Of a stretch of 34,693 nucleotides of DNA, positions 1 through 34,693 are shown in pieces (position 1 is the stretch's first letter; each line of letters begins with the position of its first letter). The stretch is from Candidatus Doudnabacteria bacterium CG10_big_fil_rev_8_21_14_0_10_41_10 (GTDB taxonomy: Bacteria > Patescibacteriota > Doudnabacteria > UBA920 > 2-01-FULL-50-11): contig PFAJ01000053.1 in NCBI GenBank assembly GCA_002773695.1, positions 1 to 34,693 of the forward strand, given 5' to 3'. Under the pieces are notes generated by a model. That model saw only the letters and a list, made by a program, of their open reading frames with translations, was not told the origin of the DNA and did not search any database. A program made the position numbers and the translations under genes.

Positions 1-72
1 ATTATCCCCAGCCCACAGGCCATTGCTAATCTCCTCTCGCTCCTCCAAGGTTAAACGACTGTATTTTTTCAT
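1..72 (-). CDS. IS30-like transposase, N-terminal fragment cut by window edge
   Basis: Read leftward from an ATG at 72, the frame is open to the window edge (24 codons). It begins MKKYSRLTLEEREEI and continues with SNGLWAG. This resembles the helix-turn-helix start of IS30-family transposases, which typically read 'LTLEER..I...L..G'. The catalytic DDE part lies outside the window, so completeness cannot be judged. An 11-bp inverted repeat sits just upstream of the start. The family call rests only on this short N-terminus. Confidence 0.65.
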   Translation of the reverse strand, partial: MKKYSRLTLEEREEISNGLWAGDN

Positions 73-77
73 AATTA

Positions 78-115
78 CAAAACCTTAATGTTCTTAAAAT
101 CATTTTAAGGTTTTG
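78..115. repeat. 11-bp inverted repeat upstream of the IS30-like gene
   Basis: CAAAACCTTAA at 78-88 is the exact reverse complement of TTAAGGTTTTG at 105-115, with a 16-nt loop. It may be part of the insertion-sequence end or a transcription stop between the transposase and the rightward promoter at 145. The sequence does not decide between these. Confidence 0.6.
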
Positions 116-144
116 CGTTAGTGATTTGAACTCAGGAACTGCCT

Positions 145-173
145 TTGACAAATATCACATGATATGGTATTAT
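145..173 (+). promoter_or_regulatory. Sigma-70-type promoter for the 196 gene
   Basis: TTGACA at 145-150 and TATTAT at 168-173 are separated by 17 bp. The predicted start near 180 leaves a leader of about 15 nt carrying the SD AAGGAGG, so this is a short, strong, self-contained expression signal. Confidence 0.75.
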
Positions 174-195
174 CGTTATCAAAAGGAGGAGTGAT

Positions 196-783
196 ATGAA
201 AAAAAACGAATGGGTCAAGCCAGCTTCCATGTCTCCCTTGTCTTTCGCTGACTACTTGGGAGACACTTTAGGACAAGAGGCGATAGAGTTAGGGAATTGC
301 CTACGTCCTGTTTTCATAAGAGGCAGACCCTCAGCCGTAGTTACAAAGTCTCTTCGTAAACTTTTCATAAACGGCTTCAAGCGTCCCGACCCACTGAGGA
401 CGATAGGAAACTTCAGATACCGCATCGTGGAAGCTCCCGACGCCGCCCTTAGAACAGCTTCGACGGTGTTAGCTTTGGCATTTGAGCTGGAGTTAGAACT
501 TGAACCTCGATACTGTAAAGATGGGGTCAAGGGACAATACCGGTTTCGATTTATCATCAAAGCAAACCGGATTTCGCTCAAAAAGGACTACAACAGACCT
601 CCGTCGCTTGTAGAAATTCGAACGAGTTCTGACCACTCGGTGAACTACAAGGTCAAAAGAGAGGTGAAAACTTACGCTGACGAAGTCCGTGTTGCCTCGG
701 AAGCTGTCTGGGAAGACTTTACAAGAGGTGGATTGCTCACCACCGTAAGTGGTGGTCTGCCCGGCCTGGGTAAAAGGAGATAA
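196..783 (+). CDS. Hypothetical protein, 195 aa
   Basis: I do not recognise the family. The start is well supported: AAGGAGG lies a few bases upstream and a consensus promoter just before that. The product is basic and shows no signal peptide, membrane segment or obvious catalytic motif. The middle contains a short glutamate/leucine-rich stretch (ALAFELELELEPRY), and the C-terminus is glycine-rich, then basic (GLPGLGKRR). Near the 3' end the DNA forms a hairpin (CACCAC/GTGGTG). It is a monocistronic unit between an IS30-like gene fragment and a terminator, oriented opposite to the housekeeping genes, in keeping with an accessory or acquired gene. Confidence 0.7.
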   Translation: MKKNEWVKPASMSPLSFADYLGDTLGQEAIELGNCLRPVFIRGRPSAVVTKSLRKLFINGFKRPDPLRTIGNFRYRIVEAPDAALRTASTVLALAFELELELEPRYCKDGVKGQYRFRFIIKANRISLKKDYNRPPSLVEIRTSSDHSVNYKVKREVKTYADEVRVASEAVWEDFTRGGLLTTVSGGLPGLGKRR

Positions 784-789
784 ATCTTT

Positions 790-811
790 GCCACGTCGCG
801 GCTTTTTTTTT
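790..811 (+). terminator. Rho-independent terminator after the 196 gene
   Basis: A short GC-rich hairpin (GCC..CG / CG.GGC) is followed by nine T residues, seven bases after the stop codon. The stem contains one mismatch. Confidence 0.55.
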
Positions 812-1336
812 ATATCGAAATTTTGTCAAAATCCCCATAGAATTATCGAACCCTGCAAACACTGCAGCCCAATCAAAAGTACGATAATCGTTCCATACTC
901 TGAATTACGAAATGCAAAGTTTTATTCTTCAAGTAGAGGCGAGAAGATAAAATTTTGTTTATTTTGTAGCTTTGAGTTCTCGACCGATTCGACAAGCTCA
1001 CGGTGGTTAGGTGGTTGCGAAGTCGAACCGCAAACTCGAACAATATTGAGTTTCTCAACTCAAAGTCCGTAAGCTCCACCGCTTCGTCCCCTGCGGGAGC
1101 TTCGCAGTGCGCGGCGCTTTATAAAATGAAAAAAGAAGCGCGGTCTTCTGGCTTATCTCATAGCGTAATCACTTAGAAGAAACAAACTTATCTAAAGATC
1201 TCCCGAAGGGAGACAATCCGGGGCTTATCAACAATCTTAGACAACTAAGCGGTTTTAGGATTGCCTGAGATTGGTGGCCAACTGATAGGTGTATTTCGTA
1301 ATTGAGAGTATGGGATTACCGTGTGGAATTGTAGAA
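812..1336. other. Gene-free stretch with repeat-like sequence
   Basis: No ORF with a credible start signal was found on either strand. The part around 970-1070 resembles the 'TTCTCGAC...TCGAAC' dispersed repeats seen elsewhere in the window. A small perfect hairpin (CTCCC gaa GGGAG) lies near 1200. I looked for tRNA T-arm, tmRNA and RNase P signatures and recognised none. A structured RNA at 1100-1320 cannot be excluded. Confidence 0.4.
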
Positions 1337-1364
1337 TTGGAAAATATCCTTACTATGTTATAAT
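1337..1364 (+). promoter_or_regulatory. Promoter for the 1395 gene
   Basis: TTGGAA at 1337-1342 and a perfect TATAAT at 1359-1364 are separated by 16 bp. The leader is about 25 nt and carries the SD TTGGAGG. Confidence 0.65.
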
Positions 1365-1394
1365 AAACTGAAAAATCCAAAAATTGGAGGTCTC

Positions 1395-1643
1395 ATGTCA
1401 ATTGAAATCAGCTCGACAGTGTTATTTTTTTCTGGAATTTTGGCAATGTACTTTGATTATGTCGGGGAAGAAGGAAAAGTCTCGGTAACTTCGAGTAGAA
1501 AAACCATTGGGTGGGTGACGCTTATTAACGGCGGTTTGGGCTTGAACCGCTGTTTCTATAACAACATCGGTGGCACCTATCAGTTATTTTGGCTAATCTT
1601 CATCCTCGCCGGAATACACATAATCATTCGCTACAAATACTGA
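1395..1643 (+). CDS. Small membrane protein, 82 aa
   Basis: The gene has a well-placed SD (TTGGAGG) and its own promoter and terminator. Two hydrophobic segments are visible, roughly residues 7-24 and 60-79. They are separated by a polar loop containing a charged patch (GEEGKVSVTSSRK). No signal peptidase site or catalytic motif is apparent and the family is not recognised. Its layout matches the neighbouring rightward modules. Size, promoter strength and position near an IS edge suggest an accessory gene; no function can be assigned. Confidence 0.65.
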   Translation: MSIEISSTVLFFSGILAMYFDYVGEEGKVSVTSSRKTIGWVTLINGGLGLNRCFYNNIGGTYQLFWLIFILAGIHIIIRYKY

Positions 1644-1649
1644 CTCATT

Positions 1650-1677
1650 AGCTTGCCTTACACGGCCGGCTTTTTTT
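1650..1677 (+). terminator. Terminator after the 1395 gene
   Basis: The hairpin AGC-TT-GCC / GGC-CG-GCT has a 6-nt loop and is followed directly by seven T residues, shortly after the stop codon. Confidence 0.65.
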
Positions 1678-1820
1678 GTCTTGCAGATTAAACTTAAACA
1701 TGTCCAAACAACGATAACAATTTACGGTCGTTATTTTATATCATATATAAAACATATTTAAAGCCCCGCGATCCTCTCTCGCTTGAATATATTTTTTAGC
1801 AAGAAACTTTTCTCACCACT

Positions 1821-1829
1821 TGTTATAAT
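1821..1829 (+). promoter_or_regulatory. Extended -10 promoter for the 1855 gene
   Basis: TGTTATAAT is a perfect TATAAT with an upstream TG. No convincing -35 box is present, as is usual for extended -10 promoters. The SD TGGAGGA follows at about 1844-1850. Confidence 0.55.
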
Positions 1830-1854
1830 AAGACGATTGGAAATGGAGGAACAA

Positions 1855-2406
1855 ATGAAGTTGCTTGTATTCTTTTGAGAAGCGAAAAATCCGGTTGTTA
1901 TCCATGTTACTGGAATATTAGTAGTTGTGATTATGGTAAGTAGTCTATTCATAGCCTACTCCCACCGCCAAAAAGTCACACGCGCTGATACCGGCCGCTA
2001 TAACATTGTGGTCATTAACAAAAGCCAAATCGATCTTGGCAATACGGATATTACATTTTACAAACTCCCGGCGGGAAGACTACCCGAATACAAAAAGGAA
2101 CGGATAGTCGGGTTATTGAAAATTCCGATGGGTCTAGTAAACAGGTAGCCGATGACAGTTCAATTGTCCGAATCGCCGTTCGGCGGGAAAACAGACTGCT
2201 TGATTGTCGCCAAAGTCTCGCTTAACAAAAAACATTGGCCACATCCTTTTTTTATTCAGCTTCCTTTTTCACAAGGCACAAACACCTTTGAGATTGATGC
2301 TGTTCGGACACAACTCGCCACCAAAGAAGTAGTTATTCCATTCTTTGTCCACAAAGGGAACAAATATCGATCTACCAGCCTTGAAGACATCCTAAAAGGA
2401 CACTGA
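1855..2406 (+). pseudogene. Single-frame membrane-anchored protein gene with in-frame TGA and TAG
   Basis: An ATG at 1855 has a good SD and a promoter. The frame meets TGA at codon 8 (1876-1878) and TAG at codon 98 (2146-2148) but otherwise stays open to TGA at 2404-2406, giving 184 codons in all. Read through, the product has a short N-terminus, a hydrophobic anchor (VVIHVTGILVVVIMVSSLFI) and a roughly 145-residue extracytoplasmic-type domain. A clear terminator follows. The ORFs starting at 1927 and 2152 are segments of this one frame, and neither has an SD of its own. The true final stop is also TGA, so TGA is not simply a sense codon here. Either a recently inactivated gene or one needing readthrough. 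Family not recognised. Confidence 0.7.
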
Positions 2407-2408
2407 CA

Positions 2409-2437
2409 CCCGACGGTTCGCTCGTTGGGATTTTTTT
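2409..2437 (+). terminator. Terminator after the 1855 gene
   Basis: The stem CCCGACG / CGTTGGG (seven pairs including one G-T) has a 7-nt loop and is followed by A then seven T residues, two bases after the stop codon. Confidence 0.75.
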
Positions 2438-2593
2438 CCAAAAAAAGCCTCCCGATAAACTTTTTTTTTAACAAAAACCAAACCTTTAACAGTATAATTT
2501 GTACCTATAGATAATTATTGCCATGTATAAATAAACAAACTCACAAAAAAAACTTTCATGAGGCGAGTGTCACCCTTGTTCAGCGCCTATACC

Positions 2594-2625
2594 AAAAGGC
2601 CCGCTTCACAGCGGACCTTTTTACT
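2594..2625 (-). terminator. Terminator of tuf (potentially bidirectional)
   Basis: GGTCCGCT and AGCGGGCC form a stem on the minus strand with a 4-nt loop and T-runs outside. The A-run on the other side would also allow termination in the rightward direction. Confidence 0.75.
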
Positions 2626-2651
2626 ACACACCGTTTACCGAGGTATGGTAC

Positions 2652-3833
2652 TTATTTTATAATTTTGGTGACAACACCAGCACCCACTGTATGACCGCCT
2701 TCGCGGATCGCGAATTTCATCTTTTCCTCCAAAGCGATTGGAGTAATAAGTTTGATGGTTACATTTACAGTGTCACCAGGCATTACCATTTCAGTACCTT
2801 CTGGCAAGATTACATCTCCGGTTACGTCAGTTGTTCGGATGTAAAATTGTGGTTTGTAGCCGGTAAAAAATGGAGTATGTCGTCCACCTTCATCTTTGCT
2901 TAAAACATACACTTCAGCAGTAAATTCGGTATGAGGAGTAATCGTTCCCGGTTTTGCCAAAACCTGCCCTCGTTCCACTTCGTTTTTCTTGGTTCCACGA
3001 AGCAAAATCCCAGCGTTGTCTCCGGCTTGACCTTGATCCAACTCTTTGTTGAACATCTCAATGCCGGTAACGACAGATTTAGCGGTTTCTTTAATACCAA
3101 CGATTTCTACTTCATCGTTGAGTTTAATAATCCCTCGTTCAATACGTCCGGTAACAACTGTTCCCCGGCCTTCAATAGTGAAGATGTCTTCAATAGGCAT
3201 TAAGTAAGGTTGATTGGTTGGACGTTTTGGCTCGGGTATAAATTCATCTACCGCCTTCATCAATTCTTCGATTTGTTTTCCTGCTTCGGCGTCGCCTTCC
3301 ATTGCCTTTAAAGCGGAACCGCGAATGATTGGAGTATCTTTTCCGGGAAATTCGTATTTATCCAATAGTTCTCGAACCTCTTCTTCTACCAAGTCGATAA
3401 GTTCTTTATCGTCTACTGTGTCTACTTTGTTTAAAAAGACCACAATTTTTGGCACACCTACTTGGCGGGCAAGCAAGATATGCTCTCGGGTTTGAGGCAT
3501 CGGACCGTCAGCGGCGGAAACCACCAAAATAGCTCCGTCCATCTGGGCGGCGCCGGTGATCATATTTTTGATATAGTCGGCGTGACCCGGCGCATCGATG
3601 TGCGCGTAGTGACGCTTTTCAGTTTCGTACTCAACGTGAGACACGTTGATGGTGATTCCGCGCTCCTTTTCCTCCGGAGCGTTGTCGATGGAATCAAAGT
3701 TCCGCTCTTTGGCAAAACCCTTCTTGGCCAATACTTTGGTAATGGCGGAAGTCAAAGTGGTTTTTCCATGGTCCACGTGACCAATAGTGCCGATATTCAA
3801 GTGCGGTTTTGTTCGTGAAAATTTTTCTGCCAT
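2652..3833 (-). CDS. tuf: Elongation factor Tu, 393 aa
   Basis: EF-Tu is the GTPase that delivers aminoacyl-tRNA to the ribosomal A site. The length matches the family. G-motifs are intact: GHVDHGKT (residues 18-25), the DAPGHADY region and NKVD. The C-terminal domains end in the conserved pattern [10 protein letters not shown] near the C-terminus. The stop is TAA and a strong terminator follows. It is the last gene of the leftward str operon, separated from fusA by a Phd-like gene and repeat elements, so it may also have its own promoter in the repeat-rich gap at 3834-4197. Confidence 0.98.
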
Positions 3834-3892
3834 ATTTTTGGAAAAATTTGATTAATTATTCTCAGCCTCTTTTTTCGTATTGAGCTGTAGCT

Positions 3893-3942
3893 GTAGCGGA
3901 AACCTTCAGGTTTCCAGATGGAAGTTTAAAAACTTCCGCTAC
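3893..3942. repeat. 50-nt three-way-junction palindromic repeat
   Basis: The closing stem GTAGC (3893-3897) / GCTAC (3938-3942) encloses two hairpins: GGAAACC-TTCA-GGTTTCC (3898-3915) and GGAAGTT-TAAA-AACTTCC (3920-3937), joined by AGAT. Every stem pairs perfectly. It lies upstream of tuf on the tuf transcript strand side. The architecture suggests a REP-type dispersed element or a structured leader. Confidence 0.75.
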
Positions 3943-3994
3943 GTTTACATTTATGTCCATCTCAAATCCGCAAAAGACAAATTAATTATTTTAG

Positions 3995-4135
3995 TTTTGT
4001 CATCCCTACCAAAATGCCCACCTCGACTCGCCGTCTGTGATGAGGCGGGGAGGGCATTCCTTCCCCATCGACTCAAAGTCAACTCTTCGACGAAGTTTAC
4101 CCTTGAAGCGAAATCGAAGGCTCGGGATGACAAAA
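3995..4135. repeat. REP-like element with 12-bp terminal inverted repeats
   Basis: TTTTGTCATCCC (3995-4006) and GGGATGACAAAA (4124-4135) are exact inverted copies enclosing about 117 bp with no convincing gene. The same GTCATCCC...GGGATGAC termini recur at other intergenic sites in this window. Confidence 0.7.
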
Positions 4136-4197
4136 TGCATATTCGTAAGATTTATTATAAAGGATTGTCACTCCCAAGTCAAATCCACCATTTCCAA

Positions 4198-4530
4198 CTA
4201 CTCCTCAATCGACTCGATATACAAATGATCGGAAAATTTCTTGGTTGAAAATGAAGGTATTTCAGAGGCTGTATACAACTCCTCATCAACGGATTCAATA
4301 TCCCCTGTTTCATCTTTTTGAATATCGATAATTTGCTTATTGAGGGATTCGGTTTGCTCGGCCAGAGATTCAAGTTTCTGCGAGAGTCGGTCGAAATGGT
4401 CTCCGGATTTTAGCTTTTCGTATTCTTCTATTGACATCACGACCAATTGCGCATCACCGTTTTGATCCACCACAAAAACTTTTCCGTTTTCTTCTTTTGC
4501 CAGTTTAATAATTTTTTCTAATTTTTTCAT
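4198..4530 (-). CDS. Phd/YefM-like small protein, 110 aa
   Basis: The N-terminal half (LEKIIKLAKEENGKVFVVDQ, then VVMSIEEYEKL) resembles the DNA-binding fold of Phd/YefM antitoxins, in which a short basic helix region is followed by 'xxPxxVxxSxxxYexL'. The C-terminal half is acidic and coiled-coil-like, with repeated SLxEQ/SLNKQ patterns. The second of two adjacent ATGs (4530) is chosen because it gives the usual family start MKKLEK. No adjacent toxin gene is visible, so this is probably a solitary regulator rather than half of a toxin-antitoxin pair. It sits between fusA and tuf in the str operon and is flanked by REP-like repeats. The family assignment is moderate. Confidence 0.6.
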   Translation of the reverse strand: MKKLEKIIKLAKEENGKVFVVDQNGDAQLVVMSIEEYEKLKSGDHFDRLSQKLESLAEQTESLNKQIIDIQKDETGDIESVDEELYTASEIPSFSTKKFSDHLYIESIEE

Positions 4531-4540
4531 CATATTATTA

Positions 4541-4613
4541 TCATCGCGAGAAGCGTCAACGACATAGCGATCCCGAAATTAGATGGGATTGCTTCTCTTC
4601 GCTCGCAATGACA
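4541..4613. repeat. REP-like palindromic repeat between fusA and the Phd-like gene
   Basis: The segment starts TCATCGCGAG and ends CTCGCAATGA, near-inverted termini. It encloses GATCCC/GGGAT half-sites, typical of bacterial interspersed palindromes. A related sequence occurs at 24117-24400. Confidence 0.6.
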
Positions 4614-4651
4614 GAAAATAGTTTCCTACAAGCTAAAAAGTTAACAGTTTT

Positions 4652-6745
4652 TTACTTATGCCCAACCCGAACTTTACCAACCCCTTCAACAATCTTTTCT
4701 TGAACATTTTTAGGCACCTTTTCATAGTGATCAAATTCCATGGTAAAAATCGCTTGGCCTTGGGTCATAGATCGAACTTGTGTCGAATAACCAAACATTT
4801 CAGCTAAAGGAACTTTCGCATCAACAACCTTGCGGCCATTTTGGTCTTCCATACTTTCAATTCTTGCACGCTTTGAATTGAGATCCCCGGTTACGGTTCC
4901 CATAAACTCTTCCGGCATAATTACTTCCAATTTCATAATTGGTTCGAGCAAAACCGGGCCACCTCTGCGAATTCCATCGGCAAACGCTTTACTTGCCGCA
5001 ATTTTAAAAGCGATTTCGGAGGAGTCTACTTCGTGGAAAGAACCATCATACAAAGTAACTTTGACATCCACCACAGGGTAGCCTGCCAAAACCCCAGACT
5101 GCGCCGTTTCCAAAACTCCTTTTTGTACTGCTGGAATATATTCTTTGGGGATAGTACCGCCAACCACCTCGTTGATAAATTCGTTTCCTTTCTCTTTATC
5201 ATCCTGGGGTTCCAAACGTAAATAAACATGTCCATACTGACCACGACCTCCGGACTGACGGATGTATTTATTTTCCACTTCAATTTTCTGTGTAAGTGTT
5301 TCTTTGTAAGCAACTTGCGGCGCGCCGGTCGTGGCTTCCACTTTAAATTCCCGTTTCATCCGATCTACTAAAATTTCCAAATGCAACTCGCCCATTCCGG
5401 AAATAATCGTCTGCCCAGTTTCCTCATCGCCACGAATCTTAAACGTCGGGTCTTCTTCGGCAAGTTTGTTCAATGCGATTCCCATCTTTTCTTGGTCAGC
5501 TTTGGTTTTTGGCTCGATAGCAATGGAAATAACCGGTTCCGGAAAAATAATTTTTTCCAGGATTAACGGGGCATCTTCGTCACAAAGAGTGTCTCCGGTA
5601 ATAGTATCTTTCGGGCCAACCAAAGCGGCAATTTCTCCGGCATATACCTCTTTTACTTCTTCACGTTTATCAGCGTGCAATCGCACAATTCTCCCCACTC
5701 TTTCTTTTTTATTATTTCGGGTATTCAGTACATAGCTTCCGGTTTTAAATACCCCGGAATATACCCGGAAAAAAGCTAATTTTCCGACAAATGGATCTGT
5801 CGCGATTTTGAAAGCAATAGCCGCCAACGGGCCTTCGTCAGTAGGCTTCAGAAGCATTTCTGAACCGTCTTCTGCGTTATTGGCTTTCACAGGCGGCAAA
5901 TCGGTAGGCGCCGGGAGATAAGTAGTGACAGCATCGAGCAAAGTTTGCACTATTACACCCCGACCGTCGCCGCCAAATACCGGGAAAAAATCAGCGGTTA
6001 AAGTACTCTTTCGAATACCTTCCACCAACTCTTCTTTTGTTAATCCCTCACCGGCCAAATATTTTTCCATCAATGAATCATCCGCTTCAACGACTTTTTC
6101 TATCAGCTTGTCGCGGTACTCTTGAACTATTTCTTTCATGTCAGCCGGAATCTCTCCCTCAATCAATTTCTTGTCTTTAAAATCTGTATACGTGTAAGCT
6201 TTCATTTTTACCAAATCCACAACGCCGTTAATATCTTTTTCATGGCCGATTGGCAACTGTACCGGAAGTGCGTTTTTGGACAATCGTTTATGAATAGATT
6301 CCAAACTTTTATAAAAATCTCCGCCGGTTTGGTTGATTTTATTTATAAAACACATCCGGGGGACGTTATATTTGGTGGCCTGGTGCCATACGGTTTCCGA
6401 CTGCGGCTCCACACCCATCTTGCCGTCGAACACGGTGATGGCGCCGTCTAGAACGCGCAAAGATCGCTCAACCTCTACGGTAAAATCCACGTGGCCGGGG
6501 GTATCGATAATATTTATCCGATGATCTTTCCAAAAACAAGTTGTGGCGGCGGAGGTAATAGTAATTCCCCGCTCGCGCTCCTGCTCCATCCAGTCCATCT
6601 GGGTATCTCCCTCGTGCACTGAACCGATTTTATGAATTCGTCCGGTGGTATACAAAATCGCCTCGGTCGTAGTGGTTTTACCGGCGTCGATGTGAGCGAT
6701 AATGCCGATATTTCTTGTTTTTTCTAGCGAGTATTCTCGTGGCAT
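4652..6745 (-). CDS. fusA: Elongation factor G, 697 aa
   Basis: EF-G is the translocation GTPase of the ribosome. The length matches the family. The P-loop [12 protein letters not shown] is near residue 18, the switch II motif DTPGHVDF follows, and the NKxD-type motif reads FINKIN, a variant in which the usual Asp is Asn. The later domains are complete, with the GRGQYGHV and [19 protein letters not shown] regions recognisable and the C-terminus ending VRVGHK. It lies downstream of rpsG in the str operon. I see no frameshift. The NKIN variant deserves comparison with close relatives but need not abolish guanine recognition. Confidence 0.97.
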
Positions 6746-6754
6746 TCTATTTTT

Positions 6755-6855
6755 TCATCCCGGACCCCGATCCGGGATCTAGGTTCATTAATTTAAAATT
6801 TAATATGAGGAATCCCTCGACTCCTTTGATATAAAGTCAGAATCGCTCGGGATTA
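6755..6855. repeat. REP-like repeat between rpsG and fusA
   Basis: It opens TCATCCCGG, contains the hairpin CCCGGA cccga-type loop TCCGGG at 6759-6776, and closes with GCTCGGGATTA. No gene is present. It lies inside the str operon and so may be transcribed. Confidence 0.6.
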
Positions 6856-6867
6856 CAGCTAAAGCTG

Positions 6868-7359
6868 TTATTTTTTCTTCTTTCCAAATCTTGCAAAGTG
6901 AGCAAACGCTTTGTTGGCCTCGGCCATGCGGTGGGTGTCTTCTTTTTTCTTAAACGCCGCGCCCTGTTTATTATACGCTTCCATCAATTCTTCTGCCAAA
7001 CGCACATGCATTGGTTTTCCTTTTTTCGATCGAGCGGCCGTAATCAACCAGCGCATTCCCAAAGTGGTTCGTCGAGGCTCAAACACTTCCATCGGCACTT
7101 GGTAGTTTGCGCCACCGACTCGTCGGCCTTTGATTTCTACTAAAGGAGAAATATTTTTCAGCGCGGCATCGAAAATCTGCCGAGGTTCAGTTTTCATTTT
7201 TTCTTTAATATAGTCAAAAGACGTATAAACAATCTTTTGCGCGACCGATTTCTTCCCACGCTCCATTATGTAATTAATAAGCTTGGCTACTTTTACATTG
7301 TTGTAGCGTGGGTCTGGAGCAATTTTGTGTCTTTTATACGATCTTGCTTTTCTTGGCAT
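6868..7359 (-). CDS. rpsG: 30S ribosomal protein S7, 163 aa
   Basis: S7 is a primary 16S rRNA-binding protein that nucleates assembly of the 30S head. The start [20 protein letters not shown] is typical. The conserved region [11 protein letters not shown] (residues ~79-89) and the MRWLI segment are intact, followed by the KKK-rich C-terminus. It is slightly longer than the usual ~156 residues. It lies between rpsL and fusA in the usual operon order. Confidence 0.97.
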
Positions 7360-7430
7360 AAAAATAGTTATTGTGTGTCTTCGACTAGCTTAGAAAATAA
7401 TACTTCCTATAGCGGAGTCGAGGGGTTATA

Positions 7431-7850
7431 TTATTCTTTAGGTCTCTTGGCTCCATACTTGCTCCGGCTTCGTCTTCGGTTTTCAACGCCAGCCGTATCG
7501 AGCTTTCCTCGGACAATATGATACCTCACGCCAGGCAAATCCTTTACCCGGCCGCCACGAATCATTACAACGGAGTGTTCTTGCAAGTTATGACCAACTC
7601 CCGGGATGTAGGCAGAAACCTCCATCCCATTGGTCAACCGGACACGGGCGACTTTTCGCAAAGCCGAGTTTGGTTTTTTTGGAGTCACCGTGCTTACCTT
7701 GATACAAACTCCTCGTTTAAAAGGTGAACCTTTTGGTAAATCAACCGGTTTTTGTTTAATCAAATTCAGCGCCTGCGCTAATGCTGGCACTTTCGACTTT
7801 TTCTTAATCTGTATTCGCCCTTTACGGACTAGTTGGTTGATTGTTGGCAT
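7431..7850 (-). CDS. rpsL: 30S ribosomal protein S12, 139 aa
   Basis: S12 sits in the decoding centre. The start is placed at 7850 because [12 protein letters not shown] is the universal N-terminus; the frame is open further upstream, but that part reads through AT-rich intergenic repeat sequence. The conserved motif [11 protein letters not shown] and the later [13 protein letters not shown] are present. The lysine of TPKKPNS is the classical streptomycin-sensitive residue. It is the first gene of the leftward str operon. Confidence 0.97.
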
Positions 7851-7916
7851 ATACTCAATTTTCAATTTATAATTTTCAATTTTTCGGCCCCAGGCCGATC
7901 CGCCTTGGGCGAACAA

Positions 7917-8208
7917 TTTTTAAACTTAGACTAAGCAAAATAAAAACTGACGAAAGTCAGTACTTTCTCACTCGCAGTTTTGGTACCTTGCCCGCCTTAG
8001 GCGGGGTCATCAGAAACCAGTTGATGTGACCCATCCTCTCCTTTTCAAGGAGGAATCTTTCGAGTTTGTCAAGAGATAGGGTAATCCTTCCCAAATATTG
8101 CGACCTGTTTTGGTAATTCTTACTTATTGTTTATTGTTCGAGTTCGTCGAAAACTTCTTGACTTCGCCTGCGCTTTACTCGAAACATAAAGTAAGGGCTT
8201 CTATTCAG
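7917..8208. other. Leader/promoter region of the str operon, no gene
   Basis: About 290 bp without a credible ORF. On the minus strand a TTGACA (about 8067-8072) is followed by a small hairpin CTCCTT/AAGGAG, but no convincing -10 box is found at the right distance, so no promoter is called. The part near 8130-8190 resembles the 'TTCGAG..CTCGAA' dispersed repeats. An S7- or S12-responsive leader structure would be expected here but was not recognised. Confidence 0.4.
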
Positions 8209-8238
8209 TTTACAAGTATTATAGCGTAATGCTAGAAT
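8209..8238 (+). promoter_or_regulatory. Promoter for the 8261 gene
   Basis: TTTACA at 8209-8214 and TAGAAT at 8233-8238 are 18 bp apart, with an extended TG before the -10. The SD TAGGAGG lies 4-5 nt before the ATG. Confidence 0.65.
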
Positions 8239-8260
8239 GTGTCAACATGTAGGAGGTTTC

Positions 8261-8518
8261 ATGATTCCAAAAACCAGATCCGAGAAAAAAATGGAACAGC
8301 GGCTCAGAAAAAAATTCCCGGAGTCGATTCCGACGGAAGTTGCTGTACAAATCGTCTTATTGGAACGACAAATCGGGGTTTGATTATATCGCGCGGAGAC
8401 AGCAACAACCGTCGATGAAAAGTTAGTGGTGTTGGCAGAGATGAGGGGCTACCACGGACTCGATGCAAGTCCTTTCATTTCACTCTCCATCGCTGGCTTA
8501 GATCCAAACGAAAAGTAA
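8261..8518 (+). pseudogene. Short gene (86 codons) with one in-frame TGA
   Basis: The ATG at 8261 has a strong SD and promoter. The frame is open for 40 codons, meets TGA at 8381-8383, then stays open to TAA at 8516-8518, where a strong terminator follows. The conceptual product is charged and soluble: a basic start (MIPKTRSEKKMEQRLRKKFP), a middle part EVAVQIVLLERQIGV before the TGA, and VVLAEMRGYHGLDASPF after it. The matched expression signals at both ends indicate that the whole span is one gene. The family is not recognised. A nonsense mutation (for example CGA, GGA or TGG to TGA) or readthrough could explain it. Confidence 0.65.
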
Positions 8519-8541
8519 CCTCTCTCCTTCCCCCTACTTAG

Positions 8542-8569
8542 GCCAAGCTCTCAACGAGCTGGCTTTTTT
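8542..8569 (+). terminator. Terminator after the 8261 gene
   Basis: GCCAAGCTC and GAGCTGGC form a stem around the loop TCAAC, followed by six T residues, about 24 bases after the stop codon. Confidence 0.8.
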
Positions 8570-8673
8570 ATTACAAAAATCACAAATGGGAAGTGAGGGA
8601 ATCTTTTTTATCATAACCATAAATAATGATCCCTAAAGTTTGCCGCGGGGTATTCTGCCGGAAATAATAAAGC

Positions 8674-9291
8674 TTAAAAAAACTTCACTCCTACAAATAG
8701 TTGCATTCCCAAATTTAATACCGGCAGGAGTACTCTTTCAAACATCCCGGTGAACAGAAAAAAAATAATCAATAAAAATCCGTATCGCTCTAAAGACATA
8801 AACATCGGTAGATATTTATCTGCCAAAACTGAAGCTACAATTTTTGATCCGTCCAACGGAGGAATGGGAATCAAGTTAAAAATCGCGAGTACTAAATTCA
8901 AAACCACTACCTGCAATAAAAAAGCTCCGCCGGCGCTACCAAGCTCTATCAAGCCAAACCGCAACGGGATAGCACAAGTCGCCGCCAAAATTATATTGGA
9001 AGCGGGTCCCGCCAAGGCGACAAAAGCCATATCTCTTTTAGGGTTGCGCAGGTTGTAATAATTCACCGGCACAGGTTTTGCCGCGCCAAATAAAACTGGT
9101 GATTGTATTAGCAATAAAAAAAGCGGTAGTAAAATCGACCCAAATAAATCAATGTGCGGGATAGGATTTAGGGTTAACCGGCCGGCATAACGCGCAGTCG
9201 AGTCGCCAAATTTTTCTGCCACTACCCCATGAGACACCTCGTGAACGACAACAGAAAACAACAATATGATTAGAAATAATACTATTTCCAT
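8674..9291 (-). CDS. Site-2 protease family (M50) membrane metalloprotease, 205 aa
   Basis: This is a polytopic membrane zinc protease of the site-2 protease family, which cleaves substrates within the membrane. The zinc site HEVSH (residues 17-21) is in the first hydrophobic segment. A second conserved region reads NLIPIPPLDGSKI, whose aspartate is the third zinc ligand. The surrounding sequence has four or more hydrophobic segments. No PDZ domain is present, which fits the compact M50B/FwdE-like group of about 200-220 residues. The upstream gene ends 3 nt before its start, so the two are probably co-transcribed. Substrate unknown. Confidence 0.9.
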   Translation of the reverse strand: MEIVLFLIILLFSVVVHEVSHGVVAEKFGDSTARYAGRLTLNPIPHIDLFGSILLPLFLLLIQSPVLFGAAKPVPVNYYNLRNPKRDMAFVALAGPASNIILAATCAIPLRFGLIELGSAGGAFLLQVVVLNLVLAIFNLIPIPPLDGSKIVASVLADKYLPMFMSLERYGFLLIIFFLFTGMFERVLLPVLNLGMQLFVGVKFF

Positions 9292-9294
9292 AAA

Positions 9295-11535
9295 CTAATT
9301 TACTTTTTTCTCTCCAGAAACAGAAGATTTTAATAATGATGAAGTGATCTTGTCGAGAGAATACCTGTCTTCTATGAATTCTTTTTTTTCCTCCGGCAAC
9401 GCGGTGTAACTTTCAGCCAATTTTTTCACTTCAACCAATAACCTGTCGGCTTCCTCGATTTGAGCATTCTCTCGTAACCCTTGAATTTTATAACTATAGA
9501 CCGAAATTTTTTCAAACTCGCTCCGCACTTCCGAGGCCCAGACGTCTGTCGTAGTTATGAGTTTATTGAACATATTATTCCTTACCAAAAATTCCGCGTA
9601 ATTCTTTTGTGATTGCGACCAAAAATAATAGTCTATCCCATGAAAATATTCTATCTCCTCTATTCTAACATCAATCACAAAATCCAACTCTTTGGCCTGT
9701 TCACCCAAATCCGCAAGCTTCTCACTATATTGATATACTGGTCTTGGAAGCTCATCCAGCATTAACACCTTTAAACCCTCATCAACACACTGGGCTGCTA
9801 TTTTTAGATCTCCGGTTTTTTTATAATGTTCCACCAAATAATCAGTGCTATCCTCAAAAATATGGAGCGCCTGCAATGACAGCTCGCTGTCGGTCCCAAC
9901 TCCGGCCTCCATTGAATTTCTCCATACCCTTTTTAAAAGTTCGATATCAGCCGGGGACAATTCCTCGTCTGAGGCACGATGGCTTTCTTCGAATTTTTGT
10001 AAATCCATTTCGGCTAAACTGCGAAGTAAAGCACGGTTTTCCATTTCACCCATATCAAGCTCAAGAAGTTTTTCATAAATCTTTCCAAGCTCGTCACGTG
10101 AAAAAAACGAATCTTGTAGATTTTGGTGAATACTGGGGTGATCTGCGTCTCTTGCCTCCAGATTGTCAAAAAAAGTATTATCTGAATCATCCCGAGTGGC
10201 GTCTGTATATCCCATCACCACCGAACTCTCTGTTCCTTTTGGATTTAAATAATAAACATTCCAGGAATGCATTACATCAAATGACTGGACCTCGTCAATC
10301 GCCATGCCTTGGCAATTTGGAACCAAATTTTTTTCAATTAATATCTCACCGATTTTTTCAACCAAAGCCGCGTAATGTCTACAAACCCCCTTTCCGTATT
10401 CGGAATACATTTCATCCAAAGGCATCTTGGAAATTTTTAAATTCTCCGCTATTGCCTTTTCCGTATATCTGCCAGAATCGTCCTCTTCCTGCGACTCTTG
10501 GTCGTATGTCAGTTTCTCTTCAACCATCACGTTAATCAATTTTACAAACTCAACCGGGCTAAGCTGTTCTAAATCTTTTTTAAAAATCTCCTGACTAATC
10601 TTTTTCCCATCGTCTACAACAACTTCTTCAAATTTTTCTTCTTCGGCCAGCTGATATTCCACTCCTTCGGATTTCATGTCCAGAGCCCGCATCTGTTCAA
10701 ACATATAATTTTCGTTGTTGTCAGTTTGATATTTGTCCAGCTCATCATAAGGCACGATTGAAATATTATCCCCTGTGTCTGTTCTTAAAATTTTTATCGT
10801 ATCTCTTTGTTCATTTATTGATACTTCATAGTCATAATTTTCTGCTGCGACTGCTTTTGACCCTAGAGCTAAAAATCCGACTCCTATCGCGGTCATGCCA
10901 AACGCCAATTTCCCTGAAACCTCCGAGGCTTTCTCAATAAGCCTATCTCTTTCCACACTGGAAATGCGAGCGGAGAATCTTTCCAAAAGCCTTCTTACTT
11001 TATCCTTTACCGCTTCGCGAGCCTTTTCGCTTGTAGCGGATATTAGTTTAGCATACGGTGAGGATTTTTTATCCGCAAGATGATCATGGAGAGCCTTTAC
11101 TCCAGCCTCCGACGTAACATCCATTTTCGGCATAGGAAAAGCCCCTAGTTGCCTTTCCAGTTTCAAAACCAAAACACTCAAAACACCTTTCTGAACATTT
11201 GTGAAAATATCTAAAGACCCCTCTTTTATCTCACTATGAATCTGCGAAAGGCCGGCCCGAATACTTGCGATGTCAATCGACCTATCGGCTAGTTCTTGTG
11301 GGGTTTTTACGGATTCAAATCCTTCAATAGCATCAGCACCATCGATCATCATCTGCTTCAACTTTTCCTGAAATTGCGTAGGGATATGCTCAGTTTCTAA
11401 ATACTTTTCCAAAAGCGCTATTGTTAGATCAAACCCTTCTCTCGACATTTTTTTTAAAACAGACTCGTCTTCCTTTATCGTCCTCCCTGCTATTTCTGGA
11501 GTATTCATTGTGGAAAAACCTTCTCCTAAACTCAT
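9295..11535 (-). CDS. Transglutaminase-like domain protein with membrane segment, 746 aa
   Basis: The start at 11535 (MSLGEGF) is preferred over an upstream ATG because AGGGG lies 9 nt before it. Residues about 1-205 are charged and helical. A hydrophobic segment at about 207-228 (LAFGMTAIGVGFLALG) ends in AVAAE and may be a transmembrane helix or internal signal. A transglutaminase-fold core follows: Cys385 in GKGVCRHYAAL, His423 in MHSWNVYYL and Asp445 in GYTDATRD, in the order of the Cys-His-Asp triad. The last 250 residues are helical and TPR-like. It could be a protease, amidase or cross-linking enzyme acting at the envelope; the substrate cannot be told. It lies 3 nt upstream of the site-2 protease. 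Confidence 0.75.
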   Translation of the reverse strand: MSLGEGFSTMNTPEIAGRTIKEDESVLKKMSREGFDLTIALLEKYLETEHIPTQFQEKLKQMMIDGADAIEGFESVKTPQELADRSIDIASIRAGLSQIHSEIKEGSLDIFTNVQKGVLSVLVLKLERQLGAFPMPKMDVTSEAGVKALHDHLADKKSSPYAKLISATSEKAREAVKDKVRRLLERFSARISSVERDRLIEKASEVSGKLAFGMTAIGVGFLALGSKAVAAENYDYEVSINEQRDTIKILRTDTGDNISIVPYDELDKYQTDNNENYMFEQMRALDMKSEGVEYQLAEEEKFEEVVVDDGKKISQEIFKKDLEQLSPVEFVKLINVMVEEKLTYDQESQEEDDSGRYTEKAIAENLKISKMPLDEMYSEYGKGVCRHYAALVEKIGEILIEKNLVPNCQGMAIDEVQSFDVMHSWNVYYLNPKGTESSVVMGYTDATRDDSDNTFFDNLEARDADHPSIHQNLQDSFFSRDELGKIYEKLLELDMGEMENRALLRSLAEMDLQKFEESHRASDEELSPADIELLKRVWRNSMEAGVGTDSELSLQALHIFEDSTDYLVEHYKKTGDLKIAAQCVDEGLKVLMLDELPRPVYQYSEKLADLGEQAKELDFVIDVRIEEIEYFHGIDYYFWSQSQKNYAEFLVRNNMFNKLITTTDVWASEVRSEFEKISVYSYKIQGLRENAQIEEADRLLVEVKKLAESYTALPEEKKEFIEDRYSLDKITSSLLKSSVSGEKKVN

Positions 11536-11585
11536 ATTATTTTTACCCCTTATAAACAAGACCCAAAAAGCGAGGAATAAGAGTC

Positions 11586-11614
11586 TTGACCAGATCCTAA
11601 TAATCAGTTAAGCT
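11586..11614 (+). promoter_or_regulatory. Promoter for rpmB
   Basis: TTGACC at 11586-11591 and TAAGCT at 11609-11614 are spaced 17 bp, about 30 bp upstream of the rpmB start. Confidence 0.5.
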
Positions 11615-11644
11615 ACTTTTATATATTAACAAAATCAATCTGAA

Positions 11645-11827
11645 ATGAGAAATTGTACAATCTGCGAAAAAGGATATAAAAAAGGCAATTCAAAGTCTCA
11701 CTCCCAACAAACCACTATCAGAAGGTTGGGTGTGAATTTGCAGTGGCTGAATTTGCCTGGTGGAAAAAGAGTAAAAGCTTGTGCCAGATGTATAAAATCC
11801 GTGTCGCGAGGGAAGTTAAAAGTATAA
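11645..11827 (+). CDS. rpmB: 50S ribosomal protein L28 (bL28), 60 aa
   Basis: bL28 is a small basic large-subunit protein. The sequence shows CTICEKGYKKGNSKSHS near the N-terminus, the conserved RRLGVNLQ segment and a C-terminal ACARCIKSVSRGKL. Four cysteines as C..C and C..C pairs suggest the zinc-binding form. The length is typical of short bacterial bL28. The gene stands alone on the plus strand with a promoter and a terminator. No strong SD is visible. Confidence 0.9.
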   Translation: MRNCTICEKGYKKGNSKSHSQQTTIRRLGVNLQWLNLPGGKRVKACARCIKSVSRGKLKV

Positions 11828-11857
11828 ATATCAAACCAAATACTTACAAACAAAATT

Positions 11858-11882
11858 CTGGAACTAGTTCCAGTATTTTTTC
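11858..11882 (+). terminator. Terminator after rpmB
   Basis: A perfect 16-nt palindrome CTGGAACTAGTTCCAG is followed by TATTTTTT. Confidence 0.75.
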
Positions 11883-11937
11883 TACCACTTTTTCCTATCC
11901 ACCTTTTAAACTTCCACTCCTTTTTTTACTTTACCAA

Positions 11938-11971
11938 CTATAGTTTCATAGTACGTACTATAAAACTATAG
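11938..11971. promoter_or_regulatory. 34-bp near-perfect palindrome downstream of the TrpR-like gene
   Basis: The left half reads CTATAGTTTCATAGTAC; the right half is its reverse complement with one mismatch. It has the same length, ends (CTATAG) and centre (GTACGTAC) as the palindrome at 12544-12577. It could be a second operator for the adjacent regulator, affecting rpmB or convergent transcription, or the end of a small mobile unit. Confidence 0.7.
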
Positions 11972-12005
11972 CCGAAAAATAAACGGCAAAAAAATATAAG
12001 CAAAA

Positions 12006-12521
12006 CTATAACAATTTTTTCAGTTGCCTATAAAGCGGAGGTTTAATGCTCGATTTGCGGAGTGTTTGCAGTACCCTTTTCATTTGTTGTTTCTGTTTTT
12101 TCGAAGAAGATGCCACTATTTCTTCAATCAACAATTCCGGCCAAAAATATGCAGGGTATTTTCTTTTAAACGAATCCCATTCCCTGCGCTGTTTCAGAGG
12201 TTTAATTTCCACGTCACCGATCCTCGAGACAACCATCCTAAAACCCTCACCGGAGGAATCTAACCAAACCGCGACCCGGGCAATAGTGCTCTGACTAACT
12301 TTTAAAGCCCGTCAAATTTGAAAATAAGTCATTCCGTTTATCAAGGATTTTGCTATTTGGAGTCTTATTGCCAGCATTTCCAATTCTTTAGGGCCCAAAA
12401 GATCTTTAAGAAACTCTGCCGACTCGCCGGGTTTTTTAATCTCAACAAGCGCCTGACAAAATTCCAAAAGCAAACGATCTCTCTCATTATCATCAATTTT
12501 TCTCCTTGGATACTTTACCAT
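12006..12521 (-). pseudogene. TrpR-like (YerC-type) regulator with in-frame TGA inside the helix-turn-helix
   Basis: The first 69 codons give the family's usual N-terminus: MVKYPRRKIDDNERDRLLL, then a region ending DLLGPKELEMLAIRLQIAKS. The turn-helix segment MTYFQI is followed by TGA (12314-12312) and then RALKVSQSTIARVAVWL in the same frame. From my knowledge of the YerC/TrpR-related family, the TGA falls where a polar residue (often Arg, Lys or Ser) of the recognition motif is expected, so CGA to TGA is one simple explanation. The frame then runs without stops to TAA at 12006. The gene is flanked by matching 34-bp palindromes, one immediately upstream, consistent with autoregulation. If TGA terminates, a 69-residue dimerisation fragment without DNA binding would be made. 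Confidence 0.8.
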
Positions 12522-12543
12522 ACACCACTCTTCATTCTTCGGT

Positions 12544-12577
12544 CTATAGTATCATGGTACGTACCATGATACTATAG
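12544..12577. promoter_or_regulatory. Perfect 34-bp palindromic operator upstream of the TrpR-like gene
   Basis: Each half reads CTATAGTATCATGGTAC and the halves are exact reverse complements. It ends 22 bp before the regulator start and overlaps possible -10 elements (TATAGT, TACTAT). This is the expected position for an autoregulatory operator. Confidence 0.8.
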
Positions 12578-12630
12578 AAGTAAATAATTAAAATCGGAAA
12601 AATTATCTCAACGAGTTAACTGAACAAATT

Positions 12631-13437
12631 TTACAATGCTCTAGATCTTATCAAAGCCAGCGCCCCATAAAGCCCGCCAAAATCACCGAGCGCGGCTCTT
12701 TTAATTTCCGGATGACGAGGAAAAATTTTTAAAACTTTTTTAAGTTCTTTTTTTACTTGAAGGATGGAAATCTTGTTCATAACGCTCCCCCCAAAAACAA
12801 TAACTTCCGGGGACCAATGAACAATTGTATTGTTCAATCCAACGGCTAAAGCCATTGTCGCGTTTTTCCAGACTTTTTGTGATGTGATATCTTCCGGCGC
12901 TTTCCCAAACCGCGACTTAAGTTCATTGCCGCCAATATGCCATTGCAAACTTTTACTATTGATCAATTGAAATCCTACTTCGAATCCAAACGCGCTTGGA
13001 TCAATTTTCCCGTTTACGATCCTTACGCCGTTCACTCCGGTGCTAAGGGTGTAATAAACAACAATAGATTTTCCTTTACCCGCGCCATGCACAGCCTCTC
13101 CCAAACCGACAACTGCCGCGTCATTCTCTAAGATCACTTTTGTTTTAAGTATTTTTTGTAACGATTCAACTAACGGCTTGCCACTCCAACCCGGGAGATT
13201 TGGAGTGTTTATTGTCATTGTTTTTTTCGTGTTCAGTGGCCCGGCGATCCCGCCGGCAGCGGCCAAAATTTTTCCGCCACAAAGTTTTTTGGCTTCCGAT
13301 ACTATCAAGTTTAGCCCGTCAGAGAATTTTTTTGGGGTTTTAAAAATTACCGGCTTGCCAAAAGTCTGACCATTTTTAGAAACTGCCAAGCGAATTTTCG
13401 ACGCTCCGATATCAAACAGCAAATAAGTGCCCTTCAT
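12631..13437 (-). CDS. ROK-family sugar kinase, 268 aa
   Basis: The N-terminal phosphate-binding motif reads DIGASKIRLAV (residues 9-19). The segment ILENDAAVVGLGEA contains the catalytic-base Asp and matches the ROK fold. The glycine-rich region IVVYYTLSTGVNGVRI and the C-terminal motif VIVFGGSV complete the fold. The zinc-binding CxCGxxGCxE motif common in ROK glucokinases is absent, as in shorter ROK proteins. The likely reaction is ATP-dependent phosphorylation of a hexose such as glucose or fructose; the substrate is not determined by sequence. It overlaps the 3' end of the GH13 gene by 26 nt, so the two are probably co-translated: the glucosidase would release a hexose that this kinase phosphorylates. 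Confidence 0.85.
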   Translation of the reverse strand: MKGTYLLFDIGASKIRLAVSKNGQTFGKPVIFKTPKKFSDGLNLIVSEAKKLCGGKILAAAGGIAGPLNTKKTMTINTPNLPGWSGKPLVESLQKILKTKVILENDAAVVGLGEAVHGAGKGKSIVVYYTLSTGVNGVRIVNGKIDPSAFGFEVGFQLINSKSLQWHIGGNELKSRFGKAPEDITSQKVWKNATMALAVGLNNTIVHWSPEVIVFGGSVMNKISILQVKKELKKVLKIFPRHPEIKRAALGDFGGLYGALALIRSRAL

Positions 13438-15052
13438 TTGGTTTTAGAGTTAATTCTTTTAAATTAATCTTTGTTCCCTCTTTAATATCCAAGCCGGTAT
13501 TCAAGACAAATTTTGCAATAGGAATTTTAAAAGAAACTAATTGTAGTTTATCAGAAAAATTTAGAACGACAAGCATTTTTTCTTCGCGGCTTTCTCTTTT
13601 AAAAACATACACCTGATTGTTTCCGGAATCCAATGGCACATATTTGCCCGCCAAAAGTGCCGGTGAGGATTTTCGAAAATGAATAAGCGTCTTATACAAA
13701 TTAAGTAGAGATTTTTTGTCGGAAGATTCTACTTTGACGTTTGTTTTTTTGAATTCCTTTTCAACAGGTAGCCACGGTTTTCCGGTTGTAAATCCGGCAT
13801 TTTTTGTGTCATCCCATTGCATCGGCGAACGTTCAGGATCCCTGCCCAAACCTAACCCCGGAACATTTCTTGCAAACGGGTCTAGACAGTCATCCATAGA
13901 AATATCAATCCCTTCCATGCCCAACTCGTCTCCATAATAAATCAAAGGCATCCCCCGTAGAGTCATCAACAACATAGCAACAATTCTTGCTCTTTGCCGG
14001 CCCAATCTATGCGCGATTCTTGGCCGATCATGATTGCCCATTACGTAGTTTGGCCACTGCGACGGGCTGAGTGATTTTTCAAACTCATCAATAAATTTTT
14101 TGTACTCCGTGGCCATCCATGGAGTAGTTATTAAATTGAAATTAAAAGGCGCGTGTAAGTTGTTTTCGCAAGCCTGATACATTTTTTGCATCTCTGGTAA
14201 ATCCAAATACGCTTCGCTGACTAAAAATTTATTGTGATGCGCGCCCAATAAATTACAAAAAGCTTTTATGTTATCCAAAGTCGGCTCATGATCTTGACTG
14301 TTCACATGCAAAAACTGATCATACGGATCGTCCGACCCTGGCGCGTAATTTGGATTTTTTGGATCATCTTTGAAATCTTTATCTTTTATCAAATGATAAA
14401 CCGCGTCAGTCCGGAACCCGTCTACCCCAAAATCCAACCAAAAATCCAAAACTCCCAGCATTGCAGTTCTCACTTTTTCATTCCGCCAATTCAAATCTGC
14501 CTGCTGTTTCAAAAAACTATGCATATAATACTGTCCAGTGGTTTTATCGAACTCCCAAGCCGATCCACCAAAAACCGATAGCCAGTTATTTGGAGGCTTA
14601 TCTTTTCCCCCATCTCGCCAAATATACCAATCACGCTTGGGGTTATTTTTGGATAATCGCGATTCTTTAAACCATTTATGCTCAACGGAGGTATGATTAG
14701 GAACAAAATCCATGATTATTTTTATACCCCTACTATGAGCTTCGTCAAGTAACTTTTTAAAAATTTTCAAATCCCCGAAAATTGGATCAATAACGCGATA
14801 ATCAGAAATATCATAACCGAAATCCGCCTGAGGAGATTGGTAAATTGGTGACAACCAAATCGCCTCTATCCCAAGTGAATTTTTTGTTCCGTCATTTAGA
14901 TAATCCAGTTTATTAATAATACCTAGGAGATCACCGATACCATCCTTGTTAGTGTCTTTAAAACTTCGAGGATAAATCTGATACAGCACCGCTTGTCGCG
15001 ACCAATTTTTTTTTAAATTGTGCTTTTTTTGCAAACTGTCTTTTATCTGCAT
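13412..15052 (-). CDS. GH13 alpha-glucosidase (oligo-1,6-glucosidase-like), 546 aa
   Basis: This is a family 13 glycoside hydrolase. Conserved regions occur in order: DGIGDLLGIINKLDYL, the region I motif DFVPNHTS, the nucleophile motif DGFRTDAVYHL, the acid/base motif LVSEAYLD and the transition-state stabiliser GNHDRPR. Length and the C-terminal beta domain fit the oligo-1,6-glucosidase/trehalose-6-phosphate hydrolase subgroup; the exact substrate is uncertain. No signal peptide is seen, so it is probably cytoplasmic. It starts at 15052 in a TAATG overlap with the upstream PGI/PMI gene and ends in TGA within the ROK gene, giving a tightly coupled three-gene cluster. Confidence 0.92.
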   Translation of the reverse strand: MQIKDSLQKKHNLKKNWSRQAVLYQIYPRSFKDTNKDGIGDLLGIINKLDYLNDGTKNSLGIEAIWLSPIYQSPQADFGYDISDYRVIDPIFGDLKIFKKLLDEAHSRGIKIIMDFVPNHTSVEHKWFKESRLSKNNPKRDWYIWRDGGKDKPPNNWLSVFGGSAWEFDKTTGQYYMHSFLKQQADLNWRNEKVRTAMLGVLDFWLDFGVDGFRTDAVYHLIKDKDFKDDPKNPNYAPGSDDPYDQFLHVNSQDHEPTLDNIKAFCNLLGAHHNKFLVSEAYLDLPEMQKMYQACENNLHAPFNFNLITTPWMATEYKKFIDEFEKSLSPSQWPNYVMGNHDRPRIAHRLGRQRARIVAMLLMTLRGMPLIYYGDELGMEGIDISMDDCLDPFARNVPGLGLGRDPERSPMQWDDTKNAGFTTGKPWLPVEKEFKKTNVKVESSDKKSLLNLYKTLIHFRKSSPALLAGKYVPLDSGNNQVYVFKRESREEKMLVVLNFSDKLQLVSFKIPIAKFVLNTGLDIKEGTKINLKELTLKPNEGHLFAV

Positions 15053-16008
15053 TATATTAGCCCTTTAAATTCTTCTACCATTGGGACCTGCTCTGACTCC
15101 AAATCGTACAACACTGCGATATGCAAGGCTGTCCAATCAGCCAAAATTAACGAGTTAAATATTTTTTCCATTTTTGTTTCTCCGGAAAGTTCTAACGATT
15201 CTACGGAAAAACCTCGATCGCGATATAGTTTTTCAGTAACCTCCATCCTTTTTATGTTTTGTGGGTGATCAGTTTTATCTTTTATAAAAATAAAATGGAA
15301 AGGTTTCGATAAATGGGCGGATTTTTCTTTTACATCAAAACCCGTCATTTCATTGTGATTGACCTCTGGAACAACGTTGTAAAAAGCTGGGATTTTTCCT
15401 GTTTCGTTAAATTTAATCTTCCAGTTATAAGCAATGGAATAATTATTCGCCGAGGTATAAATTACAGGGGTTTTGTCTTTTAATTTTTGGGCCAACTGCC
15501 TCCCATCTTCCTCTGTTTCTTTGGCTTTAAGGATGTTATTAAATCTTTTCGACTCCCTCAATAAATCGTTCAGTTTAATTATTCTCATCATTGCAAGCAT
15601 ACTATATCCTAAAGCAGACCGGGGTTGGATGCCTGTGTCCGGCAACTGAATAAACGGCACACCGTTTTGTTTGGCGATTTCTACAACCTTCCCGCCGATC
15701 CCAATAGCTACCACCGGCTGTCCTGACTGGATCGATTTATTCAACCAATCCACCGCTTCTTCGGTGTTACCAGAGTAAGAACTGGCGATGATGAGAGTTT
15801 TTGGAATCTCTACTTTTTCCGGAGCGTAGTCAGAAACAATTTTAATATCGACTTCTGACGCGATATTTTTGATAATATCTCCCGCTAAATGTGATCCGCC
15901 CATTCCGGCGACCAAATAACTTTTATATTTTTTCACTTTCCCGCCTTCAATTTTCGGCCGATACTTAAATTGTTTGGAAAAATTCAAAATCGCGTCTCGC
16001 ATTGCCAT
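15052..16008 (-). CDS. Bifunctional phosphoglucose/phosphomannose isomerase-like SIS protein, 318 aa
   Basis: The protein has two sugar isomerase (SIS) domains. The first shows GMGGSHLAGDII (residues ~35-46) and the phosphosugar-binding motif SSYSGNTEEAVDWL. A later EVNHNEMTGFD carries the conserved Glu/His region of this isomerase family. Length (about 320) matches the bifunctional PGI/PMI enzymes of archaea and CPR bacteria, which interconvert glucose-6-P and mannose-6-P with fructose-6-P. The stop overlaps the GH13 start (TAATG). It links the sugar kinase and glucosidase to the fructose-phosphate pool used by the upstream genes. Confidence 0.88.
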   Translation of the reverse strand: MAMRDAILNFSKQFKYRPKIEGGKVKKYKSYLVAGMGGSHLAGDIIKNIASEVDIKIVSDYAPEKVEIPKTLIIASSYSGNTEEAVDWLNKSIQSGQPVVAIGIGGKVVEIAKQNGVPFIQLPDTGIQPRSALGYSMLAMMRIIKLNDLLRESKRFNNILKAKETEEDGRQLAQKLKDKTPVIYTSANNYSIAYNWKIKFNETGKIPAFYNVVPEVNHNEMTGFDVKEKSAHLSKPFHFIFIKDKTDHPQNIKRMEVTEKLYRDRGFSVESLELSGETKMEKIFNSLILADWTALHIAVLYDLESEQVPMVEEFKGLI

Positions 16009-16020
16009 AATTTTTATATT

Positions 16021-16106
16021 CTGTCATTCCCGCGAAAACGGGAATCTAGATTAATTAATTTTAAGATCTAAAATATCCGTCCCCCGACAAATTCCGGGAT
16101 GATAAC
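16021..16106. repeat. REP-like repeat
   Basis: It starts CTGTCATTCCCG with the hairpin TTCCCG cgaaaa CGGGAA and ends ATTCCGGGATGATAACAG, the inverted terminus. It fills the gap between the PGI/PMI gene and the FMN reductase gene. Confidence 0.65.
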
Positions 16107-16111
16107 AGTTG

Positions 16112-16693
16112 TTAATTAGGATGATATTTACTCTCTACATTTTCCCTGCCCCATTTTAAAGTTTTTGCCACCCAAAGAAGTTCGGTGATAAATCCGTAAA
16201 ATCGTTTATTGTACTTTTCTTCCTCTTCTAAATTACCTTTTTCGTCAAACTTGGTTTTAACTTTCGGAAAAAACAAATCTGTAAAGGACGCCATAAGTCC
16301 CAGCTCTCTGTAAACCGGCAGTAAATTTTCAATAACCCTTGCTCCACCGATAATTCCCGAAGACACTCCAACGGTCGCTACGGGTTTGTGAATATATTCT
16401 TTTAGCAAAGTATCAAGAATCATTTTTAGGCTGCCGGGATATCCGCGGTTGTATTCCGGGACAATTACAATCAGACCGTCCGCGCGGATTATAGCATCGC
16501 GGTAATCCGTATTCTTTTCTTTCAAATTTTGTCCTTCATCCTGAAAATCATAATCCATTTCTCGCGGATCAAAAATCCTGGTTTCGATTTCCGGATGCTC
16601 TGAAACTTTTTTTAAAATCCACTTTGCTACTTTTTCCGACTCTCGTCCTTGCCGGGCCGTTCCTAAAATAATTGGTATAAATAATTTTTTCAT
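16112..16693 (-). CDS. NADPH-dependent FMN reductase-like flavoprotein, 193 aa
   Basis: A flavodoxin-fold reductase. The first strand and phosphate loop read IPIILGTARQGRESEKVA (residues ~5-22), and the second conserved region VIVPEYNRGYPGSLKMILD matches the 'PEYNxxxPxxLKxxxD' motif of the NADPH-dependent FMN reductase family. The start at 16693 is chosen because GAGG precedes it by 6 nt; an upstream in-frame ATG lies in a REP-like repeat. The probable role is reduction of flavins or quinones with NAD(P)H. Its link to the carbon genes is positional only. Confidence 0.88.
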   Translation of the reverse strand: MKKLFIPIILGTARQGRESEKVAKWILKKVSEHPEIETRIFDPREMDYDFQDEGQNLKEKNTDYRDAIIRADGLIVIVPEYNRGYPGSLKMILDTLLKEYIHKPVATVGVSSGIIGGARVIENLLPVYRELGLMASFTDLFFPKVKTKFDEKGNLEEEEKYNKRFYGFITELLWVAKTLKWGRENVESKYHPN

Positions 16694-16701
16694 ATTATCC
16701 T

Positions 16702-16815
16702 CTGTCATTTCCGCTGAAGCGAAAATCTAGGTTAGTTTATTCTAAATCCCTGCCTGCCGGCAAGCCGGATAACGGTCGTCCGCATTAAACGGACTCGTTG
16801 CTTCCGGGATGACAC
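16702..16815. repeat. REP-like repeat
   Basis: It begins CTGTCATTTCCGC and ends TTCCGGGATGACAC, an imperfect inverted pair. Small internal palindromes occur (CTGCCGGCAAG; GTCCGCATTAAACGGAC). Confidence 0.6.
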
Positions 16816-16822
16816 TTACGAG

Positions 16823-17686
16823 TCACTTTATTAACGCGCTCCAGTCACGAGCAAACTGATCCAGCCCGTTACTGGTCATTTCGTGTTGAATATTAAAACT
16901 GTCCCACGGCTTTGATAAGTCAAATTCTTGATACTCGATCGCTTCTTCTCCTTCCGGATTATAAAAAAAGTCATCACCCGGTAAATTCATACCATTTTCC
17001 GCCCATAGATTTATATACTTCAACCCGGCAGTAATAATATCCGTTCCTGATTGTATCGCCGCCAAAAATTGGTCTAGACTTCGCAGGCTGGCAGCTAACG
17101 CCTCGACATGACCGTCCCCTGGTTTATACATTTCAATAATATTTTGGATTAGATCGATCCCTCGTTTTCCAGCGTCAAAATGTCTGCCCATAAACAGTGA
17201 CACAAAAATATCACCTTTTTTAACACCTCGACTCATCGCGTAAACCGCGGCTGCTTGTTCCTGCGTAAAACACAAAGTTATATTGACCCGAATTCCTTTT
17301 TCCAAAGCCATGTGAGCTGCCCGCATCCCTTCCGGAATTATCGGAAATTTGATATGGGCGTTTAGGATCCATTCGTTCATCTCCGTAGCTTGTTTTATCA
17401 TCCCATAGGCCGTGGTGAGCTTGTCCGCGTAAATTTCTATTGAAATGGATCCTTTGGGGATAAGTTTGTTTATAGACTCGATTGTCTCTCTATAAGACGC
17501 CAACAATTCTTCGTTGGTAAATTTTTTTCCTGCTTTCAACTGCTCCTGGATTTTATTACTTTTTACAAAATAAGTTGGGTTAGTAGTCTGCCCATCCAAA
17601 AAACCAATCGCGTCCAAAGCGATCTTCGTATCATCAACTCCTCCGGAATCAAGAAAAATTCGAGTATGTAAGTTAGTTGGTCTCAT
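16823..17686 (-). CDS. tal: Transaldolase, 287 aa
   Basis: Transaldolase moves a dihydroxyacetone unit between sugar phosphates in the non-oxidative pentose pathway. The N-terminus RIFLDSGGVDD, the GQTTNPTYF motif, the Schiff-base lysine region AHIKFPIIPEG, NITLCFTQEQA and the SLFMGRHFD motif are all present. The coding ATG at 17686 overlaps the stop of a 4-codon frame (ATG CCA AAA ATA TGA) whose ATG carries the strong GGAGG. With one more A the two would join as MPKN-MRPTNLH, which looks like a natural start. So either a coupled leader peptide or a homopolymer deletion exists here. The downstream enzyme is intact. Confidence 0.9.
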   Translation of the reverse strand: MRPTNLHTRIFLDSGGVDDTKIALDAIGFLDGQTTNPTYFVKSNKIQEQLKAGKKFTNEELLASYRETIESINKLIPKGSISIEIYADKLTTAYGMIKQATEMNEWILNAHIKFPIIPEGMRAAHMALEKGIRVNITLCFTQEQAAAVYAMSRGVKKGDIFVSLFMGRHFDAGKRGIDLIQNIIEMYKPGDGHVEALAASLRSLDQFLAAIQSGTDIITAGLKYINLWAENGMNLPGDDFFYNPEGEEAIEYQEFDLSKPWDSFNIQHEMTSNGLDQFARDWSALIK

Positions 17687-17810
17687 ATTTTTGGCATTAT
17701 TACCTCCCTAGTTTCTAGGAGAGTTTCCCGGGTGAAGTCAAGGGACGAGAGCAGCTTCTTACAAGTCAGTTACCTCTCCCCGACCCTCGCCTGAGTGGGA
17801 TAGAGGGTGG

Positions 17811-18539
17811 TTATATTCTAATCTTCATTTTTTTAATATACTGATACGCCTCGTCCGCGTCTGCGACTACTTTCATAATATTTAAATCGTCCTTGGTAAT
17901 TGCTCTGTTTTTTGTATATACCGTATTTTTAATCCATTCCATAAGCGGCGTCCAAAACTCCTTTCCCACCAGCACTACCGGTATAGGTTCAATTTTGTCG
18001 GTTTGAATCAATGTTAACATCTCAAACAATTCATCCAAGGTTCCGTACCCGCCTGGAAAAAATATATATACAATCGAAGCGAATGAAAGCATTACTTTAC
18101 GGACAAAAAAGTGTTCGAAGGCGTGCGATTCTTTAACGAATTTATTTATCCGCTGTTCGGTTTTTAGCTGAATGTTAATTCCGACAGATTCCCCCCCGGC
18201 TTCATAAGCGCCACGGTTTGCCGCCTCCATTATCCCCGGCCCGCCGCCGGTAATCACCGCGAATTTATCTTTGGCAAGTTTATAAGCAAGCAAAATTGCC
18301 TGTTTATATAAATTGCTTCCAAAACCAATACGAGCGGAACCAAAAATGCTTATAGATCGGCCTTTATATTTCTGTAAAAATTCAAAACCAGAAACAAATT
18401 CCGATTGAATCTTTAAAATCCTCCAAGAGGATTCTTCCGCTTCTTTATGGAGCTCTAAAAGCTCACGAAGTTTGGATTCGTCGGTCGCCGCACTTCGGTT
18501 TAGTTCAAATAGCGCCTTTGGTTTTACTTTCTTTTTCAT
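17811..18539 (-). CDS. LOG-family (TIGR00730-type) Rossmann-fold protein, 242 aa
   Basis: Two signature motifs of the LOG family are present: GGGPGIMEAANRGA and PGGYGTLDELFEML. Well-studied members are nucleoside 5'-monophosphate phosphoribohydrolases acting on cytokinin nucleotides or purine/pyrimidine nucleotides. The N-terminal 50 residues are charged and helical, an extension seen in longer members. It sits between fba and tal in the carbon cluster with no evident metabolic link. The specific substrate is unknown. Confidence 0.9.
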   Translation of the reverse strand: MKKKVKPKALFELNRSAATDESKLRELLELHKEAEESSWRILKIQSEFVSGFEFLQKYKGRSISIFGSARIGFGSNLYKQAILLAYKLAKDKFAVITGGGPGIMEAANRGAYEAGGESVGINIQLKTEQRINKFVKESHAFEHFFVRKVMLSFASIVYIFFPGGYGTLDELFEMLTLIQTDKIEPIPVVLVGKEFWTPLMEWIKNTVYTKNRAITKDDLNIMKVVADADEAYQYIKKMKIRI

Positions 18540-18581
18540 TATTATATTTTTAATTTTTTTGTCTGGCTGTGACTTCGATTA

Positions 18582-19589
18582 CTATTCTTCCAAGTCCTCC
18601 GAATAGCTACCAGAACGCGCCAGTGAGTTCATTTTGGCACGGTTTAAAAACTTTTGCTGAGCCGGTGCGATATTTTCCTTTTTCCCGGCCCAGATATTCA
18701 TCGCGGTATCTTGTAACGCTCGGCCGTAAGAAAAGCTTAGCTCCCAAGGAAAATCTTTAATCTTATTCATCTCATTTAGGTTTATAGTTGCCTCTTTCTC
18801 GCTTTGTCCACCGGATAAAAAAACAATCCCCGGGACATCCTTCGGCACGACTTTTTTAAACAGCTCGACTGTTTTTTTAGCAATCTCTGCCGGAGTCGCT
18901 TTTGAAACAAAATCTTTTCCCGGCAGAGCCATGTTAGATTTGAGTATAATTCCGTCCAAATCAACGTTTGCTTTTTTTAATTCAGAAAATACCGCGGTCA
19001 AAACTTTTTCCGTTACTTCAACGCAACTATTTATGTCATGACTTCCATCCATTAAAACCTCTGGCTCCACAATCGGAACCAGTCCCGCTTTTTGCGAATT
19101 TTTTGCAAATTGCGCCAAATCTTTCGCATTTTGCAAAATATTTTTATCTGTCGGCAGATTGTCTCCAATTTTATAAACTGCTCGCCATTTTGTGAATTTC
19201 GCCCCAAGTTCAGCATATTCTTTCAATCTTGCGGGTAAACCTTCTAGCCCTTGGGTTACTTTTTCATACGATGAGCCATCCATTGCAGCTGCTCCCTGAT
19301 CCACTTTAATTCCCGGCAATACGCCTTTCTTTTCTAAAATTTTTGCAAAGGGTATTCCGTCGTCAGTTTTTTGCCTTAGAGTTTCACCAAATAAAATAAC
19401 TCCGCTTATAAATTGCTCATAACCTTCCGAGGTCAAAAGCATTTGCCTGTACGCCTGACGATTTTCTTCAGTTGAAGAAATCCCGATTTTTGCGAATCGT
19501 TTTTCGATTGTTGGGAAACTTTCGTCTGCCGCCAAAATCCCTTTTTTCGGCGCGACCATCTTTTTAGCAATTTGACTCAGGTCTTTCAT
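18582..19589 (-). CDS. fba: Class I fructose-bisphosphate aldolase, 335 aa
   Basis: It catalyses reversible cleavage of fructose-1,6-bisphosphate through a lysine Schiff base. Visible features are GILAADESFPTIEKRF near the N-terminus, KWRAVYKI (a substrate-binding lysine/arginine segment), LVPIVEPEVLMDG, and the Schiff-base lysine in DGIILKSNMALPG. LSGGQSEKEA, the C-terminal phosphate-binding loop, is intact. The length matches bacterial class I aldolases. The stop is TAG. glpX lies 20 nt upstream, so aldolase and FBPase are probably co-transcribed. Confidence 0.94.
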   Translation of the reverse strand: MKDLSQIAKKMVAPKKGILAADESFPTIEKRFAKIGISSTEENRQAYRQMLLTSEGYEQFISGVILFGETLRQKTDDGIPFAKILEKKGVLPGIKVDQGAAAMDGSSYEKVTQGLEGLPARLKEYAELGAKFTKWRAVYKIGDNLPTDKNILQNAKDLAQFAKNSQKAGLVPIVEPEVLMDGSHDINSCVEVTEKVLTAVFSELKKANVDLDGIILKSNMALPGKDFVSKATPAEIAKKTVELFKKVVPKDVPGIVFLSGGQSEKEATINLNEMNKIKDFPWELSFSYGRALQDTAMNIWAGKKENIAPAQQKFLNRAKMNSLARSGSYSEDLEE

Positions 19590-19609
19590 TTTATAAAAAT
19601 TTTAATTCT

Positions 19610-20575
19610 TTATAAAGGACAAAACTTTCTGTTGGGCATACGGTTATGATGAGCCTCGATGTAGCGCACGGTTCCGGACTTTCCACGGATCACTAATGAA
19701 TGAGTAATAATCCGTTGTCTGTTAAATAGCACTCCACGCAACAGTGGGCCGTCGATAACTCCGGTCGCGGTAAAAGTTAACTGCTTTCCTTTGGCTAGGC
19801 TTTCCGCGTTGAACACTCGATTTATATTTTTATGGCCAGCTTTTTTTATATCGGCCTCGTCTTTTTTATTCCGAGGTTTAAATCGCGCGAGCAATTGTCC
19901 GCCTAAAATCTTTATTGGAGCGGCGGCCAAAACTGCTTCCGCGCTAGCGCCAATACCCATTAACATATCAATCCCCGAATCCGGCATACAAGTAACTATT
20001 CCACCCGCGATGTCTCCATCTGTTATCAGCCGTACCCGGGCTCCCGCCAAACGAATCTGTTTTATTAGTTTTTCATGTCTTGGCCGATCCAGCGCAACCA
20101 CCGTTATTTCACTCACCTTTTTCCCTTTGGCTTTGGCGACTTTTTGAATATTAACGGATGGAGGCGCGTCTAAATCGATAACTTTTGATCCTTCCGCTCC
20201 TACTGCGATCTTGTCCATATAAGTATCAGGGCCGGTTAGTAGCGAACCTTTCGCTCCGGTGACAATAACTGACAAAGCATTTGTCCTCCCATAAGCGACC
20301 GAGTCGGTTGCTTCCAATGGATCAATGGCGATATCCATTTTTGGATTTCCTCCACGTCCGACAATTTCTCCAGTGTAAAGTTGGGAGGCTTTGTCTTTGG
20401 CCCCTTCTCCAATAACGACTTTGCCGGTGAAATTTATCTGATTAAATCGGTCACGCATTTCGTCCACCGCCGCCTTATCGGCTTTTTTACCGTTCCCCCG
20501 CCCCATCCAAGCAGCAGCCGCAATCGCGCCGGCCTCGGTGACTCGTATAAATTCTAAAGCTAAATTTCGATCCAT
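19610..20575 (-). CDS. glpX: Class II fructose-1,6-bisphosphatase, GlpX type, 321 aa
   Basis: It hydrolyses fructose-1,6-bisphosphate to fructose-6-phosphate with divalent metal. Conserved motifs in order are the N-terminal AAAAWMGRGNGKKAD, the metal-binding VIGEGAKDKA, IDPLEATDSVAYGR (Asp/Glu metal ligands) and LMGIGASAEAV. The length is normal. Paired with the aldolase it drives flow from triose phosphates toward hexose phosphates. No phosphofructokinase is visible in the window. Confidence 0.94.
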   Translation of the reverse strand: MDRNLALEFIRVTEAGAIAAAAWMGRGNGKKADKAAVDEMRDRFNQINFTGKVVIGEGAKDKASQLYTGEIVGRGGNPKMDIAIDPLEATDSVAYGRTNALSVIVTGAKGSLLTGPDTYMDKIAVGAEGSKVIDLDAPPSVNIQKVAKAKGKKVSEITVVALDRPRHEKLIKQIRLAGARVRLITDGDIAGGIVTCMPDSGIDMLMGIGASAEAVLAAAPIKILGGQLLARFKPRNKKDEADIKKAGHKNINRVFNAESLAKGKQLTFTATGVIDGPLLRGVLFNRQRIITHSLVIRGKSGTVRYIEAHHNRMPNRKFCPL

Positions 20576-20580
20576 ATACT

Positions 20581-20630
20581 TTACGAATTACGAATTGTTA
20601 CGAATTTACGAATCATAAATTTACGATTCT
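20581..20630. repeat. Short tandem repeats (TTACGAAT units)
   Basis: TTACGAAT and close variants occur four to five times in 50 bp upstream of glpX. Related CGTAT/ATTCG strings occur at 21008-21022 on the other side of the GxxExxY gene, so the gene lies between similar low-complexity repeats. Confidence 0.6.
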
Positions 20631-20678
20631 TTTATAGTGGACCTTTCTTGGAGAAAAGTAAACTAAAATTCCAAGTTT

Positions 20679-21008
20679 CTAGTCTTTGCTGACCAAGTAT
20701 CGATAAACTTGCTCAATATGGGTCTTTGAAAAATTATCACCCTTCTTCAACTCTACCACTATCTTTCCAGATATTAAAAAGTCGAAATAATTTTTACCTA
20801 CCACTTTTTCCTGATAAACAACAGGGGAATAGACTTGCTCTTGAAATTTAAAACCTCTTTTCTTCAACTCCTCCCCAACTGCTTTCTGATACGTCCTCTC
20901 GGCGTGCCCGTGACCCAGTCTGTTGTATACATCATATACAGCTCCAACGATAGCAAAACTCTCTTCTGGGTAAACCAAATCGGTTCTTCACAGTTCAGCT
21001 CTTGCCAT
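20679..21008 (-). pseudogene. GxxExxY-family protein with in-frame TGA at codon 7
   Basis: The frame starts ATG GCA AGA GCT GAA CTG, then TGA (20990-20988), then RTDLVYPEESFAIVGAVYDV in the same frame. The family motif GHAERTY (GxxExxY) and the following EELKKRGFKFQEQV, VVYQEKVVGKNYFDFL and IVVELKK segments are intact to the TAG at 20679. Family members commonly start in the style 'MxxxELKRxDLxYPELSYxIVG', so the TGA stands where Lys or Arg is expected. A TTG at 20978 could restart translation with loss of only ten residues, so the protein may still be made. The family's function is not established; it has a nuclease-like 'D...VVELK' core. It lies between tkt and glpX with different flanking repeats. 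Confidence 0.8.
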
Positions 21009-21023
21009 ATTCGTATATTCGTA

Positions 21024-22937
21024 TTAATTTGTATTTCGTAAAGCCAGTACTTTTTTCACTATCGCCGTCGAGTCAATCTCCTCATAGCGCAAAAGTTCTT
21101 CCGGCTTTCCTGACCGAGCAATTTTTCGAACCGCTAATATATAAACTGGCACCTGAACTTTTACGAGTTCAGCCAAACAATACAAAACCGCTTCACCAAT
21201 TCCCCCCTCGTGATAATGATCCTCCACCGTAATAATCGCTTTGGTTTCTTGCGCCGCTTTTTTTATAGTTTCCACGTCGATCGGTTTTACCGAATACAAA
21301 TCGATAACACGAATATTTATATTCTTTTTCCGCAACTCATCGTAAGCTTTCAATGCTTCGTGGAGGGTGATACCGGCACCGATAACAGTAACCTTATCTT
21401 TTGAAGATTTTTTTAAAACTTTACTTCCACCAATTTTAAACTTTTCCGTCGATTTATATACTACAGGTGTCGCGCTCCGAGTGGTTCTAATAAAAACATT
21501 TCCTTTATGCTCCGCTGCGGCTGCGGTAAGTTTTTCCGCGGACACCGCGTCAGAAGGATACAAAACAGTACTTCCATGAACAGCTCGAAACATAGAAATA
21601 TCTTCAAGCGCCATTTGGGAAGCCCCGTCTTCGCCAATTGAAACCCCGGCATGCGAGCCGACAAATTTAATATTGGCGTTGGAATATTGACTCATTCTTA
21701 TCTGGTCAAACGCCCGAGTAAAAAACGCGGCGAAAGTGGAAACGAAAGGAATTTTTCCGCGGCGTGAAAGACCCAAGGCTGTTCCCACCATATTTTGCTC
21801 GGCGATAAACATTTCAAAAAATCTTTCCGGCGCAAACTTTTTCAGAGTTTCAGAACACGTCGAATTGCTGGTTTCCGCGTCCAATGCCACTACTCGATGA
21901 TCTGCCTCCGCAATTTTTACAAGCGCATCCCCATAAGCTTTTCTGGTTGCGACATTGTCCCCCAGTTTGTAATTTGGATTTTGAAATTTGGATTTTATTT
22001 TTAATTTGGATTTTGAAATTTGAATTTTTTCTGGCTTTACAATCGTTCCCCGAATCGACTTATCAATTTCTCCCAATTCCTCCACTGCGTCCTTGAACTG
22101 CTCCTGATTGAGCACTTTCCCATGCCATCCATCTTTGTCTTCCAAAAATGAGACTCCTTTCCCTTTCAAAGTTTTTGCGATTATCATCATGGGTTTATCC
22201 CCTTCTGCACAAGGAGGGATGGCCGTTTTAGCGGCCAGGGTGGTGGGAGTCGCTTTATTAAAAGCTTTTAGAATTTCCCCCATATCATGCCCATCGATAA
22301 CTACAGTTTCCCATCCAAATGCCTTGGCTTTATTTTCATAAACTTTCATATCATAACCATGCAATGTCTCTCCTCGCTGACCCAAACGATTCACGTCTAT
22401 TATTCCAACCAAATTATTTAATTTATAATACGTAGCGATTTCCATGGCTTCCCAGACCGATCCTTCGGCAACTTCCGAGTCGCCCATTAACACATAAGTT
22501 TTATATGGAAGTTTTTCTAGTTTAGCATTGAGCGCCATACCAAGGCCAATAGACAATCCTTGTCCCAGCGATCCTGTCGCTGCCTCGGTATACGGAAATT
22601 GTAAAGTTGGGTGGCCTTCGAGTCGACTGGTAAACCTGCGAAAATTTTTAAGTTCCCCCTCTCTGATTAAAGAAAAGGTGGAGGGAGAATTCCGGGCAAC
22701 CGCCCACAAAGCATAAAAAAGAGGGCTGGCATGCCCTTTCGAAAATATTAATCGATCGTTGTTTAAATATTTCGGATCTTCTAAATCAAATCGAAACATC
22801 CATCCAAACATCAACCCGACCATCAGGTCCGTTGCAGACAGCGAAGACGTGAGGTGTCCGGAACCGGCTTTGGTTGTCGATGCTAGAATATAATATCGAA
22901 TTAACTTAGCGATTTTCTGCAGTTTGTTTTTGTCCAT
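21024..22937 (-). CDS. tkt: Transketolase, full length, 637 aa
   Basis: Transketolase transfers two-carbon units between sugar phosphates using thiamine diphosphate. The N-terminal domain has KGHASPLFYALWA, GSLGQGLSIGLGMA and the TPP/metal motif GDSEVAEGSVWEA. The pyrimidine domain begins around residue 325 (VATRKAYGDAL) and contains the catalytic Glu region FIAEQNMVG. The C-terminal domain has TVEDHYHEGGIGEAV. Between the first two domains is a Lys/Ile/Ser-rich linker (about residues 305-323) encoded by two copies of a 20-bp direct repeat. CPR genomes often split transketolase; here it is one polypeptide. Confidence 0.95.
   Translation of the reverse strand: MDKNKLQKIAKLIRYYILASTTKAGSGHLTSSLSATDLMVGLMFGWMFRFDLEDPKYLNNDRLIFSKGHASPLFYALWAVARNSPSTFSLIREGELKNFRRFTSRLEGHPTLQFPYTEAATGSLGQGLSIGLGMALNAKLEKLPYKTYVLMGDSEVAEGSVWEAMEIATYYKLNNLVGIIDVNRLGQRGETLHGYDMKVYENKAKAFGWETVVIDGHDMGEILKAFNKATPTTLAAKTAIPPCAEGDKPMMIIAKTLKGKGVSFLEDKDGWHGKVLNQEQFKDAVEELGEIDKSIRGTIVKPEKIQISKSKLKIKSKFQNPNYKLGDNVATRKAYGDALVKIAEADHRVVALDAETSNSTCSETLKKFAPERFFEMFIAEQNMVGTALGLSRRGKIPFVSTFAAFFTRAFDQIRMSQYSNANIKFVGSHAGVSIGEDGASQMALEDISMFRAVHGSTVLYPSDAVSAEKLTAAAAEHKGNVFIRTTRSATPVVYKSTEKFKIGGSKVLKKSSKDKVTVIGAGITLHEALKAYDELRKKNINIRVIDLYSVKPIDVETIKKAAQETKAIITVEDHYHEGGIGEAVLYCLAELVKVQVPVYILAVRKIARSGKPEELLRYEEIDSTAIVKKVLALRNTN
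21971..22022. repeat. Direct repeat encoding the transketolase interdomain linker
   Basis: AATTTGGATTTTGAAATTTG occurs at 21971-21990 and again at 22003-22022 (period 32). It lies in-frame between the two transketolase domains. Similar AT-rich strings occur outside genes, e.g. just upstream of rpsL. Confidence 0.8.
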
Positions 22938-22995
22938 TTTAGTAAAGTTCTCCTCATTTACAAGGAGGAGTTAGAGGGGTTTATTATATAAGGTA

Positions 22996-23025
22996 ATTAT
23001 ACCAAAAAAATACTAAATCTGCTAA
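22996..23025 (-). promoter_or_regulatory. Promoter for the tkt cluster
   Basis: On the minus strand, TTAGCA (23025-23020) and a perfect TATAAT (23001-22996) with an extended TG are 18 bp apart. The leader contains CTCCTC/GAGGAG, a hairpin that overlaps the likely SD and could modulate translation. Confidence 0.6.
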
Positions 23026-23054
23026 CAAAACTGAACGGCTAACTTGAGCCTTTC

Positions 23055-23087
23055 AAAAAAAGCCGGCCCAACTCGAAAGTCAGGCCG
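23055..23087 (-). terminator. Terminator after the GGDEF gene
   Basis: On the minus strand CGGCC and GGCCG pair across a 14-nt loop, and GGC plus seven T residues follow. It separates the GGDEF gene from the tkt promoter. Confidence 0.65.
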
Positions 23088-23099
23088 AAAAACTTGGAA

Positions 23100-23723
23100 C
23101 TACACTCTCACAAGCTTGTTGCCAGCGGCTATTTTCTCTTTTTTGAGAACCTTCATTCTTTCGGAAGCAAGCTGGATAAGAGCCTTAAGATTCTCACAAG
23201 CGGTCAGCCCTCCATCCATTGCCACCAGTTCTCGTTTGTTTTCGAGGTGGTGCCAAACAAAAACGGTGCCGTCCGAATCGTGTGACGCAATCCCACAAGA
23301 AAAGGAGATCCCTTCCTCTGTTGCGATCTCTTCAATCCTTATGGCAAGACCGTCAGCTCCTTCAGTGGTCACGATGACAAACTCGTCTCCGCCCATCCTA
23401 CCAACCAGATCAGCCTCCCTCAAACGAATGATGGCGGAAAAAGAGATGATAAGCCTGTCACCTTCCGCGTATCCTCCTACGGAACTGTCGTTGAGCGCCT
23501 TCAGACCATCAAGATCGAGAAACAGAATATAGCAAGTCTGCCCCCGGGCTTGCGCTCTGCGTAGCCTGACTGCCGACCGCCGGAGAAATTCTCGCTTGTT
23601 AAAGACCCGGGTCATGTAATCTTGCTCAACCAAAACCCGCAAGTCTTCACCCCTCCACCAGACGACCTTGAGATAAACCCAAAGTCCGTCAAAAACTCTC
23701 CAAAGGAACTTCGATAAAAACAT
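23100..23723 (-). CDS. GGDEF-domain diguanylate cyclase-like protein, 207 aa
   Basis: The GGDEF domain makes cyclic di-GMP from two GTP. The N-terminal ~25 residues are hydrophobic/aromatic (FLWRVFDGLWVYLKVVWW) and may anchor the protein to the membrane. The domain starts DYMTRVFNKREF, continues with the metal-binding FLDLDGLKALND, and has an intact GGDEF at residues 111-115. RxxD (R102-D105) precedes GGDEF by exactly five residues, the canonical product-inhibition I-site. SCGIA is also conserved. The start is fixed by GGAGG 5 nt before the ATG. A consensus promoter lies about 220 bp upstream. It is a stand-alone cyclase; no EAL, HD-GYP or PilZ partner is visible. Confidence 0.9.
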   Translation of the reverse strand: MFLSKFLWRVFDGLWVYLKVVWWRGEDLRVLVEQDYMTRVFNKREFLRRSAVRLRRAQARGQTCYILFLDLDGLKALNDSSVGGYAEGDRLIISFSAIIRLREADLVGRMGGDEFVIVTTEGADGLAIRIEEIATEEGISFSCGIASHDSDGTVFVWHHLENKRELVAMDGGLTACENLKALIQLASERMKVLKKEKIAAGNKLVRV

Positions 23724-23810
23724 CGTTGCCTCCTGTTTGCAATGGAATCAAAACACCCTGCTTCGTCTCCTGATTAAGAAACTTCGAAGGATTGCCCTCC
23801 ACAGGCGGAC

Positions 23811-23833
23811 AAAAAAACAGGTGGCAAAACCTG
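23811..23833 (-). promoter_or_regulatory. Attenuator-like hairpin in the GGDEF leader
   Basis: On the minus strand CAGGT and ACCTG form a small hairpin followed by seven T residues, about 90 nt upstream of the start codon and downstream of the promoter. It resembles an intrinsic terminator, so the 220-nt leader may control expression by attenuation. I could not match the leader to a known c-di-GMP riboswitch. Confidence 0.45.
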
Positions 23834-23941
23834 CTTGCAGAAGAAACAATCCACAGCATCGGTTTCGCTACTGGCTCCACATTGTCCAAGCGACCAAATA
23901 CGGACAATGCATCATAGCCTCACTGTTTTCTAGTGGACAAC

Positions 23942-23970
23942 ATTGTAGCAATAATTCTCATGTTTGTCAA
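23942..23970 (-). promoter_or_regulatory. Promoter for the GGDEF gene
   Basis: On the minus strand TTGACA (23970-23965) and TACAAT (23947-23942) are 17 bp apart, close to consensus. Confidence 0.75.
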
Positions 23971-24041
23971 TAACGAAAACAACGCTTGAACCATTTAGCC
24001 CCTACAATTACTTCCTTTTTTAAATCATAAATTCCAGTTAG

Positions 24042-24071
24042 TTGACAAATGCAACTAAGTTGCATTAATAT
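24042..24071 (+). promoter_or_regulatory. Fur-type operator overlapping the fur-ZIP promoter
   Basis: TTGACA at 24042-24047 and TAATAT at 24066-24071 are 18 bp apart. The spacer is filled by the palindrome AATGCAACTAAGTTGCATT (24048-24066; 9-bp arms around a single A). A 19-bp palindrome of this form is typical of Fur-superfamily operators, so repression by the downstream Fur protein is likely. Confidence 0.75.
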
Positions 24072-24091
24072 ATTAGTAAGTGTTAATAATC

Positions 24092-24420
24092 TTAAATTAC
24101 GAAATTTTCTTTCATATTATCGCGATTCGTCCGAGGCGTCGTTAATATCCTTCGAGCGAGGCGTTAGCCGAGTCGAGAAGATCCCACAACGCAGTTTTTG
24201 ATTTCCTCCTTGGGCGGACAAGTCGCTCGAACGATAATATTCAGATTGTCCCCCAAATCCAGTCCGTGGTCGCAATGACACTAAACATGTAATTGCGAGA
24301 ATCCGTCCGCTTAGGCGGACGGAGACGAAGCAATCCAAAACGAGATTGCCACGCGCCAAAACCTCCGGCAAACCGCTGGCAATGACACTAAGGGGGTTTT
24401 CAGAGAGTTTCGTAATTTAA
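24092..24420. repeat. 329-bp REP-rich element with 13-bp terminal inverted repeats, between fur promoter and gene
   Basis: TTAAATTACGAAA (24092-24104) and TTTCGTAATTTAA (24408-24420) are exact inverted copies. Inside are REP-like blocks ('CGCGATTCGTCC', 'GGCGGAC', 'GGCAATGACAC'). A 10-bp direct repeat TTAGTAAGTG lies outside both ends (24073-24082 and 24424-24433), suggesting target duplication, although 9 and 3 nt separate it from the inverted repeats. No transposase is encoded. Confidence 0.6.
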
Positions 24421-24448
24421 AAGTTAGTAAGTGAGTAAATAAGCTAAA

Positions 24449-24871
24449 ATGGCAAAGTTTGAAGAAATAATTAAAAGACAAAAAAAAGCCGGATTTCGGT
24501 CGACTAAAAAACGCCGAGCCCTGATAAAAGTGCTTGTAGCCGCGACCGCTCCCCTAACAGAAAACGAGCTACGGGGAAAACTAAAATTACTTAAACTCTC
24601 ACCGAACAAAACTACTGTTTACCGCCAAATGAAAAAACTTTTGCGTCTTAACATAATCCAAGAAGTCGATTTTGGCGATCGAAAAAAACGCTACGAACTA
24701 GCAACAAATCATCATCATCATTTAGTCTGTAACAATTGCCATAAAATCCAAGACGTCAAATTTGAGAACGAATTAAAACAACAAGAAAAATTAATTGAGC
24801 GCAATAAAAAATTTCACGTAACCACGCATACGTTAGAATTTTTTGGTCTTTGCGCCAAGTGTAAAAATTAA
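24449..24871 (+). CDS. Fur-family metalloregulator (Zur/Fur type), 140 aa
   Basis: A winged-helix Fur-family repressor that binds DNA when loaded with metal. The DNA-binding half contains the recognition region SPNKTTVYRQMKKLLRLNI (residues ~51-69). The metal site includes HHHH at 88-91, and structural zinc is held by C94xxC97 and C135xxC138. It is 9 nt upstream of a ZIP metal transporter gene, so zinc is the most likely effector (Zur), though iron or manganese cannot be excluded. The palindrome in the promoter spacer suggests autoregulation of the pair. A 329-bp repeat element lies between promoter and start. Confidence 0.9.
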   Translation: MAKFEEIIKRQKKAGFRSTKKRRALIKVLVAATAPLTENELRGKLKLLKLSPNKTTVYRQMKKLLRLNIIQEVDFGDRKKRYELATNHHHHLVCNNCHKIQDVKFENELKQQEKLIERNKKFHVTTHTLEFFGLCAKCKN

Positions 24872-24880
24872 TCCAAACTA

Positions 24881-25642
24881 ATGAATCTACTCTTACAAAT
24901 AATTTTATACTCCGCCGCTTCTGGAATCCTTGCTTTGATAGGAGCATTGATTCTTCTTGGTAACACAAAACTTACAAAGAAGTTTTCAATCCACTTGGTA
25001 TCCTTTGCGACAGGAACCTTGCTCGCCATCGCTTTTTTAAACCTGCTTCCCGAAGCTTTGGAGACTGCCGCTGGTGAATCTCATGATGTTTTTGCCTGGG
25101 CGCTAGCCGGGTTGATTGCTTTCTTTTTATTCGAGAGGATCGTCCTCAAACTCCATTTTCATTTTCATGAAGAAGATGGCACCCACAAACACCCAACCCC
25201 GGTTTTACTGCTTGCCGGAGACGCCTTTCACAACTTTATTGACGGCGCCGCGATTGCCGCGGCTTTCTTGGTAAACTCTTCTTTGGGAATAGTGATAGCT
25301 ATTGGAGTTGCTCTGCACGAGGTCCCGCAAGAAATTGGAGATTTTTCAATAATGCTTCATCATGGTTGGAAAAAGTCCTTGGTATTTTGGTCAAACTTTG
25401 CAATTGCTTTAACAGCGGTTTTAGGCGCTGTTATGGCCTATATTGCCAAATCAGCAATTGAACCGTATCTGCCATATCTTTTGGCGTTTACTGCTGGCAG
25501 TTTTATCTATATCGCGGCGGCAGATTTGATCCCCGAGATAACCCGAGAAAAACCGCTCGACAAAAAAAGCCACACCGCAATCCTCCTGCTTTTTGGAGTT
25601 TTCATTGTATGGCTATTTAGTAATTTTACTCACGGTCACTAG
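24881..25642 (+). CDS. ZIP-family metal transporter, 253 aa
   Basis: A membrane importer for divalent metals, most often zinc. Several hydrophobic segments are visible, with a His-rich loop (LHFHFHEEDGTHKH) near the middle. The metal-transport motifs HNFIDGAA (TM4) and HEVPQEIGDF (TM5) are intact. The length fits bacterial ZIP proteins. It follows the Fur gene closely and is probably co-transcribed. It ends in TAG, with a strong terminator about 30 nt later. Confidence 0.93.
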   Translation: MNLLLQIILYSAASGILALIGALILLGNTKLTKKFSIHLVSFATGTLLAIAFLNLLPEALETAAGESHDVFAWALAGLIAFFLFERIVLKLHFHFHEEDGTHKHPTPVLLLAGDAFHNFIDGAAIAAAFLVNSSLGIVIAIGVALHEVPQEIGDFSIMLHHGWKKSLVFWSNFAIALTAVLGAVMAYIAKSAIEPYLPYLLAFTAGSFIYIAAADLIPEITREKPLDKKSHTAILLLFGVFIVWLFSNFTHGH

Positions 25643-25664
25643 CACCGACTCGGAAAAGATTAAT

Positions 25665-25704
25665 AAAAAAAATCCTTGGTTTCCCGCATCCAAGGACTCT
25701 TTTT
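25665..25704 (+). terminator. Terminator after the ZIP gene (bidirectional)
   Basis: TCCTTGG (25673-25679) pairs with CCAAGGA (25690-25696) across a 10-nt loop. An eight-A run lies upstream and CTCTTTTT downstream. Its right half is the 20-bp sequence duplicated at 26516. Confidence 0.75.
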
Positions 25705-25705
25705 G
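25686..25705. repeat. Left copy of a 20-bp direct repeat bracketing the tetrapeptide-repeat gene
   Basis: GCATCCAAGGACTCTTTTTG is identical to 26516-26535, exactly 830 bp away. This copy is the right arm of the ZIP terminator; the second copy lacks the matching left arm. Confidence 0.85.
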
Positions 25706-25731
25706 ACAATGCCACAACGATGTGGTATTTT
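25703..25731 (+). promoter_or_regulatory. Promoter for the tetrapeptide-repeat gene
   Basis: TTGACA at 25703-25708 and TATTTT at 25726-25731 are 17 bp apart. The -35 begins inside the direct repeat/terminator arm. Confidence 0.65.
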
Positions 25732-25755
25732 TGGTTGTTGGAAAAAGGAGGCGAA

Positions 25756-26391
25756 ATGGCAGTTAACCGGCAAGGTCTAAGCGACTTTCTCCTGCAACAA
25801 GGAGTGCCGCAAGACAAAGTTAAAAACGCGATGGCTCTGGTAGAGCCGTTGTTCCTGGTTGCCGAAGGAAAGAGAAAAATTCTCTTACCCCCAACCGAGG
25901 AAACCAAGCCGGAAGTCCTCGCTGCGCTGCAAGGACTTTTCGGGCAGGAGCAGGCACGCAAAGTCCTGCTTGTTTCGTCAAGCGAGCCTTTTGCCCGGCC
26001 CGAATGGATGACGGAAGAATCCTACCAAAAGGCTGTCCAGGCCACGCTCGTGAACACGCTCGGAGCCACGCTCATGAACACGCTCTTGGACACGCTCGAG
26101 GACACGCTCGGAGACATGCTCTGGGTCATGCTCGGGGCCAAGCTCGAGGACATGCTCCGGGTCACGCTCGTGAACACGCTCTTGAACATGCTCTGGGGCA
26201 CGCTCGAGGACACGCTCTGGGACATGCTCTGGGGCACGCTCTTTTTCTACTTCGGCTTTCTGCTGGCCGGAGAAGAACACGAAGAGCGGGTGGCAAAGCT
26301 CGCGGCTTTGACGCAAGTCATTGCCAAAGTCTGGTTGCCTTTCGGTGTGAAAAGTGACGAGCCGGGCTGCTGGCTCGTTATGGTTGCGTGA
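25756..26391 (+). CDS. Protein with 17 tandem xTLx tetrapeptide repeats, 211 aa
   Basis: The start at 25756 is fixed by AAGGAGG 4-5 nt upstream. Residues 1-95 form a soluble, helical-looking domain (MAVNRQGLSDFLLQQG at the start; a PEVLAALQGLFGQEQARKVL region later). From residue 96 there are 17 consecutive four-residue units of the form x-[TM]-L-x, such as NTLG, DTLE and DMLW, 68 residues in all. A tail of about 48 residues follows, beginning FFYFGFLLAGEEHEERVAKL. No known fold is recognised; the period of 4 could build an amphipathic helix with a slowly turning hydrophobic stripe, or a solenoid. It ends in TGA before a terminator and is bracketed by 20-bp direct repeats, suggesting an acquired cassette. 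Codon choice in the repeats is notably GC-rich. Confidence 0.8.
   Translation: MAVNRQGLSDFLLQQGVPQDKVKNAMALVEPLFLVAEGKRKILLPPTEETKPEVLAALQGLFGQEQARKVLLVSSSEPFARPEWMTEESYQKAVQATLVNTLGATLMNTLLDTLEDTLGDMLWVMLGAKLEDMLRVTLVNTLLNMLWGTLEDTLWDMLWGTLFFYFGFLLAGEEHEERVAKLAALTQVIAKVWLPFGVKSDEPGCWLVMVA
26041..26244 (+). repeat. 17 tandem copies of a 12-bp unit
   Basis: Units follow the pattern nnCAyGCTCnnG (for example AACACGCTCTTG). The run is exactly 204 bp without indels, and all changes keep the Leu codon CTC. One unit has AAG (Lys) instead of ACG/ATG. The regularity suggests recent expansion by slippage or recombination with selection on the repeat. Confidence 0.9.
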
Positions 26392-26413
26392 AAGGGGGGC
26401 CTGGTAATTTCTG

Positions 26414-26451
26414 ACCACTTCGTCACTTCGGTGACGCTGGTGGTTTTTTTT
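26414..26451 (+). terminator. Terminator after the tetrapeptide-repeat gene
   Basis: ACCAC..CGTCAC and GTGACG..GTGGT form a two-part stem closed by a TTCG tetraloop and followed by a run of eight T residues. Confidence 0.8.
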
Positions 26452-26515
26452 GTTTTAATACTTACTTGTTTGAGCCAATTTGCCGAAAAGACAAAGATGA
26501 GGCCAAGCATCAACG

Positions 26516-26535
26516 GCATCCAAGGACTCTTTTTG
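26516..26535. repeat. Right copy of the 20-bp direct repeat
   Basis: Identical to 25686-25705. It lies just upstream of the YibE/F gene and probably represents the original junction between the ZIP terminator and the YibE/F promoter (possible extended -10 TGGTAAAAT at 26543-26551). Confidence 0.85.
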
Positions 26536-26566
26536 GGATTTATGGTAAAATATCGGCGAGGATAAT

Positions 26567-27724
26567 TTGAACCGCATGAAAGTTTTTGCGACAAAATTTT
26601 TTTTGCTTGTTACTATATTTGTGATTTTAATCAGCGCGGCTTTTACTACGTCAAATGCCGCAAACGCTCAATCGCCAGACGAGCAAATACCTTCGCCCCA
26701 GCTCGATCTTGAGCCGGCGGAATTGCCACCGGAAGAGTTTTTCCGGGGTAAAGTGTTAAGCGCCGAGCAACCGGAAAGCATCGGCGTGCGTTTTCAGCGC
26801 GTGAAAGTTGAAGTTACTACCGGCTCGCTAAAAGGCGAAGTTCTAAACCTCGATCACGGCGGGACCTTAACGATCCGCGAAGATGAGCTGGTGCGCGAAG
26901 GCGAGGAAATTGTATTAATCGCAATTCCTACCTTTGAAGGAAAAACTGACTACTTTATCGTGGACAAATACCGTTTGCCGCCGGTGCTTTGGATTATCGC
27001 GATATTTTTTGCTCTTGCGATATTTTTCGGGAGAGCCCGAGGCTTGGGCGCGCTTGCCGGCCTGGCTATCAGCGTATTTGTAATTGTTAAACTCGTCTTG
27101 CCGAAAATTTTGGAAGGAGGATCCCCGCTTGCCAGCACTTTTTTGGGAATAGCGATTATTCTTCCGGTTTCAATTTTTTTGGCGCACGGTTTTTCAAAGA
27201 GAACTTCTGTAGCCCTGCTTTCTGGCGGTATTAGCATCGCATTGTCTGCCGGACTAGCCATTTTATTCGTCAACCTTTCAAAACTTTCAGGGCTCGGAAG
27301 CGAAGAAACTCTTTTTCTGCAAGTCGGACAATACGGGGAAATAAACTTTCAAGGCTTGCTGCTTGCGGGAATTCTAATCGGAGCTTTGGGAGTGTTGGAT
27401 GATATTACCGCCGCGCAGTCGGCGGTCGTGGACGAACTAAGCAAGGCCAATCCGAAATTTTCGCCGGCCGAACTTTACAAAATAGGAATTTCCGTGGGTC
27501 GCGAACACATCGCCTCTTTGGTAAACACTTTGGTGCTCGCTTATGCCGGAGCTTCGCTCCCCCTGCTCCTGCTTTTTTCAATAAACAAAAATACACCCCT
27601 GTGGGTGAATTTAAATTCCGGTTTTATCTCCGAGGAAATAATTAGGGCGGTGGTTGGTTCACTGGCTTTAATTTTAGCCGTACCAATTACCACCTGGCTG
27701 GCCTCCCGCCTGCTTAAAAAATAA
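26567..27724 (+). CDS. YibE/F-family membrane protein, 385 aa
   Basis: The N-terminus has a signal-like hydrophobic segment (residues ~7-25), followed by an extracytoplasmic beta-rich domain of about 110 residues. About eight transmembrane segments follow. Family-typical motifs are LGALGVLDDITAAQ and GREHIASLVNTLVLAYAGA. Function is not established for the family; it is a predicted integral membrane protein. TTG at 26567 is used as start because GAGG lies 5 nt upstream; the ATG three codons later (26576) is an alternative with poor SD spacing. The 3' end overlaps the convergent Nudix gene by 11 nt. Confidence 0.88.
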   Translation: MNRMKVFATKFFLLVTIFVILISAAFTTSNAANAQSPDEQIPSPQLDLEPAELPPEEFFRGKVLSAEQPESIGVRFQRVKVEVTTGSLKGEVLNLDHGGTLTIREDELVREGEEIVLIAIPTFEGKTDYFIVDKYRLPPVLWIIAIFFALAIFFGRARGLGALAGLAISVFVIVKLVLPKILEGGSPLASTFLGIAIILPVSIFLAHGFSKRTSVALLSGGISIALSAGLAILFVNLSKLSGLGSEETLFLQVGQYGEINFQGLLLAGILIGALGVLDDITAAQSAVVDELSKANPKFSPAELYKIGISVGREHIASLVNTLVLAYAGASLPLLLLFSINKNTPLWVNLNSGFISEEIIRAVVGSLALILAVPITTWLASRLLKK

Positions 27725-28123
27725 CGTCTTTATCTAACAATTCTTTAAAAAAGCTGTCGAAATTTTCCTTCGACATTTTTTTTATTTCTTCCAAGGTCCA
27801 CCACCGATACTCATCGTGGTCTTCGTCCAAAACCGGCGTTCCTTCTATTGCACCTATGTATGTGAGACGAACCACGTGCCGGTCTTTCACGCGAAGAATG
27901 TCCTGCGCCGCAACCAGCTTTGGCTCTTCAATCAAGTTAAGCCGTGTTTCTTCCTTAATCTCACGCTTGAGATTTTCAAGAAGTGGAGTGCCGGGATTGA
28001 TCCGGCCGCCGACAATATCCCACTGGCCACCAACCTCTGGGTATTTTTTTCCGAACGCTTCAACAACAAAAATTTCCCTTCGTTATTTTTTAGCAATACT
28101 TTTACTCCGACTTATAGTTGCAT
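27714..28123 (-). pseudogene. Nudix hydrolase gene with in-frame TAA and a one-base frameshift
   Basis: The ATG at 28123 follows the HD gene's stop by one base. The frame reads MQL, TAA (28114-28112), then VGVKVLLKNNEGKFLLLKRS, then SEK. At an A7 run (28050-28044 on the minus strand) the homologous frame changes: it continues KYPEVGGQWDIVGGRINPGT and the Nudix box residues REIKEET to the stop at 27714. Eight A residues would restore a single frame. The box GX5EX7REUXEEXGU is present except that the Gly after EE is Arg (EETRLNL). So two lesions interrupt an otherwise well-conserved nucleotide-sugar/NTP pyrophosphohydrolase-type gene. A -1 slip at A-AAA-AAT could bypass the second but not the first. 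Confidence 0.8.
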
Positions 28124-28124
28124 A

Positions 28125-28748
28125 TTATTTCTCCATCCAATCAAGCGCTTCGCCTTTTGGAAGGTCTTCGGTCCAATGCTTTAGAAAGTCCAAAATAATT
28201 TTTTTAAGCTTAGTGTCCTTTATATTCTTTGTGTAATAGCTTACCTGTTTAAAAGCAGAATCATTTTCGTCATATTTCTTCGACAGAGCTCCCACATATT
28301 TTTTGAATAAAAGCGCCTCGATGTAATCAGATATTTTTGCCACTACAGTTTCCAGACTTTTTCCTGCAAAAAGTTCCTTTGCTAACCCTTGAAAATAATT
28401 TTTATCAGAACCAAAAAAATGTGAAAGAAATTTAATGTTTTCATTTTCAAACTGCCGAGCCGCCTTTTTAGCCTTTTTGTTTAGCCTTCCATAAAAATAA
28501 TTAATATCACTGCCAAAAAGCTCCCCCAAATCATGAATCAAAGCCAGCTCCATAACGCGCTCAATATTGATTTCAAAGCCCTGCTTTTTGATGTTTCTTG
28601 CCAGTTGCCACGCGATAAAAGTAACCAGATACTGGTGTTGTGCCAAATCGCTCAACTCCTCTTTTTTTATCCCGCCCAATGCGTAACCATACTGGGGCAT
28701 GGAACGAGTAAGCTCAAGAAGTTTAAAAAGTTTTGATAAATGTTGCAT
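28125..28748 (-). CDS. HD-domain phosphohydrolase (5'-nucleotidase YfbR-like), 207 aa
   Basis: The HD signature is visible: His in LAQHQYLVTFIAWQ and HD in ALIHDLGELFGSD, with a later Asp in ISDYIEALLF completing a typical metal site. Members of this group hydrolyse deoxynucleoside monophosphates. The start at 28748 (MQHLSKLF) is preferred because the open frame further upstream is repeat sequence. No strong SD is visible. It is directly followed by the interrupted Nudix gene, so the pair was probably a nucleotide-clearing operon. Confidence 0.85.
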   Translation of the reverse strand: MQHLSKLFKLLELTRSMPQYGYALGGIKKEELSDLAQHQYLVTFIAWQLARNIKKQGFEINIERVMELALIHDLGELFGSDINYFYGRLNKKAKKAARQFENENIKFLSHFFGSDKNYFQGLAKELFAGKSLETVVAKISDYIEALLFKKYVGALSKKYDENDSAFKQVSYYTKNIKDTKLKKIILDFLKHWTEDLPKGEALDWMEK

Positions 28749-28756
28749 AAATTTAT

Positions 28757-28817
28757 TGTTCGAGCGGAATGAAATGGAGTCGAGAACTCCCAGTACTTCT
28801 CGACTGCGCTCGAAGGG
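28757..28817. repeat. Dispersed repeat with TTCGAGC / GCTCGAA ends
   Basis: TTCGAGCGGAATGAA...ACTGCGCTCGAA with an internal GTCGAGAACT...AGTACTTCTCGAC inverted pair. Similar 'TTCGAGC..GTCGAGA' strings recur at 31490-31510 and near 970-1050. Confidence 0.6.
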
Positions 28818-28871
28818 TAAACTAATCTGGACCACGGATTTCCCACTGTGACATCTAAGATGACATTCCTA

Positions 28872-29414
28872 CTAAAACCTCATCCTATACCAGTCTAACC
28901 CATATTCTTTCTGGATCAAAATCCGCTCGCCTTCATTACTGGTTTTATGGTTTTTCAATCCAAGGATCCGAATAGCCTCTTGGATATGTTCCTCTGATGT
29001 TCCCTCAATTTCTAAGTAGGCAGGCATTCCGGGATACTCATCCAAATCAAACCGCCAGTCTTTCAGTTCCCAAGAAATGCGAAATTTTTCCTGATGCGCG
29101 TTGTTTTCAAGTTTCAATTCTTTCAAAAATTCACCAACCGCTCCCGCGTCGCCTACTTTAAAATTTATTTCTTTATGAGTGCGTGATTTGCCCAATTTTT
29201 CTGATCGAGCTTTCCAGGTAACTTCCGAGTTGCCTTCGGTGTCCGTGCGAATCCGCAAAAACCACGGCTCCTCGCCCTCTTTTGTCCCCGGCTCCCAAAA
29301 CCAGTCAACCACAAACTTCGTATCAAGGATTTTCTTGGCGCCCAAAGAAGCAAGCGTCTGTCCGATTTGTTTTTTATCTACATCTAGGATTTTAGTCTCG
29401 GTTTCGTAAGTCAT
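28872..29414 (-). CDS. CYTH-domain protein (class IV adenylate cyclase/thiamine-triphosphatase-like), 180 aa
   Basis: The ExExK signature ETETK sits at residues 4-8, and alternating charged strands follow (WFLRIRTD, EVTWKARS, KFRISWEL, RFDLDEYP, AYLEIEG), as expected of the CYTH tunnel fold, which binds triphosphates with a divalent metal. The specific reaction (cyclic AMP synthesis or inorganic/organic triphosphate hydrolysis) cannot be told. The start at 29414 is chosen because the further upstream frame translates a REP-like repeat. Confidence 0.85.
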   Translation of the reverse strand: MTYETETKILDVDKKQIGQTLASLGAKKILDTKFVVDWFWEPGTKEGEEPWFLRIRTDTEGNSEVTWKARSEKLGKSRTHKEINFKVGDAGAVGEFLKELKLENNAHQEKFRISWELKDWRFDLDEYPGMPAYLEIEGTSEEHIQEAIRILGLKNHKTSNEGERILIQKEYGLDWYRMRF

Positions 29415-29423
29415 GCAAACATT

Positions 29424-29541
29424 TGTCATCCCCGCGAAAGTGGGGATCCAGGTTCTCAACTTTGCCTGCAAGATGGCAGGCTCAAACTATAAAGAAGTCT
29501 AAATCCCGTATATCCGCCTGAGGCGGATTAAGGGATGACAG
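29424..29541. repeat. REP-like repeat
   Basis: Ends TGTCATCCCCGCG and AGGGATGACAG, with hairpins TCCCCgcgaaagtGGGGA and ATCCGCCTGAGGCGGAT. It fills the gap between the CYTH gene and the chimeric gene at 29547. Confidence 0.7.
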
Positions 29542-29546
29542 CTAAA

Positions 29547-30299
29547 TCATAAATAATGAATCCTAATTCCTAATGATTTCGCCGTTTCGTGTTCATCGCG
29601 AGCGCCAAATGAGCTTTCCCAATTCGGCGCCATAAAAAGGTCGGTAATATGCCCGCTTCCCAAAACATCTCGCCAAAAACCAAAAAAATCCTTTTGTCCG
29701 TAGCCTTTTTCAATCAGCCGATGGAGCGTGCCATCCACATAAACTTCCGGCGCGGAAAATACCGGGAACTGGTGCTCGAGACGCAAGGCCTGCGTGTGAT
29801 CAAGAAGAATTTTCAAATTTTCGTCAATCTTGTCATAACCCTGCGAAGAAATCAAACCGGCCACGTAACCGGCTCGGTCGTGACTTTCCCGCGCTTTGGC
29901 GAGCTCCGCAAGCAAAGCCTCTTGGATTTCTTCCAAGGTTTCTAAATCTTTCAAGGTTTCATATAAAATGTCTTTCATAAAATTTTTCCCTTTAACCCCC
30001 TTCTTCCTATCGTTGTGGGTCCATTGTTCGACGGTGCGGCCTGCTGCCAAAGACAGACAGGAATATTCGGTGAGCGCGGCCTTCGTGGCCACGATGCTCG
30101 TCAGCGTCACCATCTTCCATGCATACAGTGCGATCTTTGTATTGATCGGGGAATTGGTGACGGCAACGGTGTTGCCATTGCCTGCCTGGTCAGTTGCCGA
30201 GGCGATGGCTGGCGGACCAGTGTTGTTCGCTGCGTTGGCCACGGTGACGCAAACCGCGACTATGGCCAACAGAAGTAGACTCTTTCGGAAAGTTAACAT
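29547..30299 (-). CDS. Chimeric gene: signal-peptide segment fused to DUF4406-like domain, 250 aa
   Basis: The start at 30299 is fixed by GAGGAG 8 nt upstream. Residues 1-24 form a clear signal peptide (LLLLAIVAVCVTVANA). Residues 25-107 are Ala/Thr-rich with a second hydrophobic stretch (MVTLTSIVATKAAL). From residue 108 an unrelated cytoplasmic-type domain begins with its own Met (ATG at 29978): MKDILYETLKDLETLEE, later YVAGLISSQGYDKIDENL, and ending MAPNWESSFGARDEHETAKS, the pattern of DUF4406/nucleoside 2-deoxyribosyltransferase-like proteins. Two genes may have been joined, possibly by an indel at a GGGGG run just before the second Met. The C-terminal domain may also be made separately. 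It ends in TGA. Confidence 0.65.
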   Translation of the reverse strand: MLTFRKSLLLLAIVAVCVTVANAANNTGPPAIASATDQAGNGNTVAVTNSPINTKIALYAWKMVTLTSIVATKAALTEYSCLSLAAGRTVEQWTHNDRKKGVKGKNFMKDILYETLKDLETLEEIQEALLAELAKARESHDRAGYVAGLISSQGYDKIDENLKILLDHTQALRLEHQFPVFSAPEVYVDGTLHRLIEKGYGQKDFFGFWRDVLGSGHITDLFMAPNWESSFGARDEHETAKSLGIRIHYL

Positions 30300-30480
30300 T
30301 GTTAATCTCCTCAAGTTACGCTCGTGCGCCCTATGTTTGCAGTCGTGCGTAAGACTGCGCATGAACTTGAACATCATTACCAACTTTTAGGGCAAATTAA
30401 GCGCGAGTAATCGTACCTAATTCGCCCCAAAAGTTTCCATTTCATATTCAAATTGCTCCCCCTTTTTGTTTATTATTTGA

Positions 30481-30510
30481 ATTATAATAAAAAATACTTC
30501 AGTTTTGCAA
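30481..30510 (-). promoter_or_regulatory. Promoter for the 30299 gene
   Basis: On the minus strand TTGCAA (30510-30505) and TATAAT (30486-30481) are 18 bp apart, leaving a leader of about 175 nt before the SD. The leader shows no recognised riboswitch. Confidence 0.55.
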
Positions 30511-30599
30511 ACATTTATCCCCAAAATAGCTAAATTTACCCTTTCTGCCCTTTTCTCCCATTATCCCTTTCACAAAGAATTCTTTCCTCCGCCCCATCC

Positions 30600-30675
30600 T
30601 GTCATGCTGATGACAATCAGGATTTCTGCTTTGAATAAAAAATCCCGGATCAAGTCCAAGATGACATACGGGATT
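30600..30675. repeat. REP-like repeat
   Basis: Begins TGTCATGCTGATGACA, with ATCCCGG inside and GGGATT near the end. It lies between the uxs-like gene and the upstream leader of the 30299 gene. Confidence 0.5.
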
Positions 30676-30680
30676 CAGCA

Positions 30681-31730
30681 TCACAAGGTAGCCTTAAAAT
30701 ACTCAATTGTCTTTTTCAAACCCTCTTCCAGTTGCACCTTCGGTTCCCAGGAAAGTTTTTCACGCGCTAAAGCAATATCCGGCTGTCGCTGCTGCGGATC
30801 GTCCTGCGGTAAAGCTTTATATATTATTTTTGATCTCGATCCGGTCAGCTCTAAAACTTGTTTTGCCAGTTCCAGCATTGTGAATTCTTCCGGGTTACCA
30901 ATATTCATTGGACCTGAAAAATCTTCCGTATTCATAAATCTCCAAAGAGCTTCTATCTCGTCAGTGACAAAACAAAACGATCTGGTTTGCGATCCATCAC
31001 CATAAATTGTAATATCTTCCCCTTTCAATGCCTGTAAAATGAAGTTAGAAACTACCCGGCCATCATCCTTGGCCATGCGAGGGCCATAGGTGTTAAAAAT
31101 TCTTGGTACTCGAATATCAACACCGTGCGCCCGATGATAGTCGAAGCACAAAGTCTCTGCCACTCTTTTTCCTTCGTCGTAGCAAGCGCGTGGGCCAATA
31201 GTGTTGACGTTACCCCAGTAACTTTCTTTTTGCGGGTGGACCAAAGGATCGCCATAAATTTCCGAGGTCGAGGCCTGCAAAACCGTCGCGTCATTTTTTT
31301 TAGCAAGCTCCAAAATATTTATCATACCGGCTGTATTGGTTTTGATGGTCGCAATCGCATTTTTTTGATAATGCACAGGACTTGCAGGGCATGCAAGATT
31401 GTAAATCTGATCGAGTTTTTCTTGCCCCCACCCCATGTCATTCCGGACGCCACGATGCGAAACGGAAGGCGATCCGGAATCCAGATTATTGTTCGAGCGA
31501 AGTCGAGAACCCGGATCCCCGATCGAGTCGGGGATGACAGAAAAGAGAGGCTCTATAATATCATGCTCGACAAATTTAAAATTTTCATTTTTTTCCAGAT
31601 GCTTGATATTCTCCCGGCTTCCGGTCAGCAAATTATCAAGACAAATAACCTTATCGCCTTTCGCGATAAGGTAGTCGCACAAATGAGATCCGATAAAACC
31701 CGCTCCTCCCGTAACTAAAATTGTTTTCAT
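30681..31730 (-). CDS. UDP-glucuronate decarboxylase-like NAD-dependent epimerase with in-frame repeat insertion, 349 aa
   Basis: An extended SDR enzyme: [10 protein letters not shown] (residues 8-17) binds [15 protein letters not shown] and [12 protein letters not shown] match UDP-glucuronic acid decarboxylase (UXS)-type proteins, and the catalytic Tyr-Lys motif occurs as YDEGKR after GPRACYDE. These make UDP-xylose or related nucleotide sugars for glycans. The family is usually about 310 residues; the extra length is an in-frame segment at residues 64-102, a repeat-derived peptide containing [13 protein letters not shown] and RNDMGWGQ. It falls between a strand (IIEPLF) and the conserved '[12 protein letters not shown]', in a loop before the substrate site. 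Termination is by TGA. It is 2 nt after the small membrane gene. Confidence 0.88.
31425..31541. repeat. REP-like element inserted in-frame in the decarboxylase gene
   Basis: The 117-bp insert begins (minus strand) TCTGTCATCCCCGAC and includes CGGAATGACATG near its end, the same termini as the intergenic REP-like repeats. It also contains the TTCGAGC/GTCGAGA block. It adds 39 codons without a stop. It resembles in principle the Rickettsia palindromic elements that insert within coding genes. Confidence 0.85.
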
Positions 31731-31732
31731 TC

Positions 31733-32008
31733 CTAATTGCTTAGGCTGTTACTGTCTGCCCACTCAATATATTTCTTGCAGTACTCAAAGCTTCCAAACT
31801 CCCCTTCGCTCTGCGATATAAATCCTTGGCACCTTGCGACCTCTTGTTTTATCAACTCATCGACCTCGGAATATTTTTTAGCGTTCTCAACCGCAGTCTT
31901 CGCCTCGGCACGCAATTTTACCGTTTCGTTGTACCAATAATAAAAATACGACCCGGCAAGGACCACAATCACGAAAACAACTAATTTAACTTTCCGTCTC
32001 CAGTTCAT
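31733..32008 (-). CDS. Small membrane-anchored hypothetical protein, 91 aa
   Basis: The start at 32008 (MNWRRKVK) is followed by one transmembrane segment ([18 protein letters not shown], residues ~9-26). A charged extracytoplasmic or periplasm-facing helical region follows, with two cysteines (ARCQGF and EYCKKY). It ends 2 nt before the decarboxylase start (stop TAG, then GA, then ATG), so translational coupling is likely. The family is not recognised. The upstream frame to 32044 has no SD. Confidence 0.6.
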
Positions 32009-32038
32009 GGTTATATTATAGATCAAAATCGTCAAGGT

Positions 32039-32160
32039 TGTCATCCCGGCCTACGAGCCGGGATCCAGGTTATCTGGTATTCGAGTGTGGCCAAGACCTG
32101 GATTCCCGATTCTGCCTTCGTAGCCACTTCGGCGAAGTAGGCTCAACTCGGGAATGACAT
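32039..32160. repeat. REP-like repeat
   Basis: Ends TGTCATCCCGG and CGGGAATGACA, with an inner hairpin ATCCCGG cctacgag CCGGGAT and GACCTGGATTCCCG matching its mirror CCAGG. It lies directly before the MITE at 32173. Confidence 0.7.
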
Positions 32161-32172
32161 TTAGAATATTAC

Positions 32173-32347
32173 AGGACTTACGCATTTGGCCAAGTTCGAG
32201 GCAAAACCGAGGATTTGTGCCGAAGGCGTAGTAGAACTACGACGAGGCCAAACCGCAGGTTTTAACGAAGAAATTGGCCAAACCCTTGCGGCGTTGTCGC
32301 CCCAAGGCCGGGCTTTGCCCGGCCGAGGCGGCAAGTGCGTAAGTCCT
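32173..32347. mobile_element. 175-bp MITE-like element with 12-bp terminal inverted repeats
   Basis: AGGACTTACGCA (32173-32184) and TGCGTAAGTCCT (32336-32347) are exact inverted copies; similarity continues inward with mismatches. ATATTA flanks both sides (32166-32171 and 32348-32353), separated on the left by one base, suggesting a target-site duplication. No transposase is encoded. The right flank overlaps the stop codon of the 33019 gene, so insertion happened at its 3' end without breaking it. Confidence 0.75.
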
Positions 32348-32350
32348 ATA

Positions 32351-33019
32351 TTATTTAATATACTCCTCCATCTCCATCCCAGTCTCTTTTTTTATAACCT
32401 CAATCATTCTATACATAACCGCGGTTAAAACAACAACGGTAGGCAAAACAATAACCGGAAACGAGAGGCCGGTCATTTTTCCAAGCTGTTGGTTGTATTC
32501 TGCTGTGCCCGGCTCCGCGTTCATGATAACAACCGCTAAAATAAAATTTAGTAAGGCGGAAAGTAAAAACGCCCCCGTCAAAAAATAAGTTGAACGCCCT
32601 AACATTTTTTCAAATCCAATGGGCTCTTTAAAACCATTTTGGATTTTTTCCAAATTAAAAATCTCCGAAAAAAATGTTTTTACCAAAGGAACGCGGGTTT
32701 TTTGAGAGAGCAATATCGCGGTCGCAATAATCAGCGGCACCGCGGTCTCTTTTACCACGATCCATTTTGTCGGAAGCTCCAATACCCCTATCCCACCTGT
32801 GAGCAATACCGAAATGAATCCCAATCCTGAAAAAAAGTTCACTTTCCGCTCTTTGGCAAAATCCCAAATACCATAAACAACCGGAAAAGCAAGCGCTGTG
32901 ACAAGACCCCAAAGCGGCCCCAAATAATTTTCGCCTGAAAATCGCGTCAAAACAACGACCGGGATAACGACGTTTATTAAAACATTAATCAACAAATTTT
33001 TGTGCTTTTTTTGTGGCAT
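32351..33019 (-). CDS. Polytopic membrane protein (VC0807-like), 222 aa
   Basis: Start at 33019 (MPQKKHKN). Five to six hydrophobic segments are visible: LLINVLINVVIPVVVLTRF, LGPLWGLVTALAFPVVYGIWDF, FFSGLGFISVLLTGGIGVLE, ETAVPLIIATAILLSQ, YFLTGAFLLSALLNFILAVV and LSFPVIVLPTVVVLTAVMYRM. The pattern and length resemble the VC0807 family of uncharacterised membrane proteins; function unknown. No strong SD. Its stop codon is in the MITE flank. Confidence 0.7.
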   Translation of the reverse strand: MPQKKHKNLLINVLINVVIPVVVLTRFSGENYLGPLWGLVTALAFPVVYGIWDFAKERKVNFFSGLGFISVLLTGGIGVLELPTKWIVVKETAVPLIIATAILLSQKTRVPLVKTFFSEIFNLEKIQNGFKEPIGFEKMLGRSTYFLTGAFLLSALLNFILAVVIMNAEPGTAEYNQQLGKMTGLSFPVIVLPTVVVLTAVMYRMIEVIKKETGMEMEEYIK

Positions 33020-33067
33020 ACAATAACTTGTGTTTAAGTATATCAAAGCGCAGACCATCTGCCAAAG

Positions 33068-33115
33068 TGTCAAAGGGAGTCTTTGACACTGCTATGTCAA
33101 AGACTCCCTTTGACA
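33068..33115. promoter_or_regulatory. Double palindrome: 21-bp perfect inverted repeat built from four TGTCAAAG motifs
   Basis: The left arm (33068-33088) reads TGTCAAAG-GGAGT-CTTTGACA; the right arm (33095-33115) is its exact reverse complement, across the 6-nt spacer CTGCTA. Each arm is itself a palindrome around a 5-bp centre. It lies between the VC0807-like gene and the 33164 gene. It could be a high-affinity operator for a dimeric regulator, a cruciform-forming repeat or a transposon-type end. Confidence 0.85.
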
Positions 33116-33163
33116 TCATGTATTCACAAATTGACTTGAATAAAAAACTTTTATGAGGAGGCT

Positions 33164-34450
33164 ATGAAGTACCTACCGGTGTACCTTTTGATTATTCTCG
33201 CCTGGATCGCGGTTTCCTCAAACCACATCCCGGGCCCGCCCGAAACTCCGGCATAGACCAAGATGCCTCTTGTGCCGACACAAGAGCTCCGGGATCGCTT
33301 CACTGCCATAAGAAGCACACTCAAGCACGGCAAAGTCACCTCAGTTGAAGAGTACGTCGCTCTTCTCCGGGAGAAGTACTTTCTTGAAGCGGTGTGTTTC
33401 CGCGCTGGAAGTGATTTCGCAATGCCTAAAGAAGATTTTTATCACTACAGATCGACTTGCTCGATCACGTCGATCTGGCTTAACCCTGATAGAGATCTTT
33501 TTTCTCGCTTACCAAAAAACCAGCACGAGTCGGCTCGAATCAAACTCGAAAAGATGTGCGCGGGGCTAACCCGTTATCCCGGAGACCCGGACAGGTTCGG
33601 GCCGTCGTTGCAAGCCTTCTTCCTCTGGGGTATACCGTACACCTGGATGTTCCTGTTCGTCCGCACCGAACAAGTCGGCCTCAACCCCTGGCTCCAGCTT
33701 TTCAACTGGAAATTCTGGATTTCAGGTTTCATCTGGGTATACGCTGTGTTCAAATACCCGGCCAAGGACCCGATAGTCGAGCTTCGCAGATCCATAAACA
33801 CGGTTTGCGGCACGCTCGTGATGGCAATCTCGGCTTTTGGAGCGGGACCTGTTGGGAAAACGCAAAAGCCGGATCCGACAAATAACGGCTCGCCTTTCAG
33901 ATTTACAATGGACTAGCGAAATACCTGGCAGGCTACCGGACCGGACCAGGACGATGGCTGGTCCGGATTTCTGCGGTTGACGCCGAAGTGGCGAGGATTC
34001 CTATCCGACACCGTCGCAACTTCCAACGGACCCCGTTGGAGCGTCTATGCGGTCGGGGGCTTAAGGGTTGTTGGATCTGACAAAAACCCCCTTCAAATCT
34101 ACCCAATGGCTGGTGCCCGTCGCCGAACTGACGGCGGTTTCAATGCGATCGCCGGCGCGCAGGTGTTCGTCAAACTGCCACGTGTCAGCATCGCCGCTCC
34201 GGTCAACCACGCGGAGCTTGCGTCAAAGCCATTTCTCGACTTCGGAGGATTCGTGACTACTCCGATAAAAGGGCGGCGGTCGGCCGGCGCGCAATATGGT
34301 GTGCGGGCGAATCGACAAAAAGGCCTTCACTCCTGGTTCCTTGCTCCGCTCATACAACGCAAGACATGGAAGGGCTTTTTAGAACTTGCTTTCCCCATCA
34401 CCCCTCAAAGCACATCGCTCAGACTTCGGTGGGTGATAACCGTGCCATAA
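33164..34450 (+). pseudogene. 428-codon exported/membrane protein gene with two in-frame TAG codons
   Basis: The ATG at 33164 has the SD GAGGAGG 4 nt upstream. The N-terminus is a signal-like segment (YLPVYLLIILAWIAVSS). The frame meets TAG at codon 30 (33251-33253) and at codon 251 (33914-33916), but otherwise stays open to TAA at 34448-34450, where a terminator follows. The middle part has aromatic hydrophobic segments (SLQAFFLWGIPYTWMFLFV; WKFWISGFIWVYAVF). The last 175 codons are glycine- and arginine-rich (MAGARRRTDGGFNAI, FGGFVTTPIKGRR), with alternating beta-strand-like patterns. The ORFs starting at 33263 and 33977 are parts of it. The family is not recognised. Either multiply mutated or dependent on TAG readthrough. 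Base composition is more GC-rich than neighbouring metabolic genes. Confidence 0.65.
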
Positions 34451-34470
34451 CCGCTTTCAACACCAACTTT

Positions 34471-34503
34471 AAAGCCGCCCCTTGCAGGAGCGGCTTTTTT
34501 TTA
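34471..34503 (+). terminator. Terminator after the 33164 gene
   Basis: GCCGC.CC and GG.GCGGC form a stem with loop TTGCA, followed by nine T residues. Confidence 0.8.
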
Positions 34504-34527
34504 TAAAAAATCTTCCTACAAACAAAT

Positions 34528-34587
34528 AGGAGGGACAACGTCACATCGCGGTACCCCCAGGTTTTGCGATGTTCCATCATCCCTCCT
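34528..34587 (-). ncRNA. Possible structured leader RNA or hairpin
   Basis: AGGAGGGA/TCCCTCCT and ACATCGC/GCGATGT pair perfectly on either side of a 7/7 internal region, closing a 16-nt loop. On the minus strand most of that internal region can pair through G-U and standard pairs (TGATG with CGTTG), so a transcript from the promoter at 34609-34637 would fold into a long hairpin. The plus-strand version does not pair there. No known RNA family was recognised. Confidence 0.4.
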
Positions 34588-34608
34588 CAAGGTTATTCAG
34601 GAGAGCTA

Positions 34609-34637
34609 ACTGTATATAAAAAAACCCAATGTGTCAA
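34609..34637 (-). promoter_or_regulatory. Promoter near the right edge, reading leftward
   Basis: On the minus strand TTGACA (34637-34632) and TACAGT (34614-34609) are 17 bp apart. It points at the hairpin at 34528-34587 and towards the 3' end of the interrupted gene. Confidence 0.55.
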
Positions 34638-34650
34638 CCCTATTGTTGGC

Positions 34651-34693
34651 GTTCAGCTACAATGTCCTCATAAGTGTTCAGCGTAATGTCCGC
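34651..34693. mobile_element. Possible insertion-sequence end cut by window edge
   Basis: GTTCAGCTACAATGTCC (34651-34667) and GTTCAGCGTAATGTCC (34676-34691) are near-identical direct copies at the very edge. On the minus strand they read GGACATT..GCTGAAC, a repeated motif of the kind found near the ends of some IS481/IS3-like elements. No transposase is visible within the window, so this is a weak call. Confidence 0.35.

Follow-up and report, generated by a model that had tools for sequence, protein, structure and literature searches.

The window that we analysed, a stretch of 34,693 nucleotides, is contig 65 of a 1.08-Mb draft MAG (94% complete, 70 contigs). This genome, which belongs to the Patescibacteria and is probably related to Doudnabacteria, very probably uses the standard code. 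We read genes C, D and E of the window as dispensable genes that were recently inactivated by point mutation and, in E, by a homopolymer deletion as well; the same probably applies to A and F. Ordinary gene decay is a firm explanation for C, D and E, a probable one for A and F and a weak one for B; that the products are non-functional and the decay recent, like the decay of A, B and F, we infer. The stop codons themselves are mostly ordinary recent damage in dispensable genes. The part worth following is not these stops but the cassette family behind gene D. The six genes represent several phenomena: two inverted-repeat cassettes (C and D), one conserved NUDIX gene (E) and three ORFans (A, B and F), one of which is a weak case.

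The interrupted genes

Nine nonsense codons (two each in A, D and F, one each in B, C and E) and one frameshift, in E, are distributed over the six genes.

1855–2406, plus strand: gene A, ORFan with one membrane segment predicted by eye; stops TGA 1876–1878 (codon 8) and TAG 2146–2148 (codon 98)
8261–8518, plus strand: gene B, short ORFan with ribosome-binding site AGGAGG; stop TGA 8381–8383
11938–11971: imperfect 34-nt palindrome on the 3′ side of C
12006–12521, minus strand: gene C, TrpR/YerC-like protein; stop TGA 12314–12312
12543–12578: perfect 36-nt palindrome on the 5′ side of C, matching the 3′ palindrome
20579–21043, minus strand: D cassette, about 465 bp, between transketolase (tkt) and glpX
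20579–20613: terminal array CTTTACGAATTACGAATTGTTACGAATTTACGAAT of the D cassette, with the glpX start directly after
20616–21008, minus strand: gene D, GxxExxY/PDDEXK_3 protein; stops TGA 20990–20988 (codon 7) and TAG 20681–20679 (codon 110), both premature
21009–21043: opposite terminal array of the D cassette, overlapping the last tkt codons
27714–28123, minus strand: gene E, NUDIX hydrolase; stop TAA 28114–28112 (codon 4)
28044–28050, minus strand: one-base deletion in a homopolymer of E (T7 on the plus strand), changing the frame
33164–34450, plus strand: gene F, GC-rich ORFan (54.5% G+C); stops TAG 33254–33256 (codon 31) and TAG 33914–33916 (codon 251)

All eight stops listed in a preliminary description of this DNA, and the frameshift in E, are present in the sequence. 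The ninth, TAG 20681 in D, had been missed and taken for the end of the gene; it is premature, and all 18 homologues that cover the point read through it. Terminators had been reported after most of the six genes. We find a good stem downstream of A, a weak stem downstream of B and, judged by eye, a plausible one after F, and none of note after C, D or E. The scarcity of frameshifts, described as unusual for decaying genes, reflects biased ascertainment: an ORFan is noticed only if one frame stays open, so an excess of nonsense codons over frameshifts is to be expected among cases found through open frames.

Chance was assessed with dinucleotide shuffles of each gene span, scored as the fraction with equally few in-frame stops. 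This fraction was 0.003 for A, less than 0.0005 for C, 0.003 for D, 0.0005 for F and 0.17, which is not significant, for B. The coding signal continues past most of the stops. B as a single broken frame is not above chance; since its few stops are not rare in shuffles, it should not be listed among the proven broken genes. For A and F there is a good case that they are coding, for B a weak one. An intrinsic coding scan supports C and is blind to A, B and F. The ribosome-binding site of A is good (GGAGG). No homologues of A, B or F were found in 116 other genomes, and none has a Pfam or PHROG match; a search for F in genome contigs, PHROGs and phages also gave none.

Comparison with orthologues is informative for the other three genes, in which Pfam domains span the stops and relatives carry sense codons at the stop sites. 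Gene C matches PF01371 (56.1 bits against a cut-off of 27), and its homologue L002 matches TIGR02531 (52.8 bits, cut-off 42.2). The stop in C falls inside the helix-turn-helix, where the commonest residue in homologues is Arg, and a CGA-to-TGA change would explain it. Gene E, with its two frames joined, matches PF00293 (65.8 bits, cut-off 21.1); the residue at its stop is Gln in 18 of 19 homologues, and here CAA-to-TAA would be a sufficient change. Relatives carry close homologues of C and E that are, almost without exception, uninterrupted. One NUDIX orthologue of E (L045, in G025) is itself interrupted once, by an in-frame TAG at another codon.

Gene D, read with X at the stops, matches PF13366 with 100.7 bits (cut-off 22), and its homologues L056 and L054 match TIGR04256 with 106.3 and 94.6 bits (cut-off 35). 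Most homologues that align at the first stop have Lys or Arg there; at the second the residue is Leu in 17 of 18 and Ile in one. Around this second stop the frame reads ...SKD-stop-KLGILVYFSPRKVHYKRIVNL-stop, and TAG 20681 is followed by 21 further codons that correspond to the C-terminal end of each of the 18 homologues extending this far. Six residues (G32, E37, Y40, D76, E86 and K88) are invariant in 16 intact homologues and all are present in the D frame, which thus keeps both the conserved GxxExxY and the D...ExK residues. Damaged copies of the family occur elsewhere: L069 and L070 are split over two frames, and copies with stops are found in several other genomes, G020 and G029 among them.

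Genetic code and stops across the genome

The preliminary description had ruled out a simple code change, and we concur. RF1 and RF2, distinguished by motif, are both present and uninterrupted. Its observation that housekeeping genes are free of such stops also extends to a larger set, with 23 intact conserved genes of the window (6,695 codons) having zero in-frame stops. The search for suppressor tRNAs that it suggested detected no stop anticodon among 42 tRNA matches, 40 of them decoded by ARAGORN and two by eye, in this 94% complete genome. One of the two judged by eye is Asp-like (GTC); in the other the anticodon loop carries an insertion, and no stop anticodon is visible. The set found has no tRNA for Lys or Asn; since some expected tRNAs are missing, a suppressor could lie in the unassembled part. 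From the intact release factors, the absence of a stop-reading tRNA among the matches and the clean conserved genes, stop-codon reassignment was rejected.

Several tRNA loci are odd in their own right: a tRNA with an insertion of about 40 nt in the anticodon loop (L113:4235–4351), an aberrant Asp-like tRNA adjoining tRNA-Ile(UAU) (L124:3923–4081) and a second tRNA-Ile(UAU) (L122:7105–7177).

In 20 stretches sampled from the same genome (281 kb) we found 15 stops with coding signal on both sides, several of which resemble ordinary gene junctions. This corresponds to 5 candidates per 100 kb, compared with 3 to 9 in three sampled relatives, so the genome is not unusual in this respect. One candidate is convincing, a TAA in place of Gln in an MGMT-like gene (L110:8454, contig 20); the samples from relatives yielded one homologue, in which this residue is Gln. 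A homology scan with relatives' ORFs, confounded by antisense ORFs, was used only as a pointer to this gene.

Alternative explanations

We consider it improbable that the lesions come from consensus or assembly error or from strains mixed together in the metagenome bin. The genome is indeed a draft in 70 contigs, the frameshift in E lies in a homopolymer, a typical error site, and isolated stops in otherwise intact genes are seen in other assemblies too, for example in the NUDIX gene of G025. Against this, C, D and E carry five lesions in 438 codons and the conserved genes none in 6,695, a distribution with a probability of about 1e-6 at uniform error, although the genes were chosen post hoc. 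Uniform error would be blind to the dispensability of genes, yet the lesions are concentrated in dispensable ones, and in its uniform form the consensus error offered earlier as an option is disfavoured. The frames are intact apart from their stops, and one study reports widespread in-frame stops in bacteria, with dN/dS below 1, which it attributes to frequent readthrough (PMC7918605); even so, it is highly improbable that regulated or tolerated readthrough keeps some of the genes working. TGA, TAG and TAA are all involved, D and A each have two different kinds of stop, E is frameshifted as well, no suppressor tRNA was seen and homologues have sense codons. Regulated readthrough, another of the earlier options, thus finds no positive evidence here. 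Since F has an ATG within 9 nt after its first TAG, opening a 217-codon frame, A has one within 6 nt after its TAG, opening 84 codons, and B is not above chance, these three could instead be short or adjacent reading frames that end at the stops and not single broken genes. We think this unlikely but plausible: by eye the internal starts lack a clear ribosome-binding site, and chance would rarely leave so few in-frame stops across all of A and F.

The remaining earlier option, a wave of nonsense mutation as selection relaxed, finds support in C, D and E, each of which, like a pseudogene, has an interrupted frame where relatives are intact. C-to-T mutation makes stops from CAA, CAG, CGA and, on the other strand, TGG, and several of the stops could be explained as such changes. 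Essential genes would be clean because selection removes nonsense mutations from them. The dispensability of C and D would follow from their being cassettes of one gene each between inverted repeats, and the D-type cassette appears to enter operons just before a start codon. As each gene has few lesions, some low-level readthrough or a phase of polymorphism is conceivable.

In-frame stops are known to be over-represented in mobilome genes (PMC7918605). The stops described there are of the same kind as ours, single nonsense codons in otherwise intact frames, enriched in mobile or accessory genes. None of the stops in the window is common to relatives, which is also true of the published ones.

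A cassette family around gene D

We tested 37 gene spans of the window for inverted repeats between their flanks, and C and D alone have them. For D this is a property of the family: such repeats were found at 20 of 20 homologous loci and at 0 of 20 NUDIX controls, and in a wider scan 41 of 42 loci had matched terminal arrays, above 200 shuffles (the 20-locus and 42-locus sets partly overlap; besides the window they include L053–L071 and L204–L245). The loci come mainly from Patescibacteria, with other phyla represented too, and several close ones are from Candidatus Doudnabacteria. Most elements are about 460 bp long and have one gene each. Their ends consist of about four copies of a motif of about 7 bp (TACGAAT, TACTAAT, TACGGAT and others).

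The two ends of one element agree at 72% of the variable motif positions, compared with 40% between elements, while the spacers hardly agree (41% versus 33%). As the motif differs between elements and matches between the ends of one, each nuclease may recognize its own ends. An RNA stem as the role of the ends was considered and is disfavoured, because the variable motif positions match within an element and the spacers hardly do.

The position of the elements is also characteristic. Of 39 measured, 34 have an end no more than 20 nt from the start codon of a reading frame in the same orientation, compared with 18% of random positions, and the mirror orientation relative to the start codon was seen in one case among the 39. 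The tkt–glpX site is filled by D in the window and, also broken, in G029, and is empty with the genes adjoining in several genomes including G004, G007, G027 and G039. Conversely, the LOG–transaldolase site has a D-family copy in G035 and G037 and is empty in the window. Filled and empty sites of this kind are the pattern that insertion would leave, and from such comparisons of sequence we infer that D cassettes move or have moved. No target-site duplication was detected at D-family elements (mean 2.2 nt against 2.0 expected, P 0.075). Neither C nor D has a known transposase domain, and profile searches with D gave only PDDEXK_3/GxxExxY.

We tentatively propose, as a quite possible reading that falls short of probable, that GxxExxY genes, in Patescibacteria and in some other phyla, represent undescribed mobile cassettes of about 460 bp. 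Each would carry one PDDEXK-type gene between inverted arrays of TACGAAT-like motifs of about 7 bp and enter operons immediately upstream of a start codon, leaving the target unduplicated, each nuclease recognizing its own ends, with C perhaps a second family. The papers that we searched contained nothing relevant on GxxExxY or PDDEXK elements with inverted repeats; a description could exist under another name.

The TrpR-like gene C may be such a second cassette family, with palindromic ends. Matched palindromic flanks occur at 13 of 15 long C-type loci, that of the window included, some of them only marginally above shuffles, and the palindromes around these long TrpR/YerC-like genes vary from copy to copy (window 11938–12578; L002–L013). 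An intact paralogue of C in the same genome (L116:2500–3006) has flank palindromes only marginally above shuffles. The palindromes of C-type loci could be operators rather than element ends.

Comparison with known elements

The closest analogue of the D cassette is the rRNA intervening sequence (IVS), of which that in the 23S rRNA of Coxiella is a 428-nt selfish element (PMC4990558). The two are alike in size (about 430–460 nt), in having one small ORF that is decaying and in their terminal inverted repeats. They differ in that the D cassette lies between protein-coding genes and its product is a GxxExxY protein instead of S23p, and in that its ends are motif arrays with scarcely matching spacers, whereas those of the IVS form a continuous stem. 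The copy in the window, at the tkt–glpX site and with a PDDEXK_3 profile, has neither the rRNA location nor the S23p ORF of an IVS. Insertion sequences and MITEs share with the D cassette a gene (or none) between terminal inverted repeats, several members per genome and empty sites in relatives. The D cassette accordingly has the terminal inverted repeats and the presence or absence at a site that mark an insertion sequence, but not the transposase, which C lacks too, or the target-site duplication.

Other features of the window

A MITE-like stretch at 32165–32355 has inverted ends around AGGACTTACGCA; GGACTTACGCA has 4 copies in the 281-kb sample against 0.1 expected. At 893–1313 a 24-nt inverted repeat, 92% complementary, encloses 373 nt with no obvious gene. 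An ORF at 25756–26391 contains about 14 tandem 12-bp units that encode a four-residue protein repeat (GC3 0.71), and a secreted-looking ORF with its own ribosome-binding site (29547–30299) runs stop-free into a DUF4406-like gene. An intact GGDEF-domain gene (23100–23723; Pfam 63.6 bits) is unexpected in so small a genome.

Implications

Our analysis disposes of an attractive but mistaken example of stop-codon recoding or regulated readthrough among Patescibacteria. The GxxExxY genes, until now annotated by motif name only, resemble the cargo, and perhaps also the driving force, of a minimal element that recurs and has matched arrays at its ends. If this is true, they would provide a testable nuclease-driven mobile element with element-specific recognition of its ends and a target beside start codons.

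Follow-up and report, generated by a model that had tools for sequence, protein, structure and literature searches.

The question raised by this locus is whether a protein built around seventeen four-residue units in a Candidatus Doudnabacteria genome is an isolated oddity or one member of a wider class, and what such an array could be for. The window, i.e., the whole stretch of 34,693 nucleotides analyzed here, is a 34.7-kb contig in a 1.08-Mb genome (G000) of 70 contigs that is 94% complete. Our best explanation as a whole, on which our confidence is evenly split, is that the gene encodes a family protein with a tunable helical interaction array, possibly related to conflict with mobile elements.

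The array protein and its gene

The gene lies at positions 25756..26391 on the forward strand and encodes 211 residues from an ATG start to a TGA stop, as given by translation and by full-length homologues in the same frame. A Shine-Dalgarno sequence (AAGGAGG, 25745..25751, forward strand) was located by a script search, and a terminator-like hairpin (ACCAC/GTCAC-TTCG-GTGAC/GTGGT, then a T run; 26414..26451, forward strand), which also occurs on contig C55, was read in the sequence. A consensus scan returned a promoter-like TTGACA-N17-TATTTT (25703..25731, forward strand); because 0.9 such sites are expected by chance, it is a candidate only. The spacer of this candidate promoter contains the operator-like palindrome AATGCCACAACGATGTGGTATT (25708-25729). 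Homologues keep the N- and C-terminal domains in frame +0, which is thus regarded as the translated frame, and the ribosome site serves this frame too. The ORF is therefore taken to encode a genuine protein.

The array occupies 26041..26244 on the forward strand (residues 96-163) and consists of 17 four-residue units, x-[TMK]-L-x, of 12 bp each. The number and position of the units given by the first-pass annotation were borne out by tandem repeats finder (TRF), unit listing, and translation. TRF reports the array as 16.7 copies of a 12-bp unit (score 148) or as a 36-bp period (score 199), and with such scores a chance origin is out of the question. The leucine codon had been described as invariant, and it is indeed CTC in 17/17 units. 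The label xTLx proposed for the unit is a simplification that fits the preceding slot only loosely, as this is filled by Thr (11 units), Met (5), or Lys (1). The first residue of the units is N/A/D/V/G, and the residue after leucine is V/G/M/L/E/W/R. Codon 4 follows [A/G]NC and codon 3 is mostly NNG. By entropy, the variation lies in the non-core slots and in the first two bases of their codons, except that one slot alternates between G and A at the third position. Third positions are otherwise almost invariant (pN 0.31 vs pS 0.09).

The middle of the ORF has its best hydrophobic period at 4.0 (power 15.4, p 0.002, the minimum attainable), in agreement with the earlier statement that the period is 4, neither 5 nor 7. 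Pentapeptide repeats have a period of 5 and form an A[DN]LXX beta helix, and heptad coiled coils have a period of 3.5. The window protein shares with both a short period and a regular hydrophobic position but differs from both in its best period and in having no Pfam match, and on these two grounds its assignment as a pentapeptide repeat was rejected.

AlphaFold2, run with a 24-row alignment, gave a model with a mean pLDDT of 84.4 and a pTM of 0.78. The N-terminal domain (residues 1-95; 25756..26040, forward strand) carries an RPEWM motif at residues 81-85 and is kept in the homologues P0002 and P0003. It had been called helical, which is roughly right, as the model has three helices plus one strand. 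The structure prediction that had been proposed for the array residues folds them as three helices (87-115, 119-146, and 153-171), followed by a helix (173-190) and two strands. The C-terminal domain (residues 164-211; 26245..26388, forward strand), conserved across the family, comprises helices and then a beta hairpin ending in PGCWLVMVA. The middle of the protein is thus predicted to be alpha-helical, its helices packing between the two terminal domains, with a moderate pLDDT of 67-81 in the array and with the general caveat that structure models of repetitive sequence can mislead.

Searches with the sequence against Pfam, PHROG, NCBIfam, PADLOC, and PDB returned no match, and Foldseek found none for the model in PDB or BFVD at E<=0.001. 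These libraries thus placed the protein in no characterised repeat family, and profile searches returned unnamed relatives from Patescibacteria. The impression of an undescribed repeat protein is supported in part. The protein is not an isolated oddity: it belongs with a multi-copy Patescibacteria family, arrays with units of 12 bp and four residues are common in phage proteins, and one unrelated case, gp54 of mycobacteriophage Tweety, was published in 2007.

An unnamed family in Patescibacteria

Because the end domains are homologous, the window protein very probably belongs to an unnamed Patescibacteria family with an N-terminal domain, a period-4 helical middle, and a C-terminal domain. A genome of the same taxonomic family (G001) encodes a full-length relative with 30% identity over residues 1-211. 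In G291, from another class of Patescibacteria, a 228-aa relative (P0003) shares both end domains and has xSLx units read in the corresponding frame. A single-protein query gave no match against the genome contigs, and the two-row alignment query gave a sole match there, the Candidatus Doudnabacteria MAG record MFEO01000033, which is the closest relative found. A two-row profile (A1) matched 2/49 genomes in the window's own class. With a four-member profile, the family was detected in 16/381 genomes of the class of G291, with up to nine matches per genome, and a 24-row profile matched 8/380 genomes across the phylum. Genome G603 has nine family matches (L012, L027, L036, L040, L042, L044, L045, and L047) in at least eight separate places, strongly diverged from one another. 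The family was sought in phages and viral contigs, and none was found there.

Alignments show the conserved N-terminal domain with its RPxWM-type motif in the window protein, together with a C-terminal domain of the type ending in PxGxxxDxxGxWLVLVA, by which the family is recognized. The family splits into two clades, that of the window protein ending in PGxWLVLVA and the other ending in NFPVGFDKDGNLLVLVA. The C-terminal domains of the two clades (C1 and C2) are homologous (HHalign probability 97.5%, E 8e-12). Members such as P0002, P0003, L028, and L015 share both end domains and the same-frame period-4 middle with the window protein. They differ from it in two respects: in many members no DNA repeat is visible, whether through loss or because there never was one, and those that bear one use xSLx where the window protein uses x[TMK]Lx.

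The periodicity is not confined to members with a DNA repeat. A hydrophobic period of 4.0 in the middle region exceeds shuffled sequences (p<0.05) in 18/35 members, and about half are without it. Among the members that show it, the best period is mostly 3.95-4.1, not 3.6, and it is also seen in members with no visible DNA repeat (L013, L003, L025, and L044). Since the period is often kept where the DNA shows no obvious repeat, it looks structural, and the DNA repeat looks like a young or homogenised version of an older protein pattern.

The main rival to a tunable array is a linker under no selection, a tolerant helical spacer in which 12-bp slippage proceeds with no tuning. Units of 12 bp are prone to slippage, and array length differs both among the relatives and among phages. 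This explanation is kept alive by the arrays of the Patescibacteria relatives, in three of four of which (L007, L008, and L015) pN is about equal to pS. However, neutrality does not readily account for period-4.0 hydrophobicity in members that lack visible DNA repeats. Synonymous drift would also be expected of a neutral array, whereas the window array combines its uniform CTC codon with x slots that vary only in the first two bases of the codon. We consider a neutral linker a serious but somewhat unlikely alternative, and a tunable helical array in the middle of the protein remains the moderately probable reading.

The locus and its possible acquisition

Upstream of the gene is a ZIP-like transporter, and downstream of it a YibE/F gene (PF07907). 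No conflict gene adjoins the ORF, and PADLOC gave no match. The gene lies between two identical 20-bp direct repeats (GCATCCAAGGACTCTTTTTG), the first at 25686..25705 on the forward strand, 50 bp upstream of the ORF, where it forms the 3' arm of the terminator-like hairpin of the upstream transporter gene. The second, at 26516..26535 on the forward strand, follows the ORF at a distance of 124 bp and lies 830 bp downstream of the first. The 18-bp core of the repeat occurs only twice in the genome with two mismatches allowed. The putative acquired insert (25706..26535; 830 bp) comprises one gene and one repeat copy and has a GC content of 0.54, compared with 0.63 for the array and 0.43 for the window. 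The natural inference from this arrangement is that the gene was acquired as a one-gene insert. An empty site was sought via synteny and none was found; the YibE/F gene was not found in the three other genomes of the window's family.

Flanking direct repeats were also considered as a hallmark of all members with arrays. Four array-bearing cases looked positive at first, but the repeat in G291 is dispersed and L028 and L015 are tandem gene copies; the generalization was rejected, and the repeats are kept as a feature of the window gene only. The dispersed repeat, TGTCATCCTTACTTTTTATTTTGTCATC, lies around the G291 loci on contig C10 (L138 and L139) and elsewhere, with at least 28 copies in G291 when up to three mismatches are counted. 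Within G000 itself, a C-terminal remnant of a second gene copy, possibly a pseudogene, is present at C55:10318-10428 (L002); it carries the same terminator-like hairpin and lies about 80 bp from the contig end.

These features could also be read as those of a mobile, possibly phage-derived cassette that entered the chromosome recently and is carried without benefit. The perfect 20-bp repeat with its two copies genome-wide, the raised GC content of the insert, the remnant on C55 with its shared terminator, and the patchy distribution of the family all fit this description. Against it, no phage contig carries the Patescibacteria family, the repeats around relatives are dispersed repeats (e.g., in G291) or effects of tandem copies, and the window reading frame is intact. 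Recent entry as a cassette is also compatible with a tuned function. The cassette reading as a whole is, in our judgment, unlikely, and we retain the tunable array as the preferred reading.

Arrays in phages and the proposed use

Published reports of such tetrapeptide arrays amount to essentially one in the literature searched, and a search for xSVx or xSLx strings printed as a repeat found none. In mycobacteriophage Tweety, gp54 contains 48 12-bp units with two invariant Ala codons and invariant third positions, and its authors considered the variation, which falls on first and second positions, to be in keeping with selection for diversity among the units (PMC2884959). Our re-analysis of the gp54 sequence recovered the published entropy pattern. 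According to a review, escape mutants with more or fewer gp54 repeats overcome the Phrann gp29/gp30 defence (PMC9262239). Like the window protein, Tweety gp54, Che8 gp57, and PMC gp51 have a central array, with units of 12 bp and four residues, between unique N- and C-terminal domains (PMC2884959; PMC9262239). In arrays of the Tweety type, as in the window array, the first two codon positions vary, third positions are fixed or nearly so, and length varies between relatives. In contrast, the gp54 units are AA[GWQ][SY] with two invariant codons, and those of the window are x[TMK]Lx with one. Tweety gp54 is phage-borne with a reported counter-defence role and matches phrog_3416 at 1e-142, whereas the window protein is not homologous to it and has no PHROG match.

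By analogy with Tweety gp54, the likeliest use of the window array would be as a module for protein-protein interaction that can be tuned in conflicts with phages or other mobile elements. As related arrays suggest, slippage or recombination would add, remove, and reorder 12-bp units, leaving frame and fold intact. Such turnover would alter the length of the array and the side chains exposed at the positions flanking [T/M/K]-L, and these changes could in turn tune the placement of the end domains and their binding partners. Hypervariability of this sort was shown in phage arrays and would extend to the Patescibacteria family by analogy. A conflict role for the window protein is our best guess because of the Tweety analogy, the patchy occurrence of the family with several copies per genome, and a locus that looks like an insert, and taken singly we rate it as rather unlikely.

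Related designs are widespread in viral sequences. A synthetic xSVx query, whose letters (W/R/G and D/A) bias which xSVx arrays get found, recovered 216 viral contigs, of which 80 were kept (L052-L131). The phage arrays have about 14 to 58 units and are placed between two domains. Eight array proteins, including two from an xSLx query, were scanned for those domains, with PF20530 (DUF6745) above cut-off in three and PF24703 (DUF7666) in two; neither flanking domain is present in the window protein (Pfam). The xSVx proteins resemble the window protein in their period of 4, in a small polar residue before the hydrophobic one, and in having the array between two domains. Their flanking residues (W/R/G/E/M/K and D/A/N) are also similar, and their arrays are likewise predicted as helices with moderate confidence. 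They differ in a Ser-Val core, compared with Thr/Met-Leu in the window, and in their flanking domains.

A phage xSVx protein with 17 units was predicted (pLDDT 86.6) to fold its array as three helices, with a further helix and strands behind them, and Foldseek found no match for this model in PDB. Its C-cap matches the Patescibacteria caps weakly (HHalign 14-25%, E about 0.001), scoring 20.9 against a maximum of 15.5 in 60 column shuffles, so that homology between them is suggestive only. HHalign gave no similarity between DUF6745-type caps and the Patescibacteria caps, and no support for homology between the N-terminal domains of the Patescibacteria family and the phage proteins.

Variation in the phage arrays is confined to few positions. 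Among 72 distinct arrays with 1699 units, strong variation occurs only at base 7 (NGG, encoding W/R/G; 1.48 bits) and base 11 (GAC/GCC, encoding D/A; 0.99 bits), and the other ten bases have <=0.17 bits. The unit alphabet thus comprises six letters (W/R/G x D/A). pN exceeds pS in 69/72 arrays, and pS is zero in 49. Ser and Val codons are nearly uniform inside each array and different between arrays, and for this reason homogenisation combined with selection on residues is the simplest reading of how the phage arrays have been shaped. Array lengths showed no clear quantisation by 2, 3, 4, or 7.

Comparisons of closely related contigs, for which repeat misassembly is a caveat, indicate that the phage arrays change much more quickly than the sequence around them. 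L076 (IMG/VR 2840788187_000004) and L095 (2884628140_000001) have 2.6-kb flanks that are 99.96% and 99.4% identical, and their 51-unit arrays differ widely by block rearrangement, with 10 consecutive units in common (at most 6 in shuffled arrays). L072 and L097 are alike only close to the array, over about 300 bases on its upstream side and 600 on its downstream side; their arrays have 29 and 27 units, and the order of the units is not the same. L105 and L130 are identical over 3 kb on each side and differ by one base, at position 11.

A diversity-generating retroelement, or a similar targeted mutator, would account for variable NNC and NNG codons, and both the [A/G]NC and NNG codons of the window array and the confinement of marked variation to bases 7 and 11 in phages are in line with it. 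It is nevertheless very improbable, as reverse transcriptase (PF00078) is absent from the 94% complete genome, L076 and L095 differ by block rearrangement and not by point change alone, and the variable positions are the same from array to array even though the Ser/Val codons are not, which points to selection on residues.

Least probable of all, and close to negligible, is a DNA-level feature or translation of another frame: the array region is also open in minus-strand frames and in frame +2 (reading HARx, 26004-26357), whose residue entropy in the array is below that of frame +0 and the lowest among the open frames, but openness of several frames is no proof of coding, the ribosome site and homologous end domains are all in frame +0, and the alternative frames of the G291 array read ASGT-type strings with no resemblance to those of the window. 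Frame +2 was accordingly rejected as coding, since the relatives conserve frame +0.

The family is unnamed, and the array class is much broader than the one published case, although the kind is already known. With such arrays present both in an entire Patescibacteria family and across hundreds of phage contigs, the oddity becomes a testable class, and the questions it raises are what the array binds and whether specificity is encoded by length or by unit order. A wider proposal, which we regard as speculative and unlikely, is that period-4 helical arrays are widespread, undescribed combinatorial modules of phages and Patescibacteria, with a fixed core and two free residues, rewritten by recombination much faster than their flanks. 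Such modules may allow recognition or spacing to be retuned rapidly where mobile elements and cells are in conflict.

Elsewhere in the window, a small ORF on the reverse strand (4198-4533) lies between the EF-G and EF-Tu genes and has, by eye, a Phd/YefM-type antitoxin-like N-terminus, for which the str operon is an unusual place. Further ORFs on the forward strand are found toward the contig ends (196-783 and 33263-34450).
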